This document shows positions 1 to 64,000 of a DNA stretch of 64,000 bases, in pieces (position 1 is the first letter of the stretch; each line of letters opens with the position of its first letter). The position numbers and the translations under genes are program-made. The notes under the pieces are model-generated. The model was given only the letters and a program-made list of their open reading frames with translations. It did not search any database and was not told where the DNA came from. This stretch comes from Antedon mediterranea (taxonomy: Eukaryota; Echinodermata; Crinoidea; Comatulida; Antedonidae): assembly GCF_964355755.1 (NCBI RefSeq), contig NC_092675.1, forward strand, positions 26,948,412 through 27,012,411. The letters run 5' to 3'.

Positions 1-126
1 ACATAAAATGTATAAGATTATTTTTCGAACTTATAACAGATTAATAAGTAGACTACTAGTTAAAAATACTAAATGATAAATTATGATGTTTCCGTTGACG
101 ACGTTGTCATGATTTTGACATTTCAG

Positions 127-3100
127 AAATGTAAAGGTAAAGCTGAAGATATGAGGGCGCTTTACTGTGAATCATATGGTAACGAAATTACTAAAGGGGA
201 TTGGAAACCTCATCAACTTGAAGATGGTAGGCCTACAACTATTTATGTCTTTAGTAAATTGTAGATTGATTTCACGGTAGATACACTAAGTAATTTTTTT
301 TTAAACACTGAAGCTAATTTGAGTATAAGCTGTTTCTCAGGTTAATCAAGGAAGAGTGAAATTTCCAATGACATCACTCTTTCTTGGTAAGAGTGAATGG
401 TAAGACGACTGAATTATAGGCCCTATGTAACGTCATACTGTGTTTTACTATTCCCTGATAAAATAAATCGAATACTTCAAAGTTACAGTACTGTATATTT
501 ATTGATCTGTAATTTTTTTTCTTTAAAATCACAGAAGATCGTCTATGTATGGTAACATGCGAAAACCGTGATACGAACGAAGTAAAAACTTTTGATTTCT
601 TCATTAGTGATGGCGTATCATGTTCTTACGAAAACCCGTATGGAATTTGTGTACAGGGGTATTGTCGGGTATGAATTTCATATATTTAAAAAAAACTCTC
701 CTGAGACATTATTTTCATAGATAGTAAAGTTTGTTATAAGAGTACGATTGTCAAATAGGCGAATCAAAAACGTCAGCTTATACGCATGCGTGGAGAGAGA
801 TTTGAAAGATGGAAACATGAATACGCATGTGTATAAGCTGACGCTTTCGATTCGCTTAAACGCACGAGAAAACTTCACAGCACCTTTGTCACGTTTGCAA
901 ACTCCGAGTTTACCACTGTTTGAAGAAGTTTGTAATGTTTTTCTAAAACACTGAGGTTACCGGAGGCTGTCACTTTGTCCAGTTACATGATCACACAATC
1001 ACACATTTTGTTATTTTGATTCGTTGAGACCTCAGCACATTAGCTTGCTAAGAAGGTGCACAGTCGAATCATCTGAAAACTGGTCTACATAAGCACACTT
1101 TGTGCACAGTATAAACGTCTGCAAACTTTGGAAAAGTTTGCTAAAAAGGTCTTTCAGTGCACACTATTCTTAATGCTTTAGTAATTAGTGAAACAACTTT
1201 ATTAGTAAAGCGTCCTAACAAAAATCCTACCTTAAACTCTGTTTAATTAGCTGTATCGTTACACTTTATTACTTATCTTATTTAATTGTTCACCTGGATC
1301 TAATAATTCGAATTGTTTTTAATCTAGACCATTGGGTGTGATAAAGAGTTTGACTCAAACATGATGGCGGACGATTGTGGTGTATGTGGAGGTGACAACT
1401 CCCAATGTCAGTATCCAGAAGAAACTTACATTGAAACATTAGATACGGGTAGGCAATTGGAATCAATTTCAGATTGCACTGTATCAAGATTCTCTTTCTG
1501 TCTTCTATACCGCATATCGTATCTGAGTTTAAGAAAGTCTACCCAGTTGGGCCATATCCTATGGATTCACTTATTCTTAATTTATCTGCGATCATATTGG
1601 TTTTCCTTTCAAATAAAGTCAACCATGATTGTACCGCGTCTAAATATCACTTATTGTAAACATATCTTTATTGTTCAAGTATATAGTTAGTTCGGTTATT
1701 GATTAGGAGAATATACAAAATGATTGCTACTTGTATTAAAGAGACGTTCTTTCTTAATGTTATTTTTCAGAAAGAAAACTAATAGCACGAGTTCCAGCCG
1801 AAGCTCATAACATTATCATCACCAGGCCATTCGATGAACTTTACGATATTGGTAAGTTTGGTTATGGCTTACATAATAAAAACACTACTTCGCTGTGATA
1901 ATAAAAGTATATAAGAATGCAACTCTATATATTATATTACAAATAGAACTTTGCCCCTAGTACACCATGCTTTGCACATTTTTGATTTTCAGGAAAATCG
2001 ATTATTTACTTATTTTTTACCTAATATTTAAATATGCTAAGATTAAAATAAAAATGTATATAAATTAAAAAATTATAAATGTGTTTATGAGTGCTAACAG
2101 AGGTCGTTTGAATTCAATATATGACATACCATGTGTGCCAAAAAACCTAGAAACTAGCTTAAAAATGATTATAAAATATAATAAATATTGTATTTATTTA
2201 GTTATAAGTGAAGCGAGAACTGGGAAGATAATACTGCAGACAAAAGGTATTGGTGAAGATACATCACAGGTTGTAGAAGCACACACACGATTTGTTATTA
2301 CAACAAACGAAGCTCAACAGCAGCAAATCACTGCAAATGGTCCAATGAATACAGATATAGAAGTATCAGTACGTTTAAGTGCAATTATTATATTCAAATA
2401 ATGAAATGAGAAAAACTAATTAAAAGAATAACATATAGGAATAATGTCGAATAAAGTTGCGCAACTAGAGAGCAGGAGGGTGAACTTTTACTTTCAACAA
2501 TATAATAGTTGTTTAATGGAGATTTGATCAACTCATTCCAATCTTCTGATTGTAACTGAAAATGATGCATTAACCTGTTTCTGTCGGCTCGGAGGATTTG
2601 ATAAAAGATGATGGTTATCGATTGAAATGTTTTTCTTTTAAATTCAATACGTTTGTTTCATATTTCTTTAGTTTGTTGTGCTTGAATGTATCCTGACGGT
2701 TTTAACTGTAAACCCAGTTTCCCTTTTACCCATATTTTATCGTATAGTAATTTTTTTTAAATTAATTTTTAGCTTACTCCAATCGACGTAAGGAAAAATC
2801 CCGGAGCTGACGTAACTTACAGTTATTCTGTTCATAAAGATTATCTAGTGAACTCTGTTATTGCTACGACAGAGGCACCTGAAACATACACATGGACTGG
2901 TATGGGATGGTCCAAGTGTAGCAAATCATGTGGTGGAGGTAGGTTGTTATTACTCATGAACACTTCTGAAGAATTTACAACAACATTAATCAGAATATTA
3001 AAACAGTATAATAGATGAATGTAAGCTACTGTAACATCGACACTATTTATTGTATATACTTTATCTCTATATCAAGGCCTAAGCATCTTCTCCTCTTAAA

Positions 3101-5244
3101 TACCAGCAGAGAAGTAGGACGTACTATAGAAAATTGGCCTAGCCAAATAATAGTCAGAAGCCTAACACAATCTTTTCTTACACAATCTTCGGTTCATAAT
3201 GCTGACTTCGTGCGTGCAGTAACTTACATACTTGATTTCAAAGAATATACCTTATGTACAAAAAACTTCGTATCAACATTTTTGATTTCATTATCATTTT
3301 GTGTTTTTAGGGTTTACATACTATCGGTATCAATGTATCCGAGATTCCGATAGAAAGAAAGTAGAAAAATCACACTGCAATCAAAAGAACTTTAATCAAA
3401 ACGACTACAGAGCATCGTGTAACTCGAGAAGGTGTCCTCTGCCAGAGTAAGTAGAGAGGGAAAACTTGGACGTGAACTGTTAATCTAGGCCTAATACTAC
3501 TCATAGTTGCTACTATAGATATTGCTAGTTATCTTTACGACTGTTTCTTATTATAAACATGAATGAAAAATCTGTCTGATGAGCTTCGAAATGTGTATGA
3601 AAGGTTGCACATCTGTTTGCAAACAAATTCGTTGAATTATACCTTATCTGAACTAGCCATGTAGCGTCTAAGTTTGCCGATTATATCTGTATTGATAGGT
3701 TTGATTGGACGATTGGTACATGGGGAGAATGTTCAAAAACATGTGGTTCGCATGGAATACAGCTGCGGAAAGTTACGTGTATGAAGTCGTTCATGGGTCG
3801 AACAACTAAAACTAAAAAGTCTCTGTGTCGAGGTAGAAGACCCGCCAAGAAACAGTCTTGCACAGGCCTTTCTAGATGTGCTGCAAAATGGGAAACAACA
3901 GAATGGTCTGATGTAAGTTCATTTTAATAATAAATAAATAATAATAATAAATGAAAACTTATATAGCGCCGGTATCCTCCACCCATGTGGCGCTCATGGC
4001 GCTTTGTGCATTAACAACGTGCGAGAACATCAGCGAATAGCGACGTCTTTAGGTTGGTCTTGAAACTGTTTAGACTAGTTGAGCATTTAACTGTTGCTGG
4101 TAAGCTGTTCCATACACTTGCGGCCGCAACGTAAAAAGATCTCTGACCCCATTGATTTTTCGCTCTACGCTCTTGAAGAAGGTTTTGTGACAATGATCGT
4201 AGGCCTCTGCGGGATGATTCGTAACGATCCACAAGGTCAGATAAATAAGCAGGAGCACTGTAATTTAGGATCTTAAATAAAAACAACGCAAGTTTGTACT
4301 TAATACGTTGTTGAACAGGCAACCAATGCAAATCCATCAGAACAGGAGTTATGTGAGCGTTTGATTTTACAGATTTTGTAAATAATGAGGTTTATTGGTG
4401 TAACAGTTATTTCATTTTGTGAATTAAATTAAATACTTTATAGATTAATACCGTATAATATGACTTCAATTTTAGTGTTCTGTTACGTGTGGCCGAGGAT
4501 CAAGAACCCGGGATGTCTACTGCAAACTTCCAGCAAAATATCCAAATTCGTATATTTGTCGAGAAAACAGACCACTACAATACCAAGAATGTTCACCAGG
4601 CGACTGCATGTCAAGTTAGTAGAGTATTTTATATTTATAAAGTTTCCGGCTTCTCTCGAGTAAAAAGTCATTCTGCACATGTTCATGTGTATGAGCATGC
4701 GTGTCGGAGCGTGTCTATTTTACCGTAGTGTTACCGATATATAAAACGATGAAAAACGATCTGGTTAGGTGGTGTACCACGAACTATTTTTTCAGATAAT
4801 CAACAAAATCCTATTTTAGTTTGATTTTCCGGTTTTGTATTATTTGTTGTTGTATAGTATATATGGAATATTTTTCCTGAAATAAAGTGATCTAATCAAA
4901 TACCCATGCGGAATAAGGTTATAGATTGGCGGTTTTTCCAAAAGCCCTTCAACCAGAATTTGCATGAGTAGGCATATGATCTGTAATGTGTAGATTTACC
5001 TTTAAATTACAAAATGATGAAACTGATAAACAGTATTCCATTTCTGTTTTTAGAAGAGGAAGAGGACGAAATGCGTAGGAAAGAAGCTATTCGCAAGCAA
5101 GGTTGTAAACCGTTGTCTCGCGGTCCTTGTGAGCCTTCGATGTACCAGACGTTCTGCACATTACCCGGATATGAACAGATATGTTGTACAACTTGTGATG
5201 CACAACGACGTCTGGTTCAAAATGAACTTGCAGGTCGGGGATAA
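127..5244 (+). CDS. ADAMTS-type protein, 3' half (Cys-rich, spacer, three TSP1 repeats, PLAC)
   Basis: Ten exons read in one continuous phase: 127-226, 535-668, 1328-1448, 1771-1851, 2214-2368, 2773-2938, 3311-3446, 3699-3912, 4476-4614, 5054-5244 (stop TAA), together 478 codons. The first two encode an ADAMTS cysteine-rich domain ending in a GYC motif. Exon 3 carries DDCGVCGGDNSQC, a hallmark of the Cys-rich/spacer border. Exons 4-6 are spacer, ending with an NGPMNTDIEVS stretch like the family's 'GPL' segment. Three thrombospondin type 1 repeats follow (WSKCSKSCGGG, WGECSKTCG, CSVTCGRG), then a PLAC domain with YEQICCTTC. ADAMTS proteins are secreted matrix metalloproteases; the catalytic and disintegrin exons would lie upstream of the window, so an ADAMTS-like protein without a protease cannot be excluded. 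The acceptor of exon 5 is my choice to keep phase. The gene converges on M1. Its paralogue is at the other end of the window. Confidence 0.9.
757..857. mobile_element. Small palindromic MITE in intron 2 of the first ADAMTS gene
   Basis: The arms 757-791 and 823-857 are near-perfect inverted complements of about 35 bases, both containing GTCAGCTTATACGCATG or its complement, around a short centre. No coding potential. The start of the same arm (AGGCGAATCAAAAC) recurs near 21110. Compact terminal inverted repeats without an ORF are typical of MITEs. Confidence 0.7.
3918..4375 (-). mobile_element. LINE (CR1/L2-like) reverse-transcriptase 3' fragment inside an ADAMTS intron
   Basis: On the minus strand 4011-4337 encodes 108 residues beginning MDLHWLPVQQRIKYKLALF and containing VWNSLP and FKTNLKTSLF, the well-known C-terminus of non-LTR retrotransposon reverse transcriptases. 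Downstream on the same strand comes a GGCGCTATATAAGT tail and an (ATT)n tract at 3925-3955, as in L2/CR1 3' ends. It is 5' truncated and sits wholly in the intron between exons 8 and 9, in antisense orientation to the host gene. Confidence 0.9.
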
Positions 5245-5790
5245 AGGTAACAAAATGACTACAAAAACGAAACATTACACATCTGTATGTCTTAACATAG
5301 TAAAATAAAATTAAGAAAAGTACTTAAAGATGTACAATATCTCTTACTACAAGTCATTAATATTAAAAGCTTGAGCTAATGATTAATAATAATATTATTA
5401 TATAATTGTCAACATCATGTTATTTTTAAATTATTTATTTTTTTTTTTTGTATTTAGCATGGATGTTATTACCATTATTTGATTCCAGACTTGTTTATAA
5501 GTTGTAATAAAATAAAATTATATTATGTGCCTTTCTAAGATTAAAGAAATTTATTTGAAAATTAGTTTTGAAGATTTGTGGAATTCGAAATGAAAGGCCT
5601 TAAATTAAATTATTATAGGCCTACATATGGTAATATTACAAACATTGCCTGTTTTTATAATAATTTGTTATGAAATAAAAATTTTGTGTAAACAACTATG
5701 TATATATTATTCAACAATAAATTGTTAATCTAAATAAAATACTCTTTTTTTGTGACAAAAATGATTGCGTAACGCATTGAAAACGCGTCA
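5245..5790. other. Convergent intergenic region between the ADAMTS gene and M1
   Basis: A+T-rich sequence between two convergent stop codons. Several AATAAA polyadenylation-type signals are visible (around 5507-5516, 5674 and 5734). No ORF or repeat of note. Confidence 0.6.
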
Positions 5791-7151
5791 TCATACCACT
5801 GCGACGCAAGTACGCGTCATCACTGGGCTTTCTACAAAAGATGATTGTTCGCCACGTTTGATTACGTATACTACTGCTTTTGCGGCAGGTACCAGTTTAG
5901 TAGAGCAGCCACACGCTAATCCACTTTCACAAACATTACTTGAACATGTCGACTCGTAAAATAATTGCTTCTTTACAAATCCATTACGAATAGATGGCTA
6001 TAAAACGAGAAATAAAAATAGATACGTTAAATAGGCCTACAACACAACATCCTTCATTTGCAAAACCTCTTGCTTGTGAGGCACAGATGATGTTTTTTGA
6101 GAAAAAAAAACTAACCTGTGCTATGTAAACGAGATCACCTCGTTTGTTATAGGAAAGAAATAACATCTTGTTATCGTCCCGATTTACTCTACACACGCTC
6201 GTGCCAGGTTGAGCTGTCGGCGTTATTTCACGACGTTTTCGTCGTAAAGGTTTGCCGCCAAAACTAAGAGATGGAAAAGATACAGTTTCTTCATATGCAA
6301 CTGAAACGGAACTTGACTGCCTGTATAATAAAAACATACTTTTGATGTAAACCTTATAGGAGGAATAATAATTTAGGTATAGGAAGCAGTCACCACGTCA
6401 ATTATAGAAATCTGTAGTTAAATTGGTCGTCAGCAATTAACGCTGTTTTGTTGTCTAAAGCTGTATAAGTCAGTCAATGGTTAGGCCTAAATACTGGATA
6501 GAAGCAGTTTTCAAATAGTGTAAATTTTATTTTCTTTAGCTTTTGCAGAGGTGGCATATTATTTAGAGAGGTTAAGTTTATACATAAGTCTTTGTTTTAT
6601 CTCGAAGTTATATTCAAGATTCTACAAAGACGGAAACAGAAAAAAAACCCCATTTTTGGACTTTCTAATTATGTTCCGACTGTATCCAAATTGGGCTCTA
6701 GTAGTGGGATCATATAATTAAGGCGATGTAATAGGCTCTGAATGATTTCTAAAACCTATTATTTGAAATCTCAGAATATGTTCTCCAAATCAAAATTTAA
6801 AGCAAAACAATAAAATAAGTAAAAATAGTTATTTTTTATACTAACGTACATTGTTGATTCTTGGCACGTTCCAACATCATAAGGATTTTCAAAGCTTCCA
6901 TTGAATCGATCAGCCAGTGCATTGAGCTGCGTATCTGTCAGGTGTATAGGTGGTTCCTGCATTTCAAATACACATTTTTCTCGTTGTTCACAAGGTAATA
7001 GTTCTAACACTTCAGCGATGTTCAACAGTTTCTGTCTTTGTGCGGGCGTTAATTCGACATTCCGTTGACTATCACAGGTTCTTTGACAATTGACAAGAAT
7101 GATATTAAACATTATCATTATAATTACAACGATTCTTGAAGATACGACCAT
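5791..7151 (-). CDS. Small secreted proprotein family, member M1
   Basis: Three exons on the minus strand: 7151-6850, 6320-6116, 5997-5791 (237 codons before TGA). The start at 7151 gives a signal peptide (MVVSSRIVVIIMIMFN); an in-frame ATG further upstream would add a second hydrophobic stretch and is less likely. Exon 1 carries the family prodomain core LTPAQRQKLLN ... LELLPCEQRE ... PPIHLTDTQ. Exon 2 is longer than in the sisters (205 against 94-133 bases) and has a strong basic site RRKRR about 15 residues before the first mature cysteine (TSVC). Exon 3 has ESTCSSNVCESGLACGC and a last cysteine near the end (TRTCVAVV). The mature part has six cysteines. The exon-1 donor GTACGT was chosen over an overlapping GTTAGT because only it keeps phase 2. 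Function unknown; the layout is that of a furin-processed secreted ligand. Most diverged of the three minus-strand members. Confidence 0.85.
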
Positions 7152-9641
7152 CTTGATGTGAAAATGAAAACAACAAATGTGATAAAAACACACTGAACTC
7201 AATGAATAAGTTAAGATTAACTTGGTTTATAAGTTTAGTTTTGATGGTTAAAATGCATTTCCTCCGGTAATTACGAAAGGTTATTGTAAGATTAGGAATA
7301 CACAGACCCCGCGATTAAGTTATTACAGCTAGAATAAAAGAACATATAATTTAAAGGAGAAAGAAATGTTTTCTATCCGTTCATAGAAGGATTTGGATAT
7401 TCCTTCCCTAGATATGCTTGCGGTTTTCTTACATTTAAAATGTTATCATAAAGAAGAGGGTATAACACGTGGAAGAATGGAATTTCACCCAAAAATAACA
7501 AGCCAAAAATTAACAAAGTAAATTTGTTTTGTATTTGAATCAGGCAATATACTATAATACTTTTTATTCAAGTAAAGTTAAGTAAATTACTTTTTTTTTT
7601 TAATTAAAATACAGTACATTGCAAAATAAAAGATCAATTAATATTGATATAACACCTTTTAACCTCCAATGACGGTTGGTATTTAATTCCATTTCCGTTT
7701 TGAATATATCAAACCGGATCTTTAAAACAATTCAAATTCAGTAATTTGAATTTAGTAATATATCAAATATAACGTATAATAACAAGAAGTCATAATTAAT
7801 CGTTCACAATTATTTTATGATATGTATTATTTTCCTTCGTCCTAAATAAATAAAATACAATTATTATAAATATTACTGTACTTTTTCATTAACCTTTTTA
7901 CTAATATCTGAGTAAAATAAGTAACTGCCCCACCCTTCATTTCAATCCGTGTAATTTCTAATCATTCTCAATTTCGTCGTCGTTCGCTTTTCTGAAATAG
8001 GCCTAACCATCTTCTTATGACATTTGGTAGTATTCCATTACTTCCAGTTGATATTATAATAGGCCTACTACAAATTTTTTTAAATTTTTGAGATCATCGT
8101 CAACCTTTAACCAGACATATGTCCTAGTATCTATTTTTTTTTCTTTTTTTTAAAGACTTTCGACTACCTTTAGACTGCCTCTATAGTATGGTCTTTTTGT
8201 ACCTATCAAGAACTGATGGAAAATGTTGACCATTATGTTTCGAAGGTGCATCATACATACATGTATATGTGTGAATTTTAGTCAATTATCAGTAATAGGG
8301 CCTATATTCAATTTAATACCGTCAGAAAGAGTGACTTGATTCTATTACCATTATATAATATCATGCATAGGCTTCTTGCCCTCATTATAACCAAACCTTC
8401 CAGAATTAAGAATTTGATAGGTGTAGCACATGTGATTCTGATCACGGAACTTGCCTATACTGGACAATCTGCCAATCCACACTCATGTTGATTTGTTCAA
8501 TCAATGACCATGTATGTAGATTATAATTTGAATGCGTGCTCTAATTTTGAGTAAACAGTTTAATATTAGGTCCTGTTACTGGATCATAAATGCATCAAGC
8601 TATAGCACCTATTATTACCTTGGATCAAGTTCTTAAGACCATTCATAAGTACCCGATTTCTACAACCACAAAGTTAGGAGTTTACAAAAAAAATAACCAT
8701 CCATAATTACGTTTAACAGAAGCAGCTATAGATGGAACCATTTTATGACAAAATAAACATTCTTTAATTGTTATATATAAATATAATATTGATAAAATAA
8801 AAGTTAAATTGTTCAAAATTAGCTGTAATTGCTGAATCTCTATGTTAATTTACTATATTTATATAATCATTTAGAATTTATCTTAAGCTTATATATTAGT
8901 AAATTACGATACCTAAAACGTTTTAAGATTTAAATAGAGAATAAAAACCAGTAAACATATAATACTATCTAGCTAATTCACAAAACATATGTTATTATTT
9001 CTCCATGTTAATTTACTATATTTATATAATCATTTAGAATTTATCTTAAGCTTATATATTAGTAAATTACGATACCTAAAACGTTTTAAGATTTAAATAG
9101 AGAATAAAAACCAGTAAACATATAATACTATCTAGCTAATTCACAAAACATATGTTATTATTTTGAATTTTTCAAAATAAATCCCTTTTATACGATAATA
9201 TTAATTGTTTGTTTACTGTAAAACTACTTGAAAATGGCTTTACTAAAGTAAATAATTAATTCCTAAAACATATTGGGTCTTATTGCGAGAATAACACATC
9301 TGCTGTTTCTATCTTATAACATTTTTCAATCAGTTTTGTAATATTATCATACAATATTACACATTATTGTTCTAAACTGCTTCTCCCATTCAACGTACAC
9401 ACTAAAGTTTATTAAAACTAAAAAATAAATAATTTACAAATTATAATTTTATTTCAGACATAGTCTTTCGTAAAATGGTAAACATACTTAACTTTGAAAA
9501 TACGTTTCATTAAATAATACTTTTAAACAGACAAAAATGAAATAATGGGAACAAATTGTGTAAAGTGTAGTTTCGGAAGATGGACACTGTGAATGAATGT
9601 TCATCGTGTCTATTTTGAAACGTACCTGTGCACGTGTCGAA
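7152..9641. other. AT-rich intergenic region between M1 and M2
   Basis: No exon of any recognisable gene seen on either strand. It holds poly-A/T tracts, several AGGCCT motifs and one clear 163-base tandem duplication (listed separately). The promoter of M1 should lie next to 7151, but I see no convincing TATA element. Confidence 0.5.
8838..9163. repeat. 163-base tandem duplication, two near-identical copies
   Basis: The segment starting at about 8838 (TGTTAATTTACTATATTTAT) repeats at about 9001 with almost no differences over 163 bases, ending in ACATATGTTATTATTT in both copies. The near-identity implies a recent event. No coding content. Confidence 0.9.
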
Positions 9642-9897
9642 GGCATGGTTAAACGCCTGCCATAAACGCGTCATCACACAATCTAAGTTGACGAACGGAT
9701 TAGTTGAACGCCTGCCATAAACGCGTCATCATACTATGTATGTTGACGAAAGGATTAGTTGAACGCCTGACATAAACGCGTCATCACACAATGTATGTTG
9801 ATGAAAGGATTAGTTGAACGCCTGCCATAAAGGCGTCATCACACAATGTATGTTGACGAAAGGATTAGTTGAACGCCTGACATAAACGTGTCATTAC
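9642..9897. repeat. 55-base minisatellite derived from the 3' coding end of M2
   Basis: About four and a half head-to-tail copies of a 55-base unit, with clear unit starts at 9697, 9752, 9807 and 9862 and a more diverged copy before. Each contains GGATTAGTTGAACGCCTG(A/C)C. The last copy (from 9862) is the real stop codon and C-terminal codons of M2 on the minus strand, so the array is an amplification of coding DNA into the 3' flank. Confidence 0.9.
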
Positions 9898-11259
9898 GGT
9901 TTGTTCTGAAAATGTACCTGTGCCGTCTCTAATCAAGTACACAACGCACGTTGAGGAAGGGATTAGTTCGGTAGAGCAGCTGCAAGTAGATCCGACACAT
10001 TCAGTGTCTAAGCAAGTTGATTCGTAGAAGAATTGAGCCATTTGGAAACCATTTGCAGATGTGGGCTATCAACAAATTAAAAAAAAAGTTTCGATTTAAA
10101 AAAAAAATTTTAATCATTGGATTATTATACTGCTTATTGAAAGTAAACATGAACTAAGAAATATACAGATATTTTTTTGTCCGAATCTGCTCTAACTTAT
10201 TTTGAAGGACTATAAGACTAATATTCGTACATCATACACTTCATAAAAATAATTGGTGTTGATTCTAGAAATGATTACCTGCGGAATGTAAACAAGCTCC
10301 CCATCTGTGTTATAAGCAATAAACAATTGTTGGTTATTTTCCACAACAGCCCGACAGACAGACGTTCCAGCCGTCTGTCGACGTCTTCTGCGCATTGGTT
10401 GGTATTTTCTAAAAGTAATAAGTGTTAAAGTTAACTTTAAATTATATGCATAAAAGGGCGTAAATAATGTGATAATGCTGAGAATTTATAGAGATTTAAA
10501 GGTAGGCCTGCAGCTGAAAAAAATAAAAGTCAACCAAGTGGTCTCTACCATCAACGCAATGACAGTGTATGAAGAAAATAATTAAACCAATCTTTACTTT
10601 AATCCAGAAAAAATAGTAATCTTTTTAAATAATATTTTGTGTTTATATGAAATGAACTACTTTTACTTAATAATGGAAACTACTACAAAAGGCAGCTTAC
10701 AAACAATTATTTTACAAACACATATCCACATATCAATGAATACACAATAATAAAAACTATAACGATTAGATTATAGTTTTTGTTTAATATATAAATTCAT
10801 CGGCTCTTTGTGGAAGTGGTATGAATTCTTAAGACAACAATTATAAGTGTATATAAGGCTTTCATGAAATAAATAAGTGATGCAGAAGAACCATATTTTG
10901 AGCCTTCTACATGCCGGGAAGAGATTTATGCTAGGCCTTCCAGAAACTTACTCTTGTACTTGTTCAACACATTCAGCAATATCTACAGGGTTTCGAAAAC
11001 TTCCTTTGAAGCGTTGGGCTAAAGCAACAATCTGGGAATCCGTAAGCTGTATAATAGGCTGCGTCAGATTTAGCATACATTCCAATCTCTCGTCACATGG
11101 CAAGCTATCTAGATAGTCTGCAAATATTGTTAGCGTGTTCATTTGCTAGGTTGTTAGTTCAACACGCGGGAAAACCGAAGTGGTCTCAGTACAACAACAA
11201 GCATAGCTTCCATGCGCGAAAATTACAACCAACGCCAAATACTTCAGTAAGTATATCAT
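9865..11259 (-). pseudogene. Secreted proprotein family, member M2, with an in-frame stop in exon 1
   Basis: Three exons, minus strand: 11259-10952, 10408-10279, 10065-9865. All splice sites and phases match the family. Exon 1 begins with a signal peptide (MIYLLKYLALVVIFAHG) and CCC, then reads PRVELTT and a TAG at 11148-11146, where the paralogue M3 has GAG in ELTNEQKQQL. After the stop the frame stays open: YLDSLPCDER, LTDSQIVAL, a basic run RRRRR in exon 2, and GFQMAQFFYESTC with ECVGSTCSC in exon 3. The mature domain would have seven cysteines. A single base change therefore silences an otherwise intact gene. It could be a young pseudogene, a segregating null allele, a read-through stop or a sequencing error. 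About two-thirds identical by eye to M3. Confidence 0.8.
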
Positions 11260-12309
11260 TGTAAGAAATTAATAAATTAAATATGTAGGTTAGATAATGA
11301 ACAGTCGTGTTTGTCAGTAGAGTATAACTACTATTAGTAGGTAACAGGGCGGCAAAGCAAAACCCTACAGTATCCTGTATGTCCAGAAGTGTTCACACAA
11401 ATGATGACAAGAATCGCCTAGCAAATCATGACCGGTAAATATTCTTTAAGACAGTTTAAGGGCGATCCTATTGAGTAGAATTATACCACTTATATAAACA
11501 CTTAAGCATGGTAATTCATTCCGTGGCATCAATGATTTAACTAAAAGATTAACACGTATTTTCTATTATACAAATCGCCAACAGTAATTGTAAGTGAGTG
11601 AGAAGGAATGTAGGTCACAATACACTGACTTAAATCCGGTTTATGAATAACGATGACAATCTAAATTTCATTTTATTTAGGTATTTGTTTTGTGGTTACT
11701 TACTGATTCTAATTCACCTAAATTCTCCGAAATAAACGAACACACCATGGTAACTATCTACCAGGTTTAATATTCGTTTAAAAATGATAACGCATTCGCT
11801 ATCCTGTATGAATACCTTCACATTATATTTACGAGGACTTTATGACTTACAGAAGTTAGCAGGCCTATACAATGTTACGACATGGTGTGGCTGTGTTTAT
11901 TCACTTTAATTGTAATCAATATACTATATTGATTTGCACGAAAATTAGTTTTGCTTAATTTTGTAGCTGTATTGTTATAATCATAATAATAACAGCAAAA
12001 CGTTCACATTCCGACCGACACAAATCTATCACTTACAGCTAAAAAGAAAGAAAATACATACAATGTATTATGTTAATGAAATACTTTAATAATGTTGTTA
12101 CATTTTAAAATACATTTTAACTTGAATTTTACAAAAGAATATAAAATAATTGGCTTCACTGTTATATAACCAATTTGTATTTATTATTATCACACAATTA
12201 ACATATATTTTATAGAGACTGGATAATTATTTTACTTTTTCTATCTCCTTCCTATGTTCCTATGTTATAGTTTTATGAATAGAAAAAAAGTTGAATTGAA
12301 TAATTATCA
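11260..12309. other. Intergenic region between M2 and M3
   Basis: AT-rich, with no exon or recognisable repeat beyond AGGCCT motifs. It includes the upstream flank of M2 and the 3' flank of M3. Confidence 0.5.
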
Positions 12310-13650
12310 TTATGTAAATGCATTACATCTACGGGTCATTATGGTCTGCTGTGTAAATGTATTTGTGTTCCCCTGAATTACATGTACAATGCATGTTGAA
12401 GATGGAATAAGGTCAGTGGAGCAGCTACACGCAGGACCATCGCACCCAGCATCCAAGCAAACCGATTCGTAGAAAAACTGTGCCATTTGAAACCCATTGC
12501 CTGTTGTAGGCTGTAGAAATAGAAAGAGTGTTTGACTTCATTAATAAATGAAATGAATGTTTTTGTTTAAATTATGTTAATAATTTATATTAGACCTATA
12601 CGTAATAAAGTTTGGTTCCAACTCTTGCCCGCAAGGAGATGACGTATGCGCAACGCAAGTGGGTTGACCAATCACAAACGAATGTTTGTATGATCCATCG
12701 CGTCGTGATTGGTAAATTTACTTAGCGGCGCGCTTAAGTTCTTGCGTTTCGTCCTAGTGGGAACCAAGCCTAAGCCTACTGCTTGTTGAAGTACTGTGTT
12801 TTAGTGAATGCGGTACCATGTACTTACCTGTGGAATGTACACAAGTTCTCCATTTTTATTGTAAGCAACAAATAGCATTTTATTATCCTCCACAGTTGCG
12901 CGGCACACTGGAGTTCCATCGGTTGCTCGACGTTTTCTGGATGGTCGAGGTTGTTCAATTCTATTAGATAATAAAAACAGAAAAAGCAAATTCAGTTTGA
13001 TAAATTAGTTTTAAACAACAATGTAGACCACACTAATGCATTTCAGTCTGCAAAAATGTTTTGAACAAACTTTAAGTTTAGAAAGAAAAGTTCGGCAGTG
13101 CATCAATTTCAGTGAATGAATTATAATACCTTTTTATTCAATTTAAAGAGACACAATGAGAGAAATAATCTGCTGTTTTTAGTCTACACTAGATAACTCG
13201 GAGTTTACAGACTAAAAGTTGCTATTGTAGACTTCTGCAGTTTGTCAACTGATTTACATCAAACCTTTTGCTAGGCTAGTTTTAAAGAATTTATCCAGAC
13301 AGTGGAAACATTCGCTAAAGTAAAGCTAAGTAAAGTTTGATTATAGCAACTCACATTGGTTCTTGACATGGTCCAACATCGGAGGCTTCCTGGAAACTTC
13401 CACCATAACGCTGAGCTAAACCAACCATTTGTGAATCCGAAAGTTGTATAGGTGGTTGTGTCATATTGTAGGTACGGTTCATTCGTTGATCACATGGTAA
13501 ACTTTCCAAAAAATTCGCCAAGTTTATCAGTTGCTGTTTTTGTTCGTTCGTTAATTCAACTCGTGGAAACACCGAAGCAGATTCCGAACAACAACAAGTT
13601 GCATAACTTCCATGTATAAATGTTAACATCAAAATAACAACCTTTAACAT
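12310..13650 (-). CDS. Small secreted proprotein family, member M3
   Basis: Three exons, minus strand: 13650-13355, 12960-12828, 12510-12310 (209 codons before TAA). Signal peptide MLKVVILMLTFIHGSYA, then CCC and the prodomain VELTNEQKQQLINLANFLES-LPCDQR, N-glycosylation sequons (NRT, NMT) and PPIQLSDSQ. Exon 2 encodes a strong basic site RPSRKRR directly before DGTPVC, the first mature cysteine, and ends KNGELVYIPQ. Exon 3 encodes GFQMAQFFYESVC, C-x4-C-x4-C-x-C, then STCIVHV and a final cysteine in MTRRCNAFT. Seven mature cysteines would leave one free for dimerisation. The cleanest intact member of the minus-strand group and the template for recognising the lesion in M2. A TATA-like TTTTATAATT lies about 25 bases before the ATG. 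Confidence 0.9.
12608..12772. mobile_element. MITE family A, copy 1 (in intron 2 of M3)
   Basis: Terminal inverted repeats of the type AAGCTTGGTTCCCACTAG, with inner CCAATCACAA motifs facing each other and alternating ACGC/GCGT runs. The same structure occurs at 26637, 45178, 48815 and 62784. No ORF. This copy is the most diverged. Confidence 0.8.
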
Positions 13651-14324
13651 GTTGATTGTAATCGGGCTGAAATTATAAAACTCAAATTGTTCTAATAATT
13701 TTCAGTTATAAAATTTTCGTTCCGCCTATAATGATAATACTTATCTCAAACGGTCCTTACTCCATACGATGATTCAATCGCAAATAATATCTAAACGTCA
13801 ATGATTTATTTTAGTGGATGTTTATAAATTCAACCTTCAGACTGACAATAGGCCTAATCGCCAAACCAAGAACATTTTTTTCATTATTTAATCATATTTT
13901 GCACACCGCTTCCAAAACGGCTTATATTTGGACTTACAAGGACACTTAACGAATCTTTGGTGTTAGCAGGGAAGAGTGAAGGTGTTAGTATCATAAATAA
14001 TCTGTATTAAGTAGGCCCACTTTTAGTTCAATTTAATAAGTCAATTTTAGTCTTGGAATTTAAAGAATGTTAACGTTATCTTTGTTAAAGATACACTATA
14101 TTCGATGCTTGAGTCTGTTCCAACGGAAATCCTCTGATAGAATATTAAGATTTTTTCAGTACTACCGGCTTAGTTTATGATTAAAATTGAAAAGAAAAGT
14201 TACATTTGTTGTACCATTAACGATCTAAATAAAATATACTCTGTATAATAAAAAAAAAACATTTGAAAGAGGACTTGGACAAACATATCAAAATGCTGCA
14301 GTGTAAGCTATTATAGTTTTATTA
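13651..14324. other. Divergent intergenic region upstream of M3
   Basis: AT-rich sequence; no exons seen. It begins the spacer between the minus-strand and plus-strand halves of the family. Confidence 0.5.
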
Positions 14325-14447
14325 ATCGCGTACAACGCGACTCTACAGTTCACTATGTCGGTCGGACGGTCGGTCGGTTGGTCGGTCGGTAAACACTAAC
14401 TCAAATTTGAGAACGCGACTGATGCCATTTATATGGCCTTGTCTTTT
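14325..14447. mobile_element. Short copy of the GGTC-rich non-autonomous element
   Basis: Starts with a CGCG..GCGACT hairpin and CAGTTCACTATGTCGGTCGG, has a (CGGT)n arm and ends with ACGCGACTGATGCC ... TGGCCTTGT. It matches the ends of the larger copies at 14837, 40107 and 51968 but lacks their core. Confidence 0.65.
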
Positions 14448-14836
14448 ATTGTCAAAAGTAATGTTCATCATTTTTACAGCAAGGTGAGTGATTCTTTAAT
14501 TCTTTTTTTCTCTTTTGTGGTGTAAACTACCACTTTTATTCGTTCAAATACATTAAAGATGTTCGGTAATACTTTTCTTTTCTATTACCCTCCTTTTTTC
14601 ATAATTTTCTTGAATTTACACATAATTATGAATCACTACAAAATCATAACAACGAACATTTAACATGGAACTGCTGAATACAATATCAATGTATTTAAAA
14701 ATAAATGTTAACTTGTTTGATAAACCAGTTGCCAAGTACTTACTTGCTACGTTTCGGCTATTTTCAGTAGCCTTGGTCACGCAAATGGCGTTGACATGAT
14801 GTTCTGTCATTCGTCAGGGTTAACATTTATTTTTAG

Positions 14837-15694
14837 TCGCGTGGACGCGACTCAATAGTTCACTATGTCGGTCGGTCGGTCTGTCGGTCTGTCTGTCGGT
14901 CCGATATCACTATGCGGTTTATCGCTTTTCTGTACTTTTTGAACTATTTTGATGTACAGACAAGTTTTAATTATGTCGGTCGGTCTGTCGGTCGGTCGGT
15001 CGGTCGGTTGGTCGGTCCGGTATCACTTTGCGTTTTATCGCTTTTTCTGTACTTTTTGAACTGTTTTGATGTACAGACAAGTTTTAACTATGTCGGTCGG
15101 TCGGTCGGTCGGTCCGGTATCACTTTGCGTTTTATCGCTTTTTCTGTACTTTTTGAACTGTTTTCATGTACAGACAAGTTTTAAAGTACTTTTCTGAGAC
15201 TTCTGTACATTTCTGAGACTTCTGTACATTTATAAGACTTATGTACATTTCTGATACTTTTTCTAAGGCATTACATTTCTAAGTTGTTCTGTCACTTTAA
15301 GTTATTATATACGGGCTGTTGTGTCATTTAATATTCTATCTAAGCTTCCTAACAGAAAAGAGTTCACTGTGCTTGTTTATTAAAAGAGCAAGAACAACAG
15401 CAAGAAACAGCAAGAGCAAAGTTTATATATTATATAACATTTTATTCATGCAAAACAAGAAACAGCAAGAGCAAAGTTTATATATTATATAACATTTTAT
15501 TCATGCAAAACAAGACAGTTTGCAGCATGGTCAGAGTAGTAAGGCCAATGTGTAAAGAGTTCAAAACCTCTCTCTGATCTGATGTAAACATGATCAATAA
15601 GTCCCCCCTTTTTCATGGGTTGGATATTGCACAGACTGACTTTTTGAAAGTTCATTTTTTTCTGAGAGCACGCGAATTATGGCTGTTGGCCTTG
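14837..15694. mobile_element. GGTC-rich non-autonomous element with internal 117-base tandem repeats
   Basis: Begins AGTCGCGTGGACGCGACT (hairpin), then TTCACTATGTCGGTCGG, and ends GCACGCGAATTATGGCTGTTGGCCTTGTT. Inside, a unit of roughly 117 bases (CGGT run, TATCACT, TTTATCGCTTTTTCTG, TGTACAGACAAGTTTTAA) is repeated three times at about 14870-15185. An open frame through it (14912-15184) is low-complexity and not a gene. Confidence 0.7.
15401..15510. repeat. 55-base tandem duplication
   Basis: Two near-identical copies, starting at 15401 and 15456, of CAAGAAACAGCAAGAGCAAA followed by a TTTATATATTATATAAC stretch. They lie inside the preceding mobile element. Confidence 0.85.
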
Positions 15695-17197
15695 TTAAAT
15701 ATCCATTTGAAACCAGATGAAATTTTTTGAGAATATCAATCTAGGCCACTCGAATTCTCTGCCTTATCATTACATAGTAATTATTATTCATCATAAACTA
15801 GTATCTTTAATAATGTTGCTCTACTATTTCATTTAGGCCTATAATGTTATGTATCATATTTATAAAGTAGTAAAATTATATCCAGTTTGGTCCAGGGTGG
15901 TTGGTGGTGCATTGCGTTTATTGACATTTGCATGCGTTTCTGGTGGAAAGAATGTTAATTGTGACAGGAAACGTGTTAATCATATTATCATTTTAGAAAT
16001 GTTGAATATTCTAATATGACACCTAGTATATATGTATGTGTTTAACTATTAAATATCTCTCTTCTCGGTTAAAGGTTTGCATGGCGAATAAACACCAGTC
16101 ACAAAGTTTGTTTTCCAAAGGAAATGAAGTATGGTTGAGAAAATGTCTCGAGGACCCGGTTGTTATGCTACAGCCGGTCGGTCTTCATTCGATGTCGCTG
16201 TTTGTCTAACTGTCTGTCTGTATTTTAGGCGTGGTACCAATTTCTCACACATGATGCAATTGATAATTGTTCGGTACTATTGTTTTAATAATATCAGGGA
16301 AAAATAATTTCATTCTTCCCTGAGTATAGGCCTGCACAATGTTTACGGTATCTAATGAAGTGGTATCCGATGCTTTTCATCCGGTGCTCTACCTATTTGA
16401 TTGTGGATAACTGTAATTAGTCCAATGCATTGATCCAGATAATAAATATGTAACTCATTGAGAATGTAGGCAGTTCTAGTGAATGTGGTGGTATTAGTGG
16501 TTTTCACCATGTGTTTTATGTATTACAGTCCCACAATAGGCCTATTTATTTCTTTTTTAGAAGGAGAAATACATTCAGAGAGAAAACAATCTATTGAAAT
16601 TAGTTAATAAATCAAGGGTTGAACCATGAAAACATTGAAATAACCGTCGTCCTTGCTCCTACTCACTCTAGCGTGGACTGCCAATTACTGCAATTAACTT
16701 GTCTGATGCTCAGCAACCGGCATTCAAAATTGCGGCAGGGTAGACTCCTTTGAATGGGACAGTAATCCTGTCGATACCAGGGAGTTCCCCATTTCATTAC
16801 GGATTAATTAATCTGCAGGATGCTCGAAATATTTCTTTGAGCTTTTTAAGCGGCATGATGTATTCCACTATGCACAGCACAACATTGTCAATGAAATACG
16901 TTTCATCTAACACGTCGGCACACACGGATTGATAACGCGCATGTGCTACAACATAATTACAAATATTTAAAAGTAAAGGTAAATTTCTTTCGTACTCTAC
17001 ATTCGTTTAAGCCAATAAGTAGGAAAATCCGGAATCATGGTTCCGGTCCGTTTCTGCTTTGAAGTACAAATTATTATCTTGTTATTTTAAGATTTCAAGA
17101 GATCTCAAACGTAAGAGTTTACACTCAGTAGAAGGCCTATTCGCATTAGGCTAAAAAGGATAAACCTGTAAAAAATAAACATTTGCTATAGTTTATA
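15695..17197. other. Upstream flank of P1 (duplicated upstream of P2)
   Basis: No coding exon seen. The whole stretch aligns with 23216-24947, so any regulatory sequence of P1 and P2 was duplicated with the genes. The immediate leader (CACTCAGTAGAAGGCCTATT to TTATA before the ATG) is almost identical in both. Confidence 0.55.
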
Positions 17198-20100
17198 ATG
17201 TTGTCTATTTTCCAAATGCTATTGTGTTGTGTGTCAATACCGGGCACCATGTCTTGTTGGAGTACATCAGATTGCCCCGTGTGCCCCGTGACAGACTCTG
17301 ATGGAGAACAGAAGCCAACTACTACACAGCCCAGCTTAACTTTGATCTCCGGTGTAGAAGCATCACCACCCATACTCTCGAATGAACAGTCAGACATCCT
17401 TCGACAATTAGGTGACCAACTAGACAGCCTGTCGTGCGAAGAATTAGAGAATACTATCTATAATACCACACGACTTCCTTTACCACCGATAGAGTTAGAT
17501 GTCAGCCAGGCCATGATTCTCATAGACATTTTTCCTGAACTTAAAAAAACCAATGCAGATAGGCCTACAGAAAACGAGATAAATGCTTGTAACGAGTTTG
17601 AGTAAGTTTAAATATTAATTCATAATAAATATAAAACAATTATAAATGTTGAATGTCGACAATTCAGGCTATAGATTTACACTATCATTCATTATTAAAT
17701 TTGGTATGTTTTCAAGTATTTATTTATTTGTTTAGTTTATGTATTACGATGCCTGAATTCTTTAAAACAATGTAGGCCTAACTGTATATATCTTTCTTTT
17801 TTACAGAACTGACTTTTTGAAAAGTGTTAACGCCGCAAACGTGTGTGCATTTGATACCGCAGATATAGCCCTTAACCTTGCGCTAGATAAGCATGGATTC
17901 CCCGTTTATGTTACACAGGTAGGCCTCGCTAAGTAGTTTTCTCACCCACTTCTCTTGATTTAGACTGATAATAATAAAGCCGAGTGTTTCGATATTTGAG
18001 GGAACTTTCGATTTTCGACGACCGACTATTTACTCTAAAATACATGTTATTAATGGGATACAATGTTAAATTTAAATAAAATTAATTTTTGTTAACCAGA
18101 AACAAGTTCAATATAGGCCTAGAAATATTATTAAAAATATCCTTCGTGAAAACGCGTGAACACCACGTCCGGTAGGCATTATTGTTTTTCCTATAAGGTT
18201 AAGGCTGAAACTATAGAGGGCCTGAATCCATACATGAATGTTCATGATGTGACGGAAACCCTGGAAATAATTTTTACGCAGTTTAACCGAAAATGATCCG
18301 TGCAAAAACACAATAAAAATAAAAACGTTATAACATATTATGTTGCTTATGTTTCTGAAATATTTATTAAATGAATATATATTACAAATTAAAACTCACA
18401 CATAACCTTACAATCAATAGCTATGCCTACATATTAACGGATTCTGCCAAAAAAGAAAGAAAATTAATTCAGCAACGCGACAACGTCAGGCTAGGCCTAT
18501 AGCTAGCGTACGATGTTCGTACGCTACCGCTCTTTACCAGCTAGGCCTACAAAACTAAGCCCAACTAGGCCTAGAAACGTCTACGAGAGAAATTCCGACG
18601 CGAGCTACTTAGGTAGTGTATTGTTTTTCTCTTTTGTCATAATAGAACGCACACTGATGACAAGAAATTATCTAAGATTTAATGTTTTTAAAGTTATATA
18701 ATTTATATGCATTATTTTTACAAAACGCCACAAATTGCAGGTCTAGTGTCTTGAACATCGAGAGAAAAAGAGTACAGTAACTTACTTCGAAGAATATCAC
18801 AAGAATGAGTAATCCGCGATTTTCCCTGTAACATAACAGTAATATTGTCCATGTGGAAGGGCGCCGCCATAAGTGAGGATGTATCTGGGATATATACAAC
18901 TTTTTGTGACGGTTTCACTAATCAAAGGCTGGACCACCGGTAGTATTTTCATGATAAAAAATGTTATCAACTACATGCCAACATCATGTTAAATGCTGTT
19001 TGGATATTTAATTGTTTGTTGGATGCAATTTATTTAGTAAAAACTGCCGTATAAAAAATTCGCTTTATCAACCGGGCGCTACGATAGCGTGACCGGGCGT
19101 GTTGGTGTTTACGCGTTTTCACGAAGGATAGTTTAATAATAATATTCCTATATTTAACTTGTTTCTGGTAAAACAAATAAATGTTAATGAAATTTAACAT
19201 TTTATCCTATTAATAACATGTATTTTATACTAATTTGTATCATAAAAACAATACTTAATTTACCGGGCGTAGGGTAGTACGCGGCAATGGTAAAGAATAG
19301 GCCGTGCTGAGTAACGATTCGTTGATTTTTGGTGTTGTTGTGTTAGGCCTTTTTTGTGAACTAATTTAGCATGTTAGTAAATAATTGTCTGTAAAAGTGA
19401 ATGTACACTAGGTTGTTAATAAATTTGTATTATGAAATAGTTTACAATTGCAAAATATATTATCATAATTCTATTTAATGTGACATGTATAATATCTATC
19501 AAATCAAGTCTTATTTGGTATGTATACATCCGCCCTTATGAGGGCGGGCATCACTCTCTGGAGCTCTCTGTTGCAAATTTCTCATGCAAAAATCGCGGAA
19601 TACTCATTTTTGTGATATATATTCTTTGCTTACTCCGTAAATCAGACAGTGGGTTTTGCCAGTATCACGTCATGAGCTCAGACATGCATCATGAATATGC
19701 ATGATATATGAACGCCCTCTATAGTTTCTGTCTTAACCTAATAGCAAAAAAAATAATACGCCCGGTAGCGCCCGGTTGATGAAGCAAACTGTTTATTCGG
19801 CAGTTTTTACTAAATAAATTGCATTAAAACAAACAATAAATATCCAAACAGCATTTAACATAATGGTGGCATGACATTTTTTTATCATAAAACATTATTA
19901 TAGCATATATCTCAGCCTAAGCCCAATCAAATCATCCTATCCAAATCTTTAGTCTGAGCCCACTATAAGCAAGTTGCTCAGGCGAGTAAATTCTGACAAT
20001 GTGCTGCGTAGGCCTAGCTAGGCCTATAAACTTTTAATTTTAATTTTTAATTGATATTTCCAAAAGATTTTGTAATAGCGAACATGTTTTAGTTGCCATT

Positions 20101-20749
20101 TCTCGAAAGAAAATGTTACGCTTGATCGAACGAAAACACGGCAGGTCAGTTTGTTGTGTGACCCGCACGAGGTCATCCCATGCATATTTAATGAGTTTCG
20201 TCGCGACAGACTCAAGCGTGTGTATTGTAGTGTATATCCTATTTCGTTTTCTATTCCTTATATGTATCAGATATACAGTATGTAAGTTATTTTCAGAAAT
20301 AAATTTGATCAAATCAAATCATCATTATGTTTTACTATTGTTTTTATAAGAACTTTTTTCTTTGTGGGTTTTTTTTGTGAGTCACCCTGCACCAAAGATT
20401 ATAATAAAGCGCCGTATTAATTTAAAAAAAGTTATTGATATTTTAAGTATACATTGGTAGAAGTATTTATTTAATCGAAGAATATTCGTAATGTGTAACG
20501 TAAATTTCATCTTTAACAAATTTAGTTTTTTTTGTGTTATATTCACACTCACAGGACACGCGATACAACCTTCTACAAATGTTTCAAGAAAACCTTTGCT
20601 TGAGTACTGACTGCGGGGGAGGCTTACAATGCTCTTGCAACAATCAATTGACACACAACGCAAGGGCTGTTGTAAGTTATCTGAAAGGGAATGATTTCAG
20701 ATTCTACAAAGCAGACATACAGTTACGTTCTTGTTCAGGTTTTGTATAG
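17198..20749 (+). CDS. Small secreted proprotein family, member P1 (lost basic site)
   Basis: Exons 17198-17601, 17807-17918 and 20555-20749 (236 codons before TAG). Signal-like start MLSIFQMLLCCVSIPG, then CWSTSDCPVCPV, a Thr-rich stretch, and the prodomain LSNEQSDILRQL ... LDSLSCEELENTIYNTT ... PPIELDVSQ. Exon 2 is TDFLKSVNAANVCAF ... LALDKHGFPVYVTQ. Exon 3 is MFQENLCLSTDCGGGLQCSC with a last cysteine in RSCSGFV; six mature cysteines. Compared with P2, exon 2 lacks six bases, removing the KR of the dibasic site (SKKRSVN becomes LKSVN), so cleavage may be lost or changed. Exon 1 has a 15-base in-frame difference (VTDSDG). Intron 2 is 2.6 kb because of repeat insertions, against 0.58 kb in P2. 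Confidence 0.88.
18080..19910. mobile_element. Nest of inverted mobile-element remnants in intron 2 of P1
   Basis: Several segments occur twice in opposite orientation. GAAACAAGTTCAATATAGG ... CCTTCGTGAAAACGCG (18095-18160) is complementary to 19115-19180. The block AATGCTGTTTGG ... AGTAAAAACTGCCG ... CAACCGGGCGCTAC (about 18945-19085) is complementary to about 19760-19905. AAACTATAGAGGGC occurs at 18208 and inverted at 19708. The segments are not in one collinear palindrome, so this is probably two nested or rearranged non-coding elements. None of it is present in the corresponding P2 intron. Confidence 0.65.
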
Positions 20750-21239
20750 ACCTACAACTCTTATAATGTCAATGGATCAACAAGTGTTCCTTTTGATTAG
20801 AAAAGACTATGCCTGTTTTCCCACTGTGCTGTTCATATTTCCATGTTCCCGCAATTTCATTTCTCTGACGAATTCTAGTTCCTAGAGTTTTTTTTTTCGA
20901 TTTAGAAAATGGTTTTTGTTTGAACTGTGCAACCAATCAATCTTGGAATTAATGATAAATAAAATACAGGCTTTAGGCCAAATGTTTCTTTAACATTCTT
21001 GTTCAGGTTTTGTATAGACCTACAACTCTTATAATGTCAATGTATCATTGATTGTTCCTTTTAATAGAAAAAGATTAAGCCTTTTTTGCACCTAAGCGAA
21101 TTTGTTTAGGCGAATCAAAACCGTCTGCACGTACGTGTGTTCACCTTCTATATGTAGTGACTACTTATTAGAGCATTCATGTAATGATATAATTACTACT
21201 ATTTAGTTACATTATTATGCTGTAACACAAATCCAATTC

Positions 21240-21690
21240 ACAATTAGGCAACACCTTCAAAAATAGCAGCAATATAGCCACACCTTCAACAATAGCAGCA
21301 ATAGCAACACCATCAACAATATAGCAGCAATAGCAACACCTTCAACAATAGCAGCAATATAGCCACACATTCAACAATAGCAGCAATATAGCCACACCTT
21401 CAACAATAGCAGCAATAGCAACACCTTCAACAATAGCAGCAATATAGCCACACCTTCAACAATAGCAGCAATATAGCCACACCTTCAACAATAGCAGCAA
21501 TATAGCCACACCTTCAACAATAGCAGCAATATAGCCACACCTTCAACAATAGCAGCAATAGCAACACCATCAACAATAGCAGCAATAGCAACACCTTCAA
21601 CAATAGCAGCAATAGCAACACCATCAACAATAGCAGCAATAGCAACACCTTCAACAATAGCAGCAATATAGCCACACCTTCAACAATAGC
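21240..21690. repeat. CAACAATAGCAGCAATA minisatellite
   Basis: About fifteen to sixteen tandem units built from CCTTCAACAATAGCAGCAAT followed by either AGCAACA or ATAGCCACA, i.e. two alternating unit variants of about 27 and 30 bases. The minus-strand open frame (poly-Leu) is an artefact of the repeat. Confidence 0.95.
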
Positions 21691-22267
21691 ATTGTTTCTA
21701 AATAACACATACACCCAAATTGCTATTCACAATAACACAATTGAATACAAATTGATTGTCCAGTGACTCCCACTTTACAATGGTAAAGTCCATTGTTGGG
21801 TGCGGCTTTTTACAGTGGTGTTTTTTTTTCGATTTCCCATTTTTACAGCAAGGTGAGTTCTTTTTTTCTCTTTTGTGCCACTACCACTTTTATTCATTCA
21901 AATACATTAAAGATGTTCGGTAATATTTGTCTTTCTATTACACTCTTTTTTCATTATTTTCTTGAATTTACACATAGTAAATATAAAATAAAAAAACACA
22001 TAATAGCTAATTTTTTTAATATCTTTACAGTATAGCATATAGGGCTACTTTGGTATATATAAATTGGCTATAAAATATCTCATCAAGAACACCATGATTG
22101 AGTAGTCAAAAACAAAATGTCTGTAATTATATTGGTAATTATTCAACTATATTATACTGAAAATATCAAGTGTTTTAAAAATTATAACAATATCAATGTA
22201 GGCCACTTGAATCAAAACAAAATCATAACAACGACCATTTAACATGTAGGCCTAACTGCTGAATACC

Positions 22268-22620
22268 TGAATATAAGAAGGGTCCAAGTCCACACAATAG
22301 TGTTTTGAGAACAAAAAACATCATATTTTGTTGGTATTCTTGTTTATATGACAACTTATGTATTCATATCTAAATGTAAAATGATATAGTACATGATTAT
22401 ACGCGCTTCTGTCGTTGCATCATGGGAACGCGTTTAAGACAATGGACTTGGGCCCTTATAATCATGTTGTATAGTGAAACATACATATTCGTCAACGGAG
22501 AGCGCTATCAATTGTGTGTAAGAAGGGCCCAAGGCCCAGGAGTTGGGCCCTTCTTCTATACATAGAGGTATTCTACCACGTGTCAATAGTACTTAGAGAG
22601 TGGACTTGGGTATATAATTC
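22268..22620. mobile_element. MITE-like inverted repeat with AAGGGCCCAAGTCC arms
   Basis: TATAAGAAGGGTCCAAGTCCAC (about 22272) is complementary to GGACTTGGGCCCTTATA (about 22443), and related arms recur at 22520-22555 (GAAGGGCCCAAGGCCC and GGGCCCTTCTTC) and 22600. Non-coding and probably two adjacent palindromic copies. Confidence 0.5.
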
Positions 22621-22802
22621 ATACACAAGGTAGCCCTATGCATAAGTGACCATTCCATAAATTTGGCCAAATGACTTGCTTAAAAAGAATTTACAGAACA
22701 ATGTAATTAAAGATACCAACGATGTCGGCATTTCTTTATTATTATATCCTCATCATAGTACAATTATTATTTATCATAAACTATTATCTTTAATAATGTT
22801 GC

Positions 22803-23220
22803 TCTATTTTATTTTTATTTTTTATTTCGCTTTCTTTCAGTAGGGTAGCCCTCTCAGTAATAAAATAAAACTGCTCTTCCGAGGGGCCCTACGGCACATT
22901 TAAACAAAATTTGAAAACAACTTAAACTAAACTTAAACTAAAACTTAAACTAAAACTAAACTTCAATGCATGTTCTCATTATTATTATAACTTTTATACC
23001 ATATTTAAATATATTTCACTGCAACCATCCTATACCACCGGCAACAATAAATGAATCTTAACAAGTGATTTAAAACGGTTATAATTGTTTTGTTTTCTTA
23101 ATTCATAAGGTAGGCCATTCCAGAGTGAACTTCCATAATAAAAAAAACTACGTTTGTATATTTCGAGGTTACATCTGGACAAATACAACAGATTATTTTC
23201 ATAGTTTCTGGTTTGAATAA
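22803..23220 (-). mobile_element. LINE 3' fragment
   Basis: On the minus strand 23030-23233 ends in YKRSFFYYGSSLWNGLPYEL and FKSLVKIHLL, the C-terminus of a non-LTR reverse transcriptase, followed by a tail. It interrupts the duplicated sequence: flanks at 22800 and 23218 are contiguous in copy 1 (about 15830). Confidence 0.8.
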
Positions 23221-23997
23221 TGTTATGTATCATATTTATAAAGCAGCAGTGAAATCATCCAGTTTGGTCCAGGGTGGTTGGTGGTGCATTGCGTTTATTG
23301 ACATTTGCACGCGTTTCTGGTGGAAAGAATGTTATTTGTGACAGGAAACGTGTTTTTAGAGATTTTTTGTCTGACGAAATGAATAATAATATTCTTATAG
23401 TAATCATATTGTATAATTGAGATAACAGGAGTGGACATTTTATTTCATTACTATCATTTTAGAAATGTTGAATATTCTGTAATTATATAATTTTGCCAAT
23501 ATTACACCTAGTCATTGTACGTGTATGTGTTATAACTATTAATTCAATTCAATTTCTTTTATTTCGGAAATTTCATCCATATCAACAAATGTACAATAGC
23601 TAATAAACAATATTAAATTTTGTTTCCCAAAGGAAAGGAAGTAGGCCTATCGAAATGTCTCGATGATTCGGTTGTTATGCTACAGCCGGTCGGTCTTCAT
23701 TCGATGTCGCTGTCTACTGCCTGTCTGTATTTGACGCGTGTTACCAATTTCTCATACATGATACAACAACGAATGATAATTGTTCGGTACTATTGTTTTA
23801 ATTATATCAGGAAAAAGTAATTTCACCTTTCCCCGAGTAGGCCTATATGGCCTACACAACGTTTACGGTGTATCTAATGAAGTAGTATCCGGTGCTTTTC
23901 ATCCGGTGCTCTACCTATTTGATTGTGGATAACTGTAATTAGTCCAATGCATTTGTGCTCTGTTCCAGATAAATATGTAACTCCTTTGTATATTGTG

Positions 23998-24208
23998 ATT
24001 GTAGGCAGTTCTATAGTGAATGCTGCGGTATTCGTGGTTTTCACCATGTGTTTTATGTATTACAGTTGTAGGCAGTTCTATAGTGAATGCTGCGGTATTA
24101 GTGGTTTTCACCATGTGTTTTATGTATGTATTACAGTGATTGTAGGCAGTTCTATAGTGAATGCTGCAGTATTAGTGGTTTTCACCATGTGTTTTATGTA
24201 TTACAGTC
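23998..24208. repeat. 70-base triplication unique to the P2 duplicon
   Basis: Three copies of TTGTAGGCAGTTCTATAGTG ... TTTTCACCATGTGTTTTATG ... TATTACAG, at about 23998, 24066 and 24138. The P1 duplicon has one copy (about 16465-16530), so the expansion followed the segmental duplication. Confidence 0.9.
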
Positions 24209-24947
24209 CCACAATAGCTCTATTCATTTCATTCTATCTGTGATGAGAAGGGGAAATACATTCATAGAGAAAACAATCTATTGAAATTATTTAATAAATC
24301 AAGAGTTGAACCATGAAAACATTGATAACCGTCGTTCTTACTCCTACCATGGAGACTTATTTCTCCATGCTCCTACTCACTCTAGCGTGGACTGCCAATT
24401 ACTGCAATTAACTTGTCTGATGCTCAGCAACCGGCATTCAAAGTTGCGGCAGGATAGACTCTTTTGAATGCGACAGTAATCCTGTCGATACCACAGGGAG
24501 TTCCCCATTTCATTACGGATGAATTAATCTGCAGAATGTTTGAAATATTTCTTTGAGCTATATAAGCGTCATGATGTATTCCACAATACGCACAACTGCA
24601 CAAGCACAACATTGTCGAATGAAATACATTTCATCTAACACGTCGGCACACACACGGATTGATAACTCGCATGTGTTACAACATAATTATTCAGAAATAG
24701 TGACAACTATTTGAAAAATAAAGGTAAATTTCTTTCGTAGGCTACTCTACATTCGTTTAAGCCAATAAGTAGGAAAATCCGGGATTATAGTTCCGGTACG
24801 TTGCTGCTTTGAAGTACAAATTATTATCTTCTTATTTTTAGATTTCAAGTTATCTCAAACGTAAGAGTTTACACTCAGTAGAAGGCCTATTCGCATTAGG
24901 CTAACAAGGATAAACCTGTAAAAAATAAACATTTGTTATAGTTTATA

Positions 24948-26400
24948 ATGTTGTCTATTTTCCAAATGCTATTGTGTTGTGTGTCAATACCGGGCACAAT
25001 GTCTTGTTGGAGTACATCAGATTGCCCCGTGTGCCCCGAAGAACAGAAGACAACAACTACACAGCCCAGCTTAACTTTGATCTCCGGTGTAGAAGCATCA
25101 CCACCCATACTCTCGGATGAACAGTCAGACATCCTTCGAGAATTAGGTGATCAACTAGACAGCCTATCATGTGACAAATTGGAGAATACTGTTTACAATA
25201 CAACACAACTTCCTTCACCACCGATAGAGTTAGACGGCAACCAGGCGATGATTCTCAAAGATGTTTTTCCCGAGCTTAAAAATAACAACACAGGTCAAAA
25301 TAACCAGACAAATGGTTGTAACCAGATTGAGTAAGTTTAAACATCTATTAAAATAATAATATAAACAATAACAAAAAAAGTTGAAGTGAGACGTATGAAA
25401 TACAAGCATTAAAAAACCCTCCGAATATACCATAGAACACCTTATAGCACACGTTATTTGAAACAATGTTATATTTATAATGAATATGGTACTAAAAAAT
25501 GTTGTTTTACAGAACTGGGTTGTCTAAAAAACGGAGTGTTAACGCCGCAAACGTGTGTGCATTTGAAACCGCAGATATAGCCCTTAACCTTGCGCTAGAT
25601 AAGCGTGGATCTCCTGTTTACGTGGCACAGGTAGGCTACGCTAAATTTTAGAAGTTACGCTAAATAGATGAAAATAATATTTTTAGTGTGTATATCAGCC
25701 TATTCGTTTTCTATTCAATTTTAGATGTATCGTATATTTTCAGAAAAAAAAAAAATTCAAATCAAATCATCATTATGTTTACTATTTTAAAGAACTTTAT
25801 TCTGTGAGTCACCCTGCACCGAAGATTATAATAAAGCGCCGTATTAATTTTAAAAAAGTTAATCATATTTTGAGTATGCATAGGCCTAATGCATAGGCCT
25901 ACTCGTGGTTTGAAATCTTTGTTTACTTTCGCTCGCGACGATTTTCCAGACGAAATGTAATCAAATAAATTTACCTGTTAATTGCTTAAACTTTTTGTTT
26001 TTGGCTCGAATTTTCGACCTAAAATGAATAACTGTAATATTACATTGATATGGCCAATTTAAATTTAGAATATTTTGACCTTCATTGTTTTTGTTTCAAA
26101 GGACAATACATCTTTAATCAAAGAATGTCCGTAACGTGTACGTAAATTCCAGAAATCTGTAAAATTTTCATCTTTAACAAATTTGTTTTTTTGTTATATT
26201 CACAGAACACGCGATACAACCTTCTACAAATGTTTCAAGAAAACCTTTGCTTGAGTACTGACTGCGGGGGAGGCTTACAATGCTCTTGCAACAATCAATT
26301 TACTCACAACGCAATGGCTGTTGTGAGTTATCTGAAAGGGAATAATCTCAGATTCTACCAAGCAGACATACAGTTACGTTCTTGTTCAGGTTTTGTATAG
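24948..26400 (+). CDS. Small secreted proprotein family, member P2
   Basis: Exons 24948-25330, 25513-25630 and 26206-26400 (231 codons before TAG). Duplicate of P1: same signal-like start MLSIFQMLLCCVSIPG and prodomain LSDEQSDILRELGDQLDSLSC ... YNTTQ ... PPIELDGNQ. Exon 2 reads TGLSKKRSVNAANVCAF and so keeps a dibasic KKR just before the mature cysteine domain, which P1 has lost. Exon 3 is nearly identical to P1: ENLCLSTDCGGGLQCSC, AVVSYLKGNN, final RSCSGFV; six mature cysteines. Compact introns (182 and 575 bases) probably show the ancestral structure. Function unknown; secretion and processing are inferred from the signal peptide and basic site. Confidence 0.9.
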
Positions 26401-26636
26401 ACCTACAACTTTGAATAGAAAAGACTATGCCTGTTTTCCCACTGTGCTGTTCATAATTTCATTTCTCTGACGAATTCTAGTTCCTAGAGTTTTTTTTTCG
26501 ATTTAGAAAATGGTTTTGAATAGCTTCTACGTTTGTTCGAACTGTGCAACCAATCAATCTTCGAATTAATGATAAATAAAATACAGGCTTTAGGCCAAAT
26601 GTTTCTTTAAAAGGTAATGACCCTTCTTCCTTCCTA

Positions 26637-26817
26637 AAGCTTGGTTCCCACTAGAACGTAACGCACGGACGTAAACGCAACGCAAGCGTTTTAACCAAAG
26701 ACAAGCGAAGTTAAAGACAGTTCGCAATCACAAGCGAATAAGCCATCGCTTGTGATTGGTCAATTCACTTGCGTTGCGTTACGTCATTGCGTTGCGTCGC
26801 TAGTGGGAACCAAGCTT
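26637..26817. mobile_element. MITE family A, copy 2
   Basis: Clean terminal inverted repeats: starts AAGCTTGGTTCCCACTAGAACG and ends CGCTAGTGGGAACCAAGCTT. The inside has ACGC/GCGT-rich sequence and GTGATTGGTCAATTC. 181 bases, no ORF. Confidence 0.9.
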
Positions 26818-27104
26818 AAAATAGCCAAGCAAGGATTTATGCAAATATATAGTTTATACTAATTGAATTTAATATTTCTTTTGCCTTTTATTAAGCTTAT
26901 TTATTATAATCTAGAATTTGAATCCTAATTTATGATAATCAAAAAAATTGTATGACGGTACTAAAGTATCTAGTATCTGAAAGGTTCTTTTTGTACTGTA
27001 CACTATAACTATATACTAAAACGGTCAAGTAATGCAGTACAAACAATTACTATTATTGTTACATCAAATACCTATATATTTCTAACTGTAACACAAATCC
27101 CATT

Positions 27105-27420
27105 CACAATTAATTATTATTATTATTATTATTATTATTTATTGCCAAAAACCAGTTACAAACAAACAGAACACAGAAACTAAGGGAGTAGGCAGGAACC
27201 TAAAAGTGAACCTAATCACTATAACAAGAGTTCAGGTTCCGTACTCCCAAAGTAACAACAATGATATAAAATAAACTTAATGATGATATTCTCGAATTAT
27301 GTTTTTAAAATGTTAGGATAATAAGTTCTCAACCGGATGGTATCAGTAATAAATGACTAACATTATATGGGTATGCGCAACTAGCCTCCATATTTAAAAA
27401 AGGGTAATATCAAGAACAGT
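27105..27420 (-). mobile_element. Probable LINE 3'-end fragment with (ATT)n tail
   Basis: A (TTA)n run at 27110-27140 (a 3' tail read on the minus strand) adjoins non-repetitive sequence without an ORF up to about 27420. The form matches LINE tails elsewhere in the window, but no protein-coding part remains. Confidence 0.4.
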
Positions 27421-27429
27421 TTAAAAGCA

Positions 27430-27860
27430 GCAGCAGCAACAACAACAGTAAAGCTTGGGTAAATAAAACGAAACACAAGAACGTAAACAGCAACAGCATT
27501 ACAGCAGTGACAACAGTAAAGCTTGGGTAAATAAAACGAAACACAAGAACGTAAACAGCAACAGCATTACAGCAGTGACAACAGTAAAGCTTGGGTAAAT
27601 AAAACGAAACACAAGAACGTAAACAGCAACAGCATTACAGCAGTGACAACAGTAAAGCTTGGGTAAATAAAACGAAACACAAGAACGTAAACAGCAACAG
27701 CATTACAGTAGTGACAACAGTAGGCTTGGGTAAATAAAACAAAACACAAGAACGTAAACAGCAACAGCATTACAGCAGTGACAACAGTAAAGCTTGGGTA
27801 AATAAAACGAAACACAAGAACGTAAACAGCAACAACATTACAACAGTGACAATAGCCACA
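27430..27860. repeat. 68-base minisatellite
   Basis: About six tandem units of 68 bases containing AAACAGCAACAGCATTACAG, CAGTGACAACAGTAAAGCTT and GGGTAAATAAAACGAAACAC. The units are almost identical, so the array is young. The open frame across it is a by-product. Confidence 0.95.
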
Positions 27861-27877
27861 CCATCATTGTACTATTT

Positions 27878-28671
27878 ATACACAACACCATATAAGTACA
27901 GTAATACATCGGTTAACATTTATTATATATTTAATACCAGCCACTGCCGTGGTACCTTACTCTCAATAACAAAATACCTTAGTAATTATTGCTTATTTAT
28001 GTATTATATATTTATGCTACTACTGTGATCTACACACCTTAAATAATTTAATTCTTAATTGTTTTTTGGCTATTTCGGGGGCTACTCTTGTCATACTAGT
28101 TCGCTGTGTTACGGATATTTTATGAGACCTGAGTAGGACCCAGGTGAATTCCACTGAGTGTCGGTAAATTATTAGTACCGAGTAGGCCTACGTGGAATAT
28201 AATATTTTATTGGGGGCGAGATAATTGTCAAGAATTATACCAGCCCAATTGAGCGACTAGCTAAGTAGCACCATAATAGTAAGATGGGATGATGATGGGG
28301 ATGGTTGGGTGGGAAAATAAAATCTGACTGATGCTAGCGTGTTGCTGTAACATCAATGATACATGTCCAGTTTGTTATACTATGTATAGTCAATCTGATC
28401 TATTTGATAGGGACACCTGTTTTTATAAATATGTCGCCTAGTCTTTTAAGTTTAATTTATTAGTACGGTAACCTTGTGTACAATACCAATTCTCCTTAAA
28501 AAAGTAGACTTAAAGGAGGCAGTACCAAACCCATCCATCAACTGTCACTTGTTGAGGTCACTATAGTGTAGGTATAATTATCTATTGATATTCAATGCCC
28601 TTGTAGTGGAGTCCGGGTTACTCCAGATGGTATTGTGTATAAACTATAATTTAGTTTCCCAAATTTGCTTT
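27878..28671. mobile_element. Non-autonomous Crypton-like element (sister of the recombinase element)
   Basis: Its left part (TATACACAACACC to CCCAATTGAGCGA, 27878-28258) and right part (ATAAATATGTCGCC to CCCAAATTTGCT, 28423-28671) are repeated almost exactly in the adjoining copy at 28672-28780, 37387-37657 and 39545-39790. The 165 bases between them (28259-28423) are replaced there by a tyrosine-recombinase cassette. No terminal inverted repeats are evident, as expected for Crypton-type elements. It also preserves the uninterrupted target site of the Helitron array (27985/27986). Confidence 0.7.
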
Positions 28672-28780
28672 TATACACAACACCATATAAGTACAGTAAT
28701 ACATCGGTTAACATTTATTATATATTTAATACCAGCCACTGCCGTGGTACCTTACTCTCAATAACAAAATACCTTAGTAA

Positions 28781-29080
28781 TTAGTTATCCGCTTGGTATA
28801 CCAAGCGGATAATTAGTTATCCGCTTGGTATACCAAGCGGATAACTCCTTGTTATTGTATGAGATCAACAGTTTTTTGGTTATCCGCAACGAAGTTGCAG
28901 GATAACCTCTTGTGATTGTACGAAATCATCAACATCAACTTTTTAGTTATCCGCACTTGGCGGATAACTCCTTGTTATTGTATGGGATCATCACTTTTTT
29001 TTTCTGTATTATTAGTTATCCGCACTTGGCGGATAACTCCTTGTTATTGTATGGGATCATCACTTTTTTTTTCTGTATTA
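28781..29080 (+). repeat. Reiterated 5' hairpin ends of the Helitron-like array
   Basis: GTTATCCGC..GCGGATAAC hairpins recur at 28781, 28813, about 28876, 28943 and 29012. The first two are 32-base perfect palindromes (TTGGTATACCAA centre). The third has a different stem (GGTTATCC GCAAC..GTTGC AGGATAACC) that still pairs. The last two are in 69-base direct repeats. Confidence 0.8.
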
Positions 29081-32000
29081 TTCTTCTTTCTTTCCTTCCA
29101 TTTTTGTGTAGAGCGTTTCTCTGAAATGTGTAAACATAACATTTCATAACTTTGACAACATGTGGGCATTTACGTGAACTTGTGCACCTCCTATTTTTGA
29201 ATGACGTCAGAGTTGCGTAACGTGACTTACGCGCGATTTTATGAATTTCGCGTATTTAACATAGATCGAAAATCATAAAACATTTTAAACTGAAACTTGG
29301 CAAAAGCTTAATTTATATCTTACGCTAACTTTCTATCGATTAAAAATGGCATGTTTTGCAAGAAATTACGCGCGCACGCGCATTTAAAATTTCACTTTCT
29401 TCCTTTTTTTGTGAGCCCTTTTTCTCTAAAATGTGTAAACAGAACATATCGTAACTTTGTCAAAATATAGACATTTACGTGAAGTTGTGCACCTCCTATG
29501 TTTGAAAAACGTCAGAGTTGCGCAACGTGACTTGCACGCAATTTTATGAATTTAAATGATTGATCAGAGGTTAAAAACCAAAAGTCGATTTGTATTGAGA
29601 CTTTGTGAAAATTTAATTTATATCAAGAGTCAATTTTCTGTGGATTAAAAATGGCATGTTTCACACAAAGTTACGCGCGCACGCGCATTTAAAATTTCAA
29701 AATGCGCAAAATTAATTTCTAATCAGTTTTCTACGCGTTTCATGTAATTTTAAGCATGTCAAAAATTCCCACGCACCCGCAAATTGTTACGTGCGCGGTG
29801 CGCATGTAGCGTTGAAAACATATTTTTTTCTCGTGATTTATGTTTTTCTAGCTTTTTTTAGTAATTTTACCAACTTTTAAACAATTTTGACTTAAAATCA
29901 CGTCATACGAGCACGTCGAATTTAACAATTTGTGCGCTTTTTTGATGAAAAAGTTCAAAAATTTGTCAAAATTATGCCTTTTTTTAAACAGTCGTAATTT
30001 CTAAACTGCACGGTCAACTTTTTGTGGATAACATATTCTGGAAGTTGATTAGTTGTATATCGGATCACGTATTAATATGGCTAACCGGACATTATGACGT
30101 CATCGTATGGCCACGCAAATATAAAATAAAGGATTTTTGTATCTTTCGTTATAGGTCATCACATTTAATAGAGCGCATCTCAACTTAGCCGTTTTCCATT
30201 TTCACCCCGATTTTGATATTATCTAGGTAAATCAACTATCTTTCGTATGAGTTAAAAATATTTTAATTTTTATGACGTCATCATGTCTAAAAATGTAAAT
30301 AACGTGGGTCACTTATCTTCGTCTTTACAGTAAATTTCAATCTGTTATAGCTCGTCAGAATAAAACGTGATAATCATAATTAAAACGTTTTCTGGAAGCT
30401 ATTGGATTGTAGATACGAATTTATGTAAACATTTTGCCAATCGGATGTTGTGACGTCATCATATGGCCAGTTGAATAAAAAAAGTCGTATTTTCATATTT
30501 TGCGTAATAGTTCATCACATTTAAAAGGGCGCGCATCTATATTTTACGTATTCAAATTTCTTCTACACGTTAATATGTTGTTGCTGAGATAATTTCCTTC
30601 CGAAATTGCTATCTTAGTGTTTCATCGTGATACCGTCGCCATGTTACAAATTTGAATAAATGGCGGGTCCCGTAAATTCACCTATTCTACACTGTATGTA
30701 ACATGTATACAGATTATACTGTTTGCATGTATATACTATATGACACAAAATTGACAGAATTCAGCACTAACATCATATCATATTCTTCAGATCAGGTCAT
30801 AATGCGATAATTTTTTTCTGTGTGCAATATTCTAACGTATGACGTGCGCGTGGCGTTTGTCGTGCGGATAACTAACTCGTCAAAGTGACGAGTTACATGT
30901 CTAGTTCTTCTTTCTTTCCTTCCATTTTTGTGTAGAGCGTTTCTCTGAAATGTGTAAACATAACATTTCATAACTTTGACAACATGTGGGCATTTACGTG
31001 AACTTGTGCACCTCCTATTTTTGAATGACGTCAGAGTTGCGTAACGTGACTTACGCGCGATTTTATGAATTTCGCGTATTTAACATAGATCGAAAATCAT
31101 AAAACATTTTAAACTGAAACTTGGCAAAAGCTTAATTTATATCTTACGCTAACTTTCTATCGATTAAAAATGGCATGTTTTGCAAGAAATTACGCGCGCA
31201 CGCGCATTTAAAATTTCACTTTCTTCCTTTTTTTGTGAGCCCTTTTTCTCTAAAATGTGTAAACAGAACATATCGTAACTTTGTCAAAATATAGACATTT
31301 ACGTGAAGTTGTGCACCTCCTATGTTTGAAAAACGTCAGAGTTGCGCAACGTGACTTGCACGCAATTTTATGAATTTAAATGATTGATCAGAGGTTAAAA
31401 ACCAAAAGTCGATTTGTATTGAGACTTTGTGAAAATTTAATTTATATCAAGAGTCAATTTTCTGTGGATTAAAAATGGCATGTTTCACACAAAGTTACGC
31501 GCGCACGCGCATTTAAAATTTCAAAATGCGCAAAATTAATTTCTAATCAGTTTTCTACGCGTTTCATGTAATTTTAAGCATGTCAAAAATTCCCACGCAC
31601 CCGCAAATTGTTACGTGCGCGGTGCGCATGTAGCGTTGAAAACATATTTTTTTCTCGTGATTTATGTTTTTCTAGCTTTTTTTAGTAATTTTACCAACTT
31701 TTAAACAATTTTGACTTAAAATCACGTCATACGAGCACGTCGAATTTAACAATTTGTGCGCTTTTTTGATGAAAAAGTTCAAAAATTTGTCAAAATTATG
31801 CCTTTTTTTAAACAGTCGTAATTTCTAAACTGCACGGTCAACTTTTTGTGGATAACATATTCTGGAAGTTGATTAGTTGTATATCGGATCACGTATTAAT
31901 ATGGCTAACCGGACATTATGACGTCATCGTATGGCCACGCAAATATAAAATAAAGGATTTTTGTATCTTTCGTTATAGGTCATCACATTTAATAGAGCGC

Positions 32001-35000
32001 ATCTCAACTTAGCCGTTTTCCATTTTCACCCCGATTTTGATATTATCTAGGTAAATCAACTATCTTTCGTATGAGTTAAAAATATTTTAATTTTTATGAC
32101 GTCATCATGTCTAAAAATGTAAATAACGTGGGTCACTTATCTTCGTCTTTACAGTAAATTTCAATCTGTTATAGCTCGTCAGAATAAAACGTGATAATCA
32201 TAATTAAAACGTTTTCTGGAAGCTATTGGATTGTAGATACGAATTTATGTAAACATTTTGCCAATCGGATGTTGTGACGTCATCATATGGCCAGTTGAAT
32301 AAAAAAAGTCGTATTTTCATATTTTGCGTAATAGTTCATCACATTTAAAAGGGCGCGCATCTATATTTTACGTATTCAAATTTCTTCTACACGTTAATAT
32401 GTTGTTGCTGAGATAATTTCCTTCCGAAATTGCTATCTTAGTGTTTCATCGTGATACCGTCGCCATGTTACAAATTTGAATAAATGGCGGGTCCCGTAAA
32501 TTCACCTATTCTACACTGTATGTAACATGTATACAGATTATACTGTTTGCATGTATATACTATATGACACAAAATTGACAGAATTCAGCACTAACATCAT
32601 ATCATATTCTTCAGATCAGGTCATAATGCGATAATTTTTTTCTGTGTGCAATATTCTAACGTATGACGTGCGCGTGGCGTTTGTCGTGCGGATAACTAAC
32701 TCGTCAAAGTGACGAGTTACATGTCTAGTTATTTCTCTTCTTTCTTTCTGTATGATTTTTGTGGAACGCTTTTCTCTAAAACTTGCAAACATAACATTTT
32801 GTAACTTTTTCAACATATCGTCATGCACATGAAGATGTGCAGCGAAGCTTTTCATGATGTTTACAATTGCGCAACGTGACGTACGCGCGATTTAACGATT
32901 TTGTCGTATTTAACATAGCTCGACAACCAAATAACATTTCAACTTGAAACTTTGCAAAAGTTTAATTTATATCATGCGCTAACTTTCTGTTGAAAAAAAA
33001 TTGCGTGTTTTACACAAAGTTACGCGCGCACGCGCATTTAAAATTTCAAAATGCGCAAAATTAATTTATAATCAACTTTCTACGCGTTTCATGTCGTTTT
33101 AAGCATGTCAAAAATTCCCACGCGTGCGCACATTTTTACGTGTGCGGTGCGCACGTAGCATTCAAAACGTATTTTTTTCGCGTGATTTATAATTTTCCAG
33201 CCTTTTCTAGTAATTTTACCAAATTTTAAACAATTTCGACTTAAAGATACGTCATACGAGCACGTCGAATTGGACAATTTTCGCGCGTTTTTTATGAAAA
33301 GGTTAAAAAATTCGTTTAAAATATGCCTTTTTTTAAACAGTCGTAATTTCTAAACTAGACGGTCAACTTTTTGTGGATGACATATTCTGGAAGTAGATGA
33401 GTTATAGATATCGGATCAGGTATTAATATGGCTAACCGGATATTGTGACGTTATCGTATGGCCACGCGAATATAAAATTTACGATTTTTGTATCTTTCGT
33501 CATAGCTCATCACATTGAATAGAGCGCATCTCCACTTATCCGTTTTCCATTTTCACCCCGATTTTGATATTGTCTAGGTCAATCAACTATCTTTCGAATG
33601 AGTTAAAAATATTTTAATTTTTTTGACGTCATCATGCCTAAAAATTTAAATCACGTGTGGCATTAATTTCATCTTTACTGTAAATTTTAATCTGTTATAG
33701 CTCGTAAGAATAAAATGTGATAATCACGATTAAAACTTTTTCTGGAAGCTATTGGATTGTAGATACGAAATTATGTTAAAATGTTGCCAATCGGATGTTG
33801 TGACGTCATCATATGGCCAGTTAAATAAAAAAGGTCGTATTTTCATCTTTTGCGTCATAATCCATTACACTTAAAAGAGCGCGCATCAATATTTCACGTA
33901 TTCAAATTTCTTCTACACGCTAATACGTTGTTGCTGAGATAATTTCTTTTCGGAATTGCTACCTTCGCGTTTCATTTTAAAACCGTCAACATGTTAAAAA
34001 TTGCAATAAATAGCGGGTCCCGTAATTTCACCTATTCTACACTGTATGTGATATGGATACAGATTATACTGTGTATATACTATATATGAATTTAAATAAT
34101 AAAATTCAGCAATAACAACATATCATATTCTTCAGTTCAGGTCATAATGCCAACGTGAACACTTCCTTTTGTCCTCAACCTATCCTCTTAATGTTAATGT
34201 TGCACCACTTGCGCGGCGGATAACCAAACTCGTCAAAGTGACGAGTTACATGTCTAGTTTCTGTATTATTAGTTATCCGCATTGAGCGGATAACTCCTTG
34301 TAACTGTCCTGTTTCATCATCTTTTTTTTTTTTTTTTTCTGTATTCTTCTTTCTTTCTGTCATTTTTGTGTCTCGCGTAACTCAAAAACGTGTAAACATA
34401 ACATTTCATAACTTTGTCAACATGTGGGCATTTACGTGAAATTGTGCACCTCCTATTTTTGAATGACGTCAGAGTTGCGCAACATGACTTACGCGCGTTT
34501 TTCCGAATTTCGCGTATTTAACATAGATCGAAAACCATATAACAATTTAAATTGAAACTGAAAAAAAGTTTAAGTTATATCTTGCGCTAACTGACTATGG
34601 AGAAAAAATGGCATGTTCCACACGAAGTTAGGCGCGCACGCGCGTTTAAAATTTCAAATTGCGAAAAATCAATTTATAATCAACTTTCTACGCGTTTCAT
34701 GTCATTTTAAGCATGTAAAAAATTCCCACGCGCGCACTTTTTTTTACGCGCGCGGTGCGAACGTAGCGTTGAAAACAATTTTACTCTCGTGATTTATGTT
34801 TTCAAGCCTTTTATAGTAATTTTACCAAATTTGAAACAATTTCGACTTCAAATTACGTCATACGGGCACGTCGAATTGAATAATTTATGTGCGTTTTTGA
34901 GGAAAAAGTTCAAAAATTTGTCAAAATTATACCTTTTTTTAAACAATCATAGATTCTAAACTACGAGGTAAACTTTGTTTAAATTACATATCCAGGAAGA

Positions 35001-37386
35001 TGATAAGTTGTAGATAAGGAATCATGCATTGATATGGCAAACGGGACATTGTGACGTCATCGTATGGCCACGCGAATATAAAATATAGGATTTTTGTATC
35101 TTTCGTCATAGCGCATCTCATTTAATAGAGCGCCTCTCCACTTATCCGTATTCCATTTTAACCCAGATTTTGAAATTTTCTAGGTCAATCAACTATCTTA
35201 CCCATGAGTAAAAATTTTTTTAATTTTTATGACGTCATCATGTCTAAAAATGTAAATAACGTGGGTCACTTATATTTATCTTTACAGTAAATTTTAATCT
35301 GTTATAGCTCATCAGAATAAAATGTGATAATCACGATTAAAACGTTTTCTGGAAGCTATTGGATTGTAGATACGAATTCATGTAAACATTTTGCCAATCG
35401 GATGTTGTGACATCATCATATGGCCAGTTGAATAAAAAAAGACGTATTTTCATATTTTGCGTAATAGTTCATCACATTTAAAAGGGTGCGCATCTATATT
35501 TTACGTATTCAAATTTCTTCTACACGTTAATATGTTGTTCCTGAGATAATTTCCTTCTGAAATTGCTATCTAAGTGTTTCATTTTGATACCGTCGCCATG
35601 TTAAAAATTGGAATAAATGGCGGGTCCCGTAATTTCACCTATTCTACACTGTATGTAATATGTATACAGATTATACTGTTTGCATGTATATACTATATGA
35701 CACAAAATTGACAGAATTCAGCACTAACAGCATATCATATTCTTCAGTTCTTGTCATAATGCCATAATCTTTATCTGTGTGCAATATTCCAACGTATGAC
35801 GTGCACGTGGCGTTTGTCGTGGTGCGGATAACTAACTCGTCAATGTGACGAGTTTCATGTCTAGTTCTTCTTTCCATCCTTCCTTTTTGTGGATCGCGTT
35901 TCTCTAAAATGTGTAAACATAACATTTCATAACTTTGACAACATATGGGTATTTACGTGAAGTTGTGCACCTCCTATTTTTGAATGATGTCATAGTTGCG
36001 CAACGTAACTTACGCGCAATTTTATGAATTTCAATGATTGATCATAGATTAAAAACTAAAAGTCATTTAGTATTGACACTTTGACAAAATTTAAGTCATA
36101 TCAGGGGCAAACTTTCTACGGATTAAAAATGGCATGTTTCACAAGAAGTTACGCGCGCACGCGCATTTAAAATTTCAAAATGCGCAAAATTAATTTCTAA
36201 TCAACTTTTTATGCGTTTCTTGTCATTTTGAGCATGTCAAAAATTCCCACGGGCGCGCAATTTTTTACGCACGCGGTGCGCACGTAGCGTTAAAAACATA
36301 TTTTTTTCCCTTGAATCATATTTTTCAAGCTTTTCCTAGTAATTTTGAAAACAATTTAGACCTTTTCCAATTTAAATAACGCCATACGAACACGTTGAAT
36401 TAAACATTTCATGCGCGTTTTTTATGAAAAAGCTTAAAAAATCGTCAAAATTATGTCTTTTTTTAAACAGTCATAGTTTCTAAAGTAAACCGTGAACCGT
36501 TTATTTTTATTACAAAATCTAGAAGTTGATGAGTTGTAGATATCGGATCATGCATCGATAAGGCTAAAAAAACATTGTGACGTCATCGTATGGCCACACG
36601 AATGTAAAATATAGGATTTTTGTCTCTTTCGTTATTGCTCATCACATTCAATGGAGCGCATCACGCTTATCTGTATTCCTTTTTCTCCTACATTTATATA
36701 TTGTGTAGGTCAATCAACTTTCTTTAGCATGAGATAAAAATATTTTAATTTTTATGACGTCATCATGCCAAAAAATTTTAATTACGTGGGTCATTAATTT
36801 CATCTTTACAGTAAATTTTAATCTGTAATAGCTCGTAAGAATAAAATGTGATAATCACGATTAAAACGTTTTATGGAAGCTATTGGATTGTAGATACGAA
36901 TTCATGTAAACATTTTGCCAATCGGATGTTGTGACGTCATCATATGGCCAGTTGAATAAAAAAAGTCGTATTTTCATATTTTGCGTAATAGTTCATCACA
37001 TTTAAAAGGGTGCGCATCTATATTTTACGTATTCAAATTTCTTCTACACGTTAATATGTTGTTCCTGAGATAATTTCCTTCTGAAATTGCTATCTAAGTG
37101 TTTCATTTTGATACCGTCGCCATGTTAAAAATTGGAATAAATGGCGGGTCCCGTAATTTCACCTATTCTACACTGCATGTAATATGTATACAGATTATAC
37201 TGTTTGCATGTATACTATATGACACAAAATTGACAGAATTCAGCACTAACAGCATATCATATTCTTCAGTTCTTGTCATAATGCCATAATCTTTACCTGT
37301 GTGCAATATTCCAACGTAAGACGTGCACGTGGCGTTTGTCGTGGTGCGGATAACTAACTCGTCAAAGTGACGAGTTTCATGTCTAG
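28781..37386 (+). mobile_element. Helitron-like (Helentron/HINE-type) tandem array of five units
   Basis: Five head-to-tail non-coding units, each ending in a hairpin (ACTCGTCA..TGACGAGT) followed by TACATGTCTAG or TTCATGTCTAG: ends at 30904, 32728, 34256, 35864 and 37386. Units 1 (29081-30904) and 2 (30905-32728) are both 1824 bases and look identical; units 3-5 are diverged and 1.5-1.6 kb. The 5' end begins TTAGTTATCCGC, whose complement GCGGATAACTAA stands just before the 3' hairpin. Insertion is between A28780 and T37387 without target duplication, shown by the empty site at 27985/27986. Hairpin plus CTAG end, A|T target and no duplication are Helitron hallmarks; the terminal repeat suggests the Helentron type. 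No Rep/helicase ORF. Confidence 0.8.
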
Positions 37387-37918
37387 TTATTGCTTATTTA
37401 TGTATTATATATTTATGCTACTACTGTGATCTACACACCTTAAATAATTTAATTCTTAATTGTTTTTTGGCTATTTCGGGGGCTACTCTTGTCATACTAG
37501 TTCGCTGTGTTACGGATATTTTATGAGACCTGAGTAGGACCCAGGTGAATTCCACTGAGTGTCGGTAAATTATTAGTACCGAGTAGGCCTACGTGGAATA
37601 TAATATTTTATTGGGGGCGAGATAATTGTCAAGAATTATACCAGCCCAATTGAGCGAATAGCATGAGAGAAAGCCCCCAAGAAATAAACCAAAGTGTATA
37701 TTAATAAAAGTAGTTTAAATTGTATAAGAACAGGCTCTAAAAAGAATAAGGTAGGCCTATTAAACGGCCTAGTACGAGAAAAGACTATTTACATAGTTTT
37801 TAAAAATGATATTACATTTAATTCTTGGTAAACATACTATACCAAGAAGAATAAAAAGAAAACGTAAAATCATAAATATACTGCTCTTGTAAAAAAAAAT
37901 AAAAATATTAGGATACAG

Positions 37919-38070
37919 GACATTCGATCCCTACGATGATAATCATCTAGACTTGTCCCGGGGTTGAGCCCGACGGGACAAGTGGTTGTGTTAGTTATAG
38001 GTGCTGTTGATCCCTCAAAATTATCCAGGGGATGAGCCCGGCTGGATTTAATCCCGGGGATGAGCCCGGC

Positions 38071-38108
<38 letters not shown>

Positions 38109-38276
38109 AGAGAGAGAGAGATCGTAGCGTAGCTAAACTCATGAAAATCATCTAGACTTGTCCCGGGGGATGAGCACGACGGGACAAGTGGTTGTGTTAG
38201 TTATAGGTGCTGTTGATCTCTCAAAATTATCCAGGGGATGAGCCCGGCTGGATTTAATCCCGGGGATGAGCCCGGC

Positions 38277-38326
<50 letters not shown>

Positions 38327-38487
38327 AGAGAGATCGTAGCGTAGCTAAACTCATGAAAATCATCTAGACTTGTCCCGGGGATGAGCCCGACGGGACAAGT
38401 GGTTGTGTTAGTTATAGGTGCTGTTGATCTCTCAAAATTATCCAGGGGATGAGCCCGGCTGGATTTAATCCCGGGGATGAGCCCGGC

Positions 38488-38542
<55 letters not shown>

Positions 38543-38560
38543 AGACAGATCGTAGCGTAG
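37919..38560. repeat. Minisatellite of three units with long poly-T tracts and covarying hairpins
   Basis: Three units of about 190-215 bases, each with three hairpins that share the inner sequence GGGATGAGCCCG(G/A) but have different, fully paired stems: CTTGTCCCG/CGGGACAAG, ATCCAG/CTGGAT and AATCCCG/CGGGATT. Each unit then has a T tract of about 30-55 bases and a GAGAGA run. Minus-strand open frames here are low-complexity and not genes. Confidence 0.9.
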
Positions 38561-38668
38561 ACTAACTCCTTAAATTTTACTTGTAGAATACGTTTAATTT
38601 ATTGGAGATTCCCTAGGATGAAGTCGAGCTTGCGGTAATTGCAAGGCTTGGTAATTTACTGTACAGTA

Positions 38669-39544
38669 TTACAATTTACACATATTTGCTTGAGCGTCTT
38701 TTAAAACCTTCCGATTCGTTCGGATGTATCTAATATAACAGTTAGAGGACCATCTACCCATGGTTTGTACTACATGGTCTTCTACACCTGCTGCAGCAGC
38801 AGATGTTGCAGCCCCTATCCTAAATGAATGACCTGAAAAATTGCGGTTATCTATCCCACTTCTGGTTAAAACTTCCCTTAAAAGCATTAGAAATTGTTCC
38901 CTTGATAACGGATCGTGTGTTGATTCGTTCTCGACGAACAACGGGGCTGAATAGGGTGCACCGTTACACAATCTAAGGGCAATGTATTTAGACATATTAT
39001 GGACGGGATATAAATTTTTGTTCTCAAAGATTGTTATATCGATTCCCAATCTAAAGGGGTCCGTTTTGGATGCCCTCAGATGTAAAACATATAATTGGCA
39101 ATCTGGGCTAAAGGTAATATCGCTAATTCTTAAGTAATCGTTACAGGAAGTCTTTCGTTTACATGTGAACTCACCACATCTTAAAAAACCATAAAACGCT
39201 AACTTGAACACACACTGAATCATAAGGTCCATAAACGGGGAAAACACACCCCGCAAAAGTACGTTACACATTTTTGTTAGTACATCTGCAGTAATCGGTA
39301 AACGTTTTTGTTGATTATTGTTCTGTGATTTTTTAATTCCGCGAAGTATGTATTGTAGTCTCTCTGTTCCCAATGTGATATCTTGATGACCCGCTTTGAT
39401 ATAGTGAAAGCGAATTCCTGCCAGGTAGAGTTTGATTGTATGGAGTTTTAGGTTCAGTACTTTCTGACAGTGAGTTACAAAATAAATGAGGTGTCCCTCA
39501 ACAATTGGCGGAAGTCCTGATTTCGGCAGAATCATACCTGACAT
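38669..39544 (-). CDS. Tyrosine recombinase of a Crypton-like mobile element
   Basis: An uninterrupted 291-residue ORF. Catalytic landmarks of the tyrosine-recombinase family are present: arginine I in FLRCGEF (about residue 122), the H-x-x-R box in GHSFRIGAAT (about residue 240), then GRWSSNCYIRYIR with the tryptophan/histidine position and the candidate nucleophilic tyrosine. N-terminal residues (about 1-80) resemble a SAM-like core-binding domain. Such enzymes cut and rejoin DNA through a 3'-phosphotyrosine and move Crypton, DIRS and Ngaro elements. The start codon abuts the conserved right end of the element; the frame is open for a few codons upstream, so a longer or spliced N-terminus is possible. 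The intact frame suggests recent activity or selection. Confidence 0.88.
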   Translation of the reverse strand: MSGMILPKSGLPPIVEGHLIYFVTHCQKVLNLKLHTIKLYLAGIRFHYIKAGHQDITLGTERLQYILRGIKKSQNNNQQKRLPITADVLTKMCNVLLRGVFSPFMDLMIQCVFKLAFYGFLRCGEFTCKRKTSCNDYLRISDITFSPDCQLYVLHLRASKTDPFRLGIDITIFENKNLYPVHNMSKYIALRLCNGAPYSAPLFVENESTHDPLSREQFLMLLREVLTRSGIDNRNFSGHSFRIGAATSAAAAGVEDHVVQTMGRWSSNCYIRYIRTNRKVLKDAQANMCKL

Positions 39545-39790
39545 ATAAATATGTCGCCTAGTCTTTTAAGTTTAATTTATTAGTACGGTAACCTTGTGTA
39601 CAATACCAATTCTCCTTAAAAAAGTAGACTTAAAGGAGGCAGTACCAAACCCATCCATCAACTGTCACTTGTTGAGGTCACTATAGTGTAGGTATAATTA
39701 TCTATTGATATTCAATGCCCTTGTAGTGGAGTCCGGGTTACTCCAGATGGTATTGTGTATAAACTATAATTTAGTTTCCCAAATTTGCTG

Positions 39791-40187
39791 ATTAGTTAAT
39801 ATTAGAAACTCAATATTTAAACAACTTAAAGAAGATCTATACAACAATGATTTGCATAAAATATGGGACTTATTCATGTCAAGCTCACATGAACTTAAAT
39901 ATCACCTTTTTTTTGACGACCTAGAAATTGATGAAGAATATCAAATCCAATGTATAAACAATATTAACTATGTATTAGCAAGTAACATATTTGACAAATA
40001 TTGTAAATTATTTTTAACAACTGCATGGAAAGAACGCAACGAAATTTATAATATCCGTCCATAACACAATCTTTTACTTTTCGCTCAAATGTATTGAATG
40101 TATTTTTAGTCGCGTGGAAGCGACTCTATAGTTCACTATGTCGGTCGGTTGGTCGGTCTGTCTGTCTGTCTGTCGGTCTGTCTGTCG

Positions 40188-40222
<35 letters not shown>

Positions 40223-41098
40223 GGTCCGGTATCACTATGCGTTTTATCGCTTTATGACCTTATCTTGATATCAGTTTAATCTAGCTAAGTCAATTTTTCA
40301 CAGAATATTCCTTATGGCCAGGAATCGATGTGGTTATGTTTTCACGGCGCGCAATAAAAAATTACGCGGTCTACGCACGATTTAACGAAATCACGTTTGT
40401 AATCATATCTTAACAACCATGAATCACAATTAAATAAAATTTGGTACTCATAAATTTCAGGGCATAAATCATCATATGGCAATACAATTACGTGCGTAGC
40501 GCATGTAACGCATGCGTACGCGTGCTTAAAATTTTCAAAATTTATTTTCGATGAAATAAGAGTACGTTTCAGGCAATTTTAAGCGTTTACAAAATTGCCA
40601 TGAGTGCGCAGATTTTTGCGCGCGCACTGTGCGTTAAATGTTATTGCGCACTTTTTTTGCCCGATTTCTGTTTTCTTGACTTACTTTTCAACTCGAAATT
40701 ACGTTATACGAGCACGTCAAAAGTGACAGGCTACGCACGTGTAAATTAAAAAAATATAAATGTTTTTAAACATTTCAACATTTTTAAACATGTTCAGTAA
40801 TTTCGGTCAGTATAGTTCACTATGTCGGTCGGTCCGTCTGTCTGTCGGTCTGTCTGTCTGTCGGTCTGTTTGTCTGTCGGTCCGGTATCACTATGCATTG
40901 TAGCACGCGACTTAATGGCTGTTGGCCTTGTTATAACCTACTGTGTATATACTTTTTAATGTAATAATTTATAATGTTTGTATTTGATTGTGTAGTAAGA
41001 TAAGTCCATATTTATTTTTTTGTTGTTGCACATCTCTTGAGAATTGTGCCTCTGTTATAAAAGAGAAACAATAAAGTTATTAATTAATTAATTAATCA
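39791..41098 (+). mobile_element. LINE 3' fragment, interrupted by the GGTC-rich element
   Basis: 39852-40064 encodes about 70 residues (WDLFMSSSHELKYHLFF ... FLTTAWKERNE) that look like the end of a non-LTR ORF2, a weak assignment. After the inserted element (40107-40931) the sequence resumes and ends with AAACAATAAAGTTA and a (TTAA)n tail at 41075-41098, a typical LINE 3' terminus. Confidence 0.5.
40107..40931. mobile_element. Full-length GGTC-rich non-autonomous element, copy A
   Basis: Starts AGTCGCGTGGAAGCGACT and ends CACGCGACTTAATGGCTGTTGGCCTTGTT, so the outer AGTCGCGTG/CACGCGACT form inverted termini. Two (CGGT/CTGT)n arms flank a 520-base core rich in ACGCG motifs. About 95% identical by eye to 51968-52741. 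No ORF except low-complexity RSVGRSV-type frames. Confidence 0.85.
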
Positions 41099-41655
41099 AC
41101 ATTAGCAGCAATAGCAACACCATCAATAATAGCAACAGTATCAACAACAGCAGTGTTTTTGTATTGTGATTTAAATAATGGCATTTTAGGTAGAAAATGT
41201 TTTAATTTAATGTGGAATGATAAATCGCGAATGCATCCACTTCATTGGTGTGTATAAACGATATATTAAAATAAAAGTATTTTTACATTTACGCAGGTAA
41301 ATGTAAAAATAAATGTTAGTAACAATAAATAAACGTTGTTTCAAAAACAGTTATTGTAGCAATAACAACTGATGATTAAGAAAACTGGTACAACCAGATG
41401 ATAAGTTCGAATCAGCACGCTATTTACTGATCAACACCTACACCTGTGTTGGTTGACTTGGTTGTTTAATTATTTTGATAAACATATCTGTATGCATATT
41501 TGCACAATTATTTATATCGTGCATCTAAATTATTTAAATAAATATTTTAACGATAAGGAATGTAAGTTAATAAAGGTGATGTACTGTACTATATGCATTA
41601 GACCTGTTTCTCAGTGTTTGGCGTAAACTAAACCAGTTCGTTAAACAAGCTCGTC
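41099..41655. other. Upstream flank of the MAM-domain gene
   Basis: AT-rich. It begins with a short CAGCAATAGCAACACCATCAA tract related to the 21240 minisatellite, then shows no further repeats or exons. Confidence 0.5.
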
Positions 41656-44600
41656 ATGCATTTTGCTGTGCGTTTGGCATTTGCACTTCTCATTATTGGA
41701 GATCACCTCTGTAATTCTGAAGAACTGCCGAACGAAAAGGTACCGTATCGTTTATTATTATTATTGTTTTGTATGGAATGTAGATTATCTATACAAGGTG
41801 TGTATTTTCATCTATTGAATAAACCAGTACATATATACAGTTGTTTGATAAGTATGATTATTACTATTTTAACCTGTCGTTTTTATAGATAAGTACACTT
41901 AATTCGTCGCATCATGGAGCGAAGTCAAAGCAATCACAAACTAAAGGAACATCGAATTCTGGTAAGATAATGATGGCACAAGTTCAACTGCATCAATTCG
42001 GGAACACGTTGCCACATTATTTTAATGGACATTACATAATATTTTTTAAAATAATAGTAAACAGCGCCATCACACCACTGTATACCTTACAAAGTACCTG
42101 CTAAGGAAACAATTTTGTATGCATCATTTTTATCTAAATCTAGTTGGTGGCGCTCTAAGAGGAATTAAAGCAATGATAATATGACTCTGAATAATAATGT
42201 TTTATAAAATGAAACTTATAGTCAACCTAACAAATCACCAGCATTGGACAAAGAAATGCATATAGTCATTCCAAACGTTAAAGAGGTATCGGTAAAAAGT
42301 ATTCTCCAATTTAAATGATGATTAATCATACTTTGAATGGGCCGGTATGTTAATAAAGTTAATTTCGTAGACAAAATTTGTTTACAAAATAATCGGTTGA
42401 TTTCAATCAAAAACCCATTGGCTAGCAGCAAATTTGTTGGCTTAACTACAGTTAAATAATTTTTTTTTCGATCCAACTTTTGGTCAAAGTGAATAATTGT
42501 GAAAACAAATTTGCAACACAAACATTTACATTTTTTCAACTGGGGACAATCAATGTATCTAATGCAGTGTTAGTAAAATGTTTCGGCCTACTTTTGTTTG
42601 GAATTACTTTTGTTTGGAATTACTATTGTTTCGTATTTTATTTATTTATCTACCATGGTAATAGAGATACAAAATTGTATAGATATCTTGCCTTCTCAGG
42701 AAGAAAAATATAAAAAATATATAATTATTGTAAATTACATACCGTACCAATGTTTAGGTTTGAAAAGCATCATCTGTGGGTTTGAGGTAGACGAATGCGG
42801 CTTTGTAGATGTTACGACCGACTTTATTTCTCTTTGGCGAAGAGTTTGCGATAATGGTACGTCTTGTTCAAAATTAAAAAAAAACTGAGATCAATCAATA
42901 ATTCTTAACCAATCTATTTTAATTGATAATGAATATAAATCCCTCAATTTTCAATTACAATATTGTTTACGTTGTAGGGTGTTCTATGATATCTGATGCA
43001 ACAGCATCGATGAGCGGTAAAACTATGTCCAATCTAGTTTCACCATGGTTCTTCGGAAATAGTGGTGTGTTAAAGATGCAGTACTATATTCCTGATAAGC
43101 AGACAGCAAAGTTCGCAAGTATCAGTGTATATATACGATACGACGAAACAGCCAGTAATAATAACAGGGAGTTGATTTATCTAGCTAGCAGTGAGATGGA
43201 CCGACCATGGGTGCCGATGGCAGCAGAGATGGACCGACCTTGGGTTCCAATGAGTGTGAACGTAAAAATGGACGATTCGACACACTTCAGGGTAAGATGT
43301 TTTCATCTTCCTTCTTTTAGGGATTACCAATCTTTTTTAAAAATCGATAACATTTAAGTTATCAAAAGTATATTGCGTGTAACTTGTAGATTAAAATCAG
43401 CAAAATTATAATCTTTGCTTAGTAAATGTACAGTGCTTTATCTCTGTAAGATAATCACTTTCATCAGATGGCTTAGTTCTCATTACAAAACGAATGTAAA
43501 TATAGTTCTATTTTCTGTATCCATCCAATGTAAACTAAATTTGTATAATAGTCATATTTCTTGACAGAATGCTCTGATGTAGTAATAGCATATCGCTCTG
43601 GGCGGGTATTTCATTCATTCGGAAACCGGATATCCACAGAGATATTATAGTGAACTCTCTATAACTTATCTCACCTAGTGTTTATTGTGATTCATTTTCC
43701 ACTTTTATTGGATCTATATAATAATATTATTAGATACAGTATTATTTGTCAAAGTCCAAAGGCCAGATTATTATGTATTCAACACAGTGCTGCCTTGCGG
43801 TATCACGTAAAACAGAAGTAGCAGTTGCCGCACGCAAATCGCTCGACTTGTTGTAGTATTTCGGCCAAGGCTCTATTTGGTCGTAGCATAGGTAACATTT
43901 CTTGTTAGCTCCACCAGAATAGCGAGAGGGTATGAGCTCAATCGGGTGTGTGTGTTTTTTTCTGTATTTGTTACCGTATTTAGCAGGACTGGGCCTACAC
44001 AAAACGTTATTGCCCGATTTTCATATCTTTAAAGGATGGTTTGATATAAAAACACGTGGTTCAATTGTCATATGCTAGGCGCCTGTGTTGAAGTTAAGTG
44101 TTGGATAAGTGGGTGGGAAGATTTAAACGTTTGTACAACTACTGAACGGCTAATTTAACAATGAAGTGTGCTAGTATGCATCTATAGTAACCAACTAAAA
44201 ACACTCTGAATTTTTATTGTTGCCAATTAGAAATTAGCCTATCCTACAGTTTTGTGACTCCACTATGAGATATAGGCCTACCCGTTGGTATACAGAAATA
44301 TATTGTCATTATCTTAACACTTCTATTTCTCTGAAATCTACCCACATTTATATACCACATCCTATAGGCCTAGATAAAAGAAAGCACTTGCTGTCTATAA
44401 ACTATTATTTATTAAATTATATTTCCTTATACAGTACCAATACTGAAATAAAAGTTCAATACCTGTTCCTACTAAATAAGTGTAAAATATCGCTCAATGT
44501 TCTTAGTTACCAAAATGCTAATATAGTGTCAAATCTACAAATAATGATTTTTTACCCTTTTTTGTTTTGTTTTATATTATTTTAGATTCTTAATTTTTCT

Positions 44601-44837
44601 TTCCAATTTATTTCTAGTTTGAAATTGAAGGTTTGTTAGAAGGTAGTTCCGAAAATATATTCATCGACAATTTTGAATTCAAGCCAAAAGGTATTGTTTG
44701 CATGTTTGATTGTTTTAATTCATACCTCAACTGCAACAATGACGTTTATATGTTATCGAAATAATTTTTCCTGTAAAATAATGTTATTACATTTATAATA
44801 GGCCGTCATGCATTTGTAAATTTATCTTACAGATTAA
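41656..44837 (+). CDS. Secreted single-MAM-domain protein
   Basis: Six exons in consistent phase: 41656-41739, 41889-41961, 42758-42856, 42978-43291, 44618-44690, 44833-44837 (TAA), about 215 codons. Signal peptide MHFAVRLAFALLIIGDHLCN, a short Ser/Gln-rich linker, then a MAM-like domain: IICGFEVDECGF (opening cysteines), DFISLWRRV, a central part with SPWFFGNSGVLKMQYYIP, and the closing FEIEGLLEGSSENIFIDNF. MAM domains are extracellular adhesion or interaction modules. The protein appears to be nothing but signal peptide, linker and MAM. Exon 4 contains an internal duplication, EMDRPWVPM occurring twice in a row (about 43195-43250). The last coding exon adds only one residue. Unrelated to the proprotein family around it, though also secreted. 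The MAM call is by motif only. Confidence 0.75.
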
Positions 44838-45177
44838 TGGCAAAGACAAGATAGTACTGGTGTGGTATAACGTAATTCCTTTTATATAATTCAAATAAAC
44901 ATTATTTCGATTGCTTAGTGTTTTGATTGATACGTTTGATTAATAATACAATAAAGTAACTTTATCAAAATAAAACAACCTGGCTTGTTTCCAGTTAGGC
45001 TTGAGGACTCAGAATCAGTGTGTAACGGCTATGAGCGCTCACTGGCTAAACCCAGGGGCCCCTGAGCTTATGTTGTCCCTCTGAGCAGTATCCAGACGAA
45101 AAACAGGGATTAGCATATGTCGGAAAAGGCTTAAAACACCCGAGGTCTCCAGAGTTGGAGGGCCACTTAGGGTTTCT
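44838..45177. other. Intergenic region after the MAM gene
   Basis: AATAAA-type signals near 44895 and 44949. The 45000-45170 stretch is higher in G+C (CCCAGGGGCCCCTGAG palindrome) and looks like repeat-derived DNA, but I cannot name it. Confidence 0.4.
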
Positions 45178-45340
45178 AAAGCGTGGTTCACACTAGCGAC
45201 GCAACGCAAGGACGTAACGCAACGCAAGTGAATTGACCAATCACAAGCGATGGCTTATTCGCTTGTGATTGCTAACTGTCTTTAACTTCGCTTGTCATTG
45301 GTTAAAACGCTTGCGTTACGTTCTAGTGGGAACCAAGCTT
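45178..45340. mobile_element. MITE family A, copy 3
   Basis: AAAGCGTGGTTCACACTAGCG at the left, CTAGTGGGAACCAAGCTTT at the right. Opposed CCAATCACAAGCG and CGCTTGTGATTG motifs inside. Confidence 0.9.
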
Positions 45341-48149
45341 TAACCAGGGGCCCAGGTACCTACGCCACTGTTGAGAATACATACATTTACCTTTTCACCC
45401 TTTATCGGCTTTGCTCTGGAGCGTGTATTTCTTCTATTTATAGTTTTGTTTGTATTAACTTACAAAAAATACATAAAAGATACATAAATCAAACTCTTTA
45501 TTCGGGGCAACGAAACACGCTGCGTTTTATTCATTTTTTATTTTGCACAATACAATAGAGTCTTCGATGCGTTATAACATTTCTCGGAAAAGTTCTTTTT
45601 CCGTCGTTTCGCCCTTTTTGTGAAAATAATGATTAAGCAACAATCACAACAAATAATAATTGCATGATAACAAGACAACACGCAACAGACGCACGGAACT
45701 GATGTCATCATCCGGCAGAATCACTTAGTCATCTAAACATGAAAACATTGAAACTGAAATATATCATATATAAAAAAACAATATAAATTGATAAAGAATG
45801 TTAGATGGAGTCTTATTTCATTTGGAGTGTCTGTAGGCCTACGTTACAGTATTGACAGAATTACAAAACGGATTGACTAATAAAACAAATGTAATGTTTC
45901 ATGAATAAATCGTTTTTATTTGAATTGTTTTTTATTATAAAAATAAAAAGAATATTTGGAGATGAATTATTTAATGATTTCTTAATACTAGTTGAGATGA
46001 CCTACGATAATAAGCATTCAGATACAGAAGAGAGGTGACGGATATTTTGGTAGTAAACCGGGAAGAACCAGCCGATTCTCGGTACTGTATCTATTTCCGA
46101 AGTAGGCATATCATAGGAATATTTGGTAATACAACATCACATGTGTTTCACATGAATCTAGAGTAACCTAACCCTTCACCTAACCTTACATGATACAGGC
46201 ACTACATGTGATGCTGTATTACCAAGGCCTATGATAGATAGTATGTGGAGATACAACTCTGGGAATCTGGTGGAAGAACTCCTTCGTCGATCAGCTCATA
46301 GAGATATTATATAATATCTCTATGATCAGCTCCAATCCAACGTTTCTTTCATATTGTTTACACCATTTGTTCATTAATCATGTATTACATTCTTCCTGCA
46401 AAGGAAATGACTTGACACTATACGGTAAACACCAGGCGGTAGGTTAGCTTGTTTGTACAACAACAAGTAATATTTACTTTAGTATTTCTACATTATTTCT
46501 AGATACAAAAGAGCTTTCTTGGAAAAGTTCGTTTCTTAACGTTTTCTGTAGAATATTCTTTTGTTTACTAACTTTAAACTTTTGTGAAATAAGCGTCTGC
46601 GCATGCCCTATCGTCGCCATCATTTTCCTTATAATTATTGTATTATATACAGTATATTTTTATATAACTGTTATTGCACGGCATCATCTCTGTCTGCGGA
46701 TGTACTTGAGTACATGGGTTATTTGCTACATCATGATTGTGCGTCAGGGAGAGCGCCCATCGGGGAGGATCGACCATGTTTGTCGGTGAGAAGAAATTAT
46801 ATTTCCTGATAAAAATAAATATTGATATCTAATATTTATTTCGATGTCTCTTCGACCTCTGGCGGCCCAAGCCAATAGAGTAAGCCTCTCCCTCACCACT
46901 CACTGTCGGTCGGGCAAATCTTGTCACCAAATCACCCCTGTTTTATATAATAATTATAGTGGAACACATTTCACAGGTAACTTGCATTCAGTATTTTCAT
47001 CTGCGTATACCTGTTTTATACGGGTGTAGGCCTACGTGTTACAGACGTGTCAATTGCAACATTAACAACATAATGGTCTTATATAGGATTTCTCATACAT
47101 CCAAAAAATAAGAATTATGGAATTCCCCTTTTACCAGCTGCATTCCGGTGTAAATCGGAAAACATACTAATGTCAGAGGAATGCATTTACGTCATGAATT
47201 ATGACAATTATATACCAGTCATAAAGCCATTAAAAATGGTGTTTGGATGACGTAGCTGGTGTGGAGAGGTTACCTTTACAAAGGCATATTACAACAGGTG
47301 TGTTTATTACAGTATTACGGTTGGAACGTTACACAAACGAATATTATCAATGATTTTCGTTTGATGATCCATTGTCATGAAATCCTAGACTTGCTCCAAG
47401 TCTGTATTTATTGTCTTTTTTTATGTTATTCCACACGTCGTCGTTTTGATTTTTGTCTGAAAATACGTGACTTGTACTTTCTCAATAACACATACGGTAG
47501 TCAATGCATTGGTATATAAGACTGACTCTGTTTATATACTACTTTACTACAGTACTATTTAATACTCTTCAAAATAAATTGTCATCAATCAGAATAAAGT
47601 AAAACTCATAATAGTCCAGACAGTAACACAATAACAATGCGCATGCTCAATAGATTATTTGTTCACTAACTGTTATGTAATTCTCTTCTTAAATTATGTT
47701 ATGAACAATACATACGTACATTATATTGAAATCGTCTGGTAAAGAGTCAAACTTAATTAATCCCTTTATTAGGCATATACGAAGTGTTCTGAATGTTGGA
47801 TAGATTTAGACGACTCATCTGATCCAAGGACGCCTGCCCCACCTACCCCCACCAATAATTCCCAGAAATTGTATTGTTGTTTGGCCTAAATTTATGCGTT
47901 TTGTTCAATTACTGATCGGTTGAAAGATTCACACCACGATATATTTCTTATAATGACGGGATTTGTTTGTATAATCATAGGAATTATGTATATTTAGATA
48001 TAAATAATCCAAGGTATAATAGTACCATTTGTACCGATGCCTACAATAACACAGTTGTTTATTACACAACCAATTGTTGTTGAAGTATAATAATAATTCT
48101 CATCCATAATAAACGATAATAAACGAAAGTAATAAAAGCCTAATATGGC
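45341..48149. other. Gene-free region upstream of P3
   Basis: No exon recognised. It contains a MITE-like inverted repeat at 46108-46238 (CATATCATAGG..GGTAATACA arms), a perfect palindrome at 46297-46324 (CATAGAGATATTAT and complement), and a segment at 47139-47260 (GTGTAAATCGGAAAACAT ... GGATGACG) that recurs upstream of P5 at 56020-56105. Short open frames here lack any similarity I recognise. Confidence 0.5.
46108..46238. mobile_element. MITE-like inverted repeat
   Basis: The left arm CATATCATAGG ... GGTAATACAACATCACATGTG is complementary to the right arm CACATG-type ... GATGCTGTATTACCAAGG ... CTATGATAG. About 130 bases, non-coding, single copy in this window. Confidence 0.65.
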
Positions 48150-48200
48150 ATTTTAAGTCACCATCCGTCTACTTGGAAACTATTTAAGGTGATACCGTAG
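48150..48200 (+). promoter_or_regulatory. Conserved core promoter candidate of P3
   Basis: The sequence from about 48130 to the ATG is nearly identical to that before P4, including CTAATATGGCATTTTAAGTC, CACCATCCGTCTAC and a TATA-like TATTTAAGG (48181) placed 43 bases before the ATG. Conservation of this block, while flanks further out diverge, supports a shared promoter. The transcription start itself is inferred. Confidence 0.5.
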
Positions 48201-48223
48201 CGCAACACTTAAGCACTGATACA

Positions 48224-50025
48224 ATGATTGCTGTTAGTTTGATGTTGTTTGCACTGATTCAGTGCTCCCAATCATGTCGGAGCACAACTGATTGCACTGA
48301 AACAGACGTGATTCCAAATGATCCAGTTGTGACCGCTCCTTCGTTGACTGTTGAGCAAGCAGAAATACTGAACAACCTTTATCAAGAACTTATGCAGCTA
48401 CCATGTGATGAACGTCGGGAGAGAATCTATAACACGACAGTGCCGCCGATAAATTTGACCGAAAGCCAAGGGCTTGCACTCTTAGATTTGTATCCTGAAT
48501 ATTTTAAAAATAGAAGCGACACCGGTGACGTTTCCAACAAAACTGGAAGTTCATTTCTCAGTGAAAGGGCGCAAGTTCTATCCATTATTGTTTCTATTTC
48601 TAATTATTTTAATTGAACATGTATTCTGAAATATGATATTTTTGAAAAGGAAACCCCACTGATTTATCATTAGAACAAACCTTAAGCAATTAGTGGAAAC
48701 TTTAGTAAACAAATTCGAACTGCTGAATGAATTATAGAACAACATGCCGACAGCTATTAGTTATAACTTAGCAAGGCCAACATGAAAATAACTACAACGT
48801 AACGTAACGTACATAAGCGTGGTTCCCACACTAGCGACGCAACGCAAGGACGTAACACAACGCAAGTGAATTGACCAATCACAAGCCATGGCTTATTCGC
48901 TTGTGATTCGCTTGTCATTGGTCAACACGCTTGCGTTGCGTTCACGTCCTTGCGTTACGTTCTAGTGAGAACCAAGCTTGACGTGCATATCATATAATAA
49001 TCATAATCATCATAATCAAATAATCATCATATAACGTACAACGTAACGTAATCGTAATCATCATAATCAAATAATCATCATATAACGTACAACGTAACGT
49101 AATCGTAATCATCATAATCAAATAATCATCATAACGTACAACGTAACGTAACGTAACAAATAAACATTTTTTTTTTCAAATTTCAATTAATTTCTATAGA
49201 ATTAATTAGAATAAAAACACGTACATCCCTAAACAGACAGGTAATGATGTATTTAACTCAAGCCAACAATTTATCTTTGTCTTGCACCTTTATATTTTTA
49301 TTTTGCACCTTTATATTTGTAAATTTTTAAGATGTTTGTCCTTTTTATGTGTACATTATCATCTTAATATTGTTTTAATTCAGCCTTGTGCTGCGATTAC
49401 GGTATAGTGAATAAATAAATGAATAAATAATGAATAAATAATTTTTTTTAAGTAGGCCTAATTAGTTTACAAAAGTAACTTTCATGTTTTCATTTTTTTT
49501 TCACATAAATGAAGGGCGACTGTTGCTAACATATGTCCATTTGACTCTATGCTAGTTGAATATAATCTGGCTTTGGATGGAAATGGAGACCCAGTTTACA
49601 TTCCTCAAGTAAGTAGGCTATACTGACAACCCGAGTTGCTCTTTAAAACCACAGTTGTTTAATGACCACAATAAAATTGTAGTTGGTTGTTTTATATTTG
49701 AGACTTTAACTTTATTAGGCCACCGTCACGACTAATTATAAACTTTTTATTCGAAAACCCCAACATAATAAGTGTCGGATATGTCTTCTTTTTTTTTCAG
49801 ATTCCAACTGAAAATCCACCATTTTACGTACTCGATCAAACGTTTCAAGAAGACAAGTGTGCATATGTCGAATGTTCAGGCCAATCTTCTTGCCAATGTT
49901 TGGAAGAGCTTGGGCACACTGATCGCGCAGTCGTTAGTTATCTAGATGTACCACCAGGAACAAGTGCATTTTATGTCACAGACATAATGCTAATAGATTG
50001 TTTAGCATATGATATAAATGCCTGA
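48224..50025 (+). CDS. Small secreted proprotein family, member P3 (GC splice donor)
   Basis: Exons 48224-48570, 49515-49608 and 49801-50025 (221 codons before TGA). Signal peptide MIAVSLMLFALIQCSQS, then CRSTTDC and the prodomain LTVEQAEILNNLYQELMQ-LPCDERRERIYNTTVPPINLTESQ ... DLYPEYF. The exon-1 donor is GGGC|GCAAGT, where P4 and P5 have GTAAGT. Only this boundary keeps phase 2, and GCAAGT is the usual form of a GC-AG intron, so the gene can still be functional; if not spliced, the frame would run on to a stop at 48616. Exon 2 gives SERAATVANICPF and LALDGNGDPVYIPQ. Exon 3 gives FQEDKCAYVECSGQSSCQC, AVVSYLD and IMLIDC; six mature cysteines. The basic site is reduced to ER. Intron 1 holds a MITE, a tandem repeat and a LINE tail. 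Confidence 0.85.
48815..48979. mobile_element. MITE family A, copy 4 (in intron 1 of P3)
   Basis: AAGCGTGGTTCCCACACTAGCG at the left and CGTTCTAGTGAGAACCAAGCTT at the right, with opposed CCAATCACAAGC motifs. Closely similar to the copy at 45178. Confidence 0.9.
48996..49160. repeat. Tandem repeat of about 54 bases
   Basis: About three copies of AATCATCATAATCAAATAAT followed by CATCATATAACGTACAACG and TAACGTAATCG. It adjoins the MITE inside intron 1 of P3. Confidence 0.85.
49275..49435 (+). mobile_element. LINE 3' tail
   Basis: TGTTTTAATTCAGCCTTGTG, a C+G-richer CTGCGATTACGG, then (AATAAATG)n at 49408-49435. Form and simple-repeat tail are typical of a 5'-truncated LINE. No coding part. Confidence 0.5.
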
Positions 50026-51004
50026 CTACTAATTTCAATGTGAATAGATCTTGTGCGGTGGGTAGATTATGTAAGAATGCTGTCAGTACGATTTGTTCAA
50101 ATAGGTTGAAATTAAGTTAATTTATTAAACATAACATGTTTCTGTAAAAATTGGAATATAAACAATGAACTATGTCATCATAATTAATTACTGTGTGAGA
50201 ACAGCTCAAATACTAAGTACTCAAATAAATATTGTAAGTAATGGACCATCATCGTTTTGTAAAAATATGGTTATATTATAGATATATAGGTTTTCTAGAC
50301 AGTGTGTAATCTTTCCAAATTGTTTATTGCTTTGAAAATGAATCTCATTATTATAGGCCTACTCAAAACAAGGCCCTTTAATTACATTTTAAGGATTGAC
50401 AGGCTCAAAAACGGGAAAACCGACGGTCTGCATCGATACCGTCTTCTGGAGTACCGGTAGTGAATTAAGTTCGATGAAGACGGAAGAGCAATTTTATTTA
50501 AAAAAGTAACAACAGCCTTTTTTTTAAACGCTGGTTTAGTTATTCAGATAAATTCAATTTTCAAATTTTATAGAATTTTCAAGCAAATAAAAGACTCAAT
50601 ATATATTGGTAACAATTTATTTTGTAATTTGTGATTTTATACAAAAAAAATGTTCTATATAATTTGTTTGTAAACAATACGTCAATTCTGCACCTGTGCT
50701 GCCTTTATACTAGTGTTGTTGTTTTACTGAACACGAGATACTGTATACCAACTTTTTATATATATAGGATGAGAACGCACTGTACTTCAACAACAATAAA
50801 GGCACTGTACCAGATGTCTAAAAATAACTGTACAGTATAATTGACATATCGTATTTACAAACGATACTATGTGATCATGAGGTATGAGAAACAACGAACG
50901 AGAAGAACTGTCATTTTAAAAGTGTTATAAAAATATAAATTGTGGTTTGGCTCAATATAATATTATTTCGATGAGCTATTAAAAACAAATTCCACATAAT
51001 AACT
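50026..51004. other. Intergenic region after P3
   Basis: AT-rich; AATAAA-type signals near 50225. A segment at 50913-50970 (TATAAATTGTGGTTTGGCTC) is repeated at 51785-51830 just before the relic exon. No exon seen. Confidence 0.5.
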
Positions 51005-51092
51005 GCTTGCGATACGAAAGCTTAACTCCATAGATCTGAACATACCATGGGGTATGTTCAGATCTATGGCGTTATACTTTCGTATCGCAAGC
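51005..51092. repeat. Near-perfect 88-base hairpin palindrome
   Basis: GCTTGCGATACGAAAG ... CCATAGATCTGAACATACC followed at once by its complement GGTATGTTCAGATCTATGG ... CTTTCGTATCGCAAGC, with only a 7-base internal mismatch on each side and a very short centre around CATGGG. Probably a MITE reduced to its two arms. Confidence 0.95.
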
Positions 51093-51176
51093 AATGTCAT
51101 ATTACAATTAGCGTCGTAACAGAAGTGTTCAGATTTGCCTAACTAACGCTTTCGTTTCAAGCTGTCGTCGAACGAG

Positions 51177-51694
51177 ATCACAAAACCTAAGACCCAAGAC
51201 CCAAGATTACTAATAATTCTCTTTCGCACCTGCCTTGTATTTTAACTCTAAATTTGTTAACCAAATTTATCCTGAATACCAGACCAGTTATGTGAATCTC
51301 TTTCATAAAAGTACTTATGAGGCCTAATTCTAAGGTGTGGCATTCAAAATAAAGTTAGTTGAATTATTTTGGAGTCAAAATACAGTGCAGGTGAGAAAAG
51401 GAAACACCCCTAGAAACAAACACAATGGAGTAATATATATCAACAAACAAACCGTCCAGTGTGTTTGTTGTGAAACAAAGGTATATATTTACTCAACAGG
51501 CGAAAATATTGTGAGTTTATTTCTGTTTGTGGTAAGTATTTAATTACATTTAGGGCCTATGGTAAAAAACATTAATAAATGAAACCTACTATGTTTAAAA
51601 TTGTGTAGGCATATAGATAAACAATTATTTTTTTTAAGCTTGCGTATATCTTAGAATTTGTAATCTTAGGTCTTGGGTCTTAGGTTTCGTGACA
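51177..51694. mobile_element. Short element with 33-base terminal inverted repeats
   Basis: The left terminus TCACAAAACCTAAGACCCAA ... AAGATTAC is complementary to the right terminus GTAATCTTAGG ... TTAGGTTTCGTGACA. About 510 bases between P3 and the relic exon. The inner frame 51337-51543 has no recognisable similarity. Confidence 0.7.
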
Positions 51695-51848
51695 CCCATT
51701 GTGACACATGGGATTCCTTGTGTGGTGGTAGATGTGTTAAGATACACATTGTACTACCTTGATCATACTGTGATGTCGGTTAAAAGTGTCATAAAATATA
51801 AATTGTGGTTTGGCTCAATATAATATTATTTATTCGTGTCATTATCTA

Positions 51849-51967
51849 GAATTTACTTGGAAACTATTAAATAACCACTCATGATACAATGATTTCCGTT
51901 AGTGGAAATGTTGTTGGCATTGATTCACTGAATGCACTCTGCTGAAACAAACGTTGCTGAACCGGTT
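51849..51967 (+). pseudogene. Relic first exon of the proprotein family
   Basis: TTGGAAACTATT ... GATACAATGATT(T)CCGTTAGT ... GAAATGTTGTTGGCATTGATTCA ... CACTCTGCTGAAACAAACGT matches the promoter, leader and signal-peptide region of P3 and P4, with deletions, a frameshift soon after ATG and no downstream exons. It stops where a GGTC-rich element (51968-52741) is inserted. A dead sixth plus-strand copy. Confidence 0.75.
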
Positions 51968-52741
51968 TTTAGTCGCGTGGAAGCGACTCTATAGTTCACT
52001 ATGTCGGTCGGTTGGTCGGTCTGTCTGTCTGTCGGTCTTTCTGTCGGTCTGTCTGTCTGTCGGTCCGGTATCACTATGCGTTTTATCGCTTTCTGACCTC
52101 ATCTTGATATCAGTTTAATCTAGCTAGGTCAATTTTTTACAGTATATTTCTTATGGCCAGGAATCAATGTGGTTATGTTTTCACGGTGCGCAATAAAAAA
52201 TTACGCGGTCTACGCACGATTTAACGAAATCACGTTTGTAATCATATCTTCACAACCATGAATCACAATTAAATTAAATTTGGTACTCATAAATGTCAGG
52301 GCATAAATCATCATATGGCAATACAATTGCGCATGCGTACGCGCGCTTAAAATTTTCAAAATTTATTTTCGATGAAATACGAGTACGTTTCAGGCAATTT
52401 TAAGCGTTTACAAAATTGCCATGAGTGCGCATATTTTTGCGCGCGCACTGCGCGTTAAATGTTATTGCGCACTCTTTTTGCACGATTTCTGTTTTCTTGA
52501 CTTACTTTTCAACTCGAAATTACGTTATACGAGCACGTCAAACGTGACAGGCTACGCACGTGTAAATTAAAAAAATATAAATGTTTTTAAACATTTCAAC
52601 ATTTTTAAACATGTTCAGTAATTTCGGTCAGTATAGTTCACTATGTCGGTCGGTCGGTCTGTCTGTCTGTCGGTCTGTCTGTCTGTCGGTCCGGTATCAC
52701 TATGCATTGTAGCACGCGACTTAATGGCTGTTGGCCTTGTT
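51968..52741. mobile_element. Full-length GGTC-rich non-autonomous element, copy B
   Basis: AGTCGCGTGGAAGCGACT start and CACGCGACTTAATGGCTGTTGGCCTTGTT end, with the same core as the 40107 copy (about 95% identity by eye, one short deletion near 52325). Confidence 0.9.
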
Positions 52742-52799
52742 TTTTAATCAAATTTGTTCGATTTGTATTAATAAAGAATGGTATAATATAATCATGGAA

Positions 52800-53046
52800 A
52801 AACTATGCCTATTTAGAAGTAAATATAATTCCTCCAAGGTATAACAGTACAATTGTTGTACCGATGCCTACATTAACACACTATTTTTAACTATATTACA
52901 AAACCAATTGTTGTTGACGTATAATGTTCTCATCCATAATAAACGAAAGTAATAAAAGCCTAATATGGCATTTTAAGTCACCATCCGTCTACTCGGAAAC
53001 TATTTAAGGTGATACCGCAGTGCTACAAAGACATACCACTGATACA
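52800..53046 (+). promoter_or_regulatory. Conserved upstream region and core promoter candidate of P4
   Basis: About 240 bases alignable with the region before P3 (47985-48223): CCAAGGTATAA, CCAATTGTTGTTGA, TCATCCATAATAAACG, CTAATATGGCATTTTAAGTC and TATTTAAGG (53001), which lies 46 bases before the ATG as in P3. The shared block ends close to the GGTC-rich element. Confidence 0.55.
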
Positions 53047-54655
53047 ATGATTGCTGTTAGTTTGATGTTGTTTGCACTGATTCAATGCTCCCTATCATGT
53101 CGGAGCACAACTGATTGCACTGAAACAGACGTGATTCCAAATGTTGCGTCCGCTCCCTTGTTGACTGCTGAGCAAGCAAAAATACTGAACAACCTTTATA
53201 AAGAACTTATGCAGCTACCATGTGATGAACGTCGGGAGAGAATCTATAACACGACAGTGCCGCCGATAAATTTGACCGAAAGCCAAGGGCGCGCGCTCTT
53301 AGATTTGTATCCTGAATATTTTAGAAGCGACACCGGTAAAATTTCCAGCAGCAACACTGAAAGCTGTTTGTTTCTCAGTGAAAAGGCGTAAGTTTCTTTC
53401 TATTATTGTTTACATTTCCTATAAATGTACTAAGTTATTATTTTATATGACCATAACATTCTCTAATATGATACTACCCTACTGATTTGTCTGAAAACTG
53501 CTGATTAATCATAAATAGAACATTTTTTTTTTGGAACAAGAATGCAAAGAATTAAATGTTAATGTTAAATGTTAAAACATTAATTAATATATGGTACGTC
53601 CCTAATAACAGACATGAAATGGTGGTGTATTTAACCAGAGGCAACAGTTTTGTCTTAGGTTTAACTAAATAGCAATTTTTTTTAAAGTAGGTCTATTGTT
53701 TACATTGGTCATTTTGAGGAGTATATTCACTACAAGCTATGTTTTCAGTTAGGCTCCTCCACTTTATATACGTTATTTGTAAAGGGAAATAAATTATATA
53801 AAAAACTTTCATATTTGTTTGTACTTAATGAAGGGCGGCTACTAGTAACGTATGTTCATTTGAACCTATTGAAGTAGTTTATAATCTGGCTTTGGATGCA
53901 AATGGAGACCCAGTTTACATTCCTCAAGTAAGTATACTGACAACCCGAGTTGTTATTTAACCAATTGACTGCCAACTTCGCGTTTATCATTGTCCGCAAA
54001 TGATCTAGGCCTATGTCTAGTAGGCTACTACTACTATTATTAGCTAGCTTGGCCTAGACCTTGCTAGCTGTACAAATATTGCTAAAAACCTTATAATAAA
54101 AATACATTTGCATGTAGAAATGTCTGATGACCATTTGTTTTATTATTTATTTGTTCAAATTATCAATATTTTATAAGTACATTTGTAAAATAATACTAAC
54201 CTGTCAAAAAATGTGTTTATTCTCGCATTGATAAAATGAGCTGACAAGCAGTACCTCTCAGAAATGTACTGGCAGTACAAAACAATGGGCCAATAAACAT
54301 CAGGCAGTCAATGCATGGTTAAACACCAGAGACATTCTCTATTGGCCGCGGATCACGAACAATTCGAAAACCCCAACCTAATAATCAATAAATGTATTTC
54401 TTTACTTAACAGATTGTAACTGAAAATCCACCATATTACGTACTCCATCAAACGTTTCAAGAATACTTGTGCGCATCTGACCAATGTGCTCCAGGCCTAT
54501 CTTGTCAATGTTTGCACGAGCTTGGGCACAGTGATCGCTCAATCGTTAGTTATCTGAATGCAACACCATCTGAATGTGCATCAGGAGGGCTAGGATGTAG
54601 GTTTTATGTCCAACCTATAATGCTAACAGACTGTTCAGCATATCTTATTATGTAA
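53047..54655 (+). CDS. Small secreted proprotein family, member P4 (extra cysteine pair)
   Basis: Exons 53047-53387, 53834-53927 and 54413-54655 (225 codons before TAA). I use the ATG at 53047 (MIAVSLMLFALIQCSLS); the in-frame ATG at 53020 would put MLQRHTTDT before the signal peptide. Prodomain LTAEQAKILNNLYKELMQ-LPCDERRERIYNTT. Normal GTAAGT donor. Exon 2: EKAAATSNVCSFEP ... LALDANGDPVYIPQ. Exon 3: FQEYLCASDQCAPGLSCQC, SIVSYLN, then an insertion TPSECASGGLGCRF carrying two additional cysteines not present in P3 or P5, and LTDCSAYLIM; eight mature cysteines. The basic site is weak (EK). Closest to P3. Confidence 0.9.
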
Positions 54656-56019
54656 ATGCCAACCAATTGTTCAGCTTGGTATATACTTTTTAGAACGATC
54701 TACATTTTTAATTTCAATGATTAGACCATGGAAGAAAAAATATTTTTGTTTTCCCTCCATGATTAGACCCAGTGTGTTTTTATTTTACCTAAGTTGTTTC
54801 TTTGGATATTGAATATAAACAATATGATATGTTTCATCATATTAGGCTAAATTACTTTTAAACAACTTAACACTACACAAATAAGATAAATATGAATAAT
54901 AAATATAAAATGTTGTATAGGTCACATAATCTTCAAATAAAGCAATAACGATGTTATTGTTCTTCTTGATCATGACGTCATTTGACTGGACAGTGTTATT
55001 AGGATGGAACATTTCTGATTTATGTTTTCTGTAGGAAAACGTATATATATCGTAGATCGTTATCGTCCGTAGTAGCCTATAAATGTAATGACAAAAAAAT
55101 ACGATGTGCCCATATATGGACATGATGATGTCATATCACTACCATATTTGGGTATATCACTGCCATATTTGGGCACATTACACTTATTTTGTCAAACTAG
55201 TTTGATAGTGTAGACAGATCTTAAGAAAGTTTGTGATCAACATACCCAGTAGCTTGCTAGATAAAGTGGTTTAAATAATATATAATAAAATAATATATAT
55301 ACATCTAGTTTTTGGGCTATCCTGGTCAAAAGTTATGTTATTTTTCTGCTTTTATTGTTTATTCTTATAACGGTACAATTTTATACAATTTCTAACGTTA
55401 TTGCTTGCAAACTTCTTGTTGATATTGAAATCATTGTTTTGTCAAATAAATGAATTAACACTACTTGAAAATCGAGTAATAATGTTTGATTATAAGATAG
55501 GGCCTATATACAATTTGCAAAATTGCTTATGCGAAATATGATATGAACTTTGACACAGGCAATAAGACTGAATCCGGAGGGTAGATCATTCTTTAAAGGA
55601 AAACGTCACTTAGCTAACTGCATGCCTTTCAGTATGCTATAAAAACAGTATTTAATGAGTTTAACAGTTTTCGGAACGAAACGAAACGTCACTTTCAGTA
55701 TGCTATAAAAAAACAGTATTTAGTGTGTTTTCGAAACATCATTATAATAATAATAATTTTATTTCTGTCTTCACCTTTAATGAAAATGACAACCACAACA
55801 GAAGTGTTTGGAAATCCTTAGTCATATACGTTAACTATTGTTATCACCGAATTCACATAAAATAAAGTCTTCGTCTTAAAAAAATAGCCAGGCCTATTAG
55901 TTAGGATCAATTGTGTCATTACTAGTAGATTAGAACTTTTATTTTAGTTTATAATGAACAAACACTACTATTCTTTTCTGGTCCAATTCTCCATGCCTAG
56001 AAGAAATAAAGAAACTTTT
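54656..56019. other. Intergenic region between P4 and P5
   Basis: No exon seen. It contains a truncated MITE family B copy (55089-55220), a short tandem repeat of TCAGTATGCTATAAAAACAG (55633 and 55697) and an (ATA)n stretch near 55746 that may be a reversed LINE tail. Confidence 0.45.
55089..55220. mobile_element. MITE family B, copy 1 (one arm truncated)
   Basis: Inner sequence GATGTGCCCATATATGGACA and right arm TTTGATAGTGTAGACAGATC match the copies at 57545 and 59716. The left outer arm CTATCAAACT is missing. Confidence 0.6.
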
Positions 56020-56110
56020 CCGCATTCCGATGTAAATCGGAAAACATTACTGCCAGATGAATGTTATTATATTCGTCATTTAAGATATGGGTTTGATGAC
56101 GCAGCCATCT
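56020..56110 (+). repeat. Segment shared by the upstream regions of P5 and P3
   Basis: GCATTCCGATGTAAATCGG, AAAACAT, a GATGAATG/GAGGAATGCA stretch and TTTG(G)ATGACG recur at 47139-47260. It lies about 0.4 kb before P5 and 1 kb before P3, so it is either a regulatory element retained after duplication or an unrelated repeat. Confidence 0.5.
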
Positions 56111-56512
56111 GCATCAGTAAACGAAAGTAATTTTATAAAAAAAAAGCATCGCACAAAATACGTCAGCTATTATTAAGGCTGTTAATATTTTTGATTAAAT
56201 ATTAACGGCTGATAACTCATTAGATCACTCAGGTTAATACGTCATTATCATAGAGCTTCATGAGATAATACGCTTAATGTTCAAACTGTAAAATTAATTA
56301 TAGGGTATAACTATATAAATAATTTAATTGTACAGTAGAAACATCTCCCTCTATTGTTTTAATCAATGAAAAAGACAGATCCTATCCAGGGGCACCCGAT
56401 TAATTACAAAAGCCTTATAAGGCATCTTGTGTCACGGCCTAGAATCTACTCGGAAACTATTACAGGTGTTGTAGGATTTGATGTGAGTATACTCAATTAC
56501 TGTAACTGTACA

Positions 56513-57907
56513 ATGATTGCTGTTAGTTTTATGCTGTTTGCACTGATTCAATGCTCCCTATCATGTCGGAGCACAACTGATTGCACTGAAACAGACGTGA
56601 TTCCAACTGATTCAGTTGTGAAACCTCCTTCGTTGACTGTTGAGCAAGCAAGAATATTGAACAATCTCTATCGAGAACTTATGCAGCTACCATGCGATGA
56701 ACGTCGGGATAGAGTCTATAACACGACGGTGCCGCCGATAAATTTGACTAACATCCAAGGGCTCGCGCTCTTAAAATTGTATCATGAATATTTTAAGGAG
56801 ATGAGTCATAATAACAAAACGGGAAGCTGTTTTTTCGGTAAAAGAGCGTAAGTAAGTTTTCATAATTGCCTCTTTATTTAGCATCATGTTGTTGGTGTCA
56901 TTCTAAATAATATATAATATAATATTAACACAATTTTTGTAGACCTTAGTTTGGTTAGATTTAACTTATTTTGTTTTATTTCACTTCAATGAAGGGCGGC
57001 CAATATTAACGTGTGTTCACTGGAGGTTGTCAACGTAACTTTGAATCTGGCTTTGGATGGAAACGGAGTGCCAGTTTACATTCCTCAAGTAAGTTTTATT
57101 GACACGCTAGGTCTTCTAACGAAATACTCTCATCTATATATAAATTATGGTTAATTCCTACATAGGCGAGCACAATGGAAAAAGAGAACGTCCTTCAAAC
57201 CTTTTTACCCGAGTCATTATCATTCCGAGAACCATTATCTACACTTCCGAGCGAAGTATATACAAGTAGGCTACTTAATCTGCTCAGCTACTGTAAACCT
57301 AAACTGGTATATATTAACTGATTTGACCTTTGTATAACACTTTTTAATAGGTACTATATAACTAATATGATTTTTTTCTTTAATTTTATTCAATGTTTGT
57401 CTCTTTATAAAGCATGAAATGCTTGACGCTTAAGAAATACCCACAGAATCCGTAATTATAGTTGTAAATATTTGAGACTGTACTTTATTAAGCTACCGTA
57501 TAATCATCACGTTGTAAACTTATGACGAAACCCAAACATAAAGCTCTGACTAAACTATCAAACTAATTTGACAAATAACGTAGTGATATGACATCATCAT
57601 GTCCACATATGGGCACATCACATTTGTTTTGTCACGTAAAGTTTGATAGTGTAGACAGAGCCTAATAAAGAATAATTGTCATTAACAGATTCCAGATGCA
57701 AAACCACCAGTTTACAAATTCAAACAAACATTTCAAGAATACAAGTGTGTATCTGTCGAATGTGCTCCAGGCCTATCTTGCCAATGTTTGGAAAAACTTG
57801 GGCACAATGATCTCGCAGTCGTTAGTTATCTGGATGTACCAGCTGGAGAGAGCGCATTTTATGTTAAAAAAATACTGCTAAATGATTGCTCTGCATATAT
57901 TATGTAA
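56513..57907 (+). CDS. Small secreted proprotein family, member P5
   Basis: Exons 56513-56847, 56995-57088 and 57689-57907 (215 codons before TAA). The ATG at 56513 gives signal peptide MIAVSFMLFALIQCSLS; the frame is open upstream to 56366, but that part lies in the leader. Prodomain LTVEQARILNNLYRELMQ-LPCDERRDRVYNTT ... LTNIQGLALLKLYHEYF. Exon 1 ends CFFGKR and exon 2 begins AAANINVCSLE, so a dibasic KR stands just before the mature domain. LALDGNGVPVYIPQ closes exon 2. Exon 3: FQEYKCVSVECAPGLSCQC, AVVSYLDV, LLNDCSAYIIM; six mature cysteines. Exon 2 is exactly 94 bases in P3, P4 and P5. Intron 2 contains a MITE family B copy. Confidence 0.9.
57545..57659. mobile_element. MITE family B, copy 2 (in intron 2 of P5)
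   Basis: CTGACTAAACTATCAAACT at the left, AGTTTGATAGTGTAGACAGA at the right (terminal inverted repeats), with TATGACATCATCATGTCCAC inside. 115 bases, no ORF. Confidence 0.8.
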
Positions 57908-58469
57908 ATGCCGGTCTACATAAAGCTTAACATGATACAGTATTTACTCTTATGACGATCGTATTAGCTTATAGGTTCTTAAGTAACCAGATATGAATAT
58001 TATCTACTTAAGTACTCGACTTCCATATGTACAATTAATCGTAATGTTCAATTTTGATAAATAACTTTTTATTTGACATAACTTGTTTCTTGTTTTAATT
58101 ACTTTTCGTTATTTATTTATTTTATTTCAACAATATTAATACAGGCCATCAATGTTGTAAATTAATTATTAATTTGATCTCGTTACTTTTTATTTGTTGG
58201 ATTGAGATCACGGTACAGCATAATAGTTCCATTTTAAAGTACTTACAATGTTGGACTACACAACGTTAAATATATAAATGTATAAAATATTAATAATGAT
58301 ACCTTACTAATTATACATAAATAGACGGACATTTGGGTTATATCCTAACTAAACTAAGTAACTGAAATAGGTTTACAAATAGACCACCATAATCTTTTCA
58401 ATTTACGGCAACATGTTTGCTTAATAGGCCTAATGGTTCTTTCTTTTCTGTCACTTCTTTCTTACAAAA
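57908..58469. other. Convergent intergenic region between P5 and the second ADAMTS gene
   Basis: AT-rich stretch between two convergent stop codons; no exon or clear repeat. Confidence 0.5.
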
Positions 58470-61400
58470 TTATTTTTTCTTTCTTCCTTTCTTTTGACTT
58501 TTTGAGAAAATAAATTCCATTTCCTCACAGGATCTACAACAAAACTTTCTATATCCACGTAGAGTACAGTATGTTTCATATAAACTTGGTCCGCACATGG
58601 GATTATTCACCACTCTGCACCCTGAAATAAACAATGTAATAGAACTACTGTTAATTGGCGGTGATTCGACTTATTATTTGATAACATGTTGGCACACATG
58701 GCGTTTAAAGTTTGCTTATAGAGATCAATCAATTTTGTTTTTATGTTCATATAATTCATTAGAATTATAAAGCTTTACATCTTGGATTTAATCAATACCG
58801 TTGTATAATCAATAAATAAATTTATTTGACGGTCCTAGACATTACACTAACCTTCATCACAAGACGGTTTGAGACACTGTTTTATTGTTTTTGGCTTAGA
58901 ATCATAGCACACATACTCGCTATCCGCATTCGATGGTTTGGAACACTTGACAGACCTCATTTTAACTCCCAGTCCACATGTTACCGAACACTGCAAAAAT
59001 TAAATAAATAAATAGATTCCAAACTTTCTTTTTTTCTACCTTACAGATACAAAGTTAATTAATTTTAGAACATTCGATATCAAAGAGAAAGCAAGCAAAA
59101 AGTAGTTTAGCTTTGAGCGTCTCTCAAAATTAGCTCTTCTGTAATGTATACGAAAAGTATCAAACATGGTAAGAGGTTTATAAATGAATGAATAAATCAA
59201 TCAAACAAAAAAAAACAACAAAAAAAAAAAAAAAAAAAAAAAAAAAAACAACAACAAATAAACAAACCTGAGACCATTTTCCTGTTTTCCAGTATGCAGG
59301 ACATGGTCTCTGATTACATGTTTTTGATACAGGTGGCGGAGACATTCCTTGACATCTGCTGGAACGTACAGATGTTTGTGTGCCGTTGTACAAGCGGACA
59401 CATTGTACAGACCGCGTTTGAATGCCACCAGCACCGCATCGCTTTGAACAACGTTGCCAACCCGTTGTTTCCCAAAGATACCTGCAAGGAAATTGTACAC
59501 CGTAATAAACAAAAAAGAAAATTAATCTACTTTGTAGGAGAGGTAAAGAAGGCTTTGACCGACTACATTTAGTTATTCAATGTGTGCAGGCCTAGGCCTG
59601 ATAGGAATTGTCCCATTATTATGTACGGACGGCAGATTCAGCGCCTACTACTGTATGTTCTAAAGGAAGTTAGAATGAAGAATAAAGGTAAGAAACGTAC
59701 AGATTGTAAATCTCGATCTACACTATCAAACTTTGTGACAAAAAAATGTGATGTACCCAAATATGGTAGTGATATAACGTCATCGTGTCCATATATTTGC
59801 ACATCACAATTTTTTTGTCACTCATAAAGTTTGATAGTGTACAGCCAGTTTTCTAGATTAGATTTCTATTATTATTCCTAATATAATAACACAAATGTTG
59901 TTAAAATAACGGACCTTGGCGAAGGACACTCTTCTTCATTGCAAGGCTTTCGGATAGACATTGGTGTAAAGATTTTGAAGTCGCACTTTGAATCATTTTC
60001 ACGATCACGGGTTTTTGTATTTCGGCACTCTTGCTGAAAATATCGCCAACCTAAAAATATAATAACGATTATAAAATGTGTTAGTTCGCCAAGTGTTTAT
60101 ATATGGCTACGGTCACACAACAGTATCAAGGCTGGCGCGACTTACCGCGATCGAGATTAAGCGAGACTTGAATTTTAAATTGGGCAGTCACACTATTAGA
60201 ATTTGGTTATACGTATAATTCGGGTTACAACGCACCATCCCCGCTCACTTATAGTTTTGCTTATCCGCTAAAATTGTTTTCATTCCGAATTGAAAGTACA
60301 AATTAATTATTAGTACCCACCTCCACCACACGTTTTTGTACACACTGTCCATCCATATGATTCCCATCTGTATAATGGTATAGCAACGGTTGTTTTTTGA
60401 GTTGTTGACGGGATTGTAGTTGCAATTGTAGTTGTAGGAATGGGTGTGGTCAAGTCTGGTTCATTAGGTATAACATACTGGTATCGTACTTCAACAAAAC
60501 GCGAATAGCCAACCGTTGAACTCACCTAAAGTAATAATAATACTAATAAATATGAATATGTATCATGGGTCTTTGTTGTTTCTCTTGGCAGACTGATCAA
60601 ATTGAAGACAGGAGTAGGGCCTATCTATAGTTTGCACATAATGTTTTGAATATAAGTGAGACTCTAAGACAATTTTACTGTACTGTACAGTTAAGTAGAA
60701 TAGGGGTTCCCGTTTACGCGGGAAGTACCGGTATTGTGTTTCCTAAATAGGGGTGTCAGATGTTTCATTTTTTCGTATTTATATGGTGTTGGATTATTTA
60801 GAGGCTAATATTACGAACTTGTGTAAAAACAATCAATGTTGGTTGAACGAGTTGTACTGTATCAGTCTCGTGAGTAAATAAAGTTTATATTTTATACAGT
60901 AATTATATTCCGTTGACTATTCAGTGATTTTAATAAAAATGTTGAAGTAGATAACAATTAAACGATATAATTATGTCATGAATCGATTGAAAGGTTGTGT
61001 AATAATAATTTCACCTACTATAACACGGATGGGTTTTAACAGTGGTCCTTTGGCGGCTATGAACTCCCTCTCTCTACCAAGTTCATACGCAAACCTCGTA
61101 CCAGCCCATACGGCAAATCCTGTAGTTTCATTTTTGTTAGAACTCTCGAAAACATAGTGGTTTGATACTATATCTTCAATAACTAAATAAAAAAATGGTA
61201 ATGTCGCAAATAAAAAAATGTATATACATACATTGTACACTTTATTGTATTATCTTATTCCATAGATAAGGATAAAAAAATTACCAAAAATAACATATAA
61301 ATTTCTTGGTTTAGATATGACTATTTCTCTTGCCCTTCTAGGAATTATCACAACACTTTCAGTACCATCTGAAAAGATATAAGTTCAACAATAACACTGA

Positions 61401-63425
61401 TATCGGACTAAACAAAACTGAAAATAGTTTAAATACTACGAATATCTTAACTCCAATAGTTTAGGAGATAAACGATAATTTTTAGAAACCCCTTTCTGAT
61501 ACGCCTATAGTTTAATGAATATGGTACCTGTGTATATAACATTCCTCATTTTTTAAATCAAATTAGTATTTGTATTTCGAGCATGGATTATTTTATAGTA
61601 GACTGATTTTTTTTACCTAATATTAGTAAAAAGATTAAATATTTTGGCCGTTTCGTACTGGTGGACTGAAATTTAAAAAAAAAGGCTTAAAGACAATACT
61701 ACAGACTTGTGAACGTCTAGGATGATTTCTGCCCCGTGAGACGTAAAGGAATAGAAATTTATAAACATCCGGAGCGGCGTAAATCCCACACCGCCCTCCC
61801 TCTACTTAAATTTTGAAATTACAAAAAATTGCAAAAAATACGAATAATATGAATAATATTCAGCACTTAATTTCATAATTTTATGTCCTATTTTAGCATC
61901 CTAGGCCGCCATCATTACTGACTTACATGGCACTATAATTCCATCAAACTGTCCCTGTTTCTGATGGCAAGACGAGCCATCTCCATCGCATACACCACAT
62001 ACGTCATGGACACGCTTCGAGCCTCTGATGCCATTGCAACCAACTAGCTAAATAAAACCAGGCAGGTATAAATAAAACAAACATAGCTTACATTAATTTA
62101 GACTTTAGGCCTTTGTAAATTGAACATTGAAGATGTTTATTTGTTTTTTACGGTTGCTTAGATGAAATCCCAAATTAAGTTAAATCAGAGAACTGTTTGT
62201 GATTTAACCAAAATTCACATAGTTACCAAGCAATTTCCATTGACACACACTGAATTAGTATCGTCGTAGTTACAACGTGTTCCATCGATAACATTTTGTC
62301 TTGTCTTGTTAATGGATCCGGTTAGAAGCGATGTACATGAAAGTTGGCACTGTTCCTTTGCAACTTCTGTTTTAAAAAAGACGATTATCTTTTATCGTTC
62401 TAACAGATTAGCTCGTAACGGAAATAATCAAAAATAATAGACAGTTATTGTCGGAAATATTTAAAGATAATAGACAGTGTCAAAACTATTCAAAGTATTG
62501 TAGTTACTTTTTTTTTAAATAATAATAATTTTTTTTGTGTCGTACCGTTACCAGTAACATATGGTACCCATAGGTTATCTACGTCATTGGAACGACGTCG
62601 GCACTGTAACTCCCGAAAATCTTCAGTCGGTCTGACGCAATCCTTATAAAAAAAAAAAACAATTAAGAGCATTGTTAATTAATTTAGAAAAGCATTGTTA
62701 ATGTTTTGTAATTCTAATCTTGAACCAAACCATGTCTTTTAAGTTCAGCCCCGTTTAGTAGTTCAATAAGAAAATTATGTTCTAAGCTTGATTCCCACCA
62801 AGACACTACGTAATGATGTAAGCCGCAACACAACCGAATCGACCAATCACAAGCGGCAGTTGGAATAATCCATCGCTTGTGATTGGTCAATTCGCTTGCG
62901 TGCGGCCTACGTACTTGCGTCGCATGCAAGTGGGAACCAAGCGTTACCGACCACATACAACCCATTTTTCTATTCATTTATCATATTAGAGGGCGTTAAT
63001 TGTCTATATTCATTATGTGCAACAACAATACTAAAATGTTTATTATATTAGAAGTACAGTAGGACTGCATTATACTTACGTCAGCATTGCAGAACCTGAA
63101 ATCTTTACTTTTACCTCTACATCTTCTGCCACCTTTGAGAGGCCTGTGAAATATAGCGTTTATTCTTAATCAAAATAGTAACTGATTATTTTAATCCCAT
63201 TCCAATTAATATCATCATCGGTGTCAATATATCATCAGAAAATGATCAGTAATCAGTTAATAGTATGAAGCATTAAAATGAAGATTCTTACGGTGGATTA
63301 TCACACCTCCTTGTCTTCTTACTAACACCAATCCCACACGATTTAGTACAAGGCCCCCATGCACTCCATGGACCCCATGCCCCATTCCGTTTCTTGTAAG
63401 CTAAGCATCGTCCTCCCAGGCACCA
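58470..63425 (-). CDS. ADAMTS protease, 3' part (disintegrin end, TSP1, Cys-rich, spacer, three TSP1, PLAC)
   Basis: Twelve exons on the minus strand: 63425-63292, 63143-63080, 62642-62546, 62366-62227, 62047-61927, 61368-61285, 61182-61019, 60525-60321, 60050-59915, 59481-59268, 58990-58852, 58621-58470 (TAA), 549 codons in one phase. The first ends the disintegrin-like domain (WCLGGRCL) and starts the central TSP1 (WGPWSAWGPCTKSCG). Then the Cys-rich domain (NVIDGTRC, VCVNGNCL), DVCGVCDGDGSSC, spacer, a Thr-rich linker (TTPIPTTTIATTIP), three TSP1 repeats (VCTKTCGGG, RCSKRCGAGG, CSVTCGLG) and PLAC (YRKFCCRSC) with a basic tail. Because the disintegrin end is present, a catalytic domain is expected beyond the window. 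Secreted matrix protease family. Exon order, phases and most sizes match the gene at 127-5244. Confidence 0.92.
59716..59843. mobile_element. MITE family B, copy 3 (in an intron of the second ADAMTS gene)
   Basis: CTACACTATCAAACTTTGTG at the left and AAAGTTTGATAGTGTAC at the right; inner GATGTACCCAAATATGGTAG and complementary sequence. The best-preserved copy of the family. Confidence 0.85.
62784..62945. mobile_element. MITE family A, copy 5 (in an intron of the second ADAMTS gene)
   Basis: AAGCTTGATTCCCACCAAG at the left, AAGTGGGAACCAAGCGTTA at the right, opposed CCAATCACAAGCG and TGATTGGTCAATTCG inside. Confidence 0.85.
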
Positions 63426-64000
63426 CTATAAAGTACAGCAAAGTAATTAAAAATCAAACCTACGTATATATTAGTGTGTTTGGAGAGGCTATGAGCATAC
63501 ACTGTGCTGAAATCTATAGCCGATTACAATCATCAGATATGTTTTTGTAAACTGATTATATATTTGAATGAAGATCGATTGTATATTTAGATGAAGATCA
63601 TGTATAAACATAATTATAAGCATGGACGTGTACATCAATAAATATCAAATATAAAATGTTATACCCAAGAGTTCCTTCGCTATTTTAGAGCCTTCAGAGA
63701 TGATGGTGATTAAACAATTACGCTGTGAATTCCTTACTAATTTCTTAAAAGGGAACTCCGGGGTTAAAACGATTATTCTTATTTTAAAACATAAACCTGT
63801 CTGCACCACTTTTAAAAGTAGGGCTTATGTCACGCTCGTTCTGCTTTAGTCGGGTTGTTATCAATGTTGCTGCAGAGGGTTATATTTTATAACAATGTTG
63901 AATTCGGAGCTATCTTTAAAATAAGAATATAAGACCGTCATATGTATATCTACAATGTGACAGTGCAACTGCATCAGAGGTTGAGTTGGATAAGTGAACG
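63426..64000. other. Intron or 5' sequence of the second ADAMTS gene
   Basis: No exon recognised on the minus strand up to the window edge. The acceptor TTTATAG directly after 63425 shows that an upstream exon must exist outside this stretch. Confidence 0.6.

Follow-up and report, generated by a model that had tools for sequence, protein, structure and literature searches.

What are the eight small genes that lie together between positions 5791 and 57907 of this Antedon mediterranea DNA, and do they belong to a family that already has a name? We analysed a window of 64,000 nt (GCF_964355755.1, NC_092675.1:26,948,412-27,012,411, forward strand) and rebuilt the gene models at all eight loci (Table 1). 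Each has three coding exons, intron phases of 2 and 0, and a spliced coding length divisible by three, reproducing the plan that a preliminary description of this DNA had proposed. GT-AG borders were found at 15 of the 16 introns, with gene F supplying the exception, and three genes are encoded on the minus strand and five on the plus strand.

Table 1. Features of the cluster (positions in the window; exons in the order of transcription).
Feature	Span	Strand	Exons	Length (aa)	Cys in mature part	Cleavage site	Identical predicted protein	Remarks
Gene A	5791..7151	-	7151-6850, 6263-6116, 5997-5791	218	6	RRKRR		
Gene B	9865..11259	-	11259-10952, 10408-10279, 10065-9865		7	RRRRR		Frame open apart from single exon 1 TAG
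In-frame TAG, codon 38, gene B exon 1	11148-11146	-						
Gene C	12310..13650	-	13650-13355, 12960-12828, 12510-12310	209	7	SRKRR	P0004	
Gene D	17198..20749	+	17198-17601, 17807-17918, 20555-20749	236			P0001	
Gene E	24948..26400	+	24948-25330, 25513-25630, 26206-26400	231		KKR	P0002	
Gene F	48224..50025	+	48224-48570, 49515-49608, 49801-50025	221				Intron 1 GC-AG
Gene G	53047..54655	+	53047-53387, 53834-53927, 54413-54655	225	8		P0005	
Gene H	56513..57907	+	56513-56847, 56995-57088, 57689-57907	215		GKR		

The models of C, D, E, and G agree letter for letter with predicted Antedon mediterranea proteins. P0003 (237 aa) equals gene A except at the junction of exons 1 and 2, where it carries 19 additional residues and a single substitution, which would move the exon 2 acceptor 57 nt upstream. 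P0007 (264 aa) equals gene H apart from 49 extra N-terminal residues, and P0006 fuses exon 1 of F to exons 2 and 3 of G, the only form in which F is seen among the predicted proteins. P0001 to P0007 are predictions rather than transcript evidence, and the source records returned for the cluster proteins carry the label "uncharacterized protein." The protein database searches returned no matching protein for gene B. The TAG lies within the frame of its first exon, so B, as assembled, is not an intact gene, and the earlier view that all eight are intact fails here. The gene family is real, and the proposal that its members are small secreted proproteins is supported. As read from sequence, the cluster is a set of related genes for predicted small secreted precursor proteins, one of the eight being interrupted by a stop codon.

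A relic locus beyond the eight had also been suggested, and none was found with exon profiles in six frames of the window or with blastn of the exons. Clear profile matches were confined to the eight loci, with the next best at iE 0.61 (39835-40041, plus strand) and iE 1.1 (9868-9758, minus strand), and blastn with the cluster exons returned nothing in the window outside the exons themselves. The match at iE 1.1 lies at the 3' end of gene B, within a 55-bp tandem array. A genome search with the mature part of gene C gave eight matches, all within the window (six in A to C, one in D, and one in E); this search did not reach F to H, the cluster's own members. In a search of 5.8 billion proteins with E up to 10, the family profile had three matches, gene C one, and gene G three, all from Antedon mediterranea. 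That search requires shared 5-residue words, and the family profile missed P0004 although it is identical to a row of the query; because even an identical protein can be missed, the lack of matches elsewhere is weak evidence for restriction to Antedon.

The cluster proteins have a signal-peptide-like start, a conserved prodomain, and a mature part of about 94-110 residues. The prodomain core (L-T-x2-Q ... L-P-C-D/E ... PPIxL) and the C-terminal pattern (C-x4-C-x(4,5)-C-x-C...C) given in the preliminary description were borne out in all seven aligned members, with L-S replacing L-T and L-S-C replacing L-P-C in the prodomains of D and E; the C-terminal pattern is also found in B. The pattern is incomplete, however, as it omits an invariant cysteine ([VI]-C) encoded in exon 2, where the mature domain begins before being interrupted by intron 2. 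A basic cleavage site precedes the mature part in five of the eight proteins (A, B, C, E, and H) and is degenerate in D, F, and G.

When the mature parts were set in alignment columns with neurotrophins, knot cysteines I, II, and III were aligned in all eight members, Cys IV in B and C only, and Cys VI in none, with two additional cysteines flanking Cys III. The terminal cysteine stands one column before Cys V, in the column of the extra cysteine of Spaetzle-like sequences. The cluster proteins thus lack the six-cysteine neurotrophin knot with its terminal C-x-C, and they also lack the terminal C-C-x-C of Spaetzle, having one terminal cysteine alone in 8/8 cases. No mature cysteine followed by [KRL]-G, as in a GCRG-type motif, occurs in the eight aligned sequences. 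We dropped a knot that keeps Cys I-V and loses VI alone once the columns were read out, as IV is confined to B and C and the terminal cysteine precedes V. With knot cysteines shifted or lost, these proteins must depart from the standard knot in their disulfide pattern, above all in A and D to H.

The statement that the family matches no named one held insofar as no Pfam cut-off was reached, but it overlooked sub-threshold evidence converging on the NGF/neurotrophin fold. The Pfam NGF profile (PF00243) matched the mature part of gene B at E 0.0012 and 19.5 bits, against a curated cut-off of 27 bits; it matched neither the mature parts of the other seven genes nor exon 3 alone of A, B, or C. This lone match is below the cut-off and the canonical neurotrophin exon plan differs, so no significant profile match links the cluster to an already described family that has this exon plan. 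Other weak Pfam matches of the mature parts were DUF3954 for C (E 0.088) and Thioredoxin_7 for D (E 0.19). Spaetzle (PF16077) was absent from the scans of mature parts, scans of the full-length proteins of five of the eight genes gave nothing relevant, and the cluster was not among the loci listed in a genome-wide PF00243 search. Neither the whole family nor the A to C mature parts, used as queries in PDB profile searches, returned a neurotrophin. The best PDB profile match of the whole family was LtpM1 (E 0.044), in one partial stretch across the border between prodomain and mature part.

Aligned with neurotrophins by hhalign, the family reached a score that none of 600 shuffles attained. With the Q-x-F-Y-E-x-x-C block masked, the score was 12.2 (P = 0.22) in an unchanged register, so the signal rests on one motif. 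By subset, D and E scored 11.1, F to H 17.8, and D to H together 17.5 (P = 0.023); exon 3 of D to H scored 8.6-13.8, within the noise of a 196-piece scan. The family did not match Antedon's Spaetzle-like sequences (score 12.4, P = 0.17). Neurotrophins matched those sequences at P = 5 × 10−11, which shows that hhalign is able to detect such kinship. A structure model of gene C reached pLDDT 60.7 and pTM 0.59, with three of five models at 34-37; on this weak model, a Foldseek search of the PDB placed neurotrophins at ranks 1-8 (E 0.08-0.33). A PDGF-BB entry, another cystine-knot factor, stood at rank 14 (prob 0.01) and was not counted as support. The gene E model failed (pLDDT 43.5) and is uninformative as fold evidence; its seven Foldseek matches included no neurotrophin (best E 5.6).

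Foldseek with gene C, hhalign, and the Pfam match of gene B are three weak lines that point to NGF/neurotrophins. The family has no name in the databases searched, and its mature part resembles an altered, remote relative of NGF. We consider it probable that the cluster encodes secreted proproteins whose cysteine pattern is altered and which form a divergent, tandem-expanded crinoid branch of the NGF/neurotrophin-Spaetzle cystine-knot superfamily. In what we infer of cleavage, ligand function, and receptor, the precursor would be exported and then cut at the basic site in A to C, E, and H, while in D, F, and G it may escape cutting or be cut by another protease. Cleavage would free a small beta-hairpin domain acting as a putative ligand, probably dimeric, whose putative receptor would be of neurotrophin type (Trk/p75) or Toll type.

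More tentatively, the cluster might be a third, unnamed echinoderm NGF/Spaetzle branch beside the canonical and NT2 ones, with a re-plumbed knot, forming a fast-changing multi-ligand cluster used perhaps in immunity or self-recognition and not in nerve growth; on this view, the ancestral neurotrophin state would be most nearly preserved in B and C. In an unrooted tree with long branches, one supported split parts the three minus-strand genes from the five plus-strand genes, as expected under the earlier suggestion of expansion from a divergent pair. Mature dN/dS is 0.13 between A and C, a strong constraint, and near 1 among F to H. The value for F versus G is 1.48 (95% range 0.83-2.99), and the ranges for F versus H (0.61-1.65) and G versus H (0.50-1.86) likewise include 1, so neutrality is not rejected and we do not claim positive selection in these mature parts. 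Values near 1 in F to H together with constraint between A and C would fit ligands diverging in recognition.

The cluster could instead be an unrelated family of small cysteine-rich secreted proteins, for example antimicrobial or inhibitory, whose likeness to neurotrophins arose by chance or convergence around the F-Y-E-x-x-C block. The collapse of the hhalign signal on masking that block, D to H alone carrying no neurotrophin signal, and the weak gene C and failed gene E models agree with this, yet an untargeted PDB fold search and the Pfam profile search both pick NGF, and Cys I, the G-x-x-V strand, Q-x-F-Y-E-x-x-C, Cys III, and the terminal cysteine share one neurotrophin register; we regard it as unlikely. 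Less likely still is an NGF-fold protein with no signalling role, a clotting or structural coelomic protein comparable to horseshoe crab coagulogen. Coagulogen (1aoc), a clotting protein, is a weak structural match to the gene C model over 134 residues, at a low Z and tied with neurotrophins. A divergent IL-17-like cytokine cluster is improbable: IL-17 cysteine spacing is unlike the cluster's, and IL-17 appeared neither among the fold matches nor in the Pfam scans run (no match up to E 10, though divergent members can escape such scans). Large IL-17 expansions in echinoderms are reported in PMC8353272. That the loci are chance open frames is scarcely credible, for although the models are known from genomic sequence and predicted proteins alone, eight loci share an exon plan, four models equal independently predicted proteins, and A versus C is constrained (0.13).

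If the cluster is indeed a branch of the NGF/neurotrophin-Spaetzle superfamily, its eight-gene tandem set would be a case of the neurotrophin fold reused as an expandable ligand family, like Daphnia Spaetzle, and its altered cysteine pattern would serve as a natural experiment on which bonds of the knot can be spared. No crinoid neurotrophin cluster was among the literature matches listed, and "neurotroph" was not found in a term search of PMC9793003.

The canonical deuterostome neurotrophin (PF00243) shares with the cluster a prodomain, a basic site before the mature part (in A to C, E, and H), [VI]-C, the G-x-x-V strand, and the register of Cys I-III, along with Cys IV in B and C and Q-x-F-[FY]-E-[ST]-x-C in A to C. 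It has one coding exon, whereas the cluster genes have three; the canonical neurotrophin of Antedon (G000:C2:39933087-39933398) is a single open frame across prodomain and mature domain. The cluster also differs in having two added cysteines, in lacking the G-C-R-G-I-D motif, Cys VI, and (in A and D to H) Cys IV, and in staying below the Pfam cut-off.

According to PMC2772990, two neurotrophins are counted in the sea urchin, and its Sp-NT2 and the acorn worm NTb are neurotrophin-2-like, with an extra cysteine beside Cys V. The Antedon Spaetzle-like loci L010-L012 end in C-C-x-C. Like the cluster genes, L012 and Sp-NT2 are multi-exon. In L012, the intron that precedes the Cys I exon reads as phase 2, as in the cluster, but the next intron of L012 follows Cys II in phase 2, whereas the cluster's precedes Cys II in phase 0. 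The two Spaetzle-like sequences that were aligned (S11 and S12) keep all six knot columns, unlike the cluster. The NT2/Spaetzle-like group has a terminal C-C-x-C whose extra cysteine column is that of the cluster's terminal cysteine, with no hhalign match to the cluster. Finally, Daphnia Spz7 and Spz8 are described in PMC2772990 as expanded crustacean Spaetzle subfamilies, some in tandem, with knot Cys I-VI and extra cysteines between Cys III and IV and, in Spz7, also between IV and V. On that description, they resemble the cluster in having several copies of a knot ligand with extra cysteines.

We reconstructed eight related loci, genes A-H, from the window sequence, with A, B, and C on the minus strand and D-H on the plus strand. 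At all eight, exon 1 codes for a signal-peptide-like start and the prodomain, exon 2 carries the end of the prodomain, the cleavage site where present, and the first mature cysteine, and exon 3 supplies the remainder of the mature domain; intron 1 is in phase 2 and intron 2 in phase 0. The rebuilt models thus bear out the three-exon plan of the preliminary description, and the spliced coding totals (630-711 nt including the stop) are, as it had also stated, multiples of three at every locus. GT-AG borders were found in 15 of the 16 introns, the exception being intron 1 of F, which is GC-AG.

Protein searches retrieved seven predicted proteins of the crinoid echinoderm Antedon mediterranea, all named uncharacterized. 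Models C, D, E, and G are letter-identical to predicted proteins of this species, and A and H are nearly identical to theirs. In the remaining one, P0006, exon 1 of F is fused to exons 2-3 of G. This fusion could reflect splicing of a read-through transcript or an error of gene prediction, and it is perhaps linked to the GC-AG intron of F.

Gene B has one in-frame TAG in exon 1. Because B and C show low dN against a dS that is high or saturated, B would have been under long constraint; its stop probably arose recently, or is allelic, or stems from a mistake in the assembly. A ninth, relic locus had also been proposed and did not hold up: exon profiles run over six frames of the window gave clear matches at the eight loci only, and blastn with the family exons gave no match outside the exons themselves.

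Features in and around the cluster, in window positions
Feature	Position	Strand	Remark
ADAMTS piece (cysteine-rich end, spacer)	1328-2398	+	Pfam, both just under cut-off
Tandem array	9648-9894		55-bp unit, 4.5 copies; repeats the 3' end of gene B, its seed
In-frame TAG in exon 1 of gene B	11148-11146	-	
Open frame with repeated VGRSVGR units	14837-15184	+	Probably tandemly repeated DNA
Tyrosine recombinase (phage integrase family) ORF	38672-39565	-	E 7.4e-8; likely a mobile element
Exon 1 of F, as in P0006	48224-48570	+	
Exons 2-3 of G, as in P0006	53834-54655	+	
ADAMTS piece (TSP1_ADAMTS)	59181-59576	-	E 1.7e-11

ADAMTS pieces stand on either side of the cluster; since one is on the plus and the other on the minus strand, they probably belong to two ADAMTS genes in convergent orientation. 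An unrooted tree of the family, with some long branches and two forks left open, sets the minus-strand genes A-C apart from the plus-strand genes D-H and, within the latter, separates D-E from F-H. This agreement of strand and tree fits expansion from a head-to-head pair, in line with the divergent origin suggested earlier.

In the mature part, dN/dS was 0.13 for A and C, with dS near saturation, and 0.49 for D and E (95% range 0.19-1.74); the three pairs among F, G, and H gave 0.94-1.48, with ranges that include 1. Prodomain values were below 1 for D-E (0.41), F-H (0.40), A-C (0.43), and B-C (0.29), and not clearly below 1 for F-G (1.34) and G-H (0.65).

We aligned the eight members jointly with neurotrophins and Spaetzle-like sequences. 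Cys I, II, and III of the neurotrophin cystine knot are matched in all eight genes, Cys IV is matched only in B and C, and Cys VI is missing throughout. The context of Cys IV is S-S-T-C in B and C, compared with S-S-E-C in the neurotrophin of Antedon, and the Pfam match of B stops at this same cysteine. The terminal cysteine lies one column ahead of Cys V, a single-column offset that may be a matter of alignment; it may be the counterpart of either Cys V or the extra Spaetzle cysteine. Of two additional cysteines, one lies five columns past Cys II and the other two columns past Cys III; a further two occur in G. The mature parts contain six cysteines in A, D, E, F, and H, seven in B and C, and eight in G. 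The altered cysteine set implies disulfides that would differ from those of the neurotrophin knot.

The family had been described as matching no named one. By the features tested, it does fall outside the neurotrophin family proper, because the cut-off is not reached and the six cysteines with terminal C-x-C, the GCRG-type motif, and the single exon of neurotrophins are all absent from A-H. A relationship to the NGF superfamily is nevertheless likely, though not proven, and this part of the earlier claim is weakened. We word it only as likely because the hhalign signal of the family profile against neurotrophins depends on one block, Q-x-F-Y-E-x-x-C, and drops to 12.2 once this is masked; D-H by themselves give no clear signal; the structure model of gene E was unsuccessful; and HMMER profile searches found no neurotrophin in the PDB.

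In our opinion, the products of A-H are secreted proligands. The signal-peptide-like start and prodomain foreseen in the preliminary description are present in the models, while export of the precursor, followed by removal of the prodomain at a basic site, is what the sequence would predict. Given the expansion of the cluster and the fast change of F-H, we judge an immune or recognition role to be at least as likely as a neural one.

Among the papers listed in the literature searches, none dealt with a crinoid neurotrophin cluster. In the assembly used (18 contigs), a single canonical neurotrophin of Antedon stands beside three loci of Spaetzle/NT2-like type (together L009-L012, on contigs C2 and C4 of genome G000); these three end in C-C-x-C, and two of them lie ~6 kb apart on C4. 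Passages of one paper (PMC2772990) report two neurotrophins in the sea urchin: the first follows the compact plan of vertebrates, and the second is multi-exon and grouped with acorn worm sequences. The same passages describe Spz7 and Spz8 of Daphnia as expanded and as carrying extra cysteines.
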